Positions 1 to 64,000 are shown, counted from the first letter of the stretch. The stretch is DNA of 64,000 bases from a virus (IMGVR_UViG_3300023202_000142:121325-185324), one strand, 5' to 3'. Numbers and translations: made by a program. Notes: a model not told the origin generated them from the letters alone.

Positions 1-1
1 A

Positions 2-481
2 GAGCAGTACGAGGCTGCCAAGAGGTGGGTGTCGAGGTGCTATGGGACGTTGATCAGTCTTCAGAATCAGGTGGAGGTCAAGATTCATACTCTGTCCGGG
101 AAGGCTCTGGGGCTTCGGCAGGCGGCCGAGCAGGTCGAGAAGGAATGCCGGAAACACGAGAGTCGAAAAATCGCGGTACAGAACAGTGACGAGGAGGACC
201 CCGCGCGCGCTCGCGTGCTTGGGCGTGACCGAACGCCCGGAACGAGACCGGAGAACTCACTGGCCGATCGGAAACGACAGGAGCATGAAGCTGGGCCTGA
301 TGTGGATGAGGCCGCGGAAGTTGAACCCGAAGAGCGCGTAGCGGAGGATGTGGGTGTGCCCAGCGATCTGGAGACCTTGCTGAAGCGGGAACTGATTACC
401 CTCGCCAAGAGCATGGATATCCCGTTCTACGGCACGAAGAGGGAAATCATCGAGAGGATTGAGGATGCCAACACCGGATAG
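2..481 (+). CDS. Partial CDS, C-terminal Rho-N/SAP-like motif (5' end outside window)
   Basis: The frame is open to the left edge, so the gene begins upstream; a GTG at 29 is available but the codons before it also read through. The visible 159 codons begin with a charged, probably helical stretch, pass through an acidic and charged low-complexity middle, and end in a 30-residue segment (LKRELITLAKSMDIPFYGTK) that looks like the small helix-extended-loop-helix of SAP or Rho-N domains, which often bind nucleic acid or act as adaptors. The last 17 bases overlap the next gene. Its function is not recognised. Position ahead of fibre genes suggests a virion or head-tail accessory role, which is inference. 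Confidence 0.6.
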   Translation, partial: EQYEAAKRWVSRCYGTLISLQNQVEVKIHTLSGKALGLRQAAEQVEKECRKHESRKIAVQNSDEEDPARARVLGRDRTPGTRPENSLADRKRQEHEAGPDVDEAAEVEPEERVAEDVGVPSDLETLLKRELITLAKSMDIPFYGTKREIIERIEDANTG

Positions 482-914
482 GACACCGGGGGTCTCTCTG
501 GAAGAGGGGCAGGTCTACGAGGACGAAGGGATCGATCCTTCCCAAGAGGGAGAGGTTCGGTACTCCGGTGGCCAGTTCAAGATGCAGGACTCGACTGGGA
601 TCTTCGATCCTCGTACCGGGGGTATCAGTGAAAGTCAGCATGAAGATCTTGACACCCTTGCTCACGACATTGTGGAGGACAGCTACGAGGAGCTGACCTA
701 CAGTGGCAGTAGGGTCACTAACTCTACTGTGTGGACTGATTCTGGGAAGACGACGAAGATTCGCGAGACTCAGATTTCTTACAGCGGCAACAAGATCACA
801 CAGACTATCGACATCCAGTATGATGCCGCCGGGGTCGAAGCCTACCGCCTGACTTCGGTGCTCACGTACTCGGGCAACAAGATTCAGGACATTACTACTA
901 CGAGGACACCCTGA
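465..914 (+). CDS. Small beta-repeat protein with YSG(N/S/G) repeats, probable virion component
   Basis: A 149-residue protein starting at ATG 465 (GAGAGG 7 bases upstream); an upstream in-frame TTG at 459 is less likely. It contains four spaced copies of a Y-S-G-x-(K/R/Q)-(I/V/F) motif (RYSGGQF, TYSGSRV, SYSGNKI, TYSGNKI), each probably a beta-hairpin turn, so the fold is likely a repetitive beta-sheet. It overlaps the preceding gene and shares its stop with the start of the fibre-like gene at 914 (TGATG). I do not recognise a named family. Repetitive beta proteins beside fibre genes are often fibre or decoration proteins. Confidence 0.65.
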   Translation: MPTPDRTPGVSLEEGQVYEDEGIDPSQEGEVRYSGGQFKMQDSTGIFDPRTGGISESQHEDLDTLAHDIVEDSYEELTYSGSRVTNSTVWTDSGKTTKIRETQISYSGNKITQTIDIQYDAAGVEAYRLTSVLTYSGNKIQDITTTRTP

Positions 915-2596
915 TGCCGGTGATAGTGTCACAGGTCCTGATTGATGATTCGTCGGACAAAGTTATCTCCGGTGTCCAGATCTATGATCGTGACAATGGG
1001 GGTGTGTTATCAGTTCCTGCCGGATCTTCATTCCCCTCACCTGCGCAACCCGGTGAGCTGTTCTGGCGCACCGATCTTCAGACGCTCTATCGACGCAATG
1101 ATGGTGACACTGCTTGGGACTCGGTGTCTGTTGATGACACGACCATAGATCATGGCCAGATCTCTGGCCTCGGTGATGATGACCATCCGCAGTACCAAAC
1201 AGACGTGCGAGCAGATACGTGGCTTGGTACCAAAGATACTGACGACCTCGCGGAGGGCTCGAATCTCTACTACACCGAGGGGCGTGTTTCTGCGAATTCC
1301 GATGTCGCAGCAAATACTTCACACCGGAGTACGACAGGTAACCCGCATTCCACCACCGCTGGAGATGTCGGAGCGGTTCCGACAAGTGAAAAGGGCGCCG
1401 CGAATGGGGTCGCGACGCTGGACGCCGGCGCGAAGGTGCCTGCCGCTCAGATTCCCGCTGTTGCGCTCCCCGAAGTCTACGTCGTCGCAGACGCCGCTGC
1501 GAGAACCGCGCTGAGCGTGCAGGAGGGTGACGAGGCAATCCAGCTTGATGACGGGTCGCACTGGATCTACGACGGCAGCTCGTGGTTCTTGCGCCCCGGC
1601 GTGGCGGTTCCCAATGATACGTTTAACGCGGTCGATACTGTGGGAGGCGTTTCGCTTGACGGTGGTTGGACTGATATTCCGTTGACCGTTGTCAACCACG
1701 AGACATCGGGATCATTCACATTCAGCGCACCGTCTGCCGACATCACGGTCGAGAACCCCGGCGTCTATGTCATCGCGGCATACGGAAGCACTGAGAAGAC
1801 AAGCGGTGGCGACCGTAGTGACTCTGAACTACGGCTGCTCGTCGACACGGGTGGAGGCTACAATGTCGTCTCGGGAGCGACAGTCCCGATGTACAACCGT
1901 AATGGCTCTGAGGGTGACAATAACGCGTCGGTTGTCGTTGCTCTTGATCTGTCTGCTTCGGCTCAGGTGAAGATCCAGATGCGGACCCTTGGAGGCTCGA
2001 ATGTCCAGAGTCGGGCGGAAGGTTCGGGTATCACCATTACGTCGACACGGGGACAGAAGGGCGAGAAAGGTGATACCGGCGCAGGCTCCAGTGTCAACGT
2101 CGAGGACGAGGGCGCAGCGATTGGCGGCGGGCCTCACGACACGCTGAACTTCACGGGCGATCTGGTCAGCGTCTCGGATGCTGGAAGCGGTCAGGCGGAT
2201 GTCAGCATTGCGGCACCAGCGAAGGACGATCAACAGGTTTCGGCATCAAGCATCGTCACTGAGACTTCGACGACGGATGTCGTGGTGCCGGGCATGTCGA
2301 TCACGGTTTCGAACTCTGCTGACTATATGCTGTATTTCAGCGGGTTTGCCTCCACAGAGGCCGATGAAGTTCTGTATGTCTCGCTCTACATCAATGGTGT
2401 GCAGATCGCCGATACTGAGCGTGGAATGAGCGCCCCCGGAGGCGGCCCCGTCAATGATGATGTGCAGGGCACGGTGGCGATCACATGTCTTAGCGTTGGG
2501 GCGACTGCGGGAGACGTAGTTGATGTCCGCTGGCGTGTGAGTGCTGGGAATACCGGTCAATTCGAAGGAAGAACTCTCACTGTGCTGGAGCGATGA
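914..2596 (+). CDS. Tail fibre-like protein with collagen-like stretch and C-terminal C1q/TNF-like domain
   Basis: A 560-residue protein. Around residues 84-94 is the GLGDDDHPQY motif seen in many phage fibre shafts, followed by the fibre-type phrases SNLYYTEGRVSAN and TTGNPHSTTAGDVGA. Two similar jelly-roll-like beta domains (about 240-375 and 437-560) flank a collagen-like run GQKGEKGDTG near residue 380, a layout typical of trimeric fibres with terminal receptor-binding heads. The gene overlaps its upstream neighbour by one base and abuts the next structural gene. Role inferred: host adhesion or a head or neck fibre, since it sits before the sheath rather than after the baseplate. Confidence 0.75.
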   Translation: MPVIVSQVLIDDSSDKVISGVQIYDRDNGGVLSVPAGSSFPSPAQPGELFWRTDLQTLYRRNDGDTAWDSVSVDDTTIDHGQISGLGDDDHPQYQTDVRADTWLGTKDTDDLAEGSNLYYTEGRVSANSDVAANTSHRSTTGNPHSTTAGDVGAVPTSEKGAANGVATLDAGAKVPAAQIPAVALPEVYVVADAAARTALSVQEGDEAIQLDDGSHWIYDGSSWFLRPGVAVPNDTFNAVDTVGGVSLDGGWTDIPLTVVNHETSGSFTFSAPSADITVENPGVYVIAAYGSTEKTSGGDRSDSELRLLVDTGGGYNVVSGATVPMYNRNGSEGDNNASVVVALDLSASAQVKIQMRTLGGSNVQSRAEGSGITITSTRGQKGEKGDTGAGSSVNVEDEGAAIGGGPHDTLNFTGDLVSVSDAGSGQADVSIAAPAKDDQQVSASSIVTETSTTDVVVPGMSITVSNSADYMLYFSGFASTEADEVLYVSLYINGVQIADTERGMSAPGGGPVNDDVQGTVAITCLSVGATAGDVVDVRWRVSAGNTGQFEGRTLTVLER

Positions 2597-3736
2597 ATGG
2601 CTGATACCCCTTACGTCTACTCGTTGGCGGGCGACTTCTCGAATGGGGTCAATGCCGGGCGTCTCGATGAGGAAGTTCGGGCCTCCGATATCGTCGTGGC
2701 CCTACGGGGTGTCTCTGTCGCTGGAGATGACGTCACGGTGACGTTCAAAGCGTCGCTTGACAGCTCTGATGAATCCATTCTTGACGGTATTGTGGCTGCC
2801 CATGATGGCAGTCCTGATGAGCCTGTCCCGGCTCCGGTCGATATTCGCTCGATCACTGCTGACCCTACAGGCGCCTCGAAACTGGGCGTCAACGTGTTCC
2901 CCGCTGAGGGGAGTCGCACGAATTTTATTTCTCACCTCTGGACAGACCCTACGACGTGGTACCAGTCTTCGGTGCGCGTGGTGGATGAGGTCCCAACACC
3001 TCTTGACCCAGACGGCAAACAGTTTCAGCTCGCCAACTCTGATGTGATCGATTCCACTCATGGCAAGCTCTTCATGGAGGACTTCCTGCTGGATGGTGGC
3101 GGGCACTCCTACGCGGTGGAGGTTAAGGTTGACGGTACCCCTGTGCCGATGCAGGACATCGATACAGGAGAAGGCGACTGGAGCATAGATTATGCCGCTG
3201 GCGTCCTGACGATGAACCCCAACGTACCGAGCGGGGCCACGCTGGAGGTCACGTACCATTACGCCACGGTCTCCAAGTTCATCATCAAGCCTGACCCCGG
3301 AAAAGTGCTGCGCATCAAGTCCGCAGAGGTCCAGTTCAGCCGTAATGTCAGTATGCGGGACACCGTTCAGTTCGAGTTTTTCGGCTATGCCGCTGCAATC
3401 GATCCTGATGGTTTCGCGAATGGAGACTACGGCCCTGATCCCCAGACTTTGATCTACGCAACGACACCGAGTCGCTACAAGTCGATCCATAATTTTCTCT
3501 CGGAGTCGAATGGTGTCTATCCGATCCTTCCGGCCACATCGAACGATAGCCCCAACGAACACCGGGACATGCGGAACGATGTTCTGACGTTCCCGTGGAA
3601 TTATCAGGCGTCGATCCCTCTCTACTCCTCTGCCGGGATGCAGATTGTGGTCAGCCTGGTGGATGACAGGCCGCTTGGGGGGGAGTTCGCGACCGCGACG
3701 TTTTACTGCTACTCGGAGGATGACCCAAATGCCTGA
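2597..3736 (+). CDS. Putative virion structural protein
   Basis: A 379-residue, beta-rich protein without signal peptide or membrane segment, starting at an ATG directly after the previous stop with GGAG about 6 bases upstream. Around residues 189-210 it carries the phrase GEGDWSIDYAAGVLTMNP, a divergent version of the G-x-(I/V)-D-Y-x-(T/A)-G module found four times in the sheath gene downstream and once in the baseplate protein at 25246. This supports a virion role, perhaps in a neck or fibre attachment complex. No named family is recognised. Confidence 0.6.
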   Translation: MADTPYVYSLAGDFSNGVNAGRLDEEVRASDIVVALRGVSVAGDDVTVTFKASLDSSDESILDGIVAAHDGSPDEPVPAPVDIRSITADPTGASKLGVNVFPAEGSRTNFISHLWTDPTTWYQSSVRVVDEVPTPLDPDGKQFQLANSDVIDSTHGKLFMEDFLLDGGGHSYAVEVKVDGTPVPMQDIDTGEGDWSIDYAAGVLTMNPNVPSGATLEVTYHYATVSKFIIKPDPGKVLRIKSAEVQFSRNVSMRDTVQFEFFGYAAAIDPDGFANGDYGPDPQTLIYATTPSRYKSIHNFLSESNGVYPILPATSNDSPNEHRDMRNDVLTFPWNYQASIPLYSSAGMQIVVSLVDDRPLGGEFATATFYCYSEDDPNA

Positions 3737-4124
3737 TGTTAACTGGAAAAAGGTCTCGTATGTCGTGATCGCTGTCTGGATCGTGGGGATCCTGGGGTAC
3801 GATTTGATTCCAGCGCTCACCTCCGAGGATGGCGACACGATCTCGGAGGTTGCTCGGGATCTGGCGTGGGGCTGGCAGACGCTGCCGGCCTTCGTGATGT
3901 TCATGATGGCTCACCTGTTCTGGCATCGGAAGGGTGGTCGGTATTTCCAGTGGTCGTGGGTGTTCATCCCGGTTGTGCTGGCTGGGACTGTCTTGGCAGA
4001 CATTTTTCTTGTCGGAGACCTCAACCCGTTGTGGGTTTGCTTGGTGTACTTCCCGCTGGGTCATCTGGTTTGGCCCCAGGACTCCGAGGAACGGCTGCAC
4101 CCGGGTGCAGGGAACGAGTCATGA
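3729..4124 (+). CDS. Small four-helix integral membrane protein (holin-like candidate)
   Basis: A 131-residue protein with four strongly hydrophobic segments at about residues 9-29, 51-65, 76-95 and 100-115 and a polar tail. The start at 3729 is chosen because GGAGGA lies 8 bases upstream; an ATG at 3720 lies too close to that site. It overlaps the end of the structural gene before it. Four short helices and small size would fit a holin or other inner-membrane phage protein, but it is far from the endolysin gene at 33.2 kb and a better holin-family match exists at 47.55 kb. Inner-membrane localisation is well supported; function is open. Confidence 0.6.
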   Translation: MPDVNWKKVSYVVIAVWIVGILGYDLIPALTSEDGDTISEVARDLAWGWQTLPAFVMFMMAHLFWHRKGGRYFQWSWVFIPVVLAGTVLADIFLVGDLNPLWVCLVYFPLGHLVWPQDSEERLHPGAGNES

Positions 4125-4483
4125 ATGCATCGGCACAGAAAGGCGCTGAACTGGTGCGTCTGGGGTACAATTTCATTTGCGCATCATGCCCCCACATGCA
4201 GCGCTCTCATGATCGAGGAGAAGAGTCGTGCGGGCGCTTCTCTTGTGGCTTTCACAAGGGTCTGCCGGAGTACGCAGGGCCGGTCTCCAGAGATCTTTGG
4301 CCACACCTGTGCTGGATTTGTGGAGAAGGTGCTGAACTCGGGTTGCATTTTGTTCGGGTCGGCATGATCCTTGGAGCCTGTGATGAGCACCGAGACGTGC
4401 ATCAGCAGTTCCTGGGTGAATCTGAGGCTGCAGGTGTGATAGAGATCACGGGTAGGACCAACGCTATCCATCAGGAGAAGTGA
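4121..4483 (+). CDS. Small zinc-ribbon-like protein
   Basis: A 120-residue protein overlapping the previous gene by ATGA. Seven cysteines are arranged as pairs: C20-x2-C23, C37-x4-C42 and C64-x2-C67, with C87 and many histidines nearby (H25, H30, H45), so it probably binds one or two zinc ions. The opening (AELVRLGYNFICASCPHMQ) resembles no family I can name. It is translationally coupled to the membrane protein before it and to the Met-rich gene after it. Its function is not inferred. Confidence 0.55.
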   Translation: MNASAQKGAELVRLGYNFICASCPHMQRSHDRGEESCGRFSCGFHKGLPEYAGPVSRDLWPHLCWICGEGAELGLHFVRVGMILGACDEHRDVHQQFLGESEAAGVIEITGRTNAIHQEK

Positions 4484-5217
4484 TGAACCGAGAACTCCGA
4501 TCAATCGAGCGCGCTGTGCGCTACATGGAGTCCGTCGACGACCTCAACCCGGCCCTTCCTTCACTGAAAACGGGTGTGACCCGTTTGCAGGAGGCGGCTG
4601 GCATGGGGGACATGGGGGAAATGGATCGTGCGATGAAGTACATGTCGCGCGCGATGTCCTCGATGAAGACCGAGATGGACGGCATGGACAACGAGGACTA
4701 CATGGACATGGAGCGCGCGATGAAGTCGATGTCGCGCGCGATGTCCTCGATGAAGGGCAACGCGCCCTCGCACGACTACTCGACCGACGATGGCGAGTAT
4801 GAGGCCGCGATGGGTGAGGGCATCGAGATCAACCCGGACTACGTCGACTCTCTCGAAGAGCACGTCGAGTACCTGGAGGGTCAACTCGACGAGCACCGTG
4901 AGACGCTTCGTCGCGTTACGGAGTGTTACGTGACTGCCAAGGGCCTTCTGGCCCAGCTTGCGCCGCAAGCTCGTGTTGCGGCCGTCATGGAGTCTCTGAA
5001 GGCGCAGGGCATCAGCCCGGCAAACTTCGAGTCGCTGACGATGTTCGAGTCGGAGTTCGATTCTGCGGTCGCGTCTGTCCTCTCCGAGGGCGGCCAGCCG
5101 GTCATCGAGTCGAACCAGGGCGGTCAGCCCACCGGTGATGGCGAGGGCGGTCCGATCTCCGAGAACAGTGACCTGTTCAAGAACATCCAGTACCTCTCGG
5201 GATCCCTGTCGGGCTAA
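4483..5217 (+). CDS. Met-rich internally repeated protein with coiled coil
   Basis: A 244-residue protein whose ATG overlaps the upstream TGA. Residues 47-62 (MDRAMKYMSRAMSSMK) and 76-91 (MERAMKSMSRAMSSMK) are a near-perfect tandem repeat spaced by 13 residues, with methionine recurring every three or four positions, which suggests an amphipathic helix with a methionine face. Residues 120-150 (DYVDSLEEHVEYLEGQLDEH) form a coiled coil, and the C-terminus is glycine-rich. It could be a scaffold, core or internal head protein; no family is recognised. The cytoplasmic or virion location is inferred from the absence of signals and from its context. Confidence 0.6.
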   Translation: MNRELRSIERAVRYMESVDDLNPALPSLKTGVTRLQEAAGMGDMGEMDRAMKYMSRAMSSMKTEMDGMDNEDYMDMERAMKSMSRAMSSMKGNAPSHDYSTDDGEYEAAMGEGIEINPDYVDSLEEHVEYLEGQLDEHRETLRRVTECYVTAKGLLAQLAPQARVAAVMESLKAQGISPANFESLTMFESEFDSAVASVLSEGGQPVIESNQGGQPTGDGEGGPISENSDLFKNIQYLSGSLSG

Positions 5218-5934
5218 GTGGCCCGGCACCCGAAGAGCTGGAGGGAGGGTTGGGAGCGCATTGAGTGGGCTTCTGACAACTTCGACCAGGTTCAGATCTA
5301 CGTCGTTCAGCGGCTTGCCGCAGAGTTTGCCGAAGAACTCGGCGCTCAGGGCGAACTCTTGCACCTGATCAAGGTGAGCGACGGTCGCCATCAGTTTTTC
5401 GGTGTCAGTCTTGAGCCGAAGCCGTACCAGGAGGAGCTTGCCGCGATGTCGGACAAGCTCCTTCTTGCGTCTGGGTCTGACGAGGAGGCTCTGCATCGTC
5501 AGATGATGGCGGCGAACCCTTGGGTTTACGATAAGCTGCCCGCCGTGTTTGATTCGCCCGAGGAGGGGTATTTCTATGTCAGGGACACGACGTCCGATGA
5601 GATGGAGGTCGTGGCGATCAGGAATGACGAGGAGATTCGGGATCTTGGTGCGGCGCCAGTGCCGGCATCTACTCGGACGTGGTTTGTGGACGACATCCGG
5701 TTTAACATGCTCCGAGGCGAGTTCGGTCTGGGAGACAATGGCCAGCCGATGTGGCGTCCAGCTCTTCGGCGCTTGATTCGAGATCGATTGCCGGCGATTC
5801 AGGAAGAGGTAATGACTGCGATGTTCGAGGCCAAGTTGACGTTGGATGCTCCGGCGTTCGAGACGAGGTCTCCCGAGTGGCTGAAGGCCAACGAGGAGTT
5901 CGCGGTTATGATGGTCCAGACCACGGCCGTATGA
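5218..5934 (+). CDS. Conserved-looking hypothetical protein in structural module
   Basis: A 238-residue protein starting with GTG immediately after the preceding TAA. It is mixed alpha/beta and acidic with no membrane segment, zinc motif or repeat. Tight packing with genes at 4483 and 5939 suggests one transcript and possible co-assembly. It could be a neck, connector or head-completion protein by position before the sheath gene, but no diagnostic motif is visible. Confidence 0.55.
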   Translation: MARHPKSWREGWERIEWASDNFDQVQIYVVQRLAAEFAEELGAQGELLHLIKVSDGRHQFFGVSLEPKPYQEELAAMSDKLLLASGSDEEALHRQMMAANPWVYDKLPAVFDSPEEGYFYVRDTTSDEMEVVAIRNDEEIRDLGAAPVPASTRTWFVDDIRFNMLRGEFGLGDNGQPMWRPALRRLIRDRLPAIQEEVMTAMFEAKLTLDAPAFETRSPEWLKANEEFAVMMVQTTAV

Positions 5935-5938
5935 GGCG

Positions 5939-6370
5939 ATGATGCGAGATCACATGCTGGAAACCGCAGGCGTAGGCGTCGAGAACCCCGTTTTCGACGT
6001 CCAGGCCGTCAACAAGTACCTGCGACGGCTCAACGCGTATCTCGATGGCTCGCTGATGGGCCGCAACGATGCGTTCGACGTTCAGCGTACGACTGATGCT
6101 CCAGGCGAGCAGGCGTTCGAGGAGTACGTCGGGAAGGCTATTGAGTCCATGCTGTCTGACTACAGCATGGACGAGGATGATGCGGTTGAAGTTTTGGCCG
6201 ACGTCGTCAGCGAGGCTGAGGCGATGGGGCTTCTGCCCCCATACCCTGACGCCGTAGATACGGTCCCTGACCAAATGTATTCCGACTGGGTCGCAGCGGC
6301 CCAGTCGATCAGCCTCGGCGCGATGATGCGCAAGTACGCAGAGGACGGTTCGATCAACGGGATCAGGTAA
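5939..6370 (+). CDS. Small hypothetical protein, possible neck/head-completion protein
   Basis: A 143-residue acidic, largely helical protein. Two adjacent ATGs (5939, 5942) are possible starts. The central part (AIESMLSDYSMDEDDAVEVL) has the heptad-like spacing of a helical bundle. Head-completion and adaptor proteins of tailed phages are often small helical proteins located between the capsid and tail genes, which matches this position, but no specific family is recognisable. Confidence 0.5.
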   Translation: MMRDHMLETAGVGVENPVFDVQAVNKYLRRLNAYLDGSLMGRNDAFDVQRTTDAPGEQAFEEYVGKAIESMLSDYSMDEDDAVEVLADVVSEAEAMGLLPPYPDAVDTVPDQMYSDWVAAAQSISLGAMMRKYAEDGSINGIR

Positions 6371-6374
6371 CAGC

Positions 6375-7181
6375 TTGGAAGCTGCGGAAGAACAGAAGGG
6401 GTATTTGGATATCGCGCATTTCGATCGCGCGATTCTGGAGTGTCTTGGCGCGGACTTCATCCCCTCCGCCGGGGGTGATGCTGTTGGGCCGAACTATAGC
6501 CCAGACCCAGACCTCGGTTTCGGGATCGAAACGCCTGATGGTGACCAGGCCCGTGATCCGAGCGATGACCCGAACTGCAAGTTCAAGGCCCCGCGACGCC
6601 AGGCAGATGTTCCGGGCGTGACCGGGTCGGGCGTTGATGGTCGTGTTCCGGTCATTATGAATACGCCGGAGGAGTCCTACAACCGCTACCTGGTGCCAGG
6701 CATCAGGGTTCATCGTTCCTCAATAGATTTCGACCCCACCCGACACCACTCGCATCTCACGGGGCACAAGTATCGGATCCCGTCAAACAATGGTGATCGC
6801 GTTGAGTTGAAGGACGGGCGGGTGGGCTGGACGGCGTACAAGCAGCGCGAGCATGCTGACCCGTACATCTTCACGTACGATATCGAGGTTCGCGCGCGCC
6901 GCGCCCTGGAGGCGCAGACACTCCGCAGGTATGTCTCGAAAAGGCTTCGTCACCAGACGTTCGTTCCGGTGTACGATTCTCTGGGGGACGTCAGCTACTT
7001 CAACATTTTCAGGGACGCGATCATGGAGACGTCCCAGTACATCGATACGCTGAATCGGTTCTACGGCTACATGATGACCTACCGCCTCCAGGCGGAGATT
7101 GACGACTACGATGAGGTCGAGGTGATCGCGCTGACCAGTGAGCCGCAACTCAACATCAGGCAGATCACGGAGGAAACATGA
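6375..7181 (+). CDS. Putative neck or tail-terminator-type structural protein
   Basis: A 268-residue protein. The only suitable start near the 5' end is TTG 6375 with a weak AGG 8 bases upstream. The N-terminal third is Pro/Asp-rich; the rest contains an ordered domain with YIFTYDIEVRARR and a helical segment with DIMETSQ-like spacing (FRDAIMETSQYIDTLNR), then an acidic beta strand. Its size and location, two genes ahead of the sheath, are those of gp13/gp14/gp15-type neck and tail-completion proteins of myoviruses, but I see no conclusive motif. It overlaps the next gene by ATGA. Confidence 0.5.
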   Translation: MEAAEEQKGYLDIAHFDRAILECLGADFIPSAGGDAVGPNYSPDPDLGFGIETPDGDQARDPSDDPNCKFKAPRRQADVPGVTGSGVDGRVPVIMNTPEESYNRYLVPGIRVHRSSIDFDPTRHHSHLTGHKYRIPSNNGDRVELKDGRVGWTAYKQREHADPYIFTYDIEVRARRALEAQTLRRYVSKRLRHQTFVPVYDSLGDVSYFNIFRDAIMETSQYIDTLNRFYGYMMTYRLQAEIDDYDEVEVIALTSEPQLNIRQITEET

Positions 7182-7684
7182 AGGTCGAACGATGGGTGGT
7201 CGTGAGTGGCAAGCCCGAACTGGTCACTCTCAAGGATGGTCGGGTGGTGTCGTTGCCGAAGGGCAGTGACCCGGTCGAACTCCAGAGGGACTCCAAGTTC
7301 AAACGGCTGGTTGCCGCAAGAAAGCTGCAGTCGGTCATGGTCGATGTGCCTGAACCTGAAGAGGCTGAGGAGACCGAGCCGGAGGAGGAGGAGCCAGAGG
7401 AGCCTGACGAGGAGACCGACCCCGAGCCAGAGGAGCCGGACGAGGAGGCCGACCCCGAGCCAGAGGAGCCGGGCGAGGAGGCCGAGGCAGAAGGGGTCCC
7501 CCTGGGGGACACTGGCCTTCGGTCCTCACTCGTTGCTGCACTTGTTGACGCGGGGTTCGGGACGCTCGATCGACTCAGCGAGAAAGTGCAGTCAGATGGG
7601 CTCTCCAGCCTGCTGGAAGTCCACGGAGTCGGTGAAGGATCTCTCGACGACATCGAGACTCTTCTCGACAATGAATCGAACTAG
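7178..7684 (+). CDS. Acidic Pro/Glu-repeat protein with C-terminal helix-hairpin-helix-like domain
   Basis: A 168-residue protein with three parts. Residues 1-52 form a small basic/beta domain. Residues 53-105 are almost entirely E, P and D, built from imperfect repeats of D-P-E-P-E-E-P-(D/G)-E-E-A, presumably disordered. The last 55 residues (LVDAGFGTLDRLSEKV, LLEVHGVGEGSLDDIETLL) match the pattern of helix-hairpin-helix or SAM-like helical units, with the G-V-G-x-x-S hairpin. Such acidic linkers can tether two modules or mimic DNA. It precedes the sheath gene by 64 bases. Possible roles are a virion adaptor or DNA-mimicking protein. Confidence 0.6.
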   Translation: MKVERWVVVSGKPELVTLKDGRVVSLPKGSDPVELQRDSKFKRLVAARKLQSVMVDVPEPEEAEETEPEEEEPEEPDEETDPEPEEPDEEADPEPEEPGEEAEAEGVPLGDTGLRSSLVAALVDAGFGTLDRLSEKVQSDGLSSLLEVHGVGEGSLDDIETLLDNESN

Positions 7685-7748
7685 ATTCTGGTTCTGATTC
7701 GTCGTATCACTAGAGGCGATCAGGCCAGAGCGCAGACAGGAGCTAGCC

Positions 7749-10388
7749 GTGCCACAGTTGAGTTATCCCGGCGTCTATCGTGAAGAGGTCGAGACCCAGA
7801 CGCAGGTCGTGCAGGGAGTCACGACCGCGAATCTCGCTCTCACCGCGTTCTTCAAGAAGGGTCCGGTCGAGGAGCCGATCCTCGTCACCTCGTTGAGTGA
7901 GGCGTTTCGTGTCTTTGGGGACTTCACCGAGAAGTCCCTGGGGCCGACAACGCTCGCCAACTACTTCGCGAACGGCGGGCAGAACGCATACATCAACCGC
8001 GTCGTCGGTGATGGGGCGGACCAGTCTCAAGCGGCCTTCCTCAAAGAGGTTCTTGCTGAAGCCACTGGCGAGTTCACTGCTGGGTCTGGCGGTACGGACA
8101 GCCTCGATTTCTCGGTCGCCGAGGAAAACCTTTCGCCGGGGTCGGTTCGGTTGTTCCTCAACCACACTGAAGCGATTACGGGCGAGGCGCAGGGGACCAC
8201 GGACACTACGACGGGACCATTCACAGGGACTCTGGACAACGTCCCGGTGGAGCCCAGTGGCGTGACCATCGACTTCTTGCTCTCCGGGGCGACCCCGGCT
8301 TCTGTCTTCGATGATGGTTCTGGGAACCTGACTGGTGATGGAACAGGGACGATCGACTACACCACCGGCGACTACTCGTTCACTGCGAGTGGTGCTACCG
8401 AGAATGCGACACCGATCACTGCGGACTACAACTCCGCAGTGGCTGGGGCTCTCCAGAGCGAGATCGCAGGTACACAGCGAGACAATCAGAGGGTGTATCA
8501 CGGGTCTCTCGACGAGAGATGGCCTGTCTACTATTCGATCGAGTTCTCCTGGACTGACCAGGGATCTACGTCTCGGACTGCCACGGTCGGCTCCCTGGGC
8601 AGCATCACTGGCGATGCGACTGGAGATGTCGATCTGGAGACTGGAGAATTCTACCTCGATGTCGGTGCCAATGCCGTAGAGGTGGATGGGCTCATCACGG
8701 TGACCTACTTTGCGTTCGACCCGCTGGAGGCGGTTGACGATGGCGCAGGGGCTCTCACGGGGGATCTCGTGACGGCTGGCACCGTGGACTACGAGACCGG
8801 CGCGATCACAGCGACCAGCATCGCTTTCGATACCGCAGGCTTGCTGTACTGGATCGACTACGACGCTGAGATTCACCCCACACAGGCGAAGAATCCCGGC
8901 GAGTCCGGTGACGATCTCCAACTGGAGATCGCGGTCAACGAGAACTTTCTCGACAAGACTACAGGTCTGTACTCGCAGTACACGGTCACGCTGTTCGAGA
9001 CCGATGCCGAGGGCAACCAGCAGACGCGTGAGACCTTCACCTTCATCGTGCTCGATGACCTCACGGACGCCAAGCATATCGCCCAGGTCGTCAACGATCC
9101 GTTCCTTGGGTCGGACCTTGTCGAAATGCTCTCGCCGCTGTCGGATGAGATCCCGACGGCCATCCAGGGTGGCACGAAAAGCAGCCTTCTCGTCGACACT
9201 GGAACGGGTTCGGCGGACGCAATCACAACGGTCCTTCCTCTCGGCGGCGGCGAACTTGCGCCAGGCACGCTCGAAATCACGTACACGAGCGGTGGTGACA
9301 CCAAGACGATCACCGACGATTCTCAGGGGTCCCTGACGGGCGATGTCAACACTGGCGTCGCGGCCGGTGTCGACTACGAGACCGGGCTTCTGCAGTTCAC
9401 GCCCTCGGACGCACCGGACAATGCGACGACGGTTGATGCTGCGTACACGTTCACACCGTCGTCGCTCACGGTGGCAGCAGACTACACAGGCGGGTCCGAC
9501 GGTGCCGCGATCACACGCTCGGAGGTCACCGACATCGCTTTGAGTGCGACGGAGCAGGGCATCTACGCCTTCAACAAGGTCGATGAAATTCTCATCATGG
9601 TGACGCCGGATTTCGCTGGCGACCCCATTGCTGAGGAAGCCCAGCTCACCTACGTCGAGTCGAGCAAGCGTCAGGATTCTATGGTCCTGCTTGCTCCGCC
9701 CGAAGGCGCGAGCGTTTCGCAGGCCATCACGTACAAGCGCGATGTCCTTGCGAGCCTGTCGAATCGCGGTGCGATGTACCACCCCTGGATCAACATCGAA
9801 GATCCGATCACAGGGAACACCGTCGCCGTGCCTCCGCACGGGCACGTCTCGGGCGTGTGGGCGCGCACGGACCGGAATCGTAGTGTCGGCAAATCGCCGG
9901 CAGGTATCCGGGACGGCTCGATCCGCAACATGCTCGGGTTCAAGGACGGCAACCTCAAGGAAGAGGATGTGGGTCGCCTCACCTCGGCTCATGTCAACGC
10001 ACTATGGCAGCCCCCGAACCAGCCACGTGCGGTCTGGGGTGTCAGGACGCTCGAAGTGGACGGGGAGTACCGCTACATCGTCAAGCGCCGCACCATCGAT
10101 TTCACGTCGGTGAGCGTCGCCAGGTCGCTGTGGTGGGCGGTCTTCGAAAACATCGGGCCGTCACTCTTCGTTCCGGTCGGCCAGCAGATCCGAAACTTCC
10201 TGCGACGCCAGTTCCGCAAGGGTATCTATGCTGGCGACACGGAGCGCGAGGCGTTCTTCGTTACCGTCGATCGGTCGAACAACCCGCCAGAGACGATCCA
10301 GGCCGGTCAGCTCATCGTCGACTACGGCGTCGCGACCAACACTCCTGGCGAGTTCATCCGTCTTCGTCATCGACAGATCACCGTCTGA
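7749..10388 (+). CDS. Contractile tail sheath protein
   Basis: An 879-residue T4 gp18-like sheath subunit. GTG 7749 is preceded by AGGAG 6 bases upstream. The N-terminus (LSYPGVYREEVE) is the hallmark sheath start, and the C-terminal domain (RYIVKRRTIDFTSVSVARSL, then FVPVGQQIRNFLRRQF) carries the conserved sheath handshake and tube-contacting region. Between these lie large beta insertions that include four copies of a G-x-(I/V)-D-Y-x-T-G module at about residues 189-215, 281-312, 331-358 and 523-552; the protein is therefore much longer than minimal sheaths of about 400-500 residues. The insertions probably decorate the outer surface of the tail. It contracts to drive the tube through the host envelope. 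Confidence 0.95.
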   Translation: MPQLSYPGVYREEVETQTQVVQGVTTANLALTAFFKKGPVEEPILVTSLSEAFRVFGDFTEKSLGPTTLANYFANGGQNAYINRVVGDGADQSQAAFLKEVLAEATGEFTAGSGGTDSLDFSVAEENLSPGSVRLFLNHTEAITGEAQGTTDTTTGPFTGTLDNVPVEPSGVTIDFLLSGATPASVFDDGSGNLTGDGTGTIDYTTGDYSFTASGATENATPITADYNSAVAGALQSEIAGTQRDNQRVYHGSLDERWPVYYSIEFSWTDQGSTSRTATVGSLGSITGDATGDVDLETGEFYLDVGANAVEVDGLITVTYFAFDPLEAVDDGAGALTGDLVTAGTVDYETGAITATSIAFDTAGLLYWIDYDAEIHPTQAKNPGESGDDLQLEIAVNENFLDKTTGLYSQYTVTLFETDAEGNQQTRETFTFIVLDDLTDAKHIAQVVNDPFLGSDLVEMLSPLSDEIPTAIQGGTKSSLLVDTGTGSADAITTVLPLGGGELAPGTLEITYTSGGDTKTITDDSQGSLTGDVNTGVAAGVDYETGLLQFTPSDAPDNATTVDAAYTFTPSSLTVAADYTGGSDGAAITRSEVTDIALSATEQGIYAFNKVDEILIMVTPDFAGDPIAEEAQLTYVESSKRQDSMVLLAPPEGASVSQAITYKRDVLASLSNRGAMYHPWINIEDPITGNTVAVPPHGHVSGVWARTDRNRSVGKSPAGIRDGSIRNMLGFKDGNLKEEDVGRLTSAHVNALWQPPNQPRAVWGVRTLEVDGEYRYIVKRRTIDFTSVSVARSLWWAVFENIGPSLFVPVGQQIRNFLRRQFRKGIYAGDTEREAFFVTVDRSNNPPETIQAGQLIVDYGVATNTPGEFIRLRHRQITV

Positions 10389-10396
10389 GGTAGCTG

Positions 10397-11287
10397 ATGG
10401 ATCTCACTGAAGGTATTCTGGGGCTTAGTAAGGGCGAGGTCGCTCGTCTGAAACGGGAGCGGCCCCAGACGGGCATTTCCGTCGTGGACACGAAGGAAGT
10501 GCTCTGGAATCAGGTTGCTCGTGGTGCGGACACCAAGGCGCTGATGGTTTCCATCAAGGAACTGCTTCGGAAAGGCGTTTCGTCCCACAGCATCGATATG
10601 ATTCTTCGGACAGCCAAGAAGGGGAAGCCGTTTCCGAAGCGTTTGGCCCACAAAGAGGATCTCGACGACCTCATCGGGGGCCTCGAAGAGGCGATGGCGC
10701 TTCCGCTCAAGGGCCGCACGACGGATATGCGTCAGGGCATCGCGGATGATAGCCCGGTGTCTTCGGCCGCCCCTGGCGGCTGGCTTGTCGCCTTTCCGCG
10801 AGACATGTATCCGATGTCACAGTCGTTCATGGGTCCGGTGGCGGTTGCACTGGCTGGTCACCAGCAGATGTCAGAGGATGAGTACAAGGGCTTCCTTCGG
10901 ATGCTGCATGGCCGGACCTATCCCAGACAGCATTCGGCGCCGGCTATTGCTGTTGAGCCGGGCTACATGCTCGACATGAGGCGACTGACTCGTGGTGGTG
11001 ATTACCATCCTGCGATGCGGACACTGTCGCCGGCCTCGGTGCGGACCATGGAAGATCTTGTCGTGCTCACCGACGGGATCTTGAACAGTCCGTTGGCACA
11101 CTCGGGGTTGTCTGAGTATGAGTCCTCGGGCAAGATTATGGCTGTAAGTGAGGCGATCAACGGGATGTTGTCGATCGCAAAAGGACTGGTGGAACCCCAC
11201 AGCATCAGTCGGACCTTCGGCGACATCGTGAACCGGGTCGCCTGGCCGTTCAGTGGCGGAACCGTGGGCACGCAGAGAACCCTGTAG
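10397..11287 (+). CDS. Unknown protein encoded between sheath and tube genes
   Basis: A 296-residue, mainly helical protein with an ATG 9 bases after the sheath stop and GAGG just upstream. It opens with MDLTEGILGLSKGEVARLKR and has a glycine/proline-containing central segment (APGGWLVAFPRDMYPMSQSF). No catalytic motif or membrane segment is evident. Its location between sheath and tube, in a conserved tail cluster, suggests a tail assembly or connector function. I do not recognise the family. Confidence 0.55.
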   Translation: MDLTEGILGLSKGEVARLKRERPQTGISVVDTKEVLWNQVARGADTKALMVSIKELLRKGVSSHSIDMILRTAKKGKPFPKRLAHKEDLDDLIGGLEEAMALPLKGRTTDMRQGIADDSPVSSAAPGGWLVAFPRDMYPMSQSFMGPVAVALAGHQQMSEDEYKGFLRMLHGRTYPRQHSAPAIAVEPGYMLDMRRLTRGGDYHPAMRTLSPASVRTMEDLVVLTDGILNSPLAHSGLSEYESSGKIMAVSEAINGMLSIAKGLVEPHSISRTFGDIVNRVAWPFSGGTVGTQRTL

Positions 11288-11296
11288 GAGAACGAA

Positions 11297-11908
11297 ATGG
11301 CACGCGCTGCGAGCGAAGATTACCTGCAAAACTTCCGGTTCCACGTCACCGCCTCATTGGGTGGTGCGGTCGGCAATGCTGACGATGGCTTTGATCCCCT
11401 TCGGTTCGAGGCCGGCAGTGGTGGTGGTAGCGGTGAGGCGAGCGTTGCTGGCTTCCAGTCGGTGAGTTACCCCGAGGTCAGCGTCAACCCTGCGGAGTAC
11501 CGAGACGGGATCAACGTCTTCACCAAGAAACAGCCGGGTATCCCGACATTCACTGACATCACGATGATGCGTGGTGTTGTGCGTCGCGACACCAGGTTCT
11601 TCGACTGGATCATCCGCTACTTCGAGGGCTACCAGTACCGCGCTGACCTCACGATTGCTCAGTGGGACCAGGTCGCGCATCCCGCGAAGCCCGATGGCTC
11701 TGGCACCGATGAGCTGACCGGATTCGATTCGACGCTCGCGCGTACCGTCGAGGTGTTCGAGGCGTTCCCACTCACGGTGAAGCCGGCGGCCGACCTCGAT
11801 GCGAATGCTGACGACATCAGCCTTGCTGAGGTCACGGTTGCCTACGAGAGGTTCACCATCAACGAGGTGGGCGACCTTCCGGTCCCGCAGGTACCGGATC
11901 CTCAGTGA
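11297..11908 (+). CDS. Tail tube protein (T4 gp19-like), paralogue 1
   Basis: A 203-residue protein of the gp19 tube family. The opening ASEDYLQNFRFHV is the family's first strand, and the core includes the phrase ITMMRGVVRRDTRFFDWI, equivalent to the conserved ITLKRG...F..W segment. A Gly/Ser-rich loop (GSGGGSGEA) follows the first strand. It stacks as hexamers to form the inner tube inside the sheath. GGAG 6 bases before the ATG gives a strong start. It is followed 14 bases later by a second member of the same family. Confidence 0.92.
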   Translation: MARAASEDYLQNFRFHVTASLGGAVGNADDGFDPLRFEAGSGGGSGEASVAGFQSVSYPEVSVNPAEYRDGINVFTKKQPGIPTFTDITMMRGVVRRDTRFFDWIIRYFEGYQYRADLTIAQWDQVAHPAKPDGSGTDELTGFDSTLARTVEVFEAFPLTVKPAADLDANADDISLAEVTVAYERFTINEVGDLPVPQVPDPQ

Positions 11909-11922
11909 TCTGAGGAGGCACG

Positions 11923-12573
11923 GTGGCCCGGCCGCTGACTGATAACTATTTTCAGAATTTCAGGTTCCACGTCCTTGACGTGACGCTTTCGCGGGGGGCT
12001 CTTGATCTCCCGCTTCTTGCTCTGAGCCCCCAGCTCGGCTTTCAAACGGTCTCGGCTCCGACGATCAACGTCGAGGTGACGCAGATCCGTCCTGGCAACT
12101 CCCCGTTTCCTGTGAGTGTCGCCAAGGAGGCGTCGATCTCCAACGTGACGTTGACGCGCGGTGTTCTGACAGGTGACCAGGAGTTCTATTCGTGGATTCG
12201 CCAGGCGATCTATGGTCGTGGCGCGTTTCGTCGAACTCTTCTGTTGGTGCAGATGCATCGTATGCTGAGAGGCGATGACGGTACGCTAGCGCGCTTTGGG
12301 GACCTCGGGGCCATAGTGGCCACATCCCTGGGTCTCGGCGCCGCAGGGGCCATTGGCGACGGTGTGGCAACCGTCGCGGATGCGGCTGGTCTCGACGTCG
12401 ACCTCTATGCGAGGATTTGGACGTTGTGGGACGCCATCCCGGTCCGATACCAGCCTGCCGGAACGTTCGATGCCAACGACGAGGGCATTACGCTGCAGGA
12501 GCTGGAACTCGATGTTGAGTTCGTGTCGGAGATCAACCCGGGACCGTTCCCGATTTCGAGAGGTTGGACATGA
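11923..12573 (+). CDS. Tail tube-like protein (gp19 family), paralogue 2
   Basis: A 216-residue paralogue of the preceding tube protein. It starts with GTG and the matching opening LTDNYFQNFRFHV, then VTLTRGVLTGDQEFYSWI in place of the first copy's ITMMRG motif. It carries an Ala/Gly-rich insertion near residues 125-150 (GLGAAGAIGDGVATVADAAG) that the first copy lacks and that could line or plug the lumen. Possible roles are an alternative tube subunit, the baseplate-proximal tube initiator ring or the terminal ring. Family membership is strong; which of the two is the bulk tube subunit is inferred only. Confidence 0.85.
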   Translation: MARPLTDNYFQNFRFHVLDVTLSRGALDLPLLALSPQLGFQTVSAPTINVEVTQIRPGNSPFPVSVAKEASISNVTLTRGVLTGDQEFYSWIRQAIYGRGAFRRTLLLVQMHRMLRGDDGTLARFGDLGAIVATSLGLGAAGAIGDGVATVADAAGLDVDLYARIWTLWDAIPVRYQPAGTFDANDEGITLQELELDVEFVSEINPGPFPISRGWT

Positions 12574-12923
12574 TGACGATTCAGCGGTTTTTGCGACTCG
12601 TTGAGGACGAGGGCTTCGAGATCGAAACGCGTGCTGTCGGTGATGGCTGTCGCACCAGGGTCGGTGACGCGGTTCTTTACTACGGTGACGATGGTTTTCG
12701 GTTTGCGATTCGCGAGGGGCGGCGCATCACGTCCCTGGAGCGCGTTGTGGAGGGCCTTGGGTTCTCCGAGCGCGGGTTGCTGACGGAGGCCGTAGCAACG
12801 ACTACGGCCAACGTGGCAGCCTACCAGGTTCCTCTTGGGACTCGTGTCGACGACTTCATCAACCGTTACGGCGACGAGGGAGACGATGATGGGCCTGCCC
12901 ATCTGATGAAGCGGAAGTTCTGA
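12570..12923 (+). CDS. Hypothetical protein after tube genes
   Basis: A 117-residue protein starting at the ATGATG overlapping the tube paralogue's TGA. The first half is a compact alpha/beta unit (IQRFLRLVEDEGFEIETRAV) and the rest is mixed, ending with a basic tail. It lies between the tube genes and the chaperone pair; a promoter-like sequence follows its stop. It may be a tail-specific chaperone or a small structural protein; no family is recognised. Confidence 0.55.
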   Translation: MMTIQRFLRLVEDEGFEIETRAVGDGCRTRVGDAVLYYGDDGFRFAIREGRRITSLERVVEGLGFSERGLLTEAVATTTANVAAYQVPLGTRVDDFINRYGDEGDDDGPAHLMKRKF

Positions 12924-12942
12924 GCACGAATTGCACAGTGCG

Positions 12943-12971
12943 TTGACAGTCGATTGCGGCGGTGAAATACT
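12943..12971 (+). promoter_or_regulatory. Promoter with GCAC/GTGC dyad upstream of chaperone gene
   Basis: TTGACA at 12943-12948, a 17-base spacer, and AATACT at 12966-12971. Just upstream is GCACAGTGC (12933-12941 region), related to the GTGCAC elements of the promoter family found after 46.8 kb. It lies in the only long gap (74 bases) of this part of the tail module, before the chaperone and tape measure genes. Confidence 0.5.
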
Positions 12972-12997
12972 CGGCCAATCTCAACGAAGAGGGGCCC

Positions 12998-14119
12998 ATG
13001 TCCGAGTCCGCCAAAGCCAAAGCGCCACAGCCTGAAGTTCAGCAGGAGGCTGAGATCCGTCGTCGTGGTCCTGCAGAGGAGACGGCTCGACGAGAAGCGA
13101 CTGACATGCTGGACGACGACCAGGTTCAGCAGATTCTCGAAAAACACATGCTGGGGGCGATCGATCGGTCGTCGATTCAGGAGCGTGGTCGTGATGTTTT
13201 TGCGACCGTCGAGCTACCTGGCGGCGTTTTCGTCGGCGACCAGCTCGTCAAAGAGGTGGTGATTCGGGAGATGAGCGGCAAGCAGGACATGCTCCTCATG
13301 AACACCGAGGGCTCGACGGCGGAGTCCCTGCTGAAGATGGCGATCGGTTGTGTCGAGTCGATCGGGGATATCACTGAGCCCAGGGACGTTGCGAAGATTC
13401 TTCGCGGCCCGATGCTCATTGGCGATTTCAGCTACCTTCTCATGCGAATTCGGCAGCTAAGCGTAGGCGACAAGATCGCCTTCACGGAGACCTGCCCGAA
13501 GTGCGAGGTCCAGGGCAGCTACGGGCTCTTCATTTCGAATCTCGACGTCTACGAACCCGTGGAGGCGGTGACACCGCAGGACCGTCGAGAGTCACTGGAC
13601 ATCGACAAGTGGGGAACAGGGAAGCCCTGGACGTTCAAGTGGCACTGGATGACGCAGGCTGACTCGGGATACCTGAACCGGCTCGTCGACTATTACCGGG
13701 CCAAGGAAGAGGGTCGCACGCGCGGGCACAAGCAGGCGCGCAAGGTCAAGGGCGCGATGAGCATGATGGACCTCATCAAGGCCGGCCTGGATCCGATGAG
13801 CGCAGCGATCATCGCTCGCCTGGATCGGGTTCTGGAGCCACCGCGGGACATCGATGGCAAGTTGGTGCGCGACGAGGTCGCGCTGGGGCGGTCGTCCAAG
13901 CCGAGGGACGGAGAACTGTCGCTCGATCAGTCCGTGAAGTACGTTCGGGAGCTGCCCACGGCGATTCGCATCTTCCTGTGGAACCAGCTCGACACGAACG
14001 AGCCGGGAGTCGACAACGAGGTCGAGTACCAGTGCGACAGTTGTGGTCACATCAACGAGTCTGTCATTCATCCGACTGACCCAAATTTTTTCTTCCCTAC
14101 GGAGGTCGACATCGACTAG
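12998..14119 (+). CDS. Tail assembly chaperone / T4 baseplate gp26-like protein (zero-frame product)
   Basis: A 373-residue protein starting at ATG 12998 with AGAGGGG upstream; an in-frame GTG at 12962 lies inside the promoter and is rejected. The central region (VVIREMSGKQDMLLMNTEGS, then a LLKMAIGCVESIG helix) has the layout of the T4 base plate protein family (PF12322-type) and tail assembly chaperones. Two CxxC pairs, C166/C169 and C346/C349, probably bind zinc. The gene ends at TAG 14119, but a canonical slippery heptamer at 14083-14089 can redirect ribosomes into the -1 frame, giving a 435-residue fusion. It lies just before the tape measure gene, the usual place for chaperones that coat it. 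Confidence 0.75.
   Translation: MSESAKAKAPQPEVQQEAEIRRRGPAEETARREATDMLDDDQVQQILEKHMLGAIDRSSIQERGRDVFATVELPGGVFVGDQLVKEVVIREMSGKQDMLLMNTEGSTAESLLKMAIGCVESIGDITEPRDVAKILRGPMLIGDFSYLLMRIRQLSVGDKIAFTETCPKCEVQGSYGLFISNLDVYEPVEAVTPQDRRESLDIDKWGTGKPWTFKWHWMTQADSGYLNRLVDYYRAKEEGRTRGHKQARKVKGAMSMMDLIKAGLDPMSAAIIARLDRVLEPPRDIDGKLVRDEVALGRSSKPRDGELSLDQSVKYVRELPTAIRIFLWNQLDTNEPGVDNEVEYQCDSCGHINESVIHPTDPNFFFPTEVDID
14083..14089 (+). other. Programmed -1 ribosomal frameshift site (A AAT TTT)
   Basis: The zero-frame codons read CCA AAT TTT TTC; the heptamer A AAT TTT fits the X XXY YYZ rule exactly and is followed by more T residues. Slipping back one base lets both tRNAs re-pair (AAA, TTT) and opens a 71-codon extension ending at TGA 14302-14304. 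A GTCGA/TCGAC inverted repeat lies downstream at about 14105-14116. Confidence 0.65.
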
Positions 14120-14304
14120 GCGCCATTCAGTCCGGTATCGACTTCCTCGTCGTCGAGGCCGGTATGGACTACGAGGCCGTGCTGGACCTGCCCACGTCGG
14201 TCCGCAACCGCTTGATCGAGCGCACGAAGGCGAGGATCGAGCGTGAGGTGGACCTCGAAGTACAGAAGCTGAAGGCTGTCAGGAAGTTTTTGACCGGCAA
14301 ATGA
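14089..14304 (+). CDS. -1 frame extension of the tail assembly chaperone (frameshift product C-terminus)
   Basis: From the slippery site this frame is open for 71 codons with no stop. It encodes an acidic then helical charged tail (MDYEAVLDLPTSVRNRLIER, then alternating K/E/R residues typical of a coiled coil) and stops 10 bases before the next GTG. The coordinates describe the extension read after slippage. Frameshifted chaperone pairs of this type lie directly upstream of the tape measure in many tailed phages, where the long form bridges the tape measure and tube subunits. The alternative is a separate 46-residue protein from ATG 14164, which has GAGG upstream at suitable spacing. Confidence 0.6.
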   Translation, partial: FLPYGGRHRLGAIQSGIDFLVVEAGMDYEAVLDLPTSVRNRLIERTKARIEREVDLEVQKLKAVRKFLTGK

Positions 14305-14314
14305 GAGAGGCCGC

Positions 14315-14662
14315 GTGTCTTACTACGTGTGGGATGTGCTCGATGACATGGTGTCTGGGCGTCCCTACCCTGTTGTTATCGTTCAGAACATTCACGTCGC
14401 CCCGATGGGTGACGGACTGCTGCGTCTTGTCTTGGTCGATCACCCCAGACATGGTGCAGCCTGGGATGCTGTCGAGGAGCACGGGCTCGGTGGAGAGGTT
14501 GCTTTGATCCTCGATTCGGCGCGATATTGCTACTACGCTGACCTGGGCGACGAGGAGGATGATACGGTCTACCTCGTGCCCATTGAGGATGCGAACGAAT
14601 CGGGCCTGCCGGACAACCACAGACTCATGGAAACGGCGGTGCACCTCCTGATGCGATGGTAA
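14315..14662 (+). CDS. Small hypothetical protein between chaperone and tape measure
   Basis: A 115-residue acidic alpha/beta protein with a GTG start and GAGAGAGG upstream. It reads YYVWDVLDDMVSGRPYPVVI at the start and ends in a short helix. It sits between the frameshifted chaperone gene and the tape measure gene, so a tail-assembly role is plausible, but no motif identifies it. Confidence 0.5.
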   Translation: MSYYVWDVLDDMVSGRPYPVVIVQNIHVAPMGDGLLRLVLVDHPRHGAAWDAVEEHGLGGEVALILDSARYCYYADLGDEEDDTVYLVPIEDANESGLPDNHRLMETAVHLLMRW

Positions 14663-14666
14663 CGCC

Positions 14667-17600
14667 GTGGCCGATAAAAACTGGCTTAACCTGGGGGTAG
14701 CCTTTCCGGTCGTCGACAAGGGGGCCAAGAAGGCGATTGGCGCGATGAAGGGCAGCCTCGACAAGATCGGCGGCAGCCTCGACGACATCGGTTCGTCGAA
14801 TGCGTTCGAGAAGCTGATGCAGTCGGTCGATGTCCGCAAGCTCGACAAGGTCGTCGAGAAGATGGACAGCCTGGCGGACGCTGCGGCGAGCAACATCAAT
14901 CTGTCGTCGAGCCTGGACTCCCAGTACCTTTCCGCTTCGATCAGTGCCGAGAAGCTTGGGGCGACGACCAACGTTAGCGCCAAGAAGATCAAACAGGCGA
15001 CGGGGTTCTTCGCTGACCTTCAGATGGACGTCAACGAGCTGCAGAAGGGGTTCGTCACCCTGGAGAAGGCGGGTCTCGACGTCTCGAAGCTCGGGTTCTC
15101 GAATTTCAAGGAGTTCGCCAAGTTCAGTGACGTTGTCGGTGTCAGCACTGAGTCGCTGGCGAATGAGTTGCACGGGCTGCGCAACAGCTATGGGTTCACC
15201 GACGACCAGCTCGCCGGTTTCCTCGACACCATGACGGCGACCTCCAAGGAGATGGGGATCTCTCGCGAGGTGTTCGGGAACATGTCGGCGATCACGCAGC
15301 AGCTCGATGATCACTTCGCTCGCCTCAACATGAATGTGACGCCTGAGCAGTTCACGCAGGCAGCTAAAGAGGCTGTGTTGCTCTCGGGTGCGCTGCACAA
15401 GACAGGCATCGCGTCGGGTGACGTCGTGCAGACTCAGCAGGGTCTGGCGCAGCAGTTGACTGAAGCGCGCTTCCAGATGCGCCAACTGGCGACGGGTGCT
15501 GCTGGTGAGTTGCCGGACATGCTGACCAAGATGGGGGTCGCCTCACAGGACTTCGATGCCGCGATGACGGCGTTGAACAGTTCTCCGCTCGACTTCATGA
15601 CGTTCATGTCGGATCGCTTCAAGGACATGTCGGAGTCGCAGCGCGAGTTCTTCATCACCCACAGCGGTCTGTCCAAAGATCTGATGTGGTCGATGGCGAA
15701 CTACCCGAAGGTGGCCGAGGAGGTTCAGCGGGTCGCCGACAAAACCCGCAACGCCGCGGGGGCGTCGCAGGAGATGTCGAAGGCGTATCGGGTCAACCGG
15801 ACGATGCAGGAGAAGTTCAGCTTCGCAAACGAGAAGTTCGAGACCAGGCTGCTCAGGATGTCCTCGAAGATGGGCATCGCGAACCAGATCTTGGACAACC
15901 AGCGCCTTGCACACAGTAAGCTTTACGAGACCCTGGAGGCTGGTGCGAAGAAAGACGGGGCCGTGGGCCTGATCACGCAGGCGTTCCTGGCCTACAAGCA
16001 GGGCGGCCTTCAGGGCGCTGTGATTGCGATCGACAACTTCCTGTCGAACTCGAAATCACTGGACGCATTCCTGACGAAGCACTCCAAGAAGATCGAGAAA
16101 CTCAAGGACGCGTTTGGGACGTTGGCCGAGAAGTTGGGGTTCGAGGGGTCTGGTGACGGTCTGGTGTCGACCCTGAAGGATCTCCGGTTCGAGCTGATGG
16201 GGATGGCTCCGATGGTTCTCGGCGTAGCAGCCGCGGTCAAGATGTCGGGTCTTGGCGGTGCGATGACATCGCTGTTCGCAGCGTTTGGTCCCGCAGGTCC
16301 GATTGCTCTCGCGGTGGGTGGGCTTGCAGCGATCGACAAGCACTGGGAAGGCGGCATCGAGGGGTTCACCAAGGACGTTGTCGCCTTTGCGAAGGAGAAC
16401 ATCCCCAAGGCTGTTAAGAAGATCCAGGGCGAGTTGCCGACGATCATGAAAAAATCTGGCAACATCCTTGGCATCCTGGGTACCGCCCTGGTCGAGGGCC
16501 TCAACGCGACATCGGAGATGATGGATGAGGTCAACTGGGAAAAGATGGGGGCGATTGCCACTGAGAAGTTCGCGGAGTACTCGGTTAAGGCGTTTGATTT
16601 CGTAGCCGACGTTCTCCGGGTTGCGATCACTGGCGATGAGGTAAAGGGGGATTCCGAGCTTCAGAACGCACTCGGCAAGATCGGGCACAGCATCGGTGAG
16701 GCGATCATCGGAGGGATCAAGGGCGCGCTTGGTCGCATGGGTGACGAGATTGCCAGCGATACCTCGGTCACCGACAAGTTGTCGGGCGCCGGCAAGATCC
16801 TCGCCGGTTCGTTTGTTGGGGGAATTGGGCTTCGGGGGGTCGGCTCGATGATGCAAAAGGTTCCTGGTCTGAGAACCGCTGGAAAGGGGGTCGGGCTTGC
16901 CGGAAGAGGTATGACGGCGGGGGCGACGGGTACAGCCAAGGTTGCCGCAAAAGGCGCTGTGCTGGCCGGCAAGGGCCTCATGCGGGGCGGTAAGGGCGCC
17001 TGGAACGTCGGGAAGGGGGTCAAGGACGTCGCTCAGATGGGCAAAACGTTTGAGGGGCTTTCTGGGGCGGCATCAAAGAAGGTCGGGTTTGGGGCAAGAA
17101 TCGGCGCAGCGCTGAAAGGTCTTCCGGGGACGGCAGGGAAGGCGTTCAAGGGTATCGCCAAGGCCGCGGGCCCCTGGCTGAAGACGGTGGGTAAGATTCT
17201 GGGACCCCTGATCGTCTTCTACGAGTACATCAAGCAGGGTCCCGACATCGTCGAGGGCGCGTTTGGCACGATCAAGGCCGTAATCGAGGGCGATGTCAAC
17301 GACGCCACGAAGTATGGTGAGAAGGCGTTCAAGGGGTTTGCGCGAGTGTTGGATGGTGTTCTCATCGGCATCCCTGGAAAGATTACCGACGCACTGATGC
17401 CGGACGGCCTGGTGTTTGATCTCGGCGAATTCTACCGGCACACGCTCGATGTCACTGAGGAGCACATCGAGGTCATGGTCGATGAATGGTCGGCGTTCCC
17501 CGAGACGATGAAGGGGATGTTTGGCAACATTGGCATGGACATTAAGGGCATCTTCAGCGACGCCAGAGAGGCGGCCGGCGAGTTCTGGGAAGGCTTCATG

Positions 17601-18101
17601 AAGTCGGGGAGCACCGTGCTTGCGCTGATGGAGGTGAGCTTCGACGCGTTCAGTCACGTCATCATTCACGGGTTCCTTGGGAAGATGCTGCGAGCCGTGG
17701 AGGATTTCATCATCGGGCTGATCAAGCCGTGGCAGGAACTGGCGAACAAACCGATGTTCTCAAGGTTCGTGAAGGCGCTTCCGGGCGGCAAGATGCTGCA
17801 GACGATGGACCTGGAGTCGTTCCGGGTTACTGATGCTCTCGGGTTGACCGACGAGGCGGCCAGGAAGAGCCGTGAGGGCGTAGCGAAGAGCGCGAAGGTG
17901 GTAGCAGCCTCGGGCGCCCTTGCGACGCCTGGTGGCGGCGCTACGGGTGCCCTGCTTGAAGCTGTGCTCGGGGAGCCGATCGAGTCGCTGGCCAAGAAGT
18001 CGGACGAGCAGACCGAGGAGCTGAAGAAGGTGAACGAGAATCTCAAGGAGAGTCGACGGCGCTCGACGCCGCCGGCGATCAATCAACCCGCACTGGACTG
18101 A
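14667..18101 (+). CDS. Tape measure protein
   Basis: An 1144-residue protein starting at GTG 14667. It is mostly helical and opens with repeated amphipathic heptads (AIGAMKGSLDKIGGSLDDIG). Around residues 510-555 is a hydrophobic Gly/Ala-rich stretch (GGAMTSLFAAFGPAGPIALA), and at about 690-810 a Gly/Lys-rich segment, both typical of tape measures, whose hydrophobic parts can insert into the host membrane during ejection. At about 0.15 nm per residue, the usual scaling, this predicts a tail of roughly 170 nm. It follows the chaperone genes and precedes the baseplate hub genes, the canonical position. No lysozyme or peptidase domain was seen. Confidence 0.9.
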   Translation: MADKNWLNLGVAFPVVDKGAKKAIGAMKGSLDKIGGSLDDIGSSNAFEKLMQSVDVRKLDKVVEKMDSLADAAASNINLSSSLDSQYLSASISAEKLGATTNVSAKKIKQATGFFADLQMDVNELQKGFVTLEKAGLDVSKLGFSNFKEFAKFSDVVGVSTESLANELHGLRNSYGFTDDQLAGFLDTMTATSKEMGISREVFGNMSAITQQLDDHFARLNMNVTPEQFTQAAKEAVLLSGALHKTGIASGDVVQTQQGLAQQLTEARFQMRQLATGAAGELPDMLTKMGVASQDFDAAMTALNSSPLDFMTFMSDRFKDMSESQREFFITHSGLSKDLMWSMANYPKVAEEVQRVADKTRNAAGASQEMSKAYRVNRTMQEKFSFANEKFETRLLRMSSKMGIANQILDNQRLAHSKLYETLEAGAKKDGAVGLITQAFLAYKQGGLQGAVIAIDNFLSNSKSLDAFLTKHSKKIEKLKDAFGTLAEKLGFEGSGDGLVSTLKDLRFELMGMAPMVLGVAAAVKMSGLGGAMTSLFAAFGPAGPIALAVGGLAAIDKHWEGGIEGFTKDVVAFAKENIPKAVKKIQGELPTIMKKSGNILGILGTALVEGLNATSEMMDEVNWEKMGAIATEKFAEYSVKAFDFVADVLRVAITGDEVKGDSELQNALGKIGHSIGEAIIGGIKGALGRMGDEIASDTSVTDKLSGAGKILAGSFVGGIGLRGVGSMMQKVPGLRTAGKGVGLAGRGMTAGATGTAKVAAKGAVLAGKGLMRGGKGAWNVGKGVKDVAQMGKTFEGLSGAASKKVGFGARIGAALKGLPGTAGKAFKGIAKAAGPWLKTVGKILGPLIVFYEYIKQGPDIVEGAFGTIKAVIEGDVNDATKYGEKAFKGFARVLDGVLIGIPGKITDALMPDGLVFDLGEFYRHTLDVTEEHIEVMVDEWSAFPETMKGMFGNIGMDIKGIFSDAREAAGEFWEGFMKSGSTVLALMEVSFDAFSHVIIHGFLGKMLRAVEDFIIGLIKPWQELANKPMFSRFVKALPGGKMLQTMDLESFRVTDALGLTDEAARKSREGVAKSAKVVAASGALATPGGGATGALLEAVLGEPIESLAKKSDEQTEELKKVNENLKESRRRSTPPAINQPALD

Positions 18102-18109
18102 GGTAGGGC

Positions 18110-18454
18110 GTGGCAACGATTCAAGAGGAAGGCGTCTCCATTAAGCGCGGGTCGTGGTTGAAGAACCAGGCGCTGGATCGCTACGATGGCCGCACGGTTG
18201 CCTGGGGTGGTTTCGAGCGGCTGCCCGACATCGAGGAGCGCGACGGCGACATCCTGTATCGCGTCCAGGGCGATGAGCGTCCCGAGCAGATCGCCCAGCG
18301 GTTCTACGGCAAGTACGAGATGTGGTGGATCATTGCCCTGGCGAACAACATTAGGATCCCAATTTCGGACATGTGGCCTGGACGTTTCCTTCGCATCCCG
18401 GACCCAAACGCCATGCTTCAGCAGGTCAGAGAGCAGGAGTTCCTGAGTGGCTAG
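18110..18454 (+). CDS. Baseplate wedge gp53-like / LysM-type protein
   Basis: A 114-residue protein with a GTG start. Residues 46-81 (GDILYRVQGDERPEQIAQRF, then YGKYEMWWIIALANNI) match the diagnostic gp53 pattern F-Y-G-x-x-x-x-W-W-I-I-A-x-A-N-N-I, a LysM-like fold found at the wedge and hub junction of contractile tails. The C-terminus PGRFLRIPDPNAM is the closing strand. Its 3' end overlaps the hub gene by 8 bases, indicating translational coupling. Confidence 0.82.
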   Translation: MATIQEEGVSIKRGSWLKNQALDRYDGRTVAWGGFERLPDIEERDGDILYRVQGDERPEQIAQRFYGKYEMWWIIALANNIRIPISDMWPGRFLRIPDPNAMLQQVREQEFLSG

Positions 18455-19910
18455 CTTCAACTTCATGTCGCCGGTGATGAAGTGTCGGCTGGAATCCAAG
18501 TCCGGGAAGGTGCTCGACTTCAAGAACTGGAGCAACAAGTACAACGTTGGCACATCGAGTGTCGATGTTCGTCGCGCCGGTGGCGGCACCCCCGTTCAGG
18601 GGTCGAACTATCCCTATGTCACCGCGTTGACCGTCACGACCACCGGGGAGGGGACAGACGCCGGTCGCGGCGCGATCATGGCCAACACGATCGGCATCCA
18701 GATCGAGGCGCCTTACGAGCAATGGCTTGCTCTTGTCGAAGATCACTTGGATGTGTTTGTGGAGTCGACGGTTGCCAGGGTTCAGCTTGGTTACTCAGGT
18801 CGTGAGACCGGGTTCCTTTCTGAGGAGTTCGCAGCGAATCTGCAGGTCATCAATGTCGACATGTCGATGGATTTCGTGTCGATGACGCTGCAGGCCATAG
18901 GTAACACCTGGTACATGAGTCGGCGTGAGGGGAAGATCAACACCAACGGCCGAACGATCTTGCAGATACTTCGGGAGATCGCGGATAGTCACGCCGCCAA
19001 GCTGTTTTACCTGGATGATCGAGGGGAGCTACAGCCGATGCCGGCGACTCAACCGACCGTGGTTCGGCAGCTCGGTCGATCGTTGACCGAGGTTTTGGAG
19101 GGGTCGGACTACGATATCGTCAAACAGCTTGTGCATGATCACGCGAATTTGCATTTCTACATGATCGGCTCCAGGATCGTGATCTACAGCGCCAAAGCGG
19201 CGGGTGCTCAGAAGTTTGTCTCAGCGTTTGAGTTCCGCGGTCAGGTCAACTTGTCGGAGGGCGTTTACCCCTGCTTGAACTTCCAAAACACGAACTCGCA
19301 GTCAACGATTCGGCGAGCTGCGGCCAAGATTGAGTCACAGAACCTGAACCTGGACACGAAGCAACGGCAGACATTTGAGGCCCTCAAGAAGGATTTGAAC
19401 GTCGCGTTTCATCGCCCCTTTGGCGTTGCCGATGACATCCCCCCGGGGGCCGCATCTTCGGCTGACGCAATTGCTGGCGGCTCCTCGCAGGAGATCCCTG
19501 CTTCGTCAAAGCCATATCGCAAGGACCAGCGAGGCATCTATATGCCTCTGGCATCTAACGACCCGTCTGCGAAGGAGAAGGTTGTTAGTGTGAAGCAACA
19601 GGCTGAGGGGCTCAGCGGCGTGATTTCGACGTGGGAGACGTTAGGCAACCCGTTGATCCGGCCGGGCCAGGAGGCAGATGTTCGAGGCGTCAGCAGTCTC
19701 TTCAGTGGCAGGTATCATCTGTCGAAGGTTACCCACGTCGGGAACCTGTCGGGCTACACGACGCAGATCGAGGGCAAGACGTACGGTCGTTCCAAGGAGT
19801 TGGCTCCGGGAACCGTGGATACCCGGGGCCAGGCGCCACAGGCTGAAACTGCGACAGCTCGTGCTGTTGATGCTGCCATTGACACTCAGGTGAAGAAGGT
19901 TTCTTCGTGA
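18447..19910 (+). CDS. Baseplate hub protein (gp27 / late control gpD-like)
   Basis: A 487-residue hub-type protein. Its N-terminal half shows the gpD pattern with the phrase VARVQLGYSGRETGFLSEEF, and its C-terminal part has the typical GNPLIRPGQEADVRGVSSLF segment followed by H-V-G strands. Between them is a Gly/Ser/Ala-rich linker (about residues 325-355). A trimer of this protein would connect the hexameric tube to the spike encoded next. The GTG at 18447 overlaps the end of the gp53-like gene and its stop overlaps the spike gene. Confidence 0.8.
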   Translation: MASFNFMSPVMKCRLESKSGKVLDFKNWSNKYNVGTSSVDVRRAGGGTPVQGSNYPYVTALTVTTTGEGTDAGRGAIMANTIGIQIEAPYEQWLALVEDHLDVFVESTVARVQLGYSGRETGFLSEEFAANLQVINVDMSMDFVSMTLQAIGNTWYMSRREGKINTNGRTILQILREIADSHAAKLFYLDDRGELQPMPATQPTVVRQLGRSLTEVLEGSDYDIVKQLVHDHANLHFYMIGSRIVIYSAKAAGAQKFVSAFEFRGQVNLSEGVYPCLNFQNTNSQSTIRRAAAKIESQNLNLDTKQRQTFEALKKDLNVAFHRPFGVADDIPPGAASSADAIAGGSSQEIPASSKPYRKDQRGIYMPLASNDPSAKEKVVSVKQQAEGLSGVISTWETLGNPLIRPGQEADVRGVSSLFSGRYHLSKVTHVGNLSGYTTQIEGKTYGRSKELAPGTVDTRGQAPQAETATARAVDAAIDTQVKKVSS

Positions 19911-20755
19911 TTCATCAACTCGTTAACGCAATTCGTCAGCGGGGCCTGGAGTACTTTGGCCGATGGTATGGTTGGTACCCCGGCGAGGTCGTCGACAACG
20001 AGGATCCACAGCGTCAGGACCGCGTGCGCGTGCGGGTGGACGCGCTGGGGCTTCCAGACGGGCAGGATGTGCTGCCGAACTGGGCGTATCCACAGACTGG
20101 ACCGTGGACCCCCGGGCCCGATAAAGGCTCGTCGAATGTCCCCAGGGTCGGTGACAATGTCTGGGTCTGTTTCGAGAACGGCAACACATCGACACCGCGG
20201 TATGCGCCTTCTGGCTGGTATGCCAGCGGAGAAAAGCCGGCCGAGTTCGAGACGGTCGAGGATCGTGGCTGGAAGACCCATGCGGGTCATGTCGTGCGGT
20301 TTCGGGACCTCGACGGGGATGAGTCGATTCTGTTTCGGCACGCCAATGGCGGTCAGGTCGAACTGGAGTCCGATAACTCCATCGTGATTAAGACGGTGGC
20401 CGGGGACATCATCGATATCGACCCACAAGGGAGTGTGTTGGTGCAGCATCGTGCGGGCACCAAGGTAGAGATGCAGACCACGAGTATCGATATTCAGGCC
20501 AGCGTGAGGGCCACGATCAAGGCGGCCAGGGTCGTCGCTGAGGCTTCGCAGACCGAACTGTCAGCTCCTGGCGCGACTCATCCTGTGGTGAAGGGGGATC
20601 TGCTTTTTGGCTGGCTTCAGCAGCTTCATTCCTGGGCCGTCGGACATGTTCATCTTTCGGCTGCACCGACGATGCCGACAAGCAACTCTCAGCCTCCAGG
20701 GTTGCCTCTGCCGCCGCCTCCGGCGATGCTGTCCACGAAGACGAGGACGGGATAA
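19907..20755 (+). CDS. Baseplate spike protein (gp5 OB-fold / gpV-like)
   Basis: A 282-residue protein. Residues 20-105 form the gp5/gpV OB-fold (WYPGEVVDNEDPQRQDRVRV, then WAYPQTG, VPRVGDNVWVCFENG). A repetitive beta-strand segment at about 125-225 (HVVRFRDLDGDESILFRHAN) is the expected needle of the spike. The C-terminus (HPVVKGDLLFGWLQQLHSW, then GHVHLSAAPTMPTS) and a proline-rich tip PPGLPLPPPPA match the metal- or tip-binding ends of gpV-like proteins. No lysozyme domain is present, unlike T4 gp5. It caps the hub and pierces the outer surface. Confidence 0.85.
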   Translation: MIHQLVNAIRQRGLEYFGRWYGWYPGEVVDNEDPQRQDRVRVRVDALGLPDGQDVLPNWAYPQTGPWTPGPDKGSSNVPRVGDNVWVCFENGNTSTPRYAPSGWYASGEKPAEFETVEDRGWKTHAGHVVRFRDLDGDESILFRHANGGQVELESDNSIVIKTVAGDIIDIDPQGSVLVQHRAGTKVEMQTTSIDIQASVRATIKAARVVAEASQTELSAPGATHPVVKGDLLFGWLQQLHSWAVGHVHLSAAPTMPTSNSQPPGLPLPPPPAMLSTKTRTG

Positions 20756-20758
20756 AGC

Positions 20759-21145
20759 ATGCCGAATCGAGGGATCCGATACCCCTTCAACCTGTTTGGG
20801 GGAGCGCCAGACGAGGCGAAGGATGGCGAGCTTGTTGCAAGTGCGCTCACCCAGTTGTTCAGTCAGGAGAAGCGTGAGCGGGTCTACAACGACCTGAACG
20901 GGATCAACCTTACCGAGTATGTGTTTGATAACCAGAATGACGTCCTGAAGGCCAACGTGCGTCGCGACATTGTGCTCGCGGTTTCGCGGTTCGAGCGTCG
21001 CGTGTCGATCGAGCGGGTCAATGTGCGGTTTGTCAACGTTGCTGGAACCAAGCCGACCTTGGATCTGGAGTTGGTGTGGCGGTATCAGGGCAGGGCCTAC
21101 TCGGTAGCCCGTGCCGTTGGAGTGACTCAGCCTGAGAGTGCGTGA
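20759..21145 (+). CDS. Baseplate wedge gp25-like protein
   Basis: A 128-residue protein of the gp25/IraD-like wedge family. It opens with a flexible N-terminus (GIRYPFNLFGG) and has the conserved helix-strand pattern with the phrase NVRRDIVLAVSRFERRVSIE, in which an acidic and aromatic pair precedes the closing strands VNVRF and LDLELVWR. It would sit at the inner wedge contacting sheath and gp6-like protein, whose gene overlaps it by one base. Confidence 0.88.
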   Translation: MPNRGIRYPFNLFGGAPDEAKDGELVASALTQLFSQEKRERVYNDLNGINLTEYVFDNQNDVLKANVRRDIVLAVSRFERRVSIERVNVRFVNVAGTKPTLDLELVWRYQGRAYSVARAVGVTQPESA

Positions 21146-23241
21146 TGACGAGAAGACTTTTTGCCGGCAAGGATTTCACGACCGCAGTTGCTGAGGTTAA
21201 GTCTCGGTTAACGCGTAAGTTCCCCGAGATTCAGCTCGATTTCACGAACGACCTCACAGCACTGATCGTTGAGGTCATCGCGTACTTCTCTGAGAACGTT
21301 AACTTTTTCCAGGACCTCCAGGGCGCTGAGACCTATTCGGAGACCGCTCAGCAGGCCAGGTCGGTTCAGCGCATCTCCGGGTTTTCCGCGTACAACCCAC
21401 CGGGGGCTGTTCCGGCGTCTGGTGAGGTCTCAGTTTCGTTGCAGGACGTCCTGGTCAATACGGTCCAGATCCAGGAAGGCCAGGGCTTCACGGCGTCCAA
21501 CGGGCTGTCCTACGAGGCTGCCGAGGAGGTGCTGTTCAGTCCTGGGGAGACGGGTCCGAAGACGGTGCCCCTTTCGCAGGTCGAAACTCGGTCGGTGACC
21601 TTCCGAAGTGACGGCACGCGGTTTCAGCGGTTCCAGCTCGATGTTCGCGAAGGCGAGTACCTGGCGTTCAGGTCTCTTGAGGTTCTCGTAGACAACGAGG
21701 AGTGGGCGGAGAGCGATGCGTTTCTGGACACCGACACAGATGTTTTTCGGGTCAGTTATATCGGGGATCCGATCGAATTGGAGTTCGGCGACGGTGCCGT
21801 TGGAGCTGTTCCTCCAGATGGCGCGGAGATCGCAGTGACCTACCGGGTGACTGCCGGCATTGATGGGGCGATTCCTGAGCCGGGCAGGATCACTGCGGCA
21901 TCCCCGGGGCTGGTGGCTGGTGGAGAGTCGGTGTCGATCACGATCGACGAGACGACCGGTGTGATGAGTGGCGGCCGTGAGCCCGAGAGCCCGGTGGTTG
22001 TGAAAACCAAAATTCCGCTTGCTGAGCACTCTGATGGGGCGGTGGTAACGCCGCCGGATTTCACGGGTCTCGTTACGCGCTTCCGGGATCCGACCTTCGG
22101 TGCGATCGCTGCTGCCACTGCGGTCGTCGCTACGGCTATCGAGAATGACCTGTTTTCGGTGCAGTCGCTGGGCAGGATGCGCGGGCTGTTTTTCGACGCC
22201 GAGGATGTCGTCGATGAGCAGGCTGCGCTGATCCGTCAGGTTCGGACCGATGTCGATGACGCGCTCGACATCATCAGCGATCTCGCTGCAACGATCCTGG
22301 GGCTGTCTGAGGCTGGCGGTGACATCCGGGCGGAGATGGACGATATCCGAGGTCAGCGCGACGGCGCTCAGACATCGGTGAATAGCGCGAGCAGCGAGAT
22401 TGACTCGATCCAATCTCTGATTGACGGCATCGGGACCGGGCCTGACGCCCTTACAGACCCAACCAGGGGCACGCTGACGACGTCGCTGGCCCTGATCGAA
22501 TCTCAGCTCGCGGCCATCAAGAGTCAGCTAGCAGCCATCGAGACGTCGACTGAGAACGTCGACGAGTCATCGGAGGACGTTGAGACCAATGCGACATCTG
22601 TTCAGACGCAGGTCACGATGGCGAAAGGGGAGACGGCAAACATCGAGACGGCGGTTGTGGCGCTGGAGACTGACCTGGTCGACCCGTGGACCGATGCGAT
22701 CGACGAGGTCGCCGCGATGGAGGCGCACCTTGATGAGATTTTCGCAGACGACTGTGGTCCCAACCTGGTGTCCGTGCCCATCCTGGTGCGTGACTCCGAT
22801 GGATTTTTTGCGGCGCCTTCAGTCGGTTTGATTCGTGCGCTGGAGAGCTATCTTCAGTCCAGGACTGAGCCCTCCGCTGTGTTTCGCGTGCTTGATGGAT
22901 CTCTGTTTCTGGTGGCGCCGACGATTCAGATTGTGTTCGAGCCGCTGGCGGGTGAGGTGCCCAGCAAGATCAAGGCGGCCTACGAGGCAGTGGAGTTGGC
23001 GTTCATTAAGACGTTGGATTTCGGTGCGGCGTTGAACCTGGACGACCTGTATGATCAGGCTCGCTCGGTTGGCAGGGTTGTCTCGGTGAACATCGAGATC
23101 ACGGATTTCACGGCGAGCAACAATTCGCCGGCCTTCATCGATGCGGAGGGCAACCTGGTCGTTGGTGAGCGAGAAATCGTCAATGAGCCGGTGATCGTCT
23201 ACTTCCGCAAGTTCTCTAACGGCAGCAAGGAGCTGATCTGA
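21145..23241 (+). CDS. Baseplate wedge gp6 / gpJ-like protein with coiled-coil insertion
   Basis: A 698-residue protein; ATG 21145 overlaps the gp25-like stop and is preferred to the GTG at 21142. The N-terminal part (FPEIQLDFTNDLTALIVEVI, then LRSVQRISGF-type spacing RSVQRISGFSAYNPPG) is the baseplate J/gp6 signature. Residues about 350-530 are a long, low-complexity coiled coil rich in D, E, S and T (VNSASSEIDSIQSLIDGIG), not typical of gpJ. The C-terminus resumes the gpJ pattern with beta strands ending in a polar tail. It forms the wedge ring that drives sheath contraction. Confidence 0.85.
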   Translation: MTRRLFAGKDFTTAVAEVKSRLTRKFPEIQLDFTNDLTALIVEVIAYFSENVNFFQDLQGAETYSETAQQARSVQRISGFSAYNPPGAVPASGEVSVSLQDVLVNTVQIQEGQGFTASNGLSYEAAEEVLFSPGETGPKTVPLSQVETRSVTFRSDGTRFQRFQLDVREGEYLAFRSLEVLVDNEEWAESDAFLDTDTDVFRVSYIGDPIELEFGDGAVGAVPPDGAEIAVTYRVTAGIDGAIPEPGRITAASPGLVAGGESVSITIDETTGVMSGGREPESPVVVKTKIPLAEHSDGAVVTPPDFTGLVTRFRDPTFGAIAAATAVVATAIENDLFSVQSLGRMRGLFFDAEDVVDEQAALIRQVRTDVDDALDIISDLAATILGLSEAGGDIRAEMDDIRGQRDGAQTSVNSASSEIDSIQSLIDGIGTGPDALTDPTRGTLTTSLALIESQLAAIKSQLAAIETSTENVDESSEDVETNATSVQTQVTMAKGETANIETAVVALETDLVDPWTDAIDEVAAMEAHLDEIFADDCGPNLVSVPILVRDSDGFFAAPSVGLIRALESYLQSRTEPSAVFRVLDGSLFLVAPTIQIVFEPLAGEVPSKIKAAYEAVELAFIKTLDFGAALNLDDLYDQARSVGRVVSVNIEITDFTASNNSPAFIDAEGNLVVGEREIVNEPVIVYFRKFSNGSKELI

Positions 23242-24104
23242 TGGCGGCCACGGAAAAACTCCAGCACCCGATTCCAGAGCAGAACCGACTGGAGTGGTAC
23301 GATCAGTTCCTTGCGCTGACTGCCAGTCTCGACGAGGCCGATTTCAGTTCCAGGGATGACCGCAACGTGGTCATCTTCGGCGGGGGCACCTTCACGTTCT
23401 CGGAGAGCGGCCGGGTGAACTGGACGCAGGCCGTAACGTTCAGGCACGGTTCTTCCGGGTACAACGGAATCCTTCCGCTGGACGACGATACCGGAATCAC
23501 CATGGAGGACGGCGACTGGGTCTACGTTGACCTGGTCAGGGGCCCTGCTGGCGAATACCCGTTGACGCCATACAAGACGTCTGGCGCACTGCCGGCAACC
23601 AACAAGGCGTACGCGTTCATGGCTCGCCTTGGCGATGTCCTGTGGATTCGTCATCTCGGGTTTGTACTTCTTGGTGGTGCGATCTCGACGACGTCGACGG
23701 TAATCAATTCGGGGGAGAAGCTGATTAGCGTGGTCCCTTTCGTTCAGAAGGGCGTGCAAGGGAGTGACCTGCAACTCCTCGGCAGGTTTCGGCTCAGTAC
23801 CGATGACTATGAGATCGCGAACGCAACGATGAGCTTGAACCTCCGGGTTGAGGTCCAGGTATCGGAGGACGAACTGACAGGAGACGTAGAGTTCTACGAT
23901 GCGACGTCTGGGGATGTTCTGAAGGCGTCGACGACGGTGACGTCGGAGCAACCTGTCCAGTTCGAGGCTACGTTCGTTGCGGAGGGTGGCGGTGACAGGG
24001 TGTACGAACTTCGAGCGGGACTGGACCCCGAGGAGGGCCCGTATGACCCGGATCAGGAGATCATCGTCTGGCACGCGGCCGTAGAGGTCATCAACACGTT
24101 CTAG
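23241..24104 (+). CDS. Putative peripheral baseplate protein 1
   Basis: A 287-residue beta-rich protein beginning one base into the previous stop. The first part carries YDQFLALTASLDEADFSSRD and then a beta sandwich; the last hundred residues form another (LNLRVEVQVSEDELTGDVEF). There is no enzyme motif. Coming after the gp6-like gene in a gene order typical of baseplates, it is likely a peripheral wedge or fibre-attachment protein. Confidence 0.6.
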   Translation: MAATEKLQHPIPEQNRLEWYDQFLALTASLDEADFSSRDDRNVVIFGGGTFTFSESGRVNWTQAVTFRHGSSGYNGILPLDDDTGITMEDGDWVYVDLVRGPAGEYPLTPYKTSGALPATNKAYAFMARLGDVLWIRHLGFVLLGGAISTTSTVINSGEKLISVVPFVQKGVQGSDLQLLGRFRLSTDDYEIANATMSLNLRVEVQVSEDELTGDVEFYDATSGDVLKASTTVTSEQPVQFEATFVAEGGGDRVYELRAGLDPEEGPYDPDQEIIVWHAAVEVINTF

Positions 24105-24112
24105 GAGCTATC

Positions 24113-24814
24113 GTGGCTAGCACATCGATTGTCCCGTTCTTGATTCAGCAAGAGGTCGAGGGCGGCAACCAGTTCACCGGGGCGACGCCTGCCACCGGCC
24201 CCGAGATCGAAGGCGTGGTTTTCCGGTACAAGAACCGGAATGAGGGTGGCGCCTTTTGTTTCACGAATCGTCGATTCATGTCGGTGCGCCGCATCATGGT
24301 CGACTTCAAGGATGCGCAGACCTGGAAGATCGAGGTCGAGCACACCGACACAGTTCAGACGCGGACTTTGCTTTTCGAGGGGCAGTCTCAGGTGGTGACG
24401 TTCGAGGTCACCGGCGGTACCGATGGTCTCTACACTATCACGATCGATGGCGTGAACTATCAGCACAGCGCGTCGGGTCAAACCGCCACCCAGATTTCGG
24501 ATGCCCTCCTGGCGCTGATTGACGTGGACCTTTCGGCTGACGAAGGCCGATTCGTATCGGTCTCTGGAGCAATCATTACGCTCGTTTCGGTTGAGGGCTC
24601 GTCGTTCGGTGTGGCTTCGACTGGAGACCCGATTACAGCGACAGAGACGCAGACGAGTGATGGGGAGGACTCGAAGCAGCGGTTCGACGCTGTGAATCTC
24701 GACCTTGCCCCGGGCGAGAACATCCTGGTTACGACGACAGGTGCAACTGAACTGTTGCTCGCCGAGGTGCTCGCGTTTCCGACCCGGCAGCTTCTAGCAA
24801 ACACAGGAGGATGA
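24113..24814 (+). CDS. Putative baseplate protein, jelly-roll-like, paralogue of the next gene
   Basis: A 233-residue protein with a GTG start. Its C-terminal residues (ENILVTTTGATELLLAEVLA) align with those of the next gene (DKLVLITTAASELMLADLLV), and both contain a strand pair with W-x-(I/L)-x-(V/L)-E. It additionally carries a short inserted domain near residues 105-140 (TITIDGVNYQHSASGQTATQ) with the T-I-D-G-x-x-Y signature that also occurs in the fibre proteins at 39329 and 42451. This suggests duplication followed by domain insertion. Confidence 0.6.
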   Translation: MASTSIVPFLIQQEVEGGNQFTGATPATGPEIEGVVFRYKNRNEGGAFCFTNRRFMSVRRIMVDFKDAQTWKIEVEHTDTVQTRTLLFEGQSQVVTFEVTGGTDGLYTITIDGVNYQHSASGQTATQISDALLALIDVDLSADEGRFVSVSGAIITLVSVEGSSFGVASTGDPITATETQTSDGEDSKQRFDAVNLDLAPGENILVTTTGATELLLAEVLAFPTRQLLANTGG

Positions 24815-24815
24815 G

Positions 24816-25232
24816 ATGTCCCAGTGGGGCCGAATCAAATTGAACATGGCGGCCGGCAACGATTTCACCAACGCGGAGTCGGATGTGGAGCCCGAGGAGG
24901 ATCAGGGCGAGCTACGTACCTATTTGGGTATGACGCAGGGCGGGATTTTCGACCTCAGCTTCATTCAGGCGTCCGTGCTGGAGATCAAGCGCTTGGTCAT
25001 CGAGGCTGGAGACGCTGCTACCTGGGAACTTCAGCTCGAAGTGACGCGCGAGGGTGGTACAGAGATTCGCACTCTGGTGCAGAATACGGATTTCAGTGGG
25101 TCGCCCAACCAGCAGGTCTGGTACCCCACTGAGGCGATTGTTGTTGATCAGGCGCATGGCGACAAGCTGGTCCTCATTACAACAGCAGCGTCTGAGCTGA
25201 TGTTGGCTGACCTTCTTGTGTCGAGCTGGTAG
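24816..25232 (+). CDS. Putative baseplate protein, short paralogue
   Basis: A 138-residue protein with GGAGG just before ATG 24816. It shares the strand order and final motif of the preceding gene but lacks the inserted T-I-D-G domain. A run of acidic residues (ESDVEPEEDQGEL) near the N-terminus precedes the beta sandwich. It is probably an accessory baseplate or fibre-connector subunit that assembles alongside its paralogue. Confidence 0.58.
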   Translation: MSQWGRIKLNMAAGNDFTNAESDVEPEEDQGELRTYLGMTQGGIFDLSFIQASVLEIKRLVIEAGDAATWELQLEVTREGGTEIRTLVQNTDFSGSPNQQVWYPTEAIVVDQAHGDKLVLITTAASELMLADLLVSSW

Positions 25233-25245
25233 TTCAGGAGTCTAG

Positions 25246-28047
25246 GTGGCTGAGTACGGTTTCGGCTACGGGCCCTTCGGGGCGGGGCCTTTCGGGCGCG
25301 CGCATACGTCAAAGGATGCGTTGTGGCGTCGCTCGATCCCTCTGCGTGAGAAGCAGGATGACGCCGAGAATGACAACCATCTGGAGCGGTATCTCGAAGT
25401 AGCGGCTGAGGCACTGGATCGTATCCTGGAGACCGCCTGGGGGTTTCCCGAGCAGATCGACCCTGTAACTGCCCGATCTGGTCAGGAGTACTCAGAAAGC
25501 TTGACGCTCATCGACATTGAAGATCTCGGAGCCGGTGTGGTGCGTGTGACGGTCGACCCGTCACAGACCGAGATCGTCGAGATCATGTTCGGGGCTTCGA
25601 CGGATCCTGATACCGATAACCTCAGACAGGACGGCTGGGTCGCCTCGGTTGATGGTTTTGACATCTTCCAGATCTCCAGGGTCAGGGCCTACGATGAGGA
25701 GTCCGACCCCGTAGGTGCGGCAACATTGGATGTCGTGACGAATCGCGAGATCACGTCGCCGCTGGAGGTCAGGCCGCCGGACATCCTGTTTCGGCTGGCG
25801 TCGAACTTCGCTCCGACTGTCGATCGCGCTGACCCGCCGGATTACTCTCGGCGCGCCCTGTATCGGCACCGGCTGATCCGCGACCTCAAGGTCTCGACGC
25901 GTCTTTTCGAGTTGCTTGGTGCGATCTATGGCTTCGACGTCGAGGTCAGCGGCCTCTATTGCATCTCGGAAGCCTGGTACAACGCGCTGCTCGAAACGGA
26001 TCCGTTGAATGCGTTTGAGCTGCCAGAGGGGTCTGGCAAGTACTTCACTGACATTCCGCTCTTCGGCCACCTCTACGACCAGGTGCCTGCCGATGTCATT
26101 CCGGCTGATCTGCAGACGGACGCAGATTTTGCCATTGAGATTGGCCCTGCGGTAGAGGTCTCCGAGAACCGCTGGTGCTTCCAGGTAACCCCCGATGAAC
26201 TAGATCGGGTGTTGGCACTGGGCTTCTGGCAGATCGTCGATGCTGATGGCGTCGCGCATTATATCGAGGAGGTCAACCTATCGGAGCCGGTGACGGCCGA
26301 AGATACCGGGGTCGTGTCGACTGGGAGCAGGGGCCCGTACTCGCTTGTGGCTGACCGACCGCCGATGAGCGCGGGATCGCTGGTCGTGACGTGGACCGAC
26401 AAGGATCTAGTCACGAGGACAGCGACAGACGACGGAGTTGGCGCGCTGACGGGGGATGGGACGGGCACCGTCGACTACACGACCGGCGATATCGAGATCA
26501 CCACAGACGAGTTCACGGACGGTGGTACGCCGTCTGACTGGATTCCATCTGACAGCCCGATTGCGGGGCTTCCCTGGAATGACGCCTATGTGGTGGAGCC
26601 GGCCTCGACCGCCAACCCCAAGGGCGGCTCTGGCGCCTTTGACCCCGATGAGCCGTTTGTCGGGTGGATGGCTGGTGATGATGGGTATTTGGCTTTCACG
26701 GTGGATGGCGGCCAGACATGGGAAACCGACCCGGACTTTCCCTTCACCGAGGACGAACTGAACGGCGTCGACGGCGATTTCGACACCACGGCGGGGTCAG
26801 ACGTCACAGTCTGGGTTGTTGGCGAAGACAGGCTCAGCCAGGCCCTCCCTGGGGGCGTCTGGTATTGGTCTTATGACAATGAGGTGTGGACGGAGGTTAC
26901 GCATTCGGTTCCTTCTGGTTGGCGTGATGTCGCGGCCTTCGACGGGAGTAGCGGGGTTCTGTCGATTCTCGCCGTTGGGTACGGCGGTGAGATGGCGTAT
27001 TACGACGGCACCACGATGTTGGCTACGGGGGCAGGAACCACAGCTAATGACCTCAATGCCGCGTCCATGGAGGACTCCGCGGCGCACCAGACGTTTGTTG
27101 TTGGTGACTCTGGCACCCTTCTGGAGGTCACCGCATGGGGTACTGTGGGGGACTTCGCAACGGCGACATGGACGGACCAGTCGTCGGCGCTAGGCGGTGG
27201 TATCGCTGATGACCTTCGTGACATCTCGTTTCTGACGACTGATGCGGCAAAGGGCATCCTTGTCGGCGACAATAGTCAGGTCTGGATTACAACGGACAAC
27301 GGCGCGACCTGGTCTTCGGTTGCAACGGGGTTTTCGAAGGATTGGGTCGCGTGCTTCTGGCAGGGCGCGACGGCCGGTGATTTCATTGTTCTTGCTGCAG
27401 ATGACGGTACAGTCATTGTGTCCGTCGACCAGGGTTCGAGTTGGTCGACCTCAGACATTCCCGTGTTTGGGGACACCCTGATCGGGGGCGCCGTTAAGGA
27501 CATTGTCAATGGCACCGCGCACCCCTACGGCGTTCTGGTCGGGTCCAATGGGACGACCTGGTATTACGCCGAGGATGGCAGGATCCCGGTGGCTGATTCT
27601 GGGAGTCCCTTTCTGCTCGACTACACGATCGACGAGGTCTGTGTCATCTCCGATGGGGCTCCTGTTGCGGGGTCGGGTTTCCTGCGGGCTCAGGCCCAGT
27701 TCTTATGCAACAGGGATTATCGGCCCGCGGCGGTGTATCGCATTGTCGCTGAGCCCGATGAGGTGCTCACCGAACCTGGCGCCGTTGTTACGAACCTCGT
27801 TGACCGCATCGAGGAGAAGCTGCGACTCTATGTGCCGATTCACATCCGGCTTACCGAGTTCGTCGTGTTCCAGGTCGCGACAGTGGATCTGTTCGGAGAC
27901 AGTTTCTCGCTCAGCGGTGAGGATTTCATCCTGGATGAGGCCGAGGCGGATGCGATTGGTGGAACTAGATTTGATACGACGCCGGCAGATGTTGAGCCGC
28001 TGGACGAAGGCGCATTCTTCCTCGAAGGTACGTTGACGATTACGTAG
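25246..28047 (+). CDS. Large baseplate protein with BNR/Asp-box beta-propeller-like insertion
   Basis: A 933-residue protein with a GTG start. The N-terminal half resembles baseplate wedge proteins in being acidic with a Gly-rich N-terminal tail (FGYGPFGAGPFGRA). From about residue 470 to 770 it contains several Asp-box-type strands: FTVDGGQTWETD near 484, ITTDNGATWSSV near 680 and VSVDQGSSWSTS near 725, matching S/T-x-D-x-G-x-x-W. These repeats are the signature of sialidase-like or photosystem-assembly-like propellers. Near residue 394-422 it has one copy of the sheath G-x-V-D-Y-x-T-G module. The C-terminal 150 residues return to a wedge-like domain. Probably a baseplate protein that also binds surface glycans. 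Confidence 0.68.
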   Translation: MAEYGFGYGPFGAGPFGRAHTSKDALWRRSIPLREKQDDAENDNHLERYLEVAAEALDRILETAWGFPEQIDPVTARSGQEYSESLTLIDIEDLGAGVVRVTVDPSQTEIVEIMFGASTDPDTDNLRQDGWVASVDGFDIFQISRVRAYDEESDPVGAATLDVVTNREITSPLEVRPPDILFRLASNFAPTVDRADPPDYSRRALYRHRLIRDLKVSTRLFELLGAIYGFDVEVSGLYCISEAWYNALLETDPLNAFELPEGSGKYFTDIPLFGHLYDQVPADVIPADLQTDADFAIEIGPAVEVSENRWCFQVTPDELDRVLALGFWQIVDADGVAHYIEEVNLSEPVTAEDTGVVSTGSRGPYSLVADRPPMSAGSLVVTWTDKDLVTRTATDDGVGALTGDGTGTVDYTTGDIEITTDEFTDGGTPSDWIPSDSPIAGLPWNDAYVVEPASTANPKGGSGAFDPDEPFVGWMAGDDGYLAFTVDGGQTWETDPDFPFTEDELNGVDGDFDTTAGSDVTVWVVGEDRLSQALPGGVWYWSYDNEVWTEVTHSVPSGWRDVAAFDGSSGVLSILAVGYGGEMAYYDGTTMLATGAGTTANDLNAASMEDSAAHQTFVVGDSGTLLEVTAWGTVGDFATATWTDQSSALGGGIADDLRDISFLTTDAAKGILVGDNSQVWITTDNGATWSSVATGFSKDWVACFWQGATAGDFIVLAADDGTVIVSVDQGSSWSTSDIPVFGDTLIGGAVKDIVNGTAHPYGVLVGSNGTTWYYAEDGRIPVADSGSPFLLDYTIDEVCVISDGAPVAGSGFLRAQAQFLCNRDYRPAAVYRIVAEPDEVLTEPGAVVTNLVDRIEEKLRLYVPIHIRLTEFVVFQVATVDLFGDSFSLSGEDFILDEAEADAIGGTRFDTTPADVEPLDEGAFFLEGTLTIT

Positions 28048-28059
28048 GCCGGTGATTCT

Positions 28060-28080
28060 GCACAGGCGCTGTGCTACAAA
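28060..28080 (+). promoter_or_regulatory. Hairpin plus extended -10 candidate
   Basis: GCACAG (28060-28065), loop GCG, CTGTGC (28069-28074) is a perfect six-base inverted repeat, overlapping TGC-TACAAA (28072-28080), which looks like an extended -10. No -35 is convincing and no T-run follows, so it could be a promoter, an operator or a weak processing hairpin. Confidence 0.3.
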
Positions 28081-28099
28081 ATGACGCGAAGGAGCATGG

Positions 28100-28615
28100 A
28101 TGGCACTGCGAGCTGCACTGACAGATCTGGGTAGAGAGTACCTGGCGCGTTTCATGGCGACGTATGACGACATCGCCGTCAATGATGGGTATCGCATCTT
28201 CCACTCCGTGAAGTGGGGTGAGGGTGGATTTCAGACAGTCTCAGGCATCGATGTTCCGAAGGATCCGAACCTGTTCGTGGCCAACACGGATCTGGAGATC
28301 ATTGAGAACCCCGGGCTGTACACGCCGTATGACTATGCTTCCGGCCTCATTCCGATCGATCTGACGACGGAGGTGATCTACACGGGCGGCGCGAACCAGA
28401 AGTTCAGGATCATTGCTCATCTCGATTCGTCAGAAGAAAATGACGATGGCTTCGGATCGAACCCGAGGTTCTTTGAGATCGGAATCTTCGATAACGCGCT
28501 CGCAACTGGTGTGGATGTCGCGGATCACATGATCGTGTACTGCACCTTCGATGGCTTTCTGAAAACGAACACTCGCACGATCGATGTCGCCATCGACGTG
28601 CCTATGGCTCCATGA
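28100..28615 (+). CDS. Putative tail/fibre-attachment protein
   Basis: A 171-residue protein starting at ATG 28100, with AAGGAG 5 bases upstream. The opening ALRAALTDLGREYLARFMAT is similar in style to phage tail-collar or short fibre adaptor proteins, and the rest is a beta sandwich ending with strands TRTIDVAIDVPM. It lies directly before the beta-helix tailspike gene and may attach it to the baseplate. Confidence 0.55.
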   Translation: MALRAALTDLGREYLARFMATYDDIAVNDGYRIFHSVKWGEGGFQTVSGIDVPKDPNLFVANTDLEIIENPGLYTPYDYASGLIPIDLTTEVIYTGGANQKFRIIAHLDSSEENDDGFGSNPRFFEIGIFDNALATGVDVADHMIVYCTFDGFLKTNTRTIDVAIDVPMAP

Positions 28616-28622
28616 GGGACTC

Positions 28623-31526
28623 ATGACGATTCACGTAACGTCGGCGATCGACATCACCAAGGTGAAGACCAGGTGGGAGGAGCCTTATGTCTCTGAGGCG
28701 ATCGACAAGATGATGTCGGTGCTCGGAAAAGGGGTTCACCATGGTTTCAGAATGACGTCGGACGGCGGCCAGATCGTCCGTCTGAGCCATGACACCGAGT
28801 ACGGAGACTCCCTTGCCCTGATCCTCGACGAGAACCTCGGGCAGGCGTTTGAGTACCGCGAAGACACCGAGGCGACCCTGGACCTCACACCTGTTAGCGC
28901 GGGTACTCGCGCCTGGGTGTTCTTGTTCGTTGACTACAGCGTTGGTGTCGCGACAACCGCGGAGGTCAGGGTCGCTGATGCTGCGGAGCTGGCAAACCCC
29001 TGGGTCAACCAGGCCCTGCCCCTCGGGACCGTTCGAAAGCCGTCGGCGGGCGCAATTGGTGACGGCGATATCGATCATGGTTCCGGTGAATGGCTCGGTC
29101 TCGCCGGTGGGGATTCTTCACGCTGGGTTTCGGTTCATCAAAATGTCTATTTCGAGAAGGGCTTGGCCGGCTTTGAGTTGGGCGGAGCTGGTGTGTCCAG
29201 CTATCCGTTCGCTCAGGCGGACTATGTCACGATGGTGGGCGTCGGTGACTCTTATAAGGGTGATCGTGCCGCCAGGCTTGGGGATACTTCTGGTGCCCAG
29301 CCTTCGCCGGACACCGGCGAGCTAAGGATTGAGCTTCCACAGCTCCTGGAAAATGACATCGTATTCTGGCGGTTCAGAGCCAAGGCCGCTTCGGTCACCA
29401 ATGGGGGCATCCTCCGAGTAGCGCTGGGCGCTTACTTCGACGAGACGATTCTTGACGCTGATCTCGGCTCCTATGAGCAGTTCGGGTATGCCGTCGAGAT
29501 TACGTCGGATGCGGATGATCAGTCGCTGGACATCATCGCGGACCTCACCGCGGGCGTGACGGCGACCGGGCATTTCGACATCGATGAGGTCGAGGTCTAC
29601 ATTTTCCGGCCCACGGGGACTGTGGCTGCTGGCAACATGGACGTCGCAGGGCGATTCCTGATGGCTGATGCCGGCGGGTTCACCGCTCGTCTTGGGGCAG
29701 ACTTCGGTTCCTGGAACCTCTCAGACGCCAACGCGTCCTTCGATATCACGGATGCCGCTGATGGCGGCCGGTTCGCCGATATTCCGGTCGGAACCACGTT
29801 GTCGCTTGTCGCTGGACTGAATCACGCGCTGCGCGGAGGTGGGGCCGCTATGGACCTCATGCATCCTAAAGCGGTGTTTGAGGGTGGCGAGGTCACCGAT
29901 GGGACCAGTGGCGGTGCGAACGTCGATGTCTCGGCTCTCAAGGTTCGGACCGCTGCGTTGAGCCCCACCGTGGCTGGCGCTGTTGATCGCTACTACGAGC
30001 AGGATGCTGTAGTAGATCTTGCTCTCCCGGTCACATCTGGTGTCGAGGAGTTCTTCGTCACCTGGGACCCGAACGCAGAAGACTTCGTGGCCTACTTGAC
30101 GTCTGATGTGACGTTCAGCTCCAACGAGGATGTTGTGATCCTCGCATATGTCGAGCACGACGGTGGTACGGGGCTAAATACTCGAATCATCGAGATGCAG
30201 GACTTCATCACCGATCTGGAGCGCAAGACGCCCATCACCGTGGGCGCAAGTGCCAACGCTCGCTTCTCTTCGTTGGAGGGCGCGCTTCGGATGGCCGATC
30301 AGTCGGGCTTCACCGGTACGAAAGAGATCGTAGTCACCGGGACGACAACCCTCGGGACGTCTTCAGGGATTGAGAACGCACAGGCAACGATTCCAGTGCC
30401 GGACGGCATCGTGGTTCGGGGCGCCGGGGATGCGCGCGTCTCGGTATCCAGGACCTGGTATGACCCGACAGTCTCCCCGAAGGTCATTTTCGACCTTCCC
30501 GATGGTGGCGATGTCGTGTTCCGAGACCTTCTTTTCACGGTCGGGAATGGCACCGAGGGCGACATCGTCCTGTTCTCCAGCGCTGGTAACCCCAGGAAGG
30601 TGACGATCGCGAATGTTGAGGTCGAGATGACGGGCTCACAAGCTCTGTGGCGTGTCATCGACTGTGTGCCCACGCGGGCCCTCACGGTCCGGGACTGTTA
30701 TTTCCAGTGCCGGTCTAGCACTGTAGGCACTCAGGCTTCCGATGCCGATGCTGCGTGCATCTGGATCGAAAACACTGCTCCGAACGCAGAGCTTGCGATC
30801 CTCATCGACGGCTGCTCGTTCGGTGGTGACGATCTCGGTGACGGCTTCACGTCGAGCGCCCAGGCGCTTCACATCGTCAGTGACACCTTGGGCGCCGATA
30901 ACGTGACCACGATTCACATCACGAACACTCGTTTTCTGGAGGCCGATCTTCCGGTGGATCTCGACGGCCGGGTGATCATGGACAACGTGTTCTCGTTGGT
31001 TCCGATTCATATCGATGCGGACAGCCAGGACATCTCTGTGGGGAACGTCGTGATGGATCTCTCGGAGTACGAGGGCCGCGCTGCTGCCCCGTCGTCAGAA
31101 GCTTTCAAGATCAGCTTCGCGAATCGAGGCACTGTGGCGAACGTGTCAATCAACGCGCCCAACTCTCCGGTGTCCTGGCAGGGGCTGGACCTCCCTTCAT
31201 CCAGTGGATTAACGATCTCGAACATCAGCATCAAGCACGCGGACGGTGATGCGGTAGAGGTGTTCGGCTCGGAGAACGTTGTGAGGGGCCTGAACTGTGA
31301 GAGCACCGGTGCAGATGCAGGTCGCAGCGGGCTTTCCGGCACTGCATCGCGGCTCGTAGCGGTCGGTGGGTATTTCGATGGGTATGCCGCTGATGCGGCG
31401 ATCGACGCTTCGAACTTCACTGATTCCGTGATCTCCGAGATGGTGTTTCAGCAGGGTGGCGGAACGCCGCCCTACATCTCATCTATCGGGGCCAACCAGA
31501 CCGGCAACACCTACGAAGTGGCATAA
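28623..31526 (+). CDS. Large tailspike-like protein with right-handed beta-helix
   Basis: A 967-residue protein starting at ATG 28623, with GAGGGA just upstream. The first 130 residues are an alpha/beta domain that may attach to the baseplate (TSAIDITKVKTRWEEPYVSE). The middle has beta-sandwich domains. From about residue 565 to the end the sequence is regular, with short strands and turns every 20-25 residues (TIANVEVEMTGSQALWRVID, LTVRDCYFQC, ILIDGCSFGG), the pattern of a pectate-lyase-type beta-helix. Tailspikes of this form bind and often cleave surface polysaccharide. No catalytic residues could be identified with certainty. Confidence 0.75.
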   Translation: MTIHVTSAIDITKVKTRWEEPYVSEAIDKMMSVLGKGVHHGFRMTSDGGQIVRLSHDTEYGDSLALILDENLGQAFEYREDTEATLDLTPVSAGTRAWVFLFVDYSVGVATTAEVRVADAAELANPWVNQALPLGTVRKPSAGAIGDGDIDHGSGEWLGLAGGDSSRWVSVHQNVYFEKGLAGFELGGAGVSSYPFAQADYVTMVGVGDSYKGDRAARLGDTSGAQPSPDTGELRIELPQLLENDIVFWRFRAKAASVTNGGILRVALGAYFDETILDADLGSYEQFGYAVEITSDADDQSLDIIADLTAGVTATGHFDIDEVEVYIFRPTGTVAAGNMDVAGRFLMADAGGFTARLGADFGSWNLSDANASFDITDAADGGRFADIPVGTTLSLVAGLNHALRGGGAAMDLMHPKAVFEGGEVTDGTSGGANVDVSALKVRTAALSPTVAGAVDRYYEQDAVVDLALPVTSGVEEFFVTWDPNAEDFVAYLTSDVTFSSNEDVVILAYVEHDGGTGLNTRIIEMQDFITDLERKTPITVGASANARFSSLEGALRMADQSGFTGTKEIVVTGTTTLGTSSGIENAQATIPVPDGIVVRGAGDARVSVSRTWYDPTVSPKVIFDLPDGGDVVFRDLLFTVGNGTEGDIVLFSSAGNPRKVTIANVEVEMTGSQALWRVIDCVPTRALTVRDCYFQCRSSTVGTQASDADAACIWIENTAPNAELAILIDGCSFGGDDLGDGFTSSAQALHIVSDTLGADNVTTIHITNTRFLEADLPVDLDGRVIMDNVFSLVPIHIDADSQDISVGNVVMDLSEYEGRAAAPSSEAFKISFANRGTVANVSINAPNSPVSWQGLDLPSSSGLTISNISIKHADGDAVEVFGSENVVRGLNCESTGADAGRSGLSGTASRLVAVGGYFDGYAADAAIDASNFTDSVISEMVFQQGGGTPPYISSIGANQTGNTYEVA

Positions 31527-31529
31527 CGG

Positions 31530-32369
31530 ATGGCAGATTTCCTCCAGTTCGCGACCGCGCCACCAGGCACGGACAACGATCTGGCGAGGATGTTTCTCAT
31601 CCCGCTGGACCCGAACTCCGGCGAGCGCCTTGTTGGTCCGCTCGGCGGTGTCCCCGGGATTCAGCCCGAGGATCTTCCGACGATCCAGTTGCAGTACTGG
31701 CCAGAGACCGTCACGTACACCCGTGGCGAGATCGGCTGGCAGCAGCGCAATGTGCCAGGGCTGTCCCATTCGCTGTACCAGTGGACCGGGAACGGCTCAC
31801 CGTCGTTGCAGTTCGAGTCCGTGTTCACGTCTGACCACGACCCAGCTTACACGCCGCTGGAGTCCGTGCTGCCGGACACCGATCAGGGAACGATTCGAGA
31901 CCTTGATCTCAATGAGGTGTCTGCCTGGTTCACTGCTGCCACAAACCCGCTGTATGCCGATGGCCCGACTGCAGACATCCCAGTGAACCCCCCGCCCGTG
32001 ATCCAACTGGTGCCGGAATCGAGGGCGCCCAACGTTTCTGAGTTGGCAGGGGTTCAGTCACTGAATCTGGGTCCCGCGGTGACATCGTCGGCAACCCGAA
32101 ACGCGAGGTCAGACTTTCCGATCGATGCGGGCCTCGGGTCAGCAAGTGAGATTGGCACTACCTTCTCGCAGATTGATCGAGATTTCTTCGGCATTATCAA
32201 GGACTACTCGGTTGTCTATGAGAAGTGGTGGCCGAGCGGCGCGCCGCGGATCATTCGTTGCAACATCACCCTCCACGAAGTGATTCAGCTTGGTGGCGAG
32301 ATCTTGCCTCATGGGCGTGATCGCAACATCAAGGTTTTCAAGACCTATCGCCTGATCGGTAACTCTTAG
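31530..32369 (+). CDS. Tube-initiator / contractile-injection-system tube-like protein
   Basis: A 279-residue protein. The phrase IQLQYWPETVTYTRGEIGWQ followed by a Gly-rich turn and LQFESVFTSD matches the layout of the CIS tube and gp48/gp54-type family that forms the first ring on the baseplate hub (F-x-P-E-x-x-x-x-x-x-x-x-W, then L-x-F-x-x-x-x). The C-terminal strands are regular (RIIRCNITLHEVIQLGG). It follows the tailspike and precedes the lysis cassette. The family assignment is by pattern only. Confidence 0.6.
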   Translation: MADFLQFATAPPGTDNDLARMFLIPLDPNSGERLVGPLGGVPGIQPEDLPTIQLQYWPETVTYTRGEIGWQQRNVPGLSHSLYQWTGNGSPSLQFESVFTSDHDPAYTPLESVLPDTDQGTIRDLDLNEVSAWFTAATNPLYADGPTADIPVNPPPVIQLVPESRAPNVSELAGVQSLNLGPAVTSSATRNARSDFPIDAGLGSASEIGTTFSQIDRDFFGIIKDYSVVYEKWWPSGAPRIIRCNITLHEVIQLGGEILPHGRDRNIKVFKTYRLIGNS

Positions 32370-32393
32370 GCACCATTCGTGGGGGTTACCGCG

Positions 32394-32422
32394 TTGTCTG
32401 GCTCTGCGATTGGCCTGACAAT
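32394..32422 (+). promoter_or_regulatory. Promoter candidate before the lysis-like cassette
   Basis: TTGTCT (32394-32399), 17 bases, GACAAT (32417-32422), ending 9 bases before the ATG of the membrane-anchored coiled-coil gene. It matches the consensus in four of six positions at each element. It would leave almost no leader beyond GGGGGG, which itself can serve as ribosome-binding site. Confidence 0.35.
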
Positions 32423-32431
32423 GGGGGGACA

Positions 32432-32881
32432 ATGTACCTCGCTGTAGTAGACATATCGACATTGACGCAATTGTTCGCGGAGCAGGGGCCCCTTGCGATT
32501 GTCGCGGTCATCCTGACGTTTCTCGTGACGAAGTTCGTTGACTTCGTTATCGACAGGCGCTCGAAGGCTGTAGATCAGAACCTTATCGAGGGCACAACGA
32601 TTCGTGCCGAGTTGCGCGAGGAGGTGGTGCAGCTCAAGCAGGACATCAAAGAACTGTCTGAGGAGGTCGACATTTGGCGGGAGAAGTATCTTGAGGTCCG
32701 GGATGACCTGGGGGTCACGAAGGTCACGCTGCACGCTGCGAGCGAAGAGTCGAGGATGTTGCGTCAAAAGTTGGTCGAGGTCGTCGAGGTCACGGAGGGC
32801 CAGGGCATTCACCTCGGCGTTTCTATTCGGCCGCTCATTGATTCAATCGAAGGCTCTATTGTGGATGGATCTGACAGTTGA
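32432..32881 (+). CDS. Membrane-anchored coiled-coil protein (holin/spanin-type candidate)
   Basis: A 149-residue protein. Residues 18-38 (QGPLAIVAVILTFLVTKFVD) form a single N-terminal transmembrane helix. Residues 55-120 are charged heptads (LREEVVQLKQDIKELSEEVD), a long coiled coil. This architecture is found in i-spanins, class III holins and phage membrane anchors. It precedes the HTH regulator and endolysin genes, so a lysis role is plausible. Its stop overlaps the TTGACA of the next promoter. Confidence 0.55.
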   Translation: MYLAVVDISTLTQLFAEQGPLAIVAVILTFLVTKFVDFVIDRRSKAVDQNLIEGTTIRAELREEVVQLKQDIKELSEEVDIWREKYLEVRDDLGVTKVTLHAASEESRMLRQKLVEVVEVTEGQGIHLGVSIRPLIDSIEGSIVDGSDS

Positions 32882-32906
32882 CAGTGCTGATCGATGTGCA
32901 CATAAT
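32878..32906 (+). promoter_or_regulatory. Strong promoter with GTGCA-TGCAC operator for HTH gene
   Basis: TTGACA (32878-32883), 17 bases, CATAAT (32901-32906). The -10 sits inside the inverted repeat GTGCACATAATGCAC (32896-32910), so a repressor bound there would block it. It is the most consensus-like promoter in the window and lies directly ahead of the HTH regulator. Confidence 0.7.
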
Positions 32907-32959
32907 GCACCAATCCGCAAGCCCCGGCGGAATTCTATACGACGCAGGAGAGTGTTCGA

Positions 32960-33235
32960 ATGAACTTTCACGGTATTGAGGAAGACCCGCTGCCGCCGAA
33001 GACTGTGTGGGCGGTCCGTAAGGCGATGGGTCTTTCGCAGGAAGCCTTCGGTGAAGAGGTCGGAGTGACGCGACGCACCGTCATTTCGTGGGAAAAGGAT
33101 CCACCGGACAACAAGTACGCCCGTGCGTGCACGGGGCCGGCAAGGATTCTGATCCAGAACCACGCCGCCAAGATCAAGGACATCGATCCCGAAATGCAAT
33201 CGCTCCTGCAGGAGCATGGGCTCCTTGCCGCCTGA
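32960..33235 (+). CDS. HTH XRE/Cro-CI-type transcriptional regulator
   Basis: A 91-residue protein with GGAG at 32946-32949, ten bases upstream of ATG 32960. Residues 13-55 are a typical XRE HTH: TVWAVRKAMGLSQEAFGEEV, then GVTRRTVISWEKDP with the recognition helix. The remaining residues are a short dimerisation tail. It lies between the membrane protein and endolysin genes with its own strong promoter and an operator-like palindrome, so auto-repression is likely. It is a candidate reader of the GTGCAC elements in this genome; that link is inference. Confidence 0.85.
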   Translation: MNFHGIEEDPLPPKTVWAVRKAMGLSQEAFGEEVGVTRRTVISWEKDPPDNKYARACTGPARILIQNHAAKIKDIDPEMQSLLQEHGLLAA

Positions 33236-34370
33236 TCAGCCAGACATGGGACCACTCACCCCGCGGGAGGTCTTGAAGGGCTTTCTGAGGGCGCTGAAGC
33301 AGTCCTGGGGGCTATTACTTACACCGGACAAGCGTCCAGGGAAGGTTGACGTGTCTCAAGACGAGGTTCTTGAAGCTGTCGGTTGGAATCGCGCCAGACA
33401 CAGCCGGCGCGACACCATGCAGATCCAGAAGGCTCTTGATGTTGGCGTTGACGGGTTCTGGGGGGAGGAGACCGTTACTGCGGTGATGCAGTGGCAGTTC
33501 GATCACGACCTCAAGGTCGACGGGAAGGTCGGCTCCGAGACACTTCGGGCGCTGCAGGATGAACTGAACCCTGAGAAGGAATGGCGGGAACTCGATGACA
33601 TCGAGATCGATCTAATCATTGGTCGAACCGTTGAGGTCGAGGCGGGCTATCAGGGCGACCCCTACGCGGCCATGAACCTCGATGCCGAATATGAGGGTTG
33701 GTTTGACCGGCCGAAACGGGATGCCGAAGGCCGTCGTCTCCGGCCCGCTGAACGGGCTGAGCAGCCAGACCATCGCCCGCACAAGGCTTCGAGGTATGGT
33801 CCGCATGGTGGAATCCACATTGGGTTGAGTTGGGGCATCGTCCAGTTCACGCAGGACGGTGGCTCCCTGGGCCTCGTACTGAAGCGCGCGAACGAGATTT
33901 CCTCGAAGGATGTCACGTCGGTGTTTTGGCCCGATGAGACTGAACTGATTGACGTCTTGAATCGCTCCGGGGCCTCTGGCCTGAAGACGCTTGAGCGCCG
34001 GGGACCCAGAGTCCAGAAGGTCGGCGGCGAAGACCTCTGGAAGGATCCATGGCCCGCGAGATGGGAGGCGGCCTCAAGGCTGGAGACGTTTCGTCGTGCT
34101 CAGCGAGACGTCGCGAGGGCGTCCTACTTTGAGCCGGCCCTGGACATCGTGCGTGATTACGGCTTCACCGGCCAGGGGGCGCTTGCGGTTGCGTTCGACA
34201 TGTCAGTGCAATATGGCCCCGCTGGTGCCAGGAAGTACTTTCGTCGAGCTGGTGAGGGTGCGAGCATCGAGAACGTGATCGCGCAGATCGGAAACGAAAG
34301 ACTCCGTGCGCGTCGTCTGGAGGTGCTGGCGCACTCCGATGTCTGGGTACATTACGAGGATCTTGCATGA
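33216..34370 (+). CDS. Endolysin with peptidoglycan-binding domain
   Basis: A 384-residue protein that overlaps the HTH gene by 20 bases (ATG 33216; ATG 33246 is an alternative). Residues about 60-118 match PG_binding_1: MQIQKALDVGVDGFWGEETV, then QWQFDHDLKVDGKVGSETL. The C-terminal 240 residues form a hydrolase-like domain with the phrase IHIGLSWGIVQFTQDGGSLG, similar in style to chitosanase/lysozyme-superfamily phage muralytic domains; acidic residues around E137-E141 and D152/E155 are possible catalytic candidates. No signal peptide is visible, so it needs a holin. Cleavage specificity is not deduced. Confidence 0.75.
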   Translation: MGSLPPDQPDMGPLTPREVLKGFLRALKQSWGLLLTPDKRPGKVDVSQDEVLEAVGWNRARHSRRDTMQIQKALDVGVDGFWGEETVTAVMQWQFDHDLKVDGKVGSETLRALQDELNPEKEWRELDDIEIDLIIGRTVEVEAGYQGDPYAAMNLDAEYEGWFDRPKRDAEGRRLRPAERAEQPDHRPHKASRYGPHGGIHIGLSWGIVQFTQDGGSLGLVLKRANEISSKDVTSVFWPDETELIDVLNRSGASGLKTLERRGPRVQKVGGEDLWKDPWPARWEAASRLETFRRAQRDVARASYFEPALDIVRDYGFTGQGALAVAFDMSVQYGPAGARKYFRRAGEGASIENVIAQIGNERLRARRLEVLAHSDVWVHYEDLA

Positions 34371-34579
34371 AGAGCGATGCGGCTGATTGGTTGATGCAGC
34401 GGACCCGTGAACTGGTTTGCGACCACGCTCGTGAGCAACTGGAGTCGGATCAGGTCCACCTTGCGGGTCTCGGGATGGAGAACCCCCTTCTGGACAGAAT
34501 GCTGGAACTTGACGATGTCGAGATGCTGCGTGAACTGGCAGCGGTTTCTGCATCGCCGCCGATCGAGGAGGAAGAGTGA
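34367..34579 (+). CDS. Small acidic helical protein
   Basis: A 70-residue protein overlapping the endolysin gene by ATGA. It is rich in Leu and Glu with one central helix pair (LAGLGMENPLLDRMLELDDV) and an acidic tail. Two cysteine-free helices suggest a small antagonist or cofactor, but nothing identifies it. Confidence 0.45.
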   Translation: MKSDAADWLMQRTRELVCDHAREQLESDQVHLAGLGMENPLLDRMLELDDVEMLRELAAVSASPPIEEEE

Positions 34580-34824
34580 GCCTAATCGATCGAATCGATG
34601 CGATGCTGGAAGCGAATCCCTATCATGATCGTGGCGGTGAGTTCGTTAGTAAGGCCAAGGTCCGCGCTGGTACATATTCACTCGGACGTAAGCGACACAT
34701 CGTAAGACGCGACGGCGACAAGCTGAAGAAAGCTGTGGCTGATACTGGGTGTGGGCGCGATGCTCGACGCGATGACGGCGATGTCAGGTGTTGGGACAAC
34801 GAGGTCAAGGACGATACCGAATGA
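34576..34824 (+). CDS. Small basic protein with shared N-terminal helix
   Basis: An 82-residue basic protein starting with GTG overlapping the previous TGA. Its first residues, SLIDRIDAMLEANP, match the h-h-x-x-h-x-x-(L/M)-L helix found at the start of several unrelated proteins in this window (48389, 49156, 49764 and 63850). The remainder is rich in K and R (RKRHIVRRDGDKLKK) and ends with an acidic tail. Function unknown. Confidence 0.5.
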   Translation: MSLIDRIDAMLEANPYHDRGGEFVSKAKVRAGTYSLGRKRHIVRRDGDKLKKAVADTGCGRDARRDDGDVRCWDNEVKDDTE

Positions 34825-35042
34825 TCTACGCTGTGGGAGCTATCTGTTTCATCGTGGGGGTGCTTGCATCATGGTTGGCGCTCAGGGCTCGTTACGACGC
34901 CGACAGGGCAACTGTGTGGGTCGAACCCGCAGAAGAGGGGGTCGTGTTTCGATCTTTCGATGCTGACGCCGTAGAGCGCATCAAGCAGGCTCTTGACGGC
35001 GAGCGGTCCTACACCGTCATGCGTGTCACCCGGCCTGAGTGA
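34821..35042 (+). CDS. Small single-pass membrane protein
   Basis: A 73-residue protein overlapping the previous gene by ATGA. Residues 2-20 (IYAVGAICFIVGVLASWLAL) form a transmembrane helix followed by a short soluble domain of about 50 residues. Coming soon after the endolysin gene it could be an outer spanin-like or anti-holin protein, but it has no lipobox. Confidence 0.5.
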   Translation: MIYAVGAICFIVGVLASWLALRARYDADRATVWVEPAEEGVVFRSFDADAVERIKQALDGERSYTVMRVTRPE

Positions 35043-35089
35043 TTGCATCGTTGGCTGAGTTGGACGAGACTACGCCGTAGGAGGAATTT

Positions 35090-35314
35090 GTGGCGATCTT
35101 TGTTCATCGAGCCTACGACCCGGCCGGGGAAGAGTACGTGTATTGGCGTGCCGAAGAGCTAGACCTGGACGGCACCTTCTATGCGGGTGCGCCAAGCTTC
35201 AACACCCTTGAGAATCCCGTCCTTATCCGTCGAATCCTCTCTGGGGTTGAGAATTCCTATGTGTACGAGCCTGTAACGCCAGGCACCTTGGTCGACCTCG
35301 AAGAGGTCTCCTGA
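35090..35314 (+). CDS. Fibre-like protein, short paralogue of the next gene's N-terminus
   Basis: A 74-residue protein with GTG 35090 and AGGAGG upstream. It aligns with the first 55 residues of the next protein: FVHRAYDPAGEEYVYWRAEE against FIMRGWHPQSGSFAHWVTEG, followed by (D/A)GxFYxGxPxF and a V-L-I-x-x-I strand. It looks like a stand-alone copy of an attachment domain, possibly a chaperone or adaptor for the LamG-like protein. Confidence 0.55.
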   Translation: MAIFVHRAYDPAGEEYVYWRAEELDLDGTFYAGAPSFNTLENPVLIRRILSGVENSYVYEPVTPGTLVDLEEVS

Positions 35315-37347
35315 TGGCGGAACTGTTCATCATGCGTGGCTGGCACCCGCAGAGCGGCAGTTTCGCGCACTGGGTGACGGAGGGGATCTATGACACCGCC
35401 GGCCTGTTTTATACAGGACCTCCGAGGTTCTCGGAGCTGGTCGACATCACGTTGGCCGACGTTATACCGATCGAAGAGGAATCGATCCTGTTCGCCTTCC
35501 GGGACACCCAGGACCGAGACGAGGACACGACTAACCACGAGGCGTTCACCCAGGCATCGGAACTAGACCGTCCTGATGCTGTTGAGGCCAATGGTCCTGT
35601 AGCTGTCCAGGACACGCTGGAGCCCACACAGGACACTACAGCCGATGCTGGGTATGTCGTGGACTCAAGGGACCGCGTTGACCCCGTGGTCACCATCATC
35701 TCCTCGACGGGGTGGCCTCTCTGGGACCTTCACGAACTGATGTATGATTCCGCACCGTATGCGGGTCGGATCGACCAGCGTCTTCTGGCCCCTTCAGTTG
35801 GCGGAACACCAGGGGTTAGCGACACCGACGACGTCCGCGAAGTCCTCAACGACACGAATGCGGGCAACTCGCTTCAACAGTCGTTAGCCGACCCGCCGAC
35901 CTTTGATCTTGCGAATCGCGGACTGATTTTCGACTCCGGCGCCACGAATCGGTGGCTGGAAATCCCGACACCGGACGTTTTCCTGGCCCCCACCGAGACG
36001 GCCCGGTTCTCGATCGCGTTCGGGTTCAATGGCGTCGGGCTATCGCAGGCGGTGTTCATTGACACCGGCGAGAACGATGGTCGCAGCTTTGTGTTGCGGT
36101 ACAACGGCTTTGCCAGCGACGTGATCTTCACAGCATATGACAGTTCGATGAGCCCGCTCTACAGCCTCTCCGCGTTCGTGGCGTCGGTGACCGGTGAACA
36201 TGTGATCGTCGTGACGTCCGACGGTGAAGTGGCCGAACTGTACTACGACAACATGGAGACCCCGATCGCCACCACCGGCACTGCCGGAGTTCCGCTTTCG
36301 ACCGAAGCTGGAGGTCATCATGGGCTTGTCACTGTCGGTCGATATGAGGACGGCAGTGGTGGTCGGTGGGATGGGTTTTTCCAGGGCATGATCCTGGACG
36401 AGTTCATCTGGCCACGAAACATGCGCGAGCGAGCCAAAGGCTATCTGCAGGAGTACGTGAAGGACCCCGAAGACCTGGGGCACCCGGACCTCGTGGACCT
36501 CCTGTACGTCAACGGAAATATTGGGTCTGGGTTTGTTACCCCCGCGAAAGCATCGACCACAGCGGAAGCCACTTCAGAGGCTCAGACGCGCTATGAGCCT
36601 GACACATTCGTCGCCGAATACGATGCCACTGATCTGTCCAGTCTCGCTCTGAACGACAACGGGACTGGCGGAGTTCCTTCTCTTGGTGGAACCGTAGGCC
36701 GTTGGCTCGACCAGGGTGGCGACTCTACGGCGGATGGCCGACAGGCGACAGCGGCAGATCGGCCGATTCGGTCGCTCATCCATGGCCGTCCTTCGGTCGA
36801 GTTCGTTTCGGATGACTGGCTTGACTGCCAGAACCTCGGATGGCTTTCCGGGGTCGATGCATCGGTTGTGATGTCGGTGGTTACGCTCACGACAGAAGAT
36901 GGCGACACCCAGACCGTCTACCAGGCCGAGACGGATGCAGGTAGCTCTTGGATACTTCTCGACAAGTATCTTCCCGGCGGTGTCCCTAACTGGAGGGCAG
37001 GTGGTCGCAGAGTCTCTGGTGATTCATTCGGCTCGGTGGCGAAGGCTCTTGTCGGAGAATCCGGTGAGGGTTATGCAGTCTCATTGATCGGGATCAATGA
37101 TTACGCTTCGCCCGCGCAGTCCTTTAGGGTCAATGGGGTTGAGTCAACGGCGTCCCCGACGTGGAGTGCCGGCACCGCAGAAGCTGTTAGTTCTGACGGG
37201 ATCACCATTGGAGCTGCTGGTGGTGTCGATGGATGGACTGGCCACATCGAGCGCCTCGTTGTGTTGGACTCGGTTCCAGATGATCAGGAGATCCGTCTGT
37301 TCGAGACGTCGAAAGAGGTCTTTCATTCCGATGAGCACGGGGTCTAG
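35314..37347 (+). CDS. Adhesin-like protein with two LamG/concanavalin-like domains
   Basis: A 677-residue protein. The first 60 residues resemble the preceding small gene. Two beta-jelly-roll domains follow: residues about 229-362 (RFSIAFGFNGVGLSQAVFID, then GGRWDGFFQGMILDEFIW) and about 431-675 (FVAEYDATDLSSLALND, then IERLVVLDSVPD), both with the strand pattern of LamG or ConA-like lectins. An acidic linker lies at residues 70-110. Surface-exposed sugar binding as part of a fibre is the likely role. Confidence 0.7.
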   Translation: MAELFIMRGWHPQSGSFAHWVTEGIYDTAGLFYTGPPRFSELVDITLADVIPIEEESILFAFRDTQDRDEDTTNHEAFTQASELDRPDAVEANGPVAVQDTLEPTQDTTADAGYVVDSRDRVDPVVTIISSTGWPLWDLHELMYDSAPYAGRIDQRLLAPSVGGTPGVSDTDDVREVLNDTNAGNSLQQSLADPPTFDLANRGLIFDSGATNRWLEIPTPDVFLAPTETARFSIAFGFNGVGLSQAVFIDTGENDGRSFVLRYNGFASDVIFTAYDSSMSPLYSLSAFVASVTGEHVIVVTSDGEVAELYYDNMETPIATTGTAGVPLSTEAGGHHGLVTVGRYEDGSGGRWDGFFQGMILDEFIWPRNMRERAKGYLQEYVKDPEDLGHPDLVDLLYVNGNIGSGFVTPAKASTTAEATSEAQTRYEPDTFVAEYDATDLSSLALNDNGTGGVPSLGGTVGRWLDQGGDSTADGRQATAADRPIRSLIHGRPSVEFVSDDWLDCQNLGWLSGVDASVVMSVVTLTTEDGDTQTVYQAETDAGSSWILLDKYLPGGVPNWRAGGRRVSGDSFGSVAKALVGESGEGYAVSLIGINDYASPAQSFRVNGVESTASPTWSAGTAEAVSSDGITIGAAGGVDGWTGHIERLVVLDSVPDDQEIRLFETSKEVFHSDEHGV

Positions 37348-37350
37348 GCA

Positions 37351-38172
37351 ATGGGCGGCATCTCTCAGTACCTCGCGCAGGAGGCCCTTGACCACATCGT
37401 GGGCGGCGCGGTTTACACGGCTCCAGGCACTTTGTACCTGGCCCTCTTCAATGTTGGCCACGGAACTACCCCGCTAACTGAGGCGGACCTGACTGGGAAC
37501 GAGGTGACGGTAGCCGGCTACTCTCGTCAGACGATCACGTTCGCGACCGCAACCCTGCTGGAACCAGAAGGCGCGATCAGCAGGTCTGATTCTGCACCAA
37601 CGTTCACCGCTGACCCCGCGCTCTCCGAGTCTACGGACGCCTGGGGGCTATTCGATGCATCGAGTGGAGGCAATCTCCTGTTCTGGGGCGAGATCGGACA
37701 GGTCAATGCCATTGTGGATGACACCGGGTTCACGATTCCTTCAGGGGACCTGGGCTGCAGAATCTCGGGCACCGTCTCGAATTACGCTGCCGCTGCTTTC
37801 ATGGACCTGGTGCTCACCGGAACGGCATTTGCCTCACCGTCGACGTTTGTCGCGTTGTCGGATGTCGCAGCGTTCACTCTTCTCGAATCTGATGCTGTCG
37901 CGAACGAACTGTCGTCGCCGGGGTACGCTCGGGTCAGTGTCAGTTTCGCGGCAGCAGTTACCGATGGCGTGGGCGCCCGAAGCGATCAGAACGCTGATGC
38001 CGATTTCCCGATCGCGGAGGACCTGTGGCCCTCGGCCAACGCGTTTCTGGTTTTCGATGCTGTCAGTTCTGGTAACTTGTTGTGGTTCGGTCGAATGAGT
38101 CCGACATCACCGTTGGCCGGGCAGCAGCTCCGGCTGCCGTCTGGGTATTTGCGATTGAAGTTGGGTGCCTGA
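37351..38172 (+). CDS. Fibre protein with tandem-duplicated domain
   Basis: A 273-residue protein consisting of two similar halves. Half one starts YLAQEALDHIVGGAVYTAPG with LYLALFNV and ends GFTIPSGDLGCRIS; half two starts AAAAFMDLVLTGTAFASPS with TFVALSDV and ends QLRLPSGYLRLKLG. Each has an acidic-aromatic core (WGLFDASSGGNLLFWGEI, then FLVFDAVSSGNLLWFGRM). The layout matches a phage tail fibre domain family that commonly occurs as one or two copies. It lies in the fibre cassette and may be an adaptor at its base. Confidence 0.65.
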   Translation: MGGISQYLAQEALDHIVGGAVYTAPGTLYLALFNVGHGTTPLTEADLTGNEVTVAGYSRQTITFATATLLEPEGAISRSDSAPTFTADPALSESTDAWGLFDASSGGNLLFWGEIGQVNAIVDDTGFTIPSGDLGCRISGTVSNYAAAAFMDLVLTGTAFASPSTFVALSDVAAFTLLESDAVANELSSPGYARVSVSFAAAVTDGVGARSDQNADADFPIAEDLWPSANAFLVFDAVSSGNLLWFGRMSPTSPLAGQQLRLPSGYLRLKLGA

Positions 38173-39329
38173 TGCCAAACCTTAGCATTGACGGCGGGTT
38201 CTACTCCTATCTCGTGACACATTTATCGCGTGATAACGGAGAGCCGGGCTACGAGCCCGATCTTCCGGCGATGGATGCTTACATGATCGACCAGCGTGAC
38301 CGCTGGAAGTATGTCCTGGAGAATCAAAACGCCGGTCAGGATTGGTCGGTCGGCCGAGTCTTCAGGTGGGAGGGGGCCACGGATTACTACGCTTACGGCT
38401 TCGTTGTCAGTCTTCTGGATGGTGCCGGGGCTGCCACGGACCACGAGTTTCTGGTGGTGTACGGCGGCCCGGACATCGGTACTGGCGCCCGTCGCGCCGC
38501 CCCGGAGGACGTCTTCAGTGATGACGTCAGTGACTATTTCAGGGTCTCTGGAGGTATTAATTCTGAGGGGTTCATTGGGTATCACTACAACTACGCGGCG
38601 CTTTCTGACACCTACGACGTAGGCGCAGGCGCTGATGTCGATCCTCCCAGCACGAACCCTCACACGGACCCGGCAGGGTTTTTCCCAGACCCCGTAGCCC
38701 AGGAGGTTCCGTTCCTCCAGGGGACCATTCGGTCAGACTACAACAGGGTCACGTCCGGCAGCCCTTTGGATTGGCGTCACTGCTGGGTGGTCAACGGTGA
38801 CGAGCCCTTCATCGCATTCTACTCGAACTATCGTCTCTCGGCGCAGGTCAGGATTGGCGCCGTGCTGGGCGATATCCTGGTGGCCGAAGACCCCGGTGAT
38901 CTTCGAACCCAGGCGGGGATGCACTACACGACTCGAATGGGGCGGGAGTGGGATGGCGGTGATCAGTCACTTGGAGCATGGGCCATCAGCCAGAGGTTCG
39001 GTGACTCCAGGGCCTTCAATACGTTCATCCGGCACAACGATTTCAATGTCATCAATCAGCCCCGGGTCGATGGAACCTATGACCGGGATCGGGTTAAGAT
39101 TGCGAACACGAATGAGCACAAGGGCTACTTCAAGGAAGACATCATCGCGATTACGGGAACAGCGGCAGACTGGCCAGAGCCGGGCGGTGATCACAATGCG
39201 ACCTTCGAATGTGCTCACGGCTTACTTGTAAAGGTGATGCCAGAGATCGCTACCCCTTGGGTGGAGGGCCAGTCTCCCCCATTCAATGGCTGGCCGAAAT
39301 ATCCGCAGGACTTCAACAGGACGCAGTGA
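38172..39329 (+). CDS. Putative receptor-binding/fibre protein, family member 1 of 4
   Basis: A 385-residue protein whose ATG overlaps the preceding TGA. It is the first of four paralogues (38172, 39329, 40840, 42451) sharing the core NAGQDWSVGRVFRWEG, a (Y/G)FV(V/I) strand, an NQPR-(V/A/T)-D-G-T-Y-D segment, a KGY-F-K-E-D strand and the C-terminal motif PWVEGQSPPFNGWP. Unlike members 2 and 4 it lacks the T-I-D-G insert. It is probably one of several alternative or co-assembled adhesins, adjusting host range. Confidence 0.65.
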   Translation: MPNLSIDGGFYSYLVTHLSRDNGEPGYEPDLPAMDAYMIDQRDRWKYVLENQNAGQDWSVGRVFRWEGATDYYAYGFVVSLLDGAGAATDHEFLVVYGGPDIGTGARRAAPEDVFSDDVSDYFRVSGGINSEGFIGYHYNYAALSDTYDVGAGADVDPPSTNPHTDPAGFFPDPVAQEVPFLQGTIRSDYNRVTSGSPLDWRHCWVVNGDEPFIAFYSNYRLSAQVRIGAVLGDILVAEDPGDLRTQAGMHYTTRMGREWDGGDQSLGAWAISQRFGDSRAFNTFIRHNDFNVINQPRVDGTYDRDRVKIANTNEHKGYFKEDIIAITGTAADWPEPGGDHNATFECAHGLLVKVMPEIATPWVEGQSPPFNGWPKYPQDFNRTQ

Positions 39330-40840
39330 TGCCCACCGAGTACGTTGATTTGGGGTATTACACCTCGCGCTACATGCAGACGTGGGGCAAAGGATTCCTG
39401 TACCGCCGGACGGAGGACGACTACTTCATCGACCTCTACGATCGCATCAGGGTTCCACTTGAAGCCGAGAACAGCGGTCAAAACTGGGAGGTCAGTCGCT
39501 TGTTCAGGTGGATCGATGGCGGCGACAGGGCGTTTGGATTCGTTATCAAGCATCTCGACGCAGGTTCGCCGACAGGTCGTGAATGGTTTCTCTGGTGGGT
39601 CGGGCTCGACGGGACTGATAGCTGGGCAGACGGCTACCTTCTCTGGTTTGACCAGAGCACGCTGGGCACCTACTTTCGGGAACACAATCGTGTGGATGAT
39701 GCCACCCCGTTGGCTCGTGGGGGCCTTGGCATCCATTATCATGTAGGTGGTGTAGATGTTGCCGCCATCAACTCAATTGTGTTTTTCGGCAATGCGGTAG
39801 ACGGTGAGACCCTGACGATCGATGGGAAGACCTACACGCTCCAGGACAGCCTCACGGATGTCGATGGTAACGTGCAGATCGGAGCCCTCCCGGCGGACAC
39901 CGTTGACAATATCAGGGCAGCCATCAACCTCGACCCGGGCGCCGGCACGGCCTATGCGGCTTCGATGACGGTGCATCCAACCGTTAGCGCTACCGATGTA
40001 GATCTTCCGCCCACACTGGAGGTGGAAGCTAAGACTACCGGAATCGGAGGCAGCTCCATTGCGGTGTCTGAAACTTTGACGGCGGCCCGCTGGACGAAAG
40101 AGGATAGTCTGTATGGCGGCCGCTCCGCGACGACCTACGATGTCGGGGCGGGAAGCAATCTCGATCCACCGAATTCAGAGCCTCACATTAGCGCGACGGA
40201 TGCCGCGAATTTTATGCCGGACCCGGCCCTGACCCCACAGGCTCGCGGCGCTGTTCTCGCGATGGATGGTTTCCCCTCACAGGAAACGAACCGGATGGTG
40301 ATGGTCTACAACCATGAGGTGCCCTTCGTCGGGGCGTATCTTGCGGACCAGGACTCAACAGTTCCGAACAGTGTTGTCATTTCGGGCGACATCGCGATGC
40401 CTCGGGTCTCGTGGGACGTTTACCGAGAGGTCACAATCAGCCTCCGGGTTACTGCCCCTGATGATCTCGACACCACCTTCGACGGAAGGCCGGACGACTA
40501 CTACGGCATTCACACGTTAGATCCAGATGGCAACCAGGCTCTTCTGCAACTGGTCCCCGAATCCAATTCGACACAGGAAGACCAGCCCAGGACGGATGGG
40601 GATTTTGACCGTCGATCTCTCGTTCTGGTTGGGTCTGCGCTCGATAAGGGGTATGCAGACCCAGAGGTTGTAGCAATGCAGGGGGTCAGGGACTGGCAGC
40701 GTCAGGTAACCTTCCCTTCTGCGCATGGGCGTGCGCTGAAGTTTCATCGCAGCCTTGTTATCCCTTGGGTGGATGGGGCGCCAGCCCCGTTCTACGGTTG
40801 GCCTCTGAATCGGCAGGAAATTCCGAACAGGACTGGGTAA
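39329..40840 (+). CDS. Putative receptor-binding/fibre protein, family member 2 of 4 (with insert)
   Basis: A 503-residue paralogue with the core ENSGQNWEVSRLFRWIDGG and the terminal motif PWVDGAPAPFYGWP. It contains an inserted domain at about residues 145-250 (DGETLTIDGKTYTLQDSLTD, then INLDPGAGTAYAASM) that is nearly identical to the insert of member 4 but absent from members 1 and 3. The insert resembles the T-I-D-G module of the baseplate protein at 24113, so the domain appears to have moved between virion genes. Confidence 0.65.
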   Translation: MPTEYVDLGYYTSRYMQTWGKGFLYRRTEDDYFIDLYDRIRVPLEAENSGQNWEVSRLFRWIDGGDRAFGFVIKHLDAGSPTGREWFLWWVGLDGTDSWADGYLLWFDQSTLGTYFREHNRVDDATPLARGGLGIHYHVGGVDVAAINSIVFFGNAVDGETLTIDGKTYTLQDSLTDVDGNVQIGALPADTVDNIRAAINLDPGAGTAYAASMTVHPTVSATDVDLPPTLEVEAKTTGIGGSSIAVSETLTAARWTKEDSLYGGRSATTYDVGAGSNLDPPNSEPHISATDAANFMPDPALTPQARGAVLAMDGFPSQETNRMVMVYNHEVPFVGAYLADQDSTVPNSVVISGDIAMPRVSWDVYREVTISLRVTAPDDLDTTFDGRPDDYYGIHTLDPDGNQALLQLVPESNSTQEDQPRTDGDFDRRSLVLVGSALDKGYADPEVVAMQGVRDWQRQVTFPSAHGRALKFHRSLVIPWVDGAPAPFYGWPLNRQEIPNRTG

Positions 40841-42048
40841 TGGCAAACGTAGTGATCGACATGGGGTTCATGTCCAACGACCAACGCTTCATCATTCAGG
40901 CGTCGGATGGCGACTATTTCGCGACGCAGGCCGGTGGCTCAAACGATCCATGGCCAACTGACTATGATGGGATTGCTCAGATCCACCCTTTCATTACGTG
41001 GATCAGGGACCGCATCAAGACGGTAATGGAAGCAGAGAACGGCGGGAACAACTGGCGTGTTAGCCGAATCGCGGAATGGGAAGGGAGAGTGCAATCGGGT
41101 CGTGGGCACTACGGGTACGCCTTCAAGATTGAACAACTGGATGAGGGGAGTCCGACCGGTCGAGAGTGGTGTATGTTTTTCAGCGGCCTGCAGGAGGATT
41201 CCACGTCAGCAGCTCCGGTGAACATCGAAGAGGCGGTTGGGGATATCGCTGGATATGACTCCTACTTCGTGCCCTGGTTCCACAGCAGCAATGGCTTTGT
41301 TGCCATGCAGTACAACACGGGCGGACTGTCGACGAGCTGGGATTTCGATGCGTCATTGGTGGACACCTTCAACGTTGCCAATGACTTCAACGCCCCCAAC
41401 ACCAACCCATACTCTCAGGACACTTCTTTCTTCCCCGACGACGGGATTCACCCCCAGGTCAGAGGGCATGTTTCCGGTGAGTGGAATCAGAATAGGAGCC
41501 AGGACCGCTGGGTGTTCATCTTCAACCACGACATCCCCTTTTGCGGATTCTATCGGGCGAAGCATCGTTCGAACTTCGTTCGTGAGGTCGTGATTATGGG
41601 GGATATCGTTGTCCCTCGTGTCAGCACTGACGATCGCCCGGACGGCTGGTTCTTCTACAGTATTGAGATGAGGGAGGGGGATATCACCGAGGACGGTGAG
41701 CGGCTCTATGCGATCAACCCGGACACGGACACGGAAAACTCCTTCCAGCCTGGCATCCTTCACACCGCTTACACGACAGCCAATCAGCCTCGCGGGGACG
41801 GCACGTACGATAAAGACGTCGTGAAGGTGGTGAACTCGAACATCGACAAGGGGTATCTCAACCCCGACCTGGTCGCGATCCAGGGGCCAACGACCTGGAT
41901 GAGGGACATGCTTTTCGACTCGCCAGAAGGCGCCTGCGTGAAGGTGACCGACGAGCTTGTCTTTCCCTGGACTACGACTGACCCTGTTTTCCCGGCGGGG
42001 TACCCGTCGGCTTGGTTTGCTCCTCGGATTCAGGATTCGGTGCCATGA
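40840..42048 (+). CDS. Putative receptor-binding/fibre protein, family member 3 of 4
   Basis: A 402-residue paralogue starting at ATG 40840, overlapping the previous TAA. It has the core ENGGNNWRVSRIAEWEG and NQPRGDGTYDKD, with a more divergent C-terminus PWTTTDPVFPAGYP instead of PWVDGAPAPFYGWP. It lacks the T-I-D-G insert. It overlaps the small zinc-ribbon gene by ATGA. Confidence 0.65.
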   Translation: MANVVIDMGFMSNDQRFIIQASDGDYFATQAGGSNDPWPTDYDGIAQIHPFITWIRDRIKTVMEAENGGNNWRVSRIAEWEGRVQSGRGHYGYAFKIEQLDEGSPTGREWCMFFSGLQEDSTSAAPVNIEEAVGDIAGYDSYFVPWFHSSNGFVAMQYNTGGLSTSWDFDASLVDTFNVANDFNAPNTNPYSQDTSFFPDDGIHPQVRGHVSGEWNQNRSQDRWVFIFNHDIPFCGFYRAKHRSNFVREVVIMGDIVVPRVSTDDRPDGWFFYSIEMREGDITEDGERLYAINPDTDTENSFQPGILHTAYTTANQPRGDGTYDKDVVKVVNSNIDKGYLNPDLVAIQGPTTWMRDMLFDSPEGACVKVTDELVFPWTTTDPVFPAGYPSAWFAPRIQDSVP

Positions 42049-42449
42049 CGTATTTCACCCACTGCGTCCATTGCGGCGCGTCACGCCAGCGTGCCCGCCT
42101 TAGCGTTCACGATGTCGATCTCAGGGGTATCGAAGGGGTAACCCTTGGAGAAGAGGGCTTCGATCTCTCGGTGCAGCACATCAAGGGCTACACGGTCGAA
42201 TCGGTTCAGGTCTGGTGTGAGAGCTGTGAAGCTTCACACCCCATTGAAGACTATGAGGTCGGGTTCCCCTGGACACTGGCGGTGGATGACCAGGTCGAGT
42301 GGACTGATCCCGGCACCGGGACACCAGATGTCGTAACGATCGTGGTTATCGGGTATACCAATGCCGGTGGGCCGGCCGGGGTTGTCCATATCCAGACGGA
42401 GGATGGCCGCCTAATCGATGCTGCCCCTGAAGAGTTGAGCGAGGTCTGA
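42045..42449 (+). CDS. Small zinc-ribbon-like protein within fibre cassette
   Basis: A 134-residue protein. CVHCGAS near residue 7-12 and CESCEAS near 55 are two CxxC pairs that could bind one zinc. Between and after them are beta strands, with the C-terminal half (DDQVEWTDPGTGTPDVVTIV) resembling an SH3-like beta barrel. It is sandwiched between fibre paralogues 3 and 4, an unusual location for a zinc protein. It may be a fibre chaperone or a stowaway gene. Confidence 0.5.
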   Translation: MTYFTHCVHCGASRQRARLSVHDVDLRGIEGVTLGEEGFDLSVQHIKGYTVESVQVWCESCEASHPIEDYEVGFPWTLAVDDQVEWTDPGTGTPDVVTIVVIGYTNAGGPAGVVHIQTEDGRLIDAAPEELSEV

Positions 42450-42450
42450 G

Positions 42451-44094
42451 ATGCCAAACGATTTTGTGGATTTGGGGTACCTGTCCCGAGATCTCTGGAG
42501 TCCAGACGCTGGGTCTGCGTCATACGTAGGCATCTCAGTCACGAATGGGCAGGCCCACATCGAGGACCAGTACAACCGTATCAAATCAGCACTTGAGGCG
42601 GAGAACAGCGGGCAGAACTGGGAGGTTGGCCGCCTCTTCTATATGTTCGAGGATGGTGAGAGATTTCTTGGGTGGGTCATCAAACATCTCAACGCAGGCT
42701 CGCCGACGGGTCGTGAATGGCTGATGCTGTTCCCCGGCAACGACACCAGCTTGAATCTGAGCAACATCACTTCCTTTATGAGCTGGACCGCCGGTGCCTC
42801 GGACACGGTACACCCGGCCAACTGGTATGTGCCCAACATTGTCGAATTCGCAGTAGACCAACAGGTGGATGACGGCGGGTACACTAATGGTACGGTTGTG
42901 ATGCACTATCACAGCGGTGGGCTGGAAGCTGCCTCGGCACGCGCTGTGTATGAGCTTGTCGGGCAGCCTGCGGATGGCGAGACGGTCGAGATCGACGGGA
43001 AGACCTACACCTTCGAAGCGGCACTCACGGATGTCGATGGCAACGTGCAGATCGGAGGAGACGCTGAAGAGAGCCGGGACAACCTCCTGGCGGCGATCAA
43101 CCTGGATGCTGAGACCCGGGTTGGTGCTGATGGCCCTGGCTCGGCCTATGCGGCTTCGATGACCCTGCACCCGACCGTGGAGGCCGAAGCCTATTACTAC
43201 AGGACCAGCGGATCTACTTTTCAGCTCCGGCAGTACGGAGAGGACGACTACCTTTTCGTGCGAGCGAAGACCGGAGGGGTGGCTGGGAATTCGATCAGCA
43301 TCTCAACGACGGTTGATAATGGGTCATGGGGAGGCAAGACCACTCTCGAAGCTGGTGCTGCCACAAACTCCTATGGGGTTGGCTCCGGGGCAGATTTCGA
43401 TCCGCCAGAGTTTATTCCTCGTGAGTACGACGTCACGCTGTTTTTCCCCGATTTTGGTGCCAAGCCTTATCCGCGCGGGGGAGGGTGGCAGCTCCCGTCA
43501 TCGGGTCGAGGTGCGAACAAGATGCTCTGCATTTGGAACCACGAGGTTCCCTTCGTGGGTCTCTACGCGGGCATCAGGATGGCATCAGGTATCAGTCGGA
43601 TCGTTCTGGCGGGGGATATCATCGAGCCCCGTGTTTCTGCTGATCCCTACCCAGAGGGCTTCTTTTCGTGGTGGGCAGACACTGTCGGTTGGAACTCCGG
43701 TCAGACGCTTGTGGATCCCGGGATCGACCAGGAGGCCAAGTTCGTCCATCACCTCACCGAAAACGGTTTCCAGGATCACACCGAGAACGCGAGCACCGGG
43801 GGGTTCAACATGGCTCTTCATAACGAGTTTGATTCACGGAATCAGCCGAGAGCGGACGGCACGTGGGACCTGGACCCCATTAAGCTCTATGGGGCCTACG
43901 AGGTGAAGGGGTATTTGAGGAAGGATGTTGTGGGGCAGCAAGGGCTTTATCAGGGGCCACAGCACATGCTTTTCGATGCCAGGTACGGCAAGGCGATTCA
44001 GATTGACTATCGCACCGTTGTCCCCTGGGTGGATGATGCTCCGGTTCCGTTCTACGGGTGGCCTCTCGACCCTCAACCGTTCTACAGCGACTAG
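42451..44094 (+). CDS. Putative receptor-binding/fibre protein, family member 4 of 4 (with insert)
   Basis: A 547-residue paralogue and the largest of the set. It has the core ENSGQNWEVGRLFYMFEDG, an insert at about residues 165-290 (DGETVEIDGKTYTFEAALTD, then GSAYAASMTLHPTV) matching member 2, and the C-terminal motif PWVDDAPVPFYGWP. It begins one base after the previous stop. High conservation of the insert relative to surrounding divergence suggests recent exchange between members. Confidence 0.65.
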   Translation: MPNDFVDLGYLSRDLWSPDAGSASYVGISVTNGQAHIEDQYNRIKSALEAENSGQNWEVGRLFYMFEDGERFLGWVIKHLNAGSPTGREWLMLFPGNDTSLNLSNITSFMSWTAGASDTVHPANWYVPNIVEFAVDQQVDDGGYTNGTVVMHYHSGGLEAASARAVYELVGQPADGETVEIDGKTYTFEAALTDVDGNVQIGGDAEESRDNLLAAINLDAETRVGADGPGSAYAASMTLHPTVEAEAYYYRTSGSTFQLRQYGEDDYLFVRAKTGGVAGNSISISTTVDNGSWGGKTTLEAGAATNSYGVGSGADFDPPEFIPREYDVTLFFPDFGAKPYPRGGGWQLPSSGRGANKMLCIWNHEVPFVGLYAGIRMASGISRIVLAGDIIEPRVSADPYPEGFFSWWADTVGWNSGQTLVDPGIDQEAKFVHHLTENGFQDHTENASTGGFNMALHNEFDSRNQPRADGTWDLDPIKLYGAYEVKGYLRKDVVGQQGLYQGPQHMLFDARYGKAIQIDYRTVVPWVDDAPVPFYGWPLDPQPFYSD

Positions 44095-44106
44095 GGCAGG
44101 TGACCG

Positions 44107-45111
44107 ATGGCTCTCATAGGATTCTCGCACACCGGAACGCCTGGAGACGCTTCCGACGGGGAGGGTGTTCACATCCGGCAGACGCTGGACAACAACCTTT
44201 CTGCCGATTGGACGGTACACCCGTTGATCACCTTCGGTTCGGGTGGGGAGACGGGTGACCAGCGTGATTACTTCGTCCTGGAGCATGCCAACGGTCCACA
44301 GATTCTGGTCTATGTGGCTGTGGGTGATGGTGAGGGGGGCAGTCAGGGTCTCGATAGTTCATGGGTCAACAGCTCGTTCAGCACCGGCACTGACCAGACC
44401 GTCTGGGTCGCCCTAGACAAGAACGGCGGTGGCGTGGGGACTGACAGCTTCTATGACAACCTGAACAACAACGGCCTTGATCCCGCCGATTCGAACTTCT
44501 GGAATCAGGTCGAGAAAACGCAGGCTGTTAGATGCGTTGAGTGGTTTGAGGGCTCCGGTCTTTCAACTCTCTACTTCATTGAGGATGATGCGGCTTGCAC
44601 GCTCATCATCTACAGCAACAGTTCGGACGCATCCCGCTCGAACTCAATCAGTGTCGTGCTGATTTCGGAAGAATATGTCGATGACTCCGACAGACCGGAG
44701 GCGGACAAATTACCCACGACCCACGGAGTGCTGGCGGTCCAGGCTGACGATGATGGTGGTGGGAACGATGTCGAGGAGTGGGAGTCCTACATTTTCACAG
44801 GTGTTGGCGACTACAGCTTGAACGGTGGCCTGAACAACATCGACACCTCGTTTTGGCTCCTGGGGTCGAACTCAGCATCAACGGAGCCAGATCTCGACGG
44901 CCGCTACGCGACGCAGACAATTCCGGTGTATGGGTTTGACGACGGGAACAGCAATCCACAGCTCATTCGCGGCGTCATCAACCCAGTGTTGGCACGATTC
45001 ACCCCTCCCGCTGGAGTTCCGCTCGGCATCCGGCGCGATGGCGGAGAGCTGATGCCAGGCCCAGCGCAGATGGCGTTCGGCTGGAGCAATGGTCTCGGCG
45101 ACATTCTCTAG
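44107..45111 (+). CDS. Putative fibre-associated beta protein
   Basis: A 334-residue, acidic, beta-rich protein at the end of the adhesion cassette. No significant similarity to the four-member family is visible. It has a Gly-rich middle and a C-terminal (GIRRDGGELMPGPAQMAFGW) that could be a trimerisation or binding tip. Likely a fibre or decoration protein by context only. Confidence 0.52.
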   Translation: MALIGFSHTGTPGDASDGEGVHIRQTLDNNLSADWTVHPLITFGSGGETGDQRDYFVLEHANGPQILVYVAVGDGEGGSQGLDSSWVNSSFSTGTDQTVWVALDKNGGGVGTDSFYDNLNNNGLDPADSNFWNQVEKTQAVRCVEWFEGSGLSTLYFIEDDAACTLIIYSNSSDASRSNSISVVLISEEYVDDSDRPEADKLPTTHGVLAVQADDDGGGNDVEEWESYIFTGVGDYSLNGGLNNIDTSFWLLGSNSASTEPDLDGRYATQTIPVYGFDDGNSNPQLIRGVINPVLARFTPPAGVPLGIRRDGGELMPGPAQMAFGWSNGLGDIL

Positions 45112-45119
45112 GAGAGCGC

Positions 45120-45371
45120 ATGGCTCACTTCAGGTTCGCTGTAATCGAGTTTCTCAACCAACGGGACGTCCGCTTCGTATCTCGTCACGGCAGTGCTGAG
45201 CGCGCCAGATCCTCAGCCAGCAAGCACGATCTCAACCAGGAACTGAATGTGATCGAACTTCACACTGGCGAAATGCCGGGTGTTGGTGACAAGATGTCCA
45301 GAACTGAGGTCCGGGAAAGGTTCCGGTCCGTACCACTGGACACGCCACCGAAGGCGACGGAGAGCACATGA
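45120..45371 (+). CDS. Small hypothetical protein
   Basis: An 83-residue mixed protein starting 9 bases after the fibre-associated gene, with a GGAG site before it. The opening HFRFAVIEFLNQRDVRFVSR has alternating hydrophobic residues; the rest is charged. It marks the boundary between the fibre cassette and small regulatory-type genes. No motif supports a function. Confidence 0.42.
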   Translation: MAHFRFAVIEFLNQRDVRFVSRHGSAERARSSASKHDLNQELNVIELHTGEMPGVGDKMSRTEVRERFRSVPLDTPPKATEST

Positions 45372-45562
45372 ATGTGACGCAGCATGAGGTTGAAGAAATC
45401 GAGGCCGAGAACATCATCATGCACAAGAAAGTCAAGGACCTGGAGGGTGCTGTACGTCGTGCGCGCGACTACATAAACGACTCCGTTTCCGAGGACGGGT
45501 CGTTGTGCGAGGGCGATCGTCTCGAAGTGGTAGCCATCCTGAACGTCGCGCTGGGGGAGTAG
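45368..45562 (+). CDS. Small coiled-coil-like protein
   Basis: A 64-residue acidic protein overlapping the previous gene by ATGA. The first 40 residues (QHEVEEIEAENIIMHKKVKD) show heptad spacing suggesting a short coiled coil, followed by a C-terminal helix (GDRLEVVAILNVAL). It overlaps the next GTG. Perhaps an adaptor or partner of its neighbour; unknown. Confidence 0.42.
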   Translation: MNVTQHEVEEIEAENIIMHKKVKDLEGAVRRARDYINDSVSEDGSLCEGDRLEVVAILNVALGE

Positions 45563-45789
45563 TGGCAAACAAAGCCAGGTCTGAGATCGCAGCTCGGGTG
45601 GGGTCGTTTGCTGAGGGCGGTGCCCGCATCTTGTTCCTCCGGGGCGATGTTTGGGCGAAACTTGACGAGCTTGCCGGGGCGAGAGGAATGACCGCAGAGC
45701 AGCTCTTTGGGCTCTGCGTGCTGTTTGCTATTGAGTACCCTGATGAGGTGACAGGCATCGATCCCGGTGACGTCATGGACTCCATCTGA
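45562..45789 (+). CDS. Ribbon-helix-helix-like small regulator candidate
   Basis: A 75-residue protein with GTG 45562 overlapping the preceding TAG. Residues 20-55 show a short strand then two helices with the spacing of MetJ/Arc-type RHH proteins (ARILFLRGDVWAKLDELAGA, then GMTAEQLFGLCVLFAIE). Such proteins dimerise to insert the strand pair into the DNA major groove. The family call is by pattern only. Two bases after its stop the leaderless promoter of the ParB-like gene begins. Confidence 0.45.
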   Translation: MANKARSEIAARVGSFAEGGARILFLRGDVWAKLDELAGARGMTAEQLFGLCVLFAIEYPDEVTGIDPGDVMDSI

Positions 45790-45791
45790 CG

Positions 45792-45820
45792 TTGTCTCGC
45801 CCCGGTTTCCGGCGTACGCT
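45792..45820 (+). promoter_or_regulatory. Promoter for a possibly leaderless ParB-like mRNA
   Basis: TTGTCT (45792-45797), 17 bases, TACGCT (45815-45820), an actinobacterial-style TAnnnT -10. The ATG lies six bases beyond the -10, where transcription would start, and no ribosome-binding sequence precedes it. Confidence 0.5.
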
Positions 45821-45826
45821 TCCCGC

Positions 45827-46849
45827 ATGCTTTTCGAACGGAACATCCAGAAAACGGAAACGGGTCATACCGTTTTGTTTGAGTTCCCGGTCACCGTGGC
45901 GCCATCGAAGGGCCTCCTGAAGCGCCTCAAGGGGCCTCTGGGCAAATGGGTGACGATTCGAGACGTTGTGTACCGACCCAGGAGAGAACGTCTGGAGCTG
46001 TACGTCAGCGGCCCCGTGGCGCCCGAGGATATTGCCACAATTGTCGAGTCTGAGTTGTCTCGCAAGCTGCGGCGAGACCGTGAGTGGGCCAGGGTGTTCG
46101 GGAACATCAACTGGCGCCGCGACGTCGGCGTTGACATCCTGGAAGGTATTGTTTTTCAGGTCGACGTTCTCTTGGAGCGACAGGCGCTAACCAAGACGAA
46201 CATTTGTTCGACGTCGACCAGGAAAGCGCGCTCGGTCGCTGAAAAGTTCTTTGCCGCCCGCGGTGACACCGTCGACGAGGTGTTTGGCGACTTCGACAAG
46301 TCTTTTGCGGCCCTGAAGCGGACCTGCCAAAAAGCGCTTGATCTCCCTCGGTTCAAGATGCCGGTCATCGAACCCGAGGACATGAAGGATTTTCATCGAC
46401 GCCTCAAGACGGGGAGGCTCGACATCTTTCAGCCCTGGGCGCGTGGTCATCTGTTTACGCCCGAGAAGATTTCGCCGTCGCGAGGTGGTGATGAGTGGGT
46501 CACTCTGGGATTCCAGGACGGCGAGATCCGGGACGATGTCGTCAAGGCCCGTTGGACGCGCATCGCGGCCAAGAAGTTGTTGCCGACACAGTCGCAGATC
46601 TGGTTGGAGAAGGTGCTCAACGATATTGTCGACTGGGGCCGACCACACCCCTGGTCGGGCGCCACAGAGCGAACCATTATCACTTCGAAGGAAGGCTATA
46701 TCCTTGATGGCCACCATCGATGGACTCGGGTTTACCTGACGAACTGGGATGCCAAGATGAAGGTGCTCCAGGTCCCGATCGACATTGATACCCTTGTCGA
46801 CGTCGGCCGCACCTATGGCCTCGCCATCGGAAACACGCCGAATCGATAG
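45827..46849 (+). CDS. ParB/sulfiredoxin-fold nuclease-like protein
   Basis: A 340-residue protein. Near residues 285-310 is the ParB/Srx-like motif TIITSKEGYILDGHHRWTRV, preceded by a helix with Q-x-W-L-E-K-V-L-x-D-I-x-x-W-G; the pattern I-L-D-G-H-H-R-W is the canonical nucleotide- or DNA-handling site. The first 140 residues form a separate alpha/beta domain. Family members in phages include DNA-binding, nuclease or ADP-ribosyl-related proteins; exact activity is unknown. The gene lacks a ribosome-binding site, consistent with leaderless translation. Confidence 0.7.
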   Translation: MLFERNIQKTETGHTVLFEFPVTVAPSKGLLKRLKGPLGKWVTIRDVVYRPRRERLELYVSGPVAPEDIATIVESELSRKLRRDREWARVFGNINWRRDVGVDILEGIVFQVDVLLERQALTKTNICSTSTRKARSVAEKFFAARGDTVDEVFGDFDKSFAALKRTCQKALDLPRFKMPVIEPEDMKDFHRRLKTGRLDIFQPWARGHLFTPEKISPSRGGDEWVTLGFQDGEIRDDVVKARWTRIAAKKLLPTQSQIWLEKVLNDIVDWGRPHPWSGATERTIITSKEGYILDGHHRWTRVYLTNWDAKMKVLQVPIDIDTLVDVGRTYGLAIGNTPNR

Positions 46850-46857
46850 ACCACCTC

Positions 46858-46885
46858 TTGACTGTGTGCACAGCGTGCACATATT
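46858..46885 (+). promoter_or_regulatory. GTGCAC-family promoter 1
   Basis: TTGACT (46858-46863), 16 bases, CATATT (46880-46885). The spacer contains GTGCACAGCGTGCACATA, identical in sequence to the promoters at 51358 and, on the minus strand, 60987. It drives the gene at 46939, whose start is preceded by GAGGAGGTAGC. Confidence 0.75.
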
Positions 46886-46938
46886 GTCAGTGCTCCGGGA
46901 GAGACCACCCCGCTCTCCCCTGCCAAGAGGAGGTAGCG

Positions 46939-47148
46939 ATGACCACTCGAACGAAGAACTCTCCCCCCGCATGGATGATGGCTGAGCACAACGCCCGTGA
47001 GCGCGATCGCGCCTGGGATGCTGCTCGACCTCGCGTCCGCGCGACGATGTATGCTCCGGGCCGCGACGAAACTGTGGTCGAGGACCCGCGGAGCCACACC
47101 CCGGTCGAAGAGCCTTCGGTCCGCGGTGTCACCACGATGAAAATGTGA
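46939..47148 (+). CDS. Small Arg-rich hypothetical protein
   Basis: A 69-residue protein with the start chosen by AGGAGGTAGCG directly upstream. It is rich in Arg, Ala and Pro with a short central helix (AEHNARERDRAWDAARPRV). Its promoter is the first of the GTGCAC family and its leader is shared by several other genes. No family recognised. Confidence 0.52.
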   Translation: MTTRTKNSPPAWMMAEHNARERDRAWDAARPRVRATMYAPGRDETVVEDPRSHTPVEEPSVRGVTTMKM

Positions 47149-47170
47149 ACCCCACACGAGGAGGTAGTAA

Positions 47171-47464
47171 ATGGACGCACGAAACCGAAATCTCGCTGAT
47201 TACAGTGAGCACACGAATCGCAGTCATTACGACGCGCTGACCAGTGGCGCGACGAATGACGGGTACGACGACCCCGTGGAATGGATTCGGGAGGAGGGCG
47301 CCGTGTATGCCTGCGAGGAGTATGGCGTCGACCTGGATTGGCTGGTGGGTGAGTATCCCGAACTGGCTGATGACATCGAGGCCGACATCCGCGCCGAAGA
47401 GAAGGCGCGAGCCCTGGTGGGATGGACTGAGCGATCCTGCGGAATGTTCATGGCCGATCTGTGA
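47171..47464 (+). CDS. Small acidic hypothetical protein
   Basis: A 97-residue acidic protein starting after GAGGAGGTAGTAA. Its C-terminal half (EYGVDLDWLVGEYPELADDI) is helical and strongly acidic. It follows the gene at 46939 in the same transcript. A GCACCCGGGTGC palindrome lies just after its stop (47473-47484) and could terminate or regulate transcription. Confidence 0.5.
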   Translation: MDARNRNLADYSEHTNRSHYDALTSGATNDGYDDPVEWIREEGAVYACEEYGVDLDWLVGEYPELADDIEADIRAEEKARALVGWTERSCGMFMADL

Positions 47465-47553
47465 GCCTGACTGCACCCGGGTGCGAATCTCGGGCTTGAT
47501 TTGGAGCCACCCCGGGTTGACAATGCGCGACATGTCCCTCAGAGGAGAAAGAC

Positions 47554-47943
47554 ATGGACGCAGAAATCAGCCCGTGGGTGGTTCTTCTTACTGACGCCAT
47601 CATTCCGTTGGCCGTCGTGTTTCTGACCCCGCTTCTGATCGCCCTGGCAAACAGGGCGATCGCGGCCTTTCAGGAGAAGACAAAGGTCGAACTGTCGAAG
47701 GAGCAGCGTGCTGCAATGGAGCAGGCGGTTCATGAGGCGATTCACTACGCCGAGGAACAGGCCAGGAAAGCGCTGAAGGGCGACAAGGAACTCGATGGTG
47801 AATCGAAGATGCAGGCTGCTCTCGACTACCTGAAGGCCAAGGCCGACGTCCTGGAGCTGGATGACCTTACCGAGGCTCAGGCGGACAAGCTGGCAGCCCT
47901 CGTCGAAGCTAAACTGTATCGAGAGCGCAAGGAATTGGAATGA
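47554..47943 (+). CDS. Holin of the LLH (superfamily 6) type
   Basis: A 129-residue protein. Residues 12-36 (LTDAIIPLAVVFLTPLLIAL) form one transmembrane helix with the N-terminus short. The soluble part follows the LLH-holin pattern: a helix with EQAVHEAIHYAEEQARKALK, an A-x-x-Y-L segment, and a final helix containing TEAQADKLAALVEAKLYRER. The preceding TTGACA at 47517 is promoter-like but without a clear -10. It is 14 kb from the endolysin, so the lysis genes are split. Confidence 0.72.
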   Translation: MDAEISPWVVLLTDAIIPLAVVFLTPLLIALANRAIAAFQEKTKVELSKEQRAAMEQAVHEAIHYAEEQARKALKGDKELDGESKMQAALDYLKAKADVLELDDLTEAQADKLAALVEAKLYRERKELE

Positions 47944-48368
47944 GCATCGAGACACTGATTGAAGGCTATGTTCTCGGGGAGGCTTCGCTTCGCCAGACCT
48001 ATGACAAGGCCGGCAAAGAGGCCAAAAAGAACTTCGAGGACCCCCGGGCCGCCAAGAAGGTGATCATCGATCTCGCCAAGAGATCCCACTGGGTCTACGA
48101 CTTCATGAAAAAGCTCTCCACCAACCTGGAGCGCTCGAAGCGAGGCTCGGCGGCAGCAGGCGCTTTCCCTCATGAGCCGAACCGCAAGGTCACGAAGATG
48201 TATGATGACCTGCTCAACTTGTTCGTCGACGTGAGGACGGCTCTCAAGAGGAAGGGGTTCGCCAGTGACGAGCGAAATGATCGCATGCAGGAGATGCTGC
48301 AGCGAGTTCAGAAGGGCGACCTTCTACAACGCGAGACCGCCAAGAAGCTGCTTCGCAAGATGTACTGA
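47940..48368 (+). CDS. Helical hypothetical protein coupled to holin gene
   Basis: A 142-residue basic, nearly all-helical protein whose ATG overlaps the holin stop (ATGA). The middle contains HWVYDFMKKLSTNLERSKRG and the end is Lys/Arg-rich (LQRVQKGDLLQRETAKKLLR). Translational coupling to the holin suggests a lysis-timing or membrane-associated partner, though no transmembrane helix is present. Confidence 0.5.
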   Translation: MSIETLIEGYVLGEASLRQTYDKAGKEAKKNFEDPRAAKKVIIDLAKRSHWVYDFMKKLSTNLERSKRGSAAAGAFPHEPNRKVTKMYDDLLNLFVDVRTALKRKGFASDERNDRMQEMLQRVQKGDLLQRETAKKLLRKMY

Positions 48369-48388
48369 CGGCGGACGACGAGGAAGCG

Positions 48389-48874
48389 ATGACCCAGACC
48401 GGATTCACTGGTCACCCACGCTTTGGTCTCAGCGATGACCCCGGGGACTACGAGGACGACGACATGGAAGAAAGCCTGGTACAACGCATTGAAAGCCTGC
48501 TGACCCCGTCTCCTGCCAACGGAGACCTCGTCGTAGGCATCAGGAACCACCAGGTCCGTGTGTGGCGCGTCGAGGGCACTGAGCGCAATCTGGTGGCCTA
48601 CAGCGACACTCATGGCGGCACCAGGTATTTCAACCATGTCAGCCCTGCGGCGTCGACGGTGGCGCCTGATTTCACCGAGGCTAGAGCGGTGCGCAATGGT
48701 GGCGCCTCGGAGCTTCTCCAGCACTACGCGCCCGATCTCTTCGAGCGGGCCAATGAGGTCTGGGTTGAAGGTGAGGACGAAAAGGACGACGAAGGCAAGG
48801 CGCTGCAGCCCAAGAAGAAACTGAAGCGGCGCAGAAAGAAGACCAAGAGCAAGGTCGATGAAGGTTGGGGTTGA
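48389..48874 (+). CDS. Hypothetical protein with shared N-terminal helix and Lys/Arg tail
   Basis: A 161-residue protein if ATG 48389 (GAGGAAG upstream) is used; ATG 48464 would give MEESLVQRIESLLTPS as N-terminus, matching the recurrent helix of unrelated genes in this window. A beta-rich middle (DLVVGIRNHQVRVWRVEG) precedes an acidic segment and a basic tail (PKKKLKRRRKKTKSKV) that may bind nucleic acid. Its stop overlaps the promoter ahead of the structured RNA. Confidence 0.5.
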   Translation: MTQTGFTGHPRFGLSDDPGDYEDDDMEESLVQRIESLLTPSPANGDLVVGIRNHQVRVWRVEGTERNLVAYSDTHGGTRYFNHVSPAASTVAPDFTEARAVRNGGASELLQHYAPDLFERANEVWVEGEDEKDDEGKALQPKKKLKRRRKKTKSKVDEGWG

Positions 48875-48899
48875 CAGCGTGCACGGAGTTCACTAGATC
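48871..48899 (+). promoter_or_regulatory. GTGCAC-family promoter ahead of structured RNA
   Basis: TTGACA (48871-48876) followed by GCGTGCACGGAGTTCACTAG. It contains one full GTGCAC and one TTCAC half site, but the -10 (TAGATC at 48894) is weak. Unlike the other members it precedes a non-coding structured region rather than an AGGAGGTAGC leader. Confidence 0.45.
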
Positions 48900-49093
48900 T
48901 GGTCCTGTCACGAGTGAGATCGGATGGTGATCCGGCTGCCAGTTCCCGGCAACACACTGGGATGCGTACCTAGCGGGTACGAAGGGGCTCGAAACCCCAG
49001 CTCGTGCTGAGCCCGGGGCTCGGGGCCCTGCAATCCCCCCACCCCGTCGTCGAGTGCAGCGGGCATCGGCGCGCACGAGCCCTGGGCTTTCTT
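48900..49093 (+). ncRNA. Structured RNA with class II tRNA-like cloverleaf and competing pairing partner
   Basis: No gene occupies 48875-49155. CACGAGT (48909-48915) pairs with GCTCGTG (49000-49006), enclosing four hairpins: CGGAT/ATCCG (48921-48934), TGCC/GGCA with a 7-base loop (48937-48951), GTACC/GGTAC (48966-48980) and GGGG/CCCC with the T-arm-like loop CTCGAAA (48984-48998). The order and sizes resemble a class II tRNA with a long variable arm, but position 33 would be G, T54 would be C, and no CCA follows. A second strand, GCACGAGC (49073-49080), pairs perfectly with GCTCGTGC (49000-49007), overlapping a terminal hairpin AGCC/GGCT with TTTCTT. A switchable leader or degenerate tRNA is possible. 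Confidence 0.45.
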
Positions 49094-49155
49094 CACACCT
49101 TGTCTCGAAACAGTGATGCGGCGATGATGCCTCGTGTTGTCGACACGGGAGCGTC

Positions 49156-49434
49156 ATGCTGGTTTCTTACGTCCAAGCCCTTCTCGAAAAGAAGATGTCG
49201 CCGTTCAAGCGCAAGGATACGCTGAACGACGGCCCTAGGGGCGGCGAGAACGCCAAGGCGAGCAAGTGGGACTGCAAGTGCAAAAACTACAAGTGCACGT
49301 GCACAGATGATGAGGGCAACAAGAAGTCCTTCAAGATCAAGAAGGGCTACAAAAAGAAGTACAACAGAGAGTACAAGGGGCACATGCCGTACAAGCGTTG
49401 GCGCTCCAAGGTGCGAAAGGACAGGGATGGGTGA
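49156..49434 (+). CDS. Small Lys-rich Cys-cluster protein with shared N-terminal helix
   Basis: A 92-residue protein. Residues 1-14 (MLVSYVQALLEKKM) fit the recurrent helix h-h-x-x-h-x-x-L-L. The middle contains CKCKNYKCTC, four cysteines in alternating C-x-C pairs that might bind metal, and the C-terminal 45 residues are extremely basic (KKSFKIKKGYKKKYNREYKG), suggesting nucleic acid binding. It follows the structured RNA. It could be a packaged DNA-condensing or ejected protein; inference only. Confidence 0.55.
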   Translation: MLVSYVQALLEKKMSPFKRKDTLNDGPRGGENAKASKWDCKCKNYKCTCTDDEGNKKSFKIKKGYKKKYNREYKGHMPYKRWRSKVRKDRDG

Positions 49435-49762
49435 GATAACCGAGACGGTCGATCGCGTATTGACCGAGCGTGCCCTGAAGGGTTCTGTGGATGTCGCGAA
49501 GGCGAAGCTGTTGGAGCCCAGGGATGTCTTCGGTCGCCAGACGCGTAAGAAGGTGAAATCCGCTCAGATCTGGTCCAGGTACAACTTTGAACTGGACGGC
49601 GGTGCGACTGTCGAGCTTAGGCCGTCGACCAAGGCTGGTAGGTTCAACGCTAAGGTCCAGACTCCTGGTTCTGCCAAGGATCTGACGTTCCTGGGCAAGA
49701 CCCCCAAGGAGCTGCGGAAGATATTTGGGGACCCGGCGGTCCGCGTCAGAATGAAGGTGTGA
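49427..49762 (+). CDS. Small basic protein with related N-terminal helix
   Basis: A 111-residue protein whose ATG overlaps the previous gene. Its N-terminal GEITETVDRVLTERALKG is a looser form of the shared helix. The rest has a beta-rich core (GGATVELRPSTKAGRFNAKV) and a basic C-terminus. It lies in a run of three genes with similar heads (49156, 49427 and 49764). Function unknown. Confidence 0.5.
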   Translation: MGEITETVDRVLTERALKGSVDVAKAKLLEPRDVFGRQTRKKVKSAQIWSRYNFELDGGATVELRPSTKAGRFNAKVQTPGSAKDLTFLGKTPKELRKIFGDPAVRVRMKV

Positions 49763-49763
49763 G

Positions 49764-50948
49764 ATGGTAGTCGAAGACGTGCAGGTGCTCTTGGAGCGAA
49801 TGTCTCCCCAGGAGGCTCGACGCATTCTCGGGCTCAGTGGTGGGTATCCGTCCAAGGACGAGGTTCAGAAGGCGTGGAAGAAACTGGCCTTCAAGAATCA
49901 CCCGGATCGAGGCGGCGACCCCGACAAAATGTCGAAGATCAACCAGGCACGCGATGTCCTGCTTGGCAAGACGAGTCGTCGCCCTGGAGGGTCGACGCGG
50001 TCATCGACGTCGTCGAACTGGAAGCCTTCGGGCTCAAGTTCCAGCAGGCAGAAGCGCAAAAAACCTGAACCGCCACCTCAAGCGCCCGGAGAGGACCTGA
50101 AGACGGCGATGCGGGCGATGCCTCATGGTGTTGAGTGGATGTTCAGGACTGAGCGCCTGGTGTCCACTGAGCGCAGGTATGCGACGGCGCCAGACGGCTC
50201 GACATACTCACGCGAGATTGAGGGCGTGATCCTCTACGGCCAGACTGGATCTCATCACGTTTTCCTGTCCCTGAAGCGGACGATTCACAAGACTCGTGGC
50301 GGCAGCTCGAATCGGGGCCACGAGGTGTTCGTGACGACATCGCCGCTTCGAACAGATCTTCAGAGGTTCGGGCTCAAGACGATCAAGAGCCTCAAAGATC
50401 ACATGGGGCTCAAGAACTCTGGTCGTCTCCAGTTCTATCGAATCTCGACCGAGGGCGTGAAGAAAGCGGTGACCAGGGGCCAGGCTGGAGACATCCTCTA
50501 CGGGCCGACAGGGGCCTCGAAGACGAAGTTCAGCTTCAAGGGTGTCGTCGAGGCCGCAACGGGCGATGGTGGCCCCAGCGGTGGTGACAGGAAGCACCAG
50601 GTCGAAATGGTTGGCAAAGGGCTGGTCGGCGATGAGTTCGATAAGCGCAAAGAACGGTTCGGCCGCACCAACCGGGTGACGGGTTCAAGGTGGACGATCT
50701 TCGTTGACGGCAAGGAGGTCCGAGAACTCACGGTTGACGAAATCGAGGCCCTGGTTGGTAAGCACTGGTTCGATGCTGTCTACAGCTCCAACAAGTACTT
50801 CGGTGAGCGCGTCAACATCACACGTAAGCGAGGTGGTGGTCGCATGCGTGCCCCCAGCGGAAAGAGGATGCTGAAGATGTTGGCCGACAATCTCGAAGCC
50901 GGGCAGCTCAAACGGTACGTTGAGGCGACGGTCCGTGCGTTCGGCTGA
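49764..50948 (+). CDS. J-domain (DnaJ-like) protein with C-terminal unknown domains
   Basis: A 394-residue protein. Residues 1-14 (MVVEDVQVLLERMS) match the shared N-terminal helix. Residues 15-68 form a J domain with the HPD motif at 46-48 in KLAFKNHPDRGGDPDKMSKI. A Ser/Arg/Pro-rich disordered linker (70-110) follows, then about 280 residues of unrecognised fold with a Gly-rich middle and basic end. J proteins recruit and activate Hsp70, here presumably host DnaK. An N-terminal tag on a J protein suggests that it could be packaged or targeted. It ends at TGA 50948, one base before the next promoter. Confidence 0.8.
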   Translation: MVVEDVQVLLERMSPQEARRILGLSGGYPSKDEVQKAWKKLAFKNHPDRGGDPDKMSKINQARDVLLGKTSRRPGGSTRSSTSSNWKPSGSSSSRQKRKKPEPPPQAPGEDLKTAMRAMPHGVEWMFRTERLVSTERRYATAPDGSTYSREIEGVILYGQTGSHHVFLSLKRTIHKTRGGSSNRGHEVFVTTSPLRTDLQRFGLKTIKSLKDHMGLKNSGRLQFYRISTEGVKKAVTRGQAGDILYGPTGASKTKFSFKGVVEAATGDGGPSGGDRKHQVEMVGKGLVGDEFDKRKERFGRTNRVTGSRWTIFVDGKEVRELTVDEIEALVGKHWFDAVYSSNKYFGERVNITRKRGGGRMRAPSGKRMLKMLADNLEAGQLKRYVEATVRAFG

Positions 50949-50949
50949 C

Positions 50950-50977
50950 TTGACTATGTGAATTGCGTGCACATATT
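50950..50977 (+). promoter_or_regulatory. GTGCAC-family promoter 2
   Basis: TTGACT (50950-50955), 16 bases, CATATT (50972-50977). The spacer has GTGAAT and GCGTGCACATA, a degenerate first element and a conserved second. The gene at 51020 follows behind CGAGGAGGTAGC. Confidence 0.72.
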
Positions 50978-51019
50978 CTCCTTGCGGAGGTTTCGACCCA
51001 GACCCCGCGAGGAGGTAGC

Positions 51020-51361
51020 ATGATTCACGCAGACGAGACCGTCAGAAAGGCGATCTACCGTCGAACCCGGTATTGCAACGACGGCGTCTATTACACGCTG
51101 GCGGCCACCAAGAGACACAACACGATCGACAAGGCGCGGTCCTATCGCGCCAGACGTCTCGCTAAGCGCAGCGTCAAGCTCACGGGGCGCGATGCCTGGG
51201 TGCTCGGTCGACTCGAAGCTGGCTGGGTGCCGATGTGGCGCTACACGAGACGCTACGACTCCGACGGTGGCAGGGTTGAGGATCGCGTCCTCACCGCGGT
51301 TCCGCCGGACACCCACCTTCGAGCGGTCAGTTCGAAGCCCGGGTATCGGAAACGGGCTTGA
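51020..51361 (+). CDS. Small basic hypothetical protein
   Basis: A 113-residue basic protein (start by AGGAGGTAGC then ATG). It has an alternating helix/strand layout with AIYRRTRYCNDGVYYTLAAT near the start and many Arg residues, perhaps nucleic acid binding. It carries its own GTGCAC promoter and its stop overlaps the next TTGACA. Confidence 0.5.
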   Translation: MIHADETVRKAIYRRTRYCNDGVYYTLAATKRHNTIDKARSYRARRLAKRSVKLTGRDAWVLGRLEAGWVPMWRYTRRYDSDGGRVEDRVLTAVPPDTHLRAVSSKPGYRKRA

Positions 51362-51385
51362 CACCGTGCACAGCGTGCACATACT
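51358..51385 (+). promoter_or_regulatory. GTGCAC-family promoter 3
   Basis: TTGACA (51358-51363), 16 bases, CATACT (51380-51385), spacer with GTGCACAGCGTGCACATA. It is the closest match to the consensus and overlaps the stop codon of the upstream gene. The following leader is TGAGGAGGTAGCG before ATG 51433. Confidence 0.78.
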
Positions 51386-51432
51386 GAAGGTGCCGGGGCG
51401 GTTACCCCACCGTCCCCACTGAGGAGGTAGCG

Positions 51433-51693
51433 ATGGAGGAACTTTTCGAGAAATTGATTGCCGCGGGTTTCATCAGGACCTCGACTCTCGCGGTCAGCAC
51501 AGCCCGTTCCGATGAGCCCGGGTCCGTGATGGTCGACGGCATCACCTACGACGGTCACTTCGATCTCAATGTTTACGTCGCCAAGGACTCGCGAGATGAG
51601 TACGGAATCCGCGACCACCACCACCACCGGGTCGAAGGCGGCGCCGTCGACGAACTGGTGGCTGAGATCCTTGAGATCTGGGAGGCCGTCTGA
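51433..51693 (+). CDS. Small protein with poly-His segment
   Basis: An 86-residue acidic protein. It opens EELFEKLIAAGFIRTSTLAV and contains DHHHHRVEGG near residue 62-71, a four-histidine run that could bind metal. The C-terminal helix (VDELVAEILEIWEAV) is amphipathic. It is the first gene of an operon with 51693, 51964 and 52368. Function not identified. Confidence 0.5.
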   Translation: MEELFEKLIAAGFIRTSTLAVSTARSDEPGSVMVDGITYDGHFDLNVYVAKDSRDEYGIRDHHHHRVEGGAVDELVAEILEIWEAV

Positions 51694-51971
51694 TGGGTGT
51701 TCGACGAGACGCACGATTCTGGGCACGCCACTTCATCGAGGAAGATGGCAACCACTTCTCAATGCCGGTCGATCGGTACGTCGAGATGCTCGACGACCAC
51801 CGTGAGTTCGTGATCGATGGTGACGACATCAGTCGCGGAGACTACGTGTTCCGGCATCTCGCCTACTCTACCCTGGTCGGTGCCGTTCGGGCAGCCGCCC
51901 GGGAGATGAGCAGGTATGACGCAGACTCAGACGAGGTAACCCCACCACCACGAGGAGGTAGCAATGGCTGA
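51693..51971 (+). CDS. Small helical hypothetical protein
   Basis: A 92-residue protein starting at ATG 51693 overlapping the previous TGA. It has an acidic central helix (DRYVEMLDDHREFVIDGDDI) and a Pro/Gly C-terminus that reads across the leader of the next gene, with an overlap of 8 bases. No motif assigned. Confidence 0.48.
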   Translation: MGVRRDARFWARHFIEEDGNHFSMPVDRYVEMLDDHREFVIDGDDISRGDYVFRHLAYSTLVGAVRAAAREMSRYDADSDEVTPPPRGGSNG

Positions 51972-52356
51972 ACTCATTCATAAATACACTCGCGCCCAGG
52001 CCATCGAGGATGGCGTCCTCGTTGATGTCAACGAGATGGCCACCGAGGCCGGGATCACCTTTCACGCCGCGATGACGTCGTCACTCTACGATGTCATGGT
52101 CCCCACCGACGCAATGGACGGCTACGGCCAGTCCGTCGAGGGTCGTCTCTGGGATTGTTTGTGGATGCTCCACATGGCGATTCGCGGATCGATCCCCTCG
52201 ACCGTCGAGAGCTACGGTCCTGGCCAGGAGCTGCGTTACAAGTTCCTGGCTCTGAACGACGACCTCGAAACAGTCGAGGTTGAGGTCAAGGCCATTACGG
52301 GACCCGGTGACAACATGGAGCCGGTCATCACGCTGATGCACCCGCACGAAGACTAA
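51964..52356 (+). CDS. DUF6573-like protein
   Basis: A 130-residue protein with the DUF6573 layout: IHKYTRAQAIEDGVLVDVNE, then EAGITFHAAMTSSLYD, an aromatic motif with GQSVEGRLWDCLWMLHMAI and a final beta strand. The family is frequent in plasmids and phages of diverse bacteria but its function is unknown. It has an AGGAGGTAGC leader and lies in the operon with the HAD phosphatase gene. Confidence 0.75.
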   Translation: MAELIHKYTRAQAIEDGVLVDVNEMATEAGITFHAAMTSSLYDVMVPTDAMDGYGQSVEGRLWDCLWMLHMAIRGSIPSTVESYGPGQELRYKFLALNDDLETVEVEVKAITGPGDNMEPVITLMHPHED

Positions 52357-52367
52357 CGGAGGACTCA

Positions 52368-52949
52368 ATGACTATGAAAACGATTCTGCTGGACGTAGAC
52401 GGCGTCTTGGCCAACTGGATGAAGTCAGCATGTCGTGCCATCGGCGAGGACTACAGCGCCATCATGGGTCGCTTTGACGAGGTCGACTTCGACAGTCGCG
52501 GCGAGCACTGGGGAATCGAGGCGCTGGGCGACATCGACCCCGGTGAACTCTGGGATGCCATTCACGCCGAGGGACGTTCGTTCTGGGCGGAGCTGGAGCC
52601 CTACCCCTGGGCGATCGAGCTTTACGAGGCATGTCGCGCCGAGGCCCCGACGTACATCCTGACCAGTCCGTCTCGACATCACTCGTCGCCGGCAGGAAAG
52701 GTCGAGTGGATGGATCGTCACCTCGGTGGTGGCGAACCCTTCCGGGATTTCCTGATTGGGTCCCCAAAGGAACTCTGCGCCCGCCCGGGCTCACTCCTCA
52801 TCGATGACCGCCCAAGGAATTGCGACCGATTCCGACGCGCCGGCGGTTCGGCGATCTTGTTTCCGACTCCCTGGAATCATCACTGTGAACATGCCAGTGA
52901 CCCATTGGCATTCGTTATGCCCCGCATCAAGCATTGGCTCGCGGGTTGA
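52368..52949 (+). CDS. 5'(3')-deoxyribonucleotidase of the HAD superfamily
   Basis: A 193-residue HAD-fold phosphatase. Motif I is ILLDVDGVLANW (D9, D11), motif II ILTSPSRHHSS, motif III with a basic residue GSPKELCARPG, and motif IV LLIDDRPRNCD. The insert WAELEPYPWAIEL is usual for phage and bacterial deoxyribonucleotidases (NT5C type). It would dephosphorylate dNMPs, affecting nucleotide pools during infection. It follows the DUF6573-like gene and ends just before the next GTGCAC promoter. Confidence 0.85.
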   Translation: MTMKTILLDVDGVLANWMKSACRAIGEDYSAIMGRFDEVDFDSRGEHWGIEALGDIDPGELWDAIHAEGRSFWAELEPYPWAIELYEACRAEAPTYILTSPSRHHSSPAGKVEWMDRHLGGGEPFRDFLIGSPKELCARPGSLLIDDRPRNCDRFRRAGGSAILFPTPWNHHCEHASDPLAFVMPRIKHWLAG

Positions 52950-52973
52950 CAGCGTGCACTACGTGCACATACT
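52946..52973 (+). promoter_or_regulatory. GTGCAC-family promoter 4
   Basis: TTGACA (52946-52951), 16 bases, CATACT (52968-52973); spacer with GTGCACTACGTGCACATA, differing from promoter 3 by two bases between the elements. The leader ATAGGAGGTAGCGAC precedes ATG 53013. Confidence 0.75.
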
Positions 52974-53012
52974 TTGGGTGCCCACCCAGCACACCACATA
53001 GGAGGTAGCGAC

Positions 53013-53648
53013 ATGAGCAAACGATACGAGAAATCCTACGGCGGGAAATACGATGCCGACCTCGACATTGTCGAGATCGCCAAGCGCGTGAAGAGTGAGA
53101 TCCGCGAGGCGAGCAAGAACGGTGATCTTCCTGAGATGAAGGTCTCGGTGACCACCGACCGCTACAGCGGCGGCCAGAGCCTCAGTGTCCGCATCAAGAC
53201 ACTCCCGGAGGGCTTCGAGGTTTGCAATCCAGAATACGTCGAGAAGATGGTCGAGAACCCCCATGGGTATGACCCGGTCCCCCGCTACAGCGAGAAGATG
53301 CGTGACGTCATCTCGAAGGTCGAGGGCATCGTTGGCGCCTACAACTACGACGGCTCCGATTCGATGATCGACTACTTCGACGTCAACTTCTACACCCACG
53401 TCAATCTCGATGATGATTCGAGCTACTTCCGGTCCGCCAAAGAAGCCTACATCGCGGCGAAGAACTCAGAACCCGAGTTCGACGACACCGTACTGGCGCG
53501 CCGGATTTCGTCCCTGATCGTCGAGGTCGACGATGTTCTCGCTGACATGGATGGCCATCCCCTGGCGGAAGAGGTCAGCCGGGCAGGTACCGCGCTTGAG
53601 CGGATCTACATCAAGATGACTGCTCACATGGAGGATGAAGCGGCATGA
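53013..53648 (+). CDS. LPD29-like (large polyvalent protein-associated) domain protein
   Basis: A 211-residue protein. Residues 15-55 (DLDIVEIAKRVKSEIREASK, then KVSVTTDRYSGGQSLSVRI) match the conserved core of LPD29, a small domain in polyvalent proteins of phages and conjugative elements, with the characteristic R-Y-S-G-G-x-S-x-x-V. The rest is acidic with two helices (DVLADMDGHPLAEEVSRAGT). These proteins are thought to be delivered into recipient cells; its role in a tailed phage is unknown. Confidence 0.65.
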   Translation: MSKRYEKSYGGKYDADLDIVEIAKRVKSEIREASKNGDLPEMKVSVTTDRYSGGQSLSVRIKTLPEGFEVCNPEYVEKMVENPHGYDPVPRYSEKMRDVISKVEGIVGAYNYDGSDSMIDYFDVNFYTHVNLDDDSSYFRSAKEAYIAAKNSEPEFDDTVLARRISSLIVEVDDVLADMDGHPLAEEVSRAGTALERIYIKMTAHMEDEAA

Positions 53649-55600
53649 ACCAGATTCAGCGCAACCGTGGACGGGTCGAACGCATCGACCCGTCCGATTC
53701 TATAGAGGTCGGCCAGTGGTATTGGGTCGACGAGGACGATGACAAGCTGTGCTGCGTTGTCGAACTGGGGTCGAACTACGCGCTGCTGCGGGGTCCGTCC
53801 CCTCGGGGGTCGTGGTCGTTCCGCGTCCACTTTGATGAGTTCTGGGACCGCTGTGTCCTGGAGCCTAATGCTGAGGATATCCTCGCGGCGAAGATCGCGG
53901 AGATCCAGGATACCGTGAACGGGCTCCTGGGTCGTGCTCGGGAACTGACGAAGAACCTGTCGGTGCCTGACCGAGAGGGGCTGCCGGAACCCGAGACGCG
54001 GGCCCTTGCTCGCCTCAACAGCAACCTGGACCCGAACGCCTACAAGCGCGCGCTCGTGAAGGCCAAGGACGAGACGCTGCCCGACATCTTCAAGCAGATC
54101 AAAGCCGAGCACACCCGATTGGAGCGCTACATGAAGGCGGGGCTGGAGCCGATGAAGGGCGATCTGGCTTCGATGCAGGCAGCGCTGAGCCGTATCAACG
54201 ATCGGATCTTCAGCATCGATCTCTACGCCGGCTTGTCTGAGGAGGTTGTGCAGATCGCGGAGGGGGAGCCGGCGCCGTATGAGGCCAAGGTGCACATCAT
54301 GCAGCGACGCCTCTACATGGATGAGGAGTGCTTGCTCCGCTACAAGGCCGGCGGCATGGAGTTCAGTGATATCGGCCAGTTCGATGCCTGGTTGGCCGAG
54401 CCCGAGAACCTGGAGCGCATCATGCCGTTCGATCGGTGCCTCGTCGCGTTCCGCGTGCGCCGCAAGATGAAGGACCGCTACGGCAAAGAGTTCAACAGTC
54501 CGCTGGGTGTGTTCATTAAGATGCGCCTGGAAGATGCCGACAAGCGCACGTTCATGTATTTTCGTAACGGTGACAGGCTCTACCGGATGTCGACACAGAT
54601 GCAGTTCCCTGAGAAGCTATTCGGCGACGATAGCTTCGAGCTGGCCGAGGTCATGTGGGCGCGCTGCTCGTCGAGCGGCCGCGTCGAAGATGTGATCCCT
54701 GGGCGTCTCTACGAACAGCGTCTCCAGGATCACATGGTGGCCAAGGTCGAGATGGACGCGTTCAAGGAAGCGCACCCCGATTTCAGCCGTTGGAATCGCC
54801 CCGGAGGGGAAAGTGACGAGTTCGAAGCCTGGGACGAATTGCGCAAGGAACGTTACGCGATCGATCGTCGCCTTGACGGCCAGATCGAGAACTACGTCGA
54901 GTTCACGCCGGACACCGTCTATTTCGACGACATCAAGCGGTACGTGAACAAGAAGGTCGTCGAGCGCAATCGCATCGCGTTGATCATGCAGGGGCTTTTC
55001 GACAGATCTCCGGTCTACCATCCCCACCCTCCGGTCGAACTGTGGTCCCAGAAGGGCTTCAACGCGGCCGTGAAGCTCGTCTATGACGACGACAGGGCTT
55101 TGTATGGCCAGGAGGAGCCACCGGACTTCGAAGCGTTCAGGCGCCGCTGTAACGAGTCCCTGGAGACCGGGTCGGTGACATATGGCCAACAGTCTGCCTG
55201 GCGTCGCCACATGGTAGAGCGCTACGACAACGATGATCGGCGGTGGCGCACCGCGGATTATGATTTCGAGAAGATTCCGTATGGCGACCCTGGCCCCGGC
55301 AGCGTCGCGCGCGTCGAGCATTATCACCCCAGGGCTGAGAAGTGTCGTTTCAGGTGGAAGCGCCGTAAGCGTAGCGATTATGCGTGGAATGAGTTCACCC
55401 CGGCAGTCTTCACGTGTCCGCAGGAGAAGTTGCTCAACCTCGACGGCTACAGCCCTGGTGACTACCTGCAGTTCTTCGAGGACCCCCGTACGCGCGCCGA
55501 CTATCTGAAGTGGGCCCCATATCTCCTGACGGCCGAGGACTACCACGCCGGGAAGTTGAGGGTTCGAGAGCCAAACATTCATCCCGATGAGGATTCATGA
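53645..55600 (+). CDS. Large hypothetical protein downstream of LPD29-like gene
   Basis: A 651-residue protein overlapping the previous stop by ATGA. The N-terminal 75 residues include an SH3-like barrel (VGQWYWVDEDDDKLCCVVEL). The middle contains a long helical region (about residues 80-200) and then alpha/beta segments, with acidic and aromatic stretches and a basic patch (KCRFRWKRRKRSDYAW). No catalytic motif stands out. Its size and linkage to the LPD29-like gene make it a candidate for an infection-specific host-takeover protein, but that is speculation. Confidence 0.55.
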   Translation: MNQIQRNRGRVERIDPSDSIEVGQWYWVDEDDDKLCCVVELGSNYALLRGPSPRGSWSFRVHFDEFWDRCVLEPNAEDILAAKIAEIQDTVNGLLGRARELTKNLSVPDREGLPEPETRALARLNSNLDPNAYKRALVKAKDETLPDIFKQIKAEHTRLERYMKAGLEPMKGDLASMQAALSRINDRIFSIDLYAGLSEEVVQIAEGEPAPYEAKVHIMQRRLYMDEECLLRYKAGGMEFSDIGQFDAWLAEPENLERIMPFDRCLVAFRVRRKMKDRYGKEFNSPLGVFIKMRLEDADKRTFMYFRNGDRLYRMSTQMQFPEKLFGDDSFELAEVMWARCSSSGRVEDVIPGRLYEQRLQDHMVAKVEMDAFKEAHPDFSRWNRPGGESDEFEAWDELRKERYAIDRRLDGQIENYVEFTPDTVYFDDIKRYVNKKVVERNRIALIMQGLFDRSPVYHPHPPVELWSQKGFNAAVKLVYDDDRALYGQEEPPDFEAFRRRCNESLETGSVTYGQQSAWRRHMVERYDNDDRRWRTADYDFEKIPYGDPGPGSVARVEHYHPRAEKCRFRWKRRKRSDYAWNEFTPAVFTCPQEKLLNLDGYSPGDYLQFFEDPRTRADYLKWAPYLLTAEDYHAGKLRVREPNIHPDEDS

Positions 55601-56178
55601 GCTATCGAATCAAGGATGTCGAAGCCTTCCAGGTCCTCGAACACAGTTTGCGCAGAGTCTGGCCGCAAGCGAAGTGGGTTAAGCTAAACGCGACGAGAAA
55701 CCCCGAGGACACCAGGGTGGGTGTCACTTGGGGAACGATGGTTCTGGGCATCCCTGTCTTGCTGTGGGCTCGCAGAACTCCGTCTGATGGCGCCACGACG
55801 CATGCGGACGTGATAGCTGCTGTTCATGGCCGACCCCCGAGGGGCGTGGAGACCTGGCAAATCCGCATTATTGCGCCGAAACTCGCCCCGTGCGCGCCGG
55901 ATCCTTCTCGACTCAGCTCCTGGACAGATGATGTCATTCTGCAGGGATGGTGGGTCGTCTCGAAGCAGATCGAGCAGGAACGCGCTTACGTTGAGTCGAA
56001 GTCCTGGCTGGCCAGTTCCCTGTCGTCTCTCATCTCTGAGACCAGGGATCTGTGGGACCAGGTGGTGCGTGACACCAGGGCACCAGAGGCTGGCATGGGC
56101 GCTGAGGATAAGATCGCCTGGCAGCGCGCGATGTCGTGCTGGAGTCATGTCATTGAGTCACTCGGTGATTCATCTTGA
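55597..56178 (+). CDS. Hypothetical protein
   Basis: A 193-residue protein overlapping the previous gene by ATGA. An N-terminal strand-helix unit (IKDVEAFQVLEHSLRRVWPQ) and a central beta region (GVTWGTMVLGIPVLLWARR) precede a C-terminal helical part (QIEQERAYVESKSWLASSLS). No family recognised. Its stop overlaps the TTGACG of the SSB promoter. Confidence 0.5.
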   Translation: MSYRIKDVEAFQVLEHSLRRVWPQAKWVKLNATRNPEDTRVGVTWGTMVLGIPVLLWARRTPSDGATTHADVIAAVHGRPPRGVETWQIRIIAPKLAPCAPDPSRLSSWTDDVILQGWWVVSKQIEQERAYVESKSWLASSLSSLISETRDLWDQVVRDTRAPEAGMGAEDKIAWQRAMSCWSHVIESLGDSS

Positions 56179-56204
56179 CGTGTGAAGACTGTGCACACTA
56201 GGTT
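56175..56204 (+). promoter_or_regulatory. GTGCAC-family promoter ahead of SSB (divergent)
   Basis: TTGACG (56175-56180), GTGAAG and GTGCACAC in the spacer, TAGGTT (56199-56204) as a TAnnnT -10 at 18 bases. It is the least regular coding member: one element is degenerate and the spacing is longer. The next start is GTG 56233, preceded by GTGGAGG. Confidence 0.45.
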
Positions 56205-56232
56205 GGCCTGAACTGGAACCAGTGGAGGAACC

Positions 56233-56637
56233 GTGAGCACAGTCAATCAGTTCAACGTTGTGGGTCGACTGGGTGTCGACCCGGAGCTATCGTACACGCC
56301 AAGCGGCACACCGAAGTGCGTGATCAGCGTAGCAACCGATGTCGGGTATGGTGAGAACAAGGATACGACATGGGTGCGCGCGACGGCTTGGGGCCGCAGT
56401 GCCGAGACGATCGAGAAGTATTTCGCGAAGGGCAAGCTCATCTTCCTCACCGGCGAAATCAGGACCTACAAATACGAGAAGAAAGGTCAGACGCACTATG
56501 GCTGGGGCCTCGATGTGAAGTCCTGGAGCTTCATTGGGGGCCGTGACGAGTCATTCGGCGAGCCCGAGCAGGCCGAAATTCCGGCTGCGCCGGAGTCCTG
56601 GGACCAGGATTTCAGTGATGATGACATTCCTTTCTGA
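56233..56637 (+). CDS. ssb: Single-stranded DNA-binding protein
   Basis: A 134-residue SSB with a GTG start. The N-terminal 100 residues are an OB fold with NQFNVVGRLGVDPELSYTPS, then WVRATAWGRSAETIEKYFAK and LTGEIRTYKYEKKG. The acidic C-terminus ends DDDIPF, the protein-interaction tip that recruits replication partners. It protects single-stranded DNA during phage replication. The genes after it are close behind and probably co-transcribed. Confidence 0.92.
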   Translation: MSTVNQFNVVGRLGVDPELSYTPSGTPKCVISVATDVGYGENKDTTWVRATAWGRSAETIEKYFAKGKLIFLTGEIRTYKYEKKGQTHYGWGLDVKSWSFIGGRDESFGEPEQAEIPAAPESWDQDFSDDDIPF

Positions 56638-56648
56638 TGGTTTGAGTG

Positions 56649-57155
56649 ATGTCTGCTTTCCAGAACTACGTGCAACTCATTTTGCAGCTCAGAGGGGTGT
56701 CGAACGACTCTCCCGAGGCTGATGTCATCCGTGAGAAAATGGGTGAGCACTGGCACAACCTGACGCAGTCTGAGATCAGCCTGGTGAGGGAGGTAGGTGA
56801 AGCTCTGTCGTCGCCGAAAGCCTGGGAGAGCCAGCCCACTGGGCATGGTGCTTTCGATTTCGCTGACAAAAATCCGCCGCCTCATCTTGTCCTGCGCTGC
56901 GGCAAGACGTCTGTTGCTTTCGCGATTCCCGTCAAGTGGCAACCCGGTGATGGTAGGGGCGAGACTTTTTCATCGACATCAGGTCGGTTGGACTGGGAGA
57001 CGCAGATCCTCGCCTCGATGGCCGACGAGGTCGCCGCTTGGGTGGATCAGAGGCAAATTTTTCGGAAGATGTTCGCTGTCATGTCCGGTCTGCCTCCTGG
57101 CGCCTCGGTGTCCGGGGACCTTATCGACTGGGGTGATGGCGAAAAACACGAATAG
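56649..57155 (+). CDS. Hypothetical protein downstream of SSB
   Basis: A 168-residue protein starting at ATG 56649; a GTG at 56646 is also possible. A helical first half (VQLILQLRGVSNDSPEADVI, then EISLVREVGEALSS) is followed by a beta-rich second half. Linked to SSB in one operon, it may be replication-related. No motif supports more. Confidence 0.52.
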   Translation: MSAFQNYVQLILQLRGVSNDSPEADVIREKMGEHWHNLTQSEISLVREVGEALSSPKAWESQPTGHGAFDFADKNPPPHLVLRCGKTSVAFAIPVKWQPGDGRGETFSSTSGRLDWETQILASMADEVAAWVDQRQIFRKMFAVMSGLPPGASVSGDLIDWGDGEKHE

Positions 57156-57182
57156 ATCACACAACACAACCAAGGACAGCCC

Positions 57183-57575
57183 ATGTGGCTCAAGACGCTC
57201 AGCGGTAACCTGCTTCACATCAACAATGCCTCCAGCCTGTCGAAGGCGAACATCGTCCAGGTCCTCAAAATGGTGAGCCCGGAGACGTCGACGATCGACA
57301 ACTGGAATCTCGACCAACTCCGAGCGATCGGGGAGAAGAATGGCATCCAGCTCCTGCACTCGACGGAGGGCGAGGCGCGCAAAGAGTTCGCTGCGAAGGC
57401 GTTGAAACGTGCCCTGAACATCACCGAGCCGCTGGGTGAGTGGATCATTCTTTGCGGCATCCTCGGCGGCTCCGAGAAGATCGTGGCGTCATTCGACACC
57501 GAGGACAACGCGCAGCGTGCCATCGATGCCCTGGGCGATCACCTCAAGGCGACGTCGATCGAGGACCTGCTGTGA
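57183..57575 (+). CDS. Small hypothetical protein in the SSB operon
   Basis: A 130-residue protein with AAGGACA before ATG 57183. The first residues (WLKTLSGNLLHINNASSLSK) are beta-strand-like and the last 40 (WIILCGILGGSEKIVASFDT) resemble a small ferredoxin-like strand-helix pair. A central helix is acidic. Overlaps the next GTG. Confidence 0.48.
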   Translation: MWLKTLSGNLLHINNASSLSKANIVQVLKMVSPETSTIDNWNLDQLRAIGEKNGIQLLHSTEGEARKEFAAKALKRALNITEPLGEWIILCGILGGSEKIVASFDTEDNAQRAIDALGDHLKATSIEDLL

Positions 57576-57955
57576 GCCATCCTCTCCAGGTGTCGATTCC
57601 TATCGCAGCGTCGGCCCTTCGTCGCGACATCGACAGCGGCCTGGTCGATTGGGATGGGGTCGACCTGAAGGGCAAGGCGAAGATCGCGTTTGAGTACGCG
57701 CGCAACGACTCGCTGAACTGGATGCTTTGCGGTGGTGAGGATTCGCTATTCCGACTCGGCTGTGGCATCCTTCTGACCATGCTGGGCCCAGATAGCGCCG
57801 ATTTCCGTCGCATCAAGGCGGAGCTGAACATGCTGCGCGACCTCAACGCGATGATGCAGGGTGTTCCCGTCTCCCTGGAGCAGATGATGGAGGATCACGA
57901 GGATGGTGACCATCTCGGCCTCATGGGCATCTGGCATCGAACCAAGGACACCTGA
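57572..57955 (+). CDS. Small helical hypothetical protein
   Basis: A 127-residue protein with GTG 57572 overlapping the previous TGA. It is mainly helical (DIDSGLVDWDGVDLKGKAKI, then ELNMLRDLNAMMQ) and acidic in its C-terminus. It precedes the 410-residue gene, again by overlap. Function unknown. Confidence 0.48.
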   Translation: MSHPLQVSIPIAASALRRDIDSGLVDWDGVDLKGKAKIAFEYARNDSLNWMLCGGEDSLFRLGCGILLTMLGPDSADFRRIKAELNMLRDLNAMMQGVPVSLEQMMEDHEDGDHLGLMGIWHRTKDT

Positions 57956-59187
57956 TGGACAAGTATAGCTACGAAGCCTCCGATCGACTCAAGGACATTC
58001 TGGCGGGGCCAGACCTTGGGTCGCCCCAGGACATCGTGTTTCATCCTGAGATGCTGCAGCACGTCCAGAAGGCCGCAGGAGAGGATATCCTGAAGATGGA
58101 TCGACGAATGAGTCGCCACAAGCGCGCCTTCGATCCCGACGAGGCCCGCCAGGAGCTACTGGAGGGCTGGACGCCCTTCATCAGCGATTACCTGCACCGG
58201 GAGCCGGACGCAGATCTCGCTTCGCTGCTTCACAACACGCTGCACTGGTGCGAGAGTCACCTGGGCCACGAGCAACCCGAGAAGCCGGCAAAGTGGGTCA
58301 ACGAGTGGCTTGATCTCGCCGCCCAGGTCTACGAGAAGCTGCTCGCCAAGGGGTGCAGCGTCCGGGTGATCCTGCATCCCGTCGGTGTCGACGCTGAGGG
58401 CGAAGAGGTCGTTGTTGTTACTCAGAAAGGTGCACCGCTTGATATCGAGGCCACCAGCTTCGAGATTTCGGCCTTGGCTGACGGGATCGTTGATCGCTTC
58501 GAGGACGGTGCCTCCTATGTCCTCTACCAGGTGATGCCGTCACCGTGCTTCCTGGATCCTGATACCAGGAGGTATCGGCGCTGCGCCGTCGCGCGTGCTG
58601 CCGGCCCCGGCTTTGCGAAGCCGGATCGATCAGCGTATGTCTCCCATGAGCCGAGGCCGAACCCCGACACTCCGACGTGGGCGTCCCAGGAGGTGCGCGC
58701 ACCGATGTGGAGCGTCACTGAGACCTTCGTATTGGCTCAGAACTCCGTACAGGAGGCGCTTAGCGACTCGGAGAGGGGCTTGGGCGCTGTCACTGACATC
58801 CAGGCCAGGTTGTGGTTTCTCGGTACGCAGAAGAACGCTGAAGCACTCAGGGACATGCTCGACGGGATCAGTGATCCCAGGTTTTCCGGCGTGATGATGA
58901 AGGGACAGGACAGCCTCGGCGACTCCGAACTCACGGTTGTTGAGGATGTTCTCGACTACGTTTTCGAGGGCACCCTCGACGAGCTGTTCGAGTCGATCGC
59001 GACCGGCGGTGATGTTGTGCCGTGCCTGAACCGGGCAATCATGGATAGCGTGACCTGGCAACGCGAACTCCGTGACATCCCGCGCGCGATCGGCGTCTAT
59101 TTCCAGATGCTGTGGTGCCCGGTCCTGTTTGAACCGGGCTACATCGGTTTCGAGACGGTCTACGGCTTCGGCAAGCGCCAGACATAA
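57955..59187 (+). CDS. Hypothetical protein at the end of the SSB operon
   Basis: A 410-residue acidic protein whose ATG overlaps the preceding TGA. The first 110 residues are helical (MLQHVQKAAGEDILKMDRRM), the middle mixed with a charged hydrophobic segment (GASYVLYQVMPSPCFLDPDT), and the end strand-rich. No family recognised. The + operon ends here against a convergent minus-strand tRNA, with an inverted repeat between them. Confidence 0.5.
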   Translation: MDKYSYEASDRLKDILAGPDLGSPQDIVFHPEMLQHVQKAAGEDILKMDRRMSRHKRAFDPDEARQELLEGWTPFISDYLHREPDADLASLLHNTLHWCESHLGHEQPEKPAKWVNEWLDLAAQVYEKLLAKGCSVRVILHPVGVDAEGEEVVVVTQKGAPLDIEATSFEISALADGIVDRFEDGASYVLYQVMPSPCFLDPDTRRYRRCAVARAAGPGFAKPDRSAYVSHEPRPNPDTPTWASQEVRAPMWSVTETFVLAQNSVQEALSDSERGLGAVTDIQARLWFLGTQKNAEALRDMLDGISDPRFSGVMMKGQDSLGDSELTVVEDVLDYVFEGTLDELFESIATGGDVVPCLNRAIMDSVTWQRELRDIPRAIGVYFQMLWCPVLFEPGYIGFETVYGFGKRQT

Positions 59188-59190
59188 GCA

Positions 59191-59217
59191 ATCCGCTGAG
59201 CTATTCGCCCAGCGGAT
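59191..59217. terminator. Inverted repeat between convergent transcripts
   Basis: ATCCGCTG (59191-59198) and CAGCGGAT (59210-59217) form a perfect 8-base stem with an 11-base loop immediately after the + operon's last gene and just beyond the 3' end of the minus-strand tRNA. It could terminate both transcripts; the missing T-run makes intrinsic termination uncertain. Confidence 0.4.
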
Positions 59218-59221
59218 CGAT

Positions 59222-59295
59222 TGGTTCCGAGAGCAGGGGTCGAACCTGCATTTCCGGGTTCAGGGCCCGGCGTCCTGCCATTAGACGATCCCGGA
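59222..59295 (-). tRNA. tRNA-Gln (CTG)
   Basis: Read on the minus strand, the 74-base sequence folds as a class I tRNA: acceptor TCCGGGA/TCTCGGA, D arm GTCT/GGAC, anticodon stem CCGGG/CCCGG, T arm GCAGG-TTCGACC-CCTGC, discriminator A, and a genome-encoded CCA (59222-59224). The loop CCCTGAA places CTG in positions 34-36, decoding CAG. Position 33 is C instead of the near-invariant U, unusual for a functional tRNA. A minus-strand GTGCAC promoter lies 61 bases upstream. Confidence 0.9.
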
Positions 59296-59355
59296 GAAGG
59301 CGTCTCCCCGGGGCGGGCCCGGGGGGCCGAGAGGGAGCACCGCCCGACCAATGAC

Positions 59356-59383
59356 AATGTGTGCACGCACTTCACATCGTCAA
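59356..59383 (-). promoter_or_regulatory. Minus-strand GTGCAC-family promoter for tRNA-Gln
   Basis: On the minus strand: TTGACG (59383-59378), 16 bases, CACATT (59361-59356), with GTGAAG and GTGCACACA in the spacer. It lies between the end of the minus operon and the tRNA, so it would start a transcript about 55 bases ahead of the mature tRNA 5' end. Confidence 0.65.
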
Positions 59384-59387
59384 GGGG

Positions 59388-59927
59388 TTACTCCTCTTCG
59401 TCGTCGATCCTTTTGCGCCACACCGGTCCGATCTCGGGGCAGTCGGTGGCGTTGTGGTGTCGGTCGAAGTCTCGTTGTTCGGCATCCCCGGAACCATCCG
59501 GCGCTTCCCAGTCGTCGTCGTCTGAGACGTCGCGGTAGTCATACCCGAATGGAAACGTAAAGCCGGGTTCCAGGACGTAGAGGTGGTACTGGTTTGCGGC
59601 GTCGACCAGGCGCTTTTCGCTGGGGTACAGCTCGATGGCTTCGGTGGTGGTTCCGCATAGCTCATTCTTGATGCGCTGCATGTCGCGCCAGTCGCGGATC
59701 GGGTCGCGGTCCTGTCGGCGAATCGACAGATGGACCATGCGCGGCCAGCCGCCTTCTGGGATCGCCTCGCCGTATTCGCGTACCAGATCGTAGACGATGA
59801 CCTGGTATCTGGAGTTGGTCCATGTCTCGATGAGGTCGTCACCGACCGGCATGGGGACCCCTGGCGTGAATGATGTCCACGCCGGGTCTGGTTTGACCCG
59901 ACGCCTCTTACGCTTGATGGTTTTCAT
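59388..59927 (-). CDS. DUF7694-like protein
   Basis: A 179-residue protein, last gene of the minus operon; the start MKTIKRKRRRVKPDP overlaps the upstream stop (ATGA), and an extended reading from 59975 is possible. The core WPRMVHLSIRRQDRDPIRDW, then RIKNELCGTTTEAIELYPSE and LVDAANQYHLYVL, matches a widespread phage family of unknown function with conserved R-x-W-x-x-x-Q-x-x-K-N and N-Q-Y-H. The C-terminus is acidic. Confidence 0.72.
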   Translation of the reverse strand: MKTIKRKRRRVKPDPAWTSFTPGVPMPVGDDLIETWTNSRYQVIVYDLVREYGEAIPEGGWPRMVHLSIRRQDRDPIRDWRDMQRIKNELCGTTTEAIELYPSEKRLVDAANQYHLYVLEPGFTFPFGYDYRDVSDDDDWEAPDGSGDAEQRDFDRHHNATDCPEIGPVWRKRIDDEEE

Positions 59928-60196
59928 GCTGCCTCGTGTAGCTTCGAGTAGGTTTCGTCGCGACGCCGAATCCACTTGGAACGCTTCTCACGGTCGGTGT
60001 GCATGCAGACGTGCGCATACTCATCGAGTCGATCCAGGACAGCCAGCGCAACGGCGTGCGCCGCGTCAGCCCGGCGTGGTCGTCGTGACCATTCTTCGGC
60101 GACGAGCACCGCGAGCCCCACGGCATCCACGACGTCGATCTCGACGGCGTAGTTCATGAGGTCGTGGTGAACGGGTTTGAGGTCGTGTCGGTCCAT
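59924..60196 (-). CDS. Small hypothetical protein of the minus operon
   Basis: A 90-residue protein with a GGAGG site upstream on the minus strand. Its core DVVDAVGLAVLVAEEWSRRP and AAHAVALAVLDRLDEYAHVC suggests a small helical bundle rich in Ala and Val. It overlaps the DUF7694-like gene. Unknown function. Confidence 0.5.
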   Translation of the reverse strand: MDRHDLKPVHHDLMNYAVEIDVVDAVGLAVLVAEEWSRRPRRADAAHAVALAVLDRLDEYAHVCMHTDREKRSKWIRRRDETYSKLHEAA

Positions 60197-60210
60197 TCGT
60201 TCCTCCTGTG

Positions 60211-60567
60211 TCAGGATACGTTGAAGAGAGTTTCGCCGCCGCTGATGACGTCGCCGTCAACAAAGACGTCGGCGTACCCGGTGGAGAGCATGATGGTCTC
60301 AGGATCCGTGTTCTCGGGATCCTCGCTGACGCGCAACCAGGCATCCTCGGCATGCTCCCAGTCGGATTCCAGTGTCTTGACGGCATCGCGGATCTTGCCG
60401 AGTTCGCTGTCGCTCAGCTTGCATGGCCGGGCGCCGATATGTGTCAGCGCCCGAGTGTCGGCTTTGCCGTCCAGTGCGGTGCTGTAGTGGTGGGCTTCCA
60501 GCATCCCTTCGAGGGCTTCGAGGTCGTGGTTCTTGATGGCGTTGTCGATGAATTCCTTGCGTGTCAT
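60211..60567 (-). CDS. Hypothetical protein of the minus operon
   Basis: A 118-residue protein; the start MTRKEFIDNAIKNHDLEALE is chosen because AGGAGG lies just upstream, not the longer upstream reading from 60648. It is mixed helix-strand, ending in a beta-rich stretch. It belongs to a four-gene minus transcript. No family recognised. Confidence 0.5.
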   Translation of the reverse strand: MTRKEFIDNAIKNHDLEALEGMLEAHHYSTALDGKADTRALTHIGARPCKLSDSELGKIRDAVKTLESDWEHAEDAWLRVSEDPENTDPETIMLSTGYADVFVDGDVISGGETLFNVS

Positions 60568-60589
60568 TTTTGCCTCCTGTGTGGTTGGG

Positions 60590-60931
60590 TTATCGGCCGT
60601 AGCGCATCGCTTTGTAGGCCGGGTGAAGGGGCTTGAGCGCGTCGGCAATCCGGCTGACGTCCGCTGACTCTGGAACGCTTTTGAGCGCTTCGCATGTCGC
60701 GCCCGCCAGTTCCATGAGGTCTTTTCGTCGCTTCGCGTAGGTCACGGCGAGAGCGCCGATTCCGTCACGGATGTCGGAGTTGGTGAGGACTGCGAGTGTC
60801 CAGTTCTTGCCGTTGTCGACCTCGCGATAGACGACCACGCGCTCGTCGTCGCGGCAGGTGTATCCTTCGACGTGTTCGATGCGGTCCCGGCAGTGAACAG
60901 GAATGTCTTTGTTTCGCTTCAGTTTCGTCAT
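60590..60931 (-). CDS. Hypothetical protein, first gene of the minus operon
   Basis: A 113-residue protein starting MTKLKRNKDIPVHCRDRI after AGGAGGTAGCG, the same leader as many + strand genes of this region. It has helical spacing with RRKDLMELAGATCEALKSVP. It is driven by the minus-strand member of the GTGCAC promoter family at 60987-61014. Function unknown. Confidence 0.55.
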   Translation of the reverse strand: MTKLKRNKDIPVHCRDRIEHVEGYTCRDDERVVVYREVDNGKNWTLAVLTNSDIRDGIGALAVTYAKRRKDLMELAGATCEALKSVPESADVSRIADALKPLHPAYKAMRYGR

Positions 60932-60986
60932 CGCTACCTCCTGGGTCGTGAACATGGGAGGTGGGGTCGCCTCCCGCAGCACCAAC

Positions 60987-61014
60987 AATATGTGCACGCT
61001 GTGCACGGAGTCAA
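60987..61014 (-). promoter_or_regulatory. Minus-strand GTGCAC-family promoter (divergent pair)
   Basis: On the minus strand: TTGACT (61014-61009), 16 bases with GTGCACAGCGTGCACATA, CATATT (60992-60987). The spacer sequence matches promoters 1 and 3 exactly. It drives the minus operon and stands back to back with the + promoter at 61040. Confidence 0.75.
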
Positions 61015-61039
61015 GGGGAGTTGTGCGATTCGAATCGTG

Positions 61040-61068
61040 TTGACAGGTGTGACATCAGTGCACATAGT
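61040..61068 (+). promoter_or_regulatory. GTGCAC-family promoter (divergent, + strand)
   Basis: TTGACA (61040-61045), 17 bases containing GTGTGACATCAGTGCACATA, CATAGT (61063-61068). The first element is degenerate. The two divergent -35 elements lie about 25 bases apart, so regulator binding could affect both transcripts. The leader GGAGGGCAG then ATG 61100 follows. Confidence 0.68.
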
Positions 61069-61099
61069 GTCGGGAGAGCTTTGGACCCCCGGAGGGCAG

Positions 61100-62035
61100 A
61101 TGAGCACATTCAAGACTGTCGTCGATGTCTATAACGAACTGGCCTTTCGCTGCACCACAGTCGAAGCAACTGTCGGCCGCTACAAGCACGGCGACGTTGT
61201 CTGGGCATCTGATGTCGGCTCAATGAGGACAATCATGCATATGCTGGAGGTCGCAAAAGTTAGCGATTGGCCGGTTTTCGTTCCGATTGTCCAGGTCGAG
61301 ACCAACACAGGAAACGCTTTCAGGAAGCTGGAGCGTACTGAGATCCAGCGGGCGGAAACAATGCTGACTCACTTTGCGCGGTCGGGCTGTATCGCCAATT
61401 CACTGAAGCAGACGTCACCTGGATTCGACGAGTGGGCGTCCAGTGAGCCTGTAGGGTCATTCTGGGATGACCTCAATGAGGCAAACCTGTCTGGCGTTGA
61501 CCTTGCTGGCGGTCCAGATAAGACGGTCGCTATGACCTTCAGGGTCGATCCAGCTCCTCAACTCATCGCGATCAGCGCAGTCAGTGATCCCGACCCCGCA
61601 CATTCGTCGCCAATCCATGCGATCGGTCACGAGGCCATCGAGCCTGATTTTCTCGATGAGGAGGATCAGGCTGTCGCGACGCCACTTCCGCGCGGTTGGT
61701 CTGATGTCATGGGCTATTTGCATGGGTTCTGGGGGGCTGAGCCGCGCTGGAACAAGGACAACGGGCGTTTTATCGTCAATACCGTTGCTGTGGGCTCTCT
61801 TGTCTTTCATCGCGAGGGCGCTGGTTGGACATGGGCGCATCCGCGATCGAACTGCGAGGGGTTTGGCGGAGATCTCGCCGAAGCGTCTCAGGGGGCCCTG
61901 GGCTATCTCCAGGAGCACATCCGGGAAGGTCTTCCATCTCTCGACGAGGTCAAAGAGGAGAAGCGCCAGGACATCGTCACACGCTTTATCGGTACCGGTG
62001 ACATGGGTGGTCTGGGTACCGGCAGGCATCGCTAG
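61100..62035 (+). CDS. Hypothetical protein, first gene of the + operon
   Basis: A 311-residue protein with ATG 61100 after GGAGGG; longer upstream readings cross the promoter and are rejected. It is alpha/beta, opening TFKTVVDVYNELAFRCTTVE, with a middle motif PIHAIGHEAIEPDFLDEEDQ and an aromatic-rich end. It has no recognisable enzyme motif. It is driven by the divergent promoter. Confidence 0.52.
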   Translation: MSTFKTVVDVYNELAFRCTTVEATVGRYKHGDVVWASDVGSMRTIMHMLEVAKVSDWPVFVPIVQVETNTGNAFRKLERTEIQRAETMLTHFARSGCIANSLKQTSPGFDEWASSEPVGSFWDDLNEANLSGVDLAGGPDKTVAMTFRVDPAPQLIAISAVSDPDPAHSSPIHAIGHEAIEPDFLDEEDQAVATPLPRGWSDVMGYLHGFWGAEPRWNKDNGRFIVNTVAVGSLVFHREGAGWTWAHPRSNCEGFGGDLAEASQGALGYLQEHIREGLPSLDEVKEEKRQDIVTRFIGTGDMGGLGTGRHR

Positions 62036-62046
62036 GGAGATATGTC

Positions 62047-62232
62047 ATGAGGCGTGGAAACGAGTACGACTACTACGAGGTCCAGGAGTTTGTTACTGAG
62101 ACGAATGATGCCTGGAAAGTCATCATCGAGAACGAGGCGTTTTGGCTTCCGAAATCGGTGTGCCGTTACGAGCCCGGCGACGACGAAATCGAGATCCCTG
62201 ACTGGCTCGCCGAGGAGCGAGGATTGATATGA
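62047..62232 (+). CDS. Small acidic protein
   Basis: A 61-residue protein with GGGAGA upstream and an overlap with the next gene. It reads NEYDYYEVQEFVTETNDAWK and is acidic with a strand-rich centre (VIIENEAFWLPKSVCRY). Possibly an inhibitor or adaptor; not identified. Confidence 0.45.
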   Translation: MRRGNEYDYYEVQEFVTETNDAWKVIIENEAFWLPKSVCRYEPGDDEIEIPDWLAEERGLI

Positions 62233-62708
62233 GTGACCACTACGATGAGCAGATCGATACTCTTCTGGTGACGTCGATTGACGCGGTCTCCAGGCGCATC
62301 CACGAGATTGCCGAGGCGAAGGGCTTCTGGAACTGCCAGACATGCAAGGGGCGTAAGTATCTTGTGGCTGATGGGCAGCTTCTGGTGCCCCTGGGTCCCG
62401 AGGGGAAGAATAGCGGCCAGGCGTTTGAATGTCCGGTTTGCGATGGCACCGGCATCAACAGGAACGATGGCGAGGCCATCAGCCTGATGCACTCCGAGCT
62501 GTCCGAACTGCTCGAAGGGCTGCGAGATGGCAACCCGGCCTCCGAGAAGCTCGGGGATGGCTTCACGCAGGCCGACGAGGAGGGCGCAGATCTCGTGATT
62601 CGGTTGCTGGATCTGGCGCACAAGCGGGGCTGGAAGATCGCCGAGGCCATGGTCGCGAAGATTGCGGTCAACGCAGACAGGCCGTACCTTCATGGTCGTG
62701 AATTCTGA
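62229..62708 (+). CDS. MazG-like protein with embedded zinc ribbon
   Basis: A 159-residue protein. C36/C39 (WNCQTCKGRKY) and C68/C71 (ECPVCDGTG) form a DnaJ-type zinc ribbon. After it comes a MazG-like helix pair: ISLMHSELSELLEGLRDGNP with the E-x-x-E metal site, then a second acidic cluster EEGADLVIRLLDLA. MazG proteins hydrolyse NTPs or (p)ppGpp-related nucleotides. The zinc ribbon before the catalytic helices is unusual and may replace an oligomerisation element. Confidence 0.7.
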   Translation: MSDHYDEQIDTLLVTSIDAVSRRIHEIAEAKGFWNCQTCKGRKYLVADGQLLVPLGPEGKNSGQAFECPVCDGTGINRNDGEAISLMHSELSELLEGLRDGNPASEKLGDGFTQADEEGADLVIRLLDLAHKRGWKIAEAMVAKIAVNADRPYLHGREF

Positions 62709-62721
62709 CCAGGAGGACTCG

Positions 62722-62946
62722 ATGTTCTGCGAACGATATGACAACGAAGAAAGTGACCTTGTGACGGTGCTGTGTGAACGTCACCACTCGCCGCCGCGTG
62801 AGAAGATCGAGGACCTGGGTGATCTGGTCCAGGTCTACGACACCGAGACCAATGTTGCGCCGCTTCCGGGCGCGACGAACAAGGTCGCCAAGAAGGTCAC
62901 AGCATACGTCTACAGGCGCCGCCAGTTGCTCGTGGAGTCCGAGTAG
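62722..62946 (+). CDS. Small hypothetical protein
   Basis: A 74-residue protein starting at ATG 62722 with CAGGAGGAC upstream. It is charged and strand-rich with FCERYDNEESDLVTVLCER and a basic C-terminus (YVYRRRQLLVESE). Its stop lies nine bases before the -10 of the next gene. No family. Confidence 0.45.
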   Translation: MFCERYDNEESDLVTVLCERHHSPPREKIEDLGDLVQVYDTETNVAPLPGATNKVAKKVTAYVYRRRQLLVESE

Positions 62947-62955
62947 GACCTGTCC

Positions 62956-62961
62956 TATACT
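62956..62961 (+). promoter_or_regulatory. -10 element for a possibly leaderless GNAT-like mRNA
   Basis: TATACT lies only seven bases before ATG 62969, and no ribosome-binding site is present, so transcription would begin at or next to the start codon. No clear -35 is seen (TGGAGT at 62933-62938 is weak). Confidence 0.45.
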
Positions 62962-62968
62962 TGGCGCC

Positions 62969-63853
62969 ATGAAGCGGTCAGAAATCCTCCAGGAGGCGGC
63001 CAAGGGGCTCCAGGACGTTAAGCGTCAGGGATTCTATCTCGTCTACGATCATTCTGGGCGCGATGTTGAGGTCGCACTTCTGTATCCCCACGACTGGGGC
63101 TCCTCGAAGGGGTTTGTCGCCATGGGCTACCTCAAGGCGCTTCCGTCGAAGAACGTTGGTGGCGCGTCAGGACAGAAAGACACCTGGGTGGTTTACGAGG
63201 TCGGCGCCAAGAAGGGCTGGGGGCCCTTGCTCTACGATGTGTTGATGGAGTCCGTGTATCCCGACTGGATCGAGCCGCACCCTGGGCACACCAAGGCGGC
63301 AGAGAAGGTCTGGAAGTTCTATCGGAATCGGCGCAGAGATGTTGAGGTCGTTGACGGCCGACTGCGAAAGAAGCCGACCAGGCTGAAACGGTTCGCGATG
63401 ACACTGAACAAGTTTGGCTCTTCGAAGGCTGTTCGGAACTGGGTCGGCGAACCGAAGAACTACCGTAGCATCGGCATGGATTTCGGGGTCGATTATCCTG
63501 CCATCCCGGGCGCCTGGGAGTCCGTGGTCCAAGCCGTCGATCGGTTACTCGCCGAAGGGGTCTCTACGATGTGGAATGGGACTCAGATGACCCCTGGCCT
63601 CTACTTCCATCGCAGCAACGATACGCACTGGCGCTCGTCTCTGCAGGTCGAGTTTCAGCACTTGAGGCCCAAGGACAACGTCAGGGTGGCTGGAGAACGC
63701 ATCTTCATTCAGGAGGTGCATCGATTCCATGCCCTGGGCTATGATCCCGACACCCGGGAGCAAAGAGAGCTGCGCTATTTCCCCAAGGAAGACATCGTGG
63801 CCCTCAGCGACTCGACCGGCGTGATTGCAACTTCAGAAGTGATGGCACCATGA
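62969..63853 (+). CDS. GNAT-like (acetyltransferase-fold) protein
   Basis: A 294-residue protein. The N-terminus MKRSEILQEAAKGLQDVKRQ is helical and loosely resembles the shared tag. Then FYLVYDHSGRDVEVALLYPH and the motif GAKKGWGPLLYDVLMESVYP, followed by a helix ending in AAEKVWKFYRNRRRDVE, resembles the acetyl-CoA-binding V...R/Q-x-x-G-x-G/A core of phage GNAT-like proteins. The second half (YRSIGMDFGVDYPAIPGAWE, then RIFIQEVHRFHALGY) is a different fold, possibly toxin-like. Enzyme activity is inferred only. Confidence 0.6.
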   Translation: MKRSEILQEAAKGLQDVKRQGFYLVYDHSGRDVEVALLYPHDWGSSKGFVAMGYLKALPSKNVGGASGQKDTWVVYEVGAKKGWGPLLYDVLMESVYPDWIEPHPGHTKAAEKVWKFYRNRRRDVEVVDGRLRKKPTRLKRFAMTLNKFGSSKAVRNWVGEPKNYRSIGMDFGVDYPAIPGAWESVVQAVDRLLAEGVSTMWNGTQMTPGLYFHRSNDTHWRSSLQVEFQHLRPKDNVRVAGERIFIQEVHRFHALGYDPDTREQRELRYFPKEDIVALSDSTGVIATSEVMAP

Positions 63854-64000
63854 ACATCAACAGCCTGGTCGAGCATGTCGAAGCCCTCTTGGCTGAGGGC
63901 ACCTTTGCCACTGGCGGACTGCGTATGAGCTTGAGGAAGTGGGCTGACAAGGTCGCGCGTAAGAACAAGACGAGCTGGGACCTTCAGTCCAGTAATCGTG
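63850..64000 (+). CDS. Partial CDS with shared N-terminal helix (3' end outside window)
   Basis: ATG 63850 overlaps the GNAT-like gene's stop. The visible 50 residues open MNINSLVEHVEALLAEGTFA, the best example of the shared h-h-x-x-h-x-x-L-L head, and continue into a basic helix (GLRMSLRKWADKVARKNKTS). The gene continues past the window, so domain content is unknown. Confidence 0.55.
   Translation, partial: MNINSLVEHVEALLAEGTFATGGLRMSLRKWADKVARKNKTSWDLQSSNR

Follow-up and report, generated by a model that had tools for sequence, protein, structure and literature searches.

What reads the GTGCAC elements that recur at promoters in the right end of this viral genome, and do these promoters form a single regulon? 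The window, i.e., the whole stretch of 64,000 nucleotides, is the last 64 kb of an uncultivated virus record of 185,324 bases (G+C 59%), for which a home-made codon-usage caller gave 286 genes with approximate starts. Its major head protein belongs to the T4 gp23 type (PHROG 138, E 2.5e-61; tblastn matches to T4-type myophages). Relatives that are 45-58% identical in this protein come from uncultivated viruses whose records reach 198 kb, and a head-protein fragment with 94% identity indicates that closer ones exist. The single relative found on a genome contig, in a Phycisphaerae MAG, is weak as evidence for the host. An actinobacterial host, considered because of the GTG starts and G+C content, was dropped, since the phage has CsrA and lipoprotein/spanin-like genes.

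Promoter cassettes and the GTGCA dyad

An iterated 42-bp weight matrix (PWM), run over both strands of the whole record, identified 23 near-identical strong promoters with scores of 34-57 bits, the maximum in simulated (null) sequence being 7.2 bits. Their consensus is TTGACn-nnGTGCAnnncGTGCA-CATATT with a 16-bp spacer. The (nearly) invariant columns comprise TTGAC, GTG at spacer positions 3-5, the second GTGCAC, which is overlapped by the -10 cAtAtT, and, 6-7 bases past the -10, a T-G that likely corresponds to the -1/+1 start site. The -35 TTGAC is present in 21 of the 23 cassettes and is off by one base in the remaining two. A leader peptide beginning at the conserved (G/T/A)TG after the -10 was rejected, as frames and stops vary between cassettes.

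An earlier note on this DNA had described nine sites between 46.8 and 61.1 kb on both strands. Their total was reproduced, whereas the split is six strong and three degenerate sites instead of seven and two (Table 1). The spacer, given there as 16-17 bases, is 16 bp long in all strong sites of the window, and the site placed at 60987 is real and runs on the minus strand from 61014 to 60987. Most sites indeed feed a leader: five of the six strong ones are followed by AGGAGGTAGC and a gene, and the sixth (-59383) by tRNA-Gln. Two related sites, at 12943 and 32878, also exist in a different arrangement: the dyad described below precedes the -35 in the former (12922) and covers the -10 in the latter (32896). 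The family extends beyond the accessory right end: the remaining 121 kb of the record contain 17 of the strong cassettes, and dyads are found genome-wide.

Table 1. Promoters, dyads, leaders, and candidate regulator genes (window positions unless marked as record positions)
Feature	Position	Strand	Details
Dyad	12922-12936	+	GAGCA-CGAAT-TGCAC, one mismatch; directly upstream of the -35 at 12943
Promoter of HTH gene	32878-32906	+	TTGACA-17-CATAAT; perfect dyad 32896-32910, over the -10 and downstream
g240	32960-33235	+	91-aa HTH_3 protein (PF01381, E 1.4e-6); own promoter with perfect dyad
Cassette promoter	46858-46885	+	-35 TTGACT, 16-bp spacer, -10 CATATT; 55.3 bits; perfect dyad GTGCA-CAGCG-TGCAC 46866-46880
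5' leader hairpin	46897-46919	+	GGGAGAG-ACCACCCCG-CTCTCCC; downstream of 46858 promoter
Ribosome-binding site	46929-46937	+	GGAGGTAGC; then gene 46939-47148 (69 aa)
Degenerate site	48871-48898	+	TTGACA..GTGCACGGAGTTCAC..TAGAT; 10.7 bits; dyad 48879-48893, one mismatch; without cassette leader
Cassette promoter	50950-50977	+	46.4 bits; dyad GTGAA-TTGCG-TGCAC 50958-50972
Downstream of 50950 promoter		+	Leader hairpin, loop CGACCC; SD 51011; gene 51020-51361
Cassette promoter	51358-51385	+	53.3 bits; perfect dyad 51366-51380
Downstream of 51358 promoter		+	Leader hairpin GGGGCGG-TTACCCCA-CCGTCCCC; SD 51423; gene 51433-51693
Cassette promoter	52946-52973	+	47.8 bits; perfect dyad 52954-52968
Downstream of 52946 promoter		+	Short leader GTGC-CCACCCA-GCAC; SD 53001; gene 53013-53648
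Degenerate promoter	56175-56204	+	TTGACG-TGTGAAGACTGTGCACAC-TAGGTT; dyad 56182-56196, one mismatch; gene 56233-56637
Cassette promoter	59356-59383	-	48.1 bits; dyad 59361-59375; for lone tRNA-Gln (59222-59295, minus)
Cassette promoter	60987-61014	-	56.3 bits; perfect dyad 60992-61006
Downstream of 61014 promoter		-	Leader hairpin GGGAGG-CGACCCCA-CCTCCC; SD 60933-60941; gene start 60931
Divergent degenerate promoter	61040-61068	+	TTGACA-17-CATAGT; dyad GTGAC-ATCAG-TGCAC 61049-61063, two mismatches; gene 61100-62035
g146	record 72244-72540		HTH_3, E 6e-12; second gene of g147-g146 operon
g151	record 74296-74625		Dyad at its start site; divergent from g150

The paired GTGCAC elements of the earlier note are recurrent, yet they are better read as one inverted repeat, since GTGCAC-N3-GTGCAC is equally the 15-bp palindrome GTGCA-N5-TGCAC. 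Degenerate sites distinguish the two readings: non-coding TGCAC half-sites have an inverted partner only in 13 cases and a direct partner only in 2, and the direct repeat was rejected for this reason. Record-wide there are 18 perfect dyads (0.05 expected) and 44 dyads with at most one mismatch (3.7 expected), and among gaps of 0-12 the gap of 5 alone is enriched at that level. A loose pattern with three mismatches, applied to the window only, gave 46 matches with 36 expected, which is not significant. The dyads lie almost only between genes and are not equally frequent in coding sequence: no perfect dyad out of 18, and 5 near-perfect ones out of 44, fall in gene interiors, which make up 87% of the record.

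Within the cassettes, the dyad keeps a constant phase in the 16-bp spacer at all 23 sites except for a shift of 2 bp at record -69125. Approximately 17 further dyads outside cassettes occupy other promoter positions: some lie over the -10 or at the start site (e.g., record 74262), others precede the -35 or abut a leaderless ATG. By our placement, the distance from the -10 to the dyad spans about -36 to +13 bp. Dyads abutting the ATG of genes without an SD have the form GTGTA(A/G)TCTGTGCAC followed by ATG or ATCATG (record 40002, 45196, and 51123) or GTACACTGCGTGCACATG (record 73029). Since a plausible -10 (TAATCT, TAGTCT, TACACT) falls within them, their transcripts may lack a leader. A Dda-like helicase gene (record 87617) and g223 likewise have a dyad in front. 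A dyad with up to two mismatches accompanies 19 of the 20 recognisable intergenic sigma70-like promoters against a background of 5.5%, a proportion favoured by the -10 search pattern, which includes the cassette form. Both the enrichment and the promoter context support the earlier suggestion of a sequence-specific regulator and one regulon, which would cover most of the recognisable sigma70-like promoters of this T4-related phage.

Leader hairpins of the cassettes

In most cassettes the promoter is followed by a 5' hairpin with ACCCC in its loop, then by AGGAGGTAGC and the start codon. The hairpin arms vary among cassettes and match their own partners: the summed duplex energy is -260 kcal/mol for the real pairing and -160 +/- 13 kcal/mol for swapped arms, and none of 20,000 arm-swap permutations was as good as the real pairing. 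The arms therefore covary in a compensatory manner. ACCCC occurs in the upstream regions of 67% of genes with a GGAGGTAG site and of 7% of the others. It is also found with an SD, and without a cassette promoter, at record 173278 and 13446.

The standard cassette of the accessory genes would consist of a promoter with its operator, a 5'-terminal ACCCC-loop hairpin, and AGGAGGTAGC, the hairpin probably stabilising the mRNA or adding a second control point at the RNA level. Possible roles of the putative hairpin are mRNA protection, binding of a protein, and loop-SD pairing. The ACCCC-loop leader is a second, separate element, and it could point to an RNA-binding partner. The phage CsrA gene (PF02599, E 7.8e-20) itself sits behind a dyad at record 78094, but the conserved ACCCC loop differs from the GGA site of CsrA, and a link between the two is speculative. 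The hairpin was rejected as an intrinsic terminator, as it lies within the leader with the SD next and a T run occurs in one leader alone (-69125).

Candidate regulators and alternative readings

We consider GTGCA-N5-TGCAC to be probably the operator of a repressor, namely a phage-encoded HTH dimer. The half-site centres are 10 bp apart, that is one helical turn, which fits such a dimer, and the dyad keeps its form and not its position, as expected of a repressor site. A regulator bound at the spacer, the -10, or the start region would exclude RNA polymerase, and in its absence or inactivation the promoters would fire with the host sigma70-type polymerase. From the sequence we infer repression, the phage origin of the regulator, a role for the hairpin, and the expression time of the regulon; early or middle expression of its genes is plausible.

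Three HTH genes have dyads, two directly and one as the second gene of an operon (Table 1), and the XRE/HTH proteins g146, g151, and g240 appear to be the best candidate regulators, given that their genes or operons carry the dyad. The operon of g146 begins with g147, an apparently leaderless gene that starts at a dyad. The divergent neighbour of g151, g150, encodes another HTH-like protein, and g159 is HTH_3-like, slightly under the Pfam cut-off. The HTH protein at 32960, which the earlier note had put forward, does have an HTH_3 match and a perfect dyad on its own promoter, but shares the field with at least four other HTH proteins of the genome. For all of these competitors, at least five in number, position is the sole tie to the motif. 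The RHH candidate at 45562, proposed alongside it, has no Pfam match. None of g240, g146, g151, g150, and g159 has a homologue in three relatives, and in known phages the HTH proteins gave only short local matches.

The dyad could instead be the site of a phage activator that works on the -35/-10 spacer, in a MerR-like or middle-promoter manner, so that the regulon is switched on. Phage activators serve middle genes in T4 relatives (PMC2988021), and the constant phase in the spacer of the cassettes would suit such a protein; the fixed place of the dyad there, which could also stem from an activator that works through spacer geometry, is a point against a repressor. For a single activator, however, the 17 or so other dyads, spread from upstream of the -35 to the start site, would be unusual, both the -35 and the -10 come close to consensus, and with a spacer of 16 bp no distortion is required. 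We regard activation, the main rival reading, as unlikely. T4 middle promoters carry a MotA box, TGCTTtA, 12 bp from the -10 in place of the -35 (PMC2988021), whereas here the -35 TTGAC is present and the consensus has no MotA box. The same movement of the dyad relative to the -35 and -10 disfavours an alternative or phage-encoded sigma factor, which the earlier note had also envisaged and to which the close conservation of the spacer and the -10 across the 23 sites might be ascribed. The -35 TTGAC and the -10 (cAtAtT/TAnnnT) are sigma70-like, and consensus-sequence probes for sigma regions 2 and 4 revealed no convincing match among the called genes, which leaves a sigma factor with a very slim chance.

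A host regulator, e.g., a LexA-type SOS repressor, might also read the operator and tie the phage to host stress. A host SOS box could take the form of such a palindrome, of this size and repeated at many phage promoters; in other phyla some LexA boxes resemble GTGCA, and a consensus probe saw no LexA-like gene in the phage. Conversely, about 45 sites would titrate a host protein, the phage's own HTH genes carry dyads at their promoters, promoter families differ in the relatives, and a literature search for a LexA box of this kind returned nothing usable; such a reading is quite improbable. Little credence is likewise given to the cassettes being recently copied promoter modules, recombined with accessory genes, in which spacer conservation would reflect ancestry. 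Two distant cassettes, at record -3157 and +168182 (window 46858), do have near-identical leaders, and the mostly accessory cassette genes recall the mobile regulatory cassettes of T4-type phages (cited in PMC4503421). On the other side, conserved columns are interleaved with freely varying ones within 42 bp, hairpin arms changed together, and dyads stand at unrelated promoters outside the cassette. Copying and selection are compatible, and both can hold.

Known systems and relatives

Phage-encoded repression through dispersed operators has several counterparts, and as in those one sequence appears at far more phage promoters than chance would give, in flexible positions that overlap polymerase contacts (spacer, -10, start site, and upstream of the -35). 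In phage P1, the C1 repressor acts at many operators that overlap promoters across a large myophage genome; those operators are asymmetric, and their sequence and repressor are not known to be related to what is found here. The SPBRE of SPbeta, likewise 15 bp long and shared by the promoters of many phage genes, was found in silico and later shown to be the site of the master repressor MrpR (PMC10516654). SPbeta, however, is a temperate Bacillus prophage with about ten sites and a regulator of tyrosine-recombinase fold (PMC10516654), whereas here approximately 44 sites form a symmetric dyad and the candidates are HTH proteins only. Cluster A mycobacteriophages have more than 20 repressor sites (operators/stoperators) scattered over one genome, but these sites, 13 bp long and asymmetric, bind a monomer and follow the orientation of transcription (PMC9283540), in contrast to a promoter-tied inverted repeat with a 5-bp gap.

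The SAS/ESAS of cluster K also recur at many small phage gene starts, with an inverted repeat adjoining about half of them and differing between subclusters (PMC3203893). There the SAS reads GGGATAGGAGCCC, and each ESAS repeat has 17 bp, with a spacer of mostly 4-13 bp (PMC3203893); neither GGGATAGGAGCCC before the start codon nor such 17-bp repeats characterise our sites, in which AGGAGGTAGC is combined with an RNA hairpin and with a 15-bp fixed-gap dyad set within a clear promoter. PeSL cassettes, named in PMC4503421, share the strong sigma70-like promoter with a stem-loop in variable regions of T4-type genomes. The promoters described here differ in carrying a putative operator. The 2014 PeSL paper reportedly described the stem-loops as terminators, which the leader position of ours does not fit. 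None of these precedents (SPBRE/MrpR, stoperators, SAS/ESAS, PeSL) matches in its defining details.

By the textbook, T4-type phages are strictly lytic and their transcription is activator-driven. If the repressor reading is true, an operator on nearly every recognisable promoter would mean a different control logic in this lineage. It is conceivable, though rather doubtful, that large uncultivated T4-related phages more generally have a repressor-type master circuit whose operators are specific to each genome, and with it perhaps a dormant or plasmid-like state, combined with a standard two-layer cassette of DNA operator and RNA hairpin. To our knowledge, a dormant or plasmid-like state is not known for T4-type phages.

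Homologues in three relatives were found for 2 of 24 cassette genes, as compared with 47 of all 286 genes. Judged by these counts, the cassettes fall in the variable portion of the genome and their genes are almost all accessory; g223, behind a dyad, does have homologues in relatives. Each of 15 related records lacks the cassette motif; in the 11 related records checked for the dyad, it is missing or occurs at chance frequency. The exact pattern had no match in viral contigs or genome contigs, while a looser one matched three viral contigs, all in the same unrelated stretch, which has neither a TTGAC -35 nor a leader. A search of viral contigs for homologues of the cassette genes g114 and g140 gave none of use.

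The relatives have recurrent promoters of their own: TTGACAGACGCt-n-ATGCnGTAAGATG in G003 and G008, and TTGACAatcgCAAACCA-n-TAGaTTG, often followed by GGAGGACACCATG, in G006. Together with the promoters of g114 and its orthologue, these families would make it directly testable whether a regulator and its dozens of sites evolve in concert: g114 stands behind a GTGCA cassette, and its G003 orthologue (57% identity) directly behind the promoter type of G003 itself.

Cassette promoters at the major head protein and tRNA genes
The strong cassette promoter at locus L014, which carries a perfect dyad (Table), faces the 3' end of the gene for the major head protein in antisense orientation; its downstream region contains neither a ribosome-binding site nor a called gene. 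From its position and orientation, this promoter could possibly give rise to an antisense RNA against the capsid gene. The head protein itself is 51% identical to one encoded on a 183-kb contig, JAJDDX010000500.1, from a Phycisphaerae metagenome-assembled genome (MAG); from this match, a planctomycete host is weakly hinted at for this phage group. A lone tRNA-Gln gene has its own cassette promoter; the other tRNA genes of the record are mostly clustered at 59-62 kb.

Coordinates of the features considered (record numbering unless stated)
Feature	Position	Strand	Details
CRISPR-like array	7,780-8,741		14 repeats, consensus GTTTCACACCCTGCTGAGTGGGTTAGATGCTCAGAC
Cas12f1-like TNB-domain protein	8,801-10,516	minus	571 aa; PF07282, E 2.6e-16
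Serine recombinase	74,857-75,531	minus	224 aa; resolvase domain, E 5.4e-36
CsrA, phage-encoded	77,823-78,056	minus	PF02599, E 7.8e-20
Cassette promoter (L014)	115,566-115,539	minus	52.6 bits
tRNA-Gln (CTG)	window 59222-59295	minus
GCACCCGGGTGC palindrome	window 4097-4108; 47473-47484		two copies

CsrA, recombinase, and CRISPR-like loci
A near-perfect dyad is located upstream of the phage csrA gene, and the serine recombinase gene lies near the HTH genes and dyads of record 73-78 kb. The CRISPR-like array, whose spacers are highly irregular in length (18-59 bp), adjoins the gene of the Cas12f1-like protein. The two may together represent a compact type V system carried by the phage. A cassette promoter at record -7750 begins directly past the array.

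Dispersed palindromes
The 12-bp perfect palindrome GCACCCGGGTGC is scattered across the record in 11 copies, the two in the Table and nine others, and AG or AGT often follows it. The dispersed palindromes of related virus records are different, namely GGCAGTCGACTGCC in G005 (20 copies), GCGAAAGTsACTTTCGC in G006 (6 copies), and TGTACTsAGTACA in G003 (4 copies).
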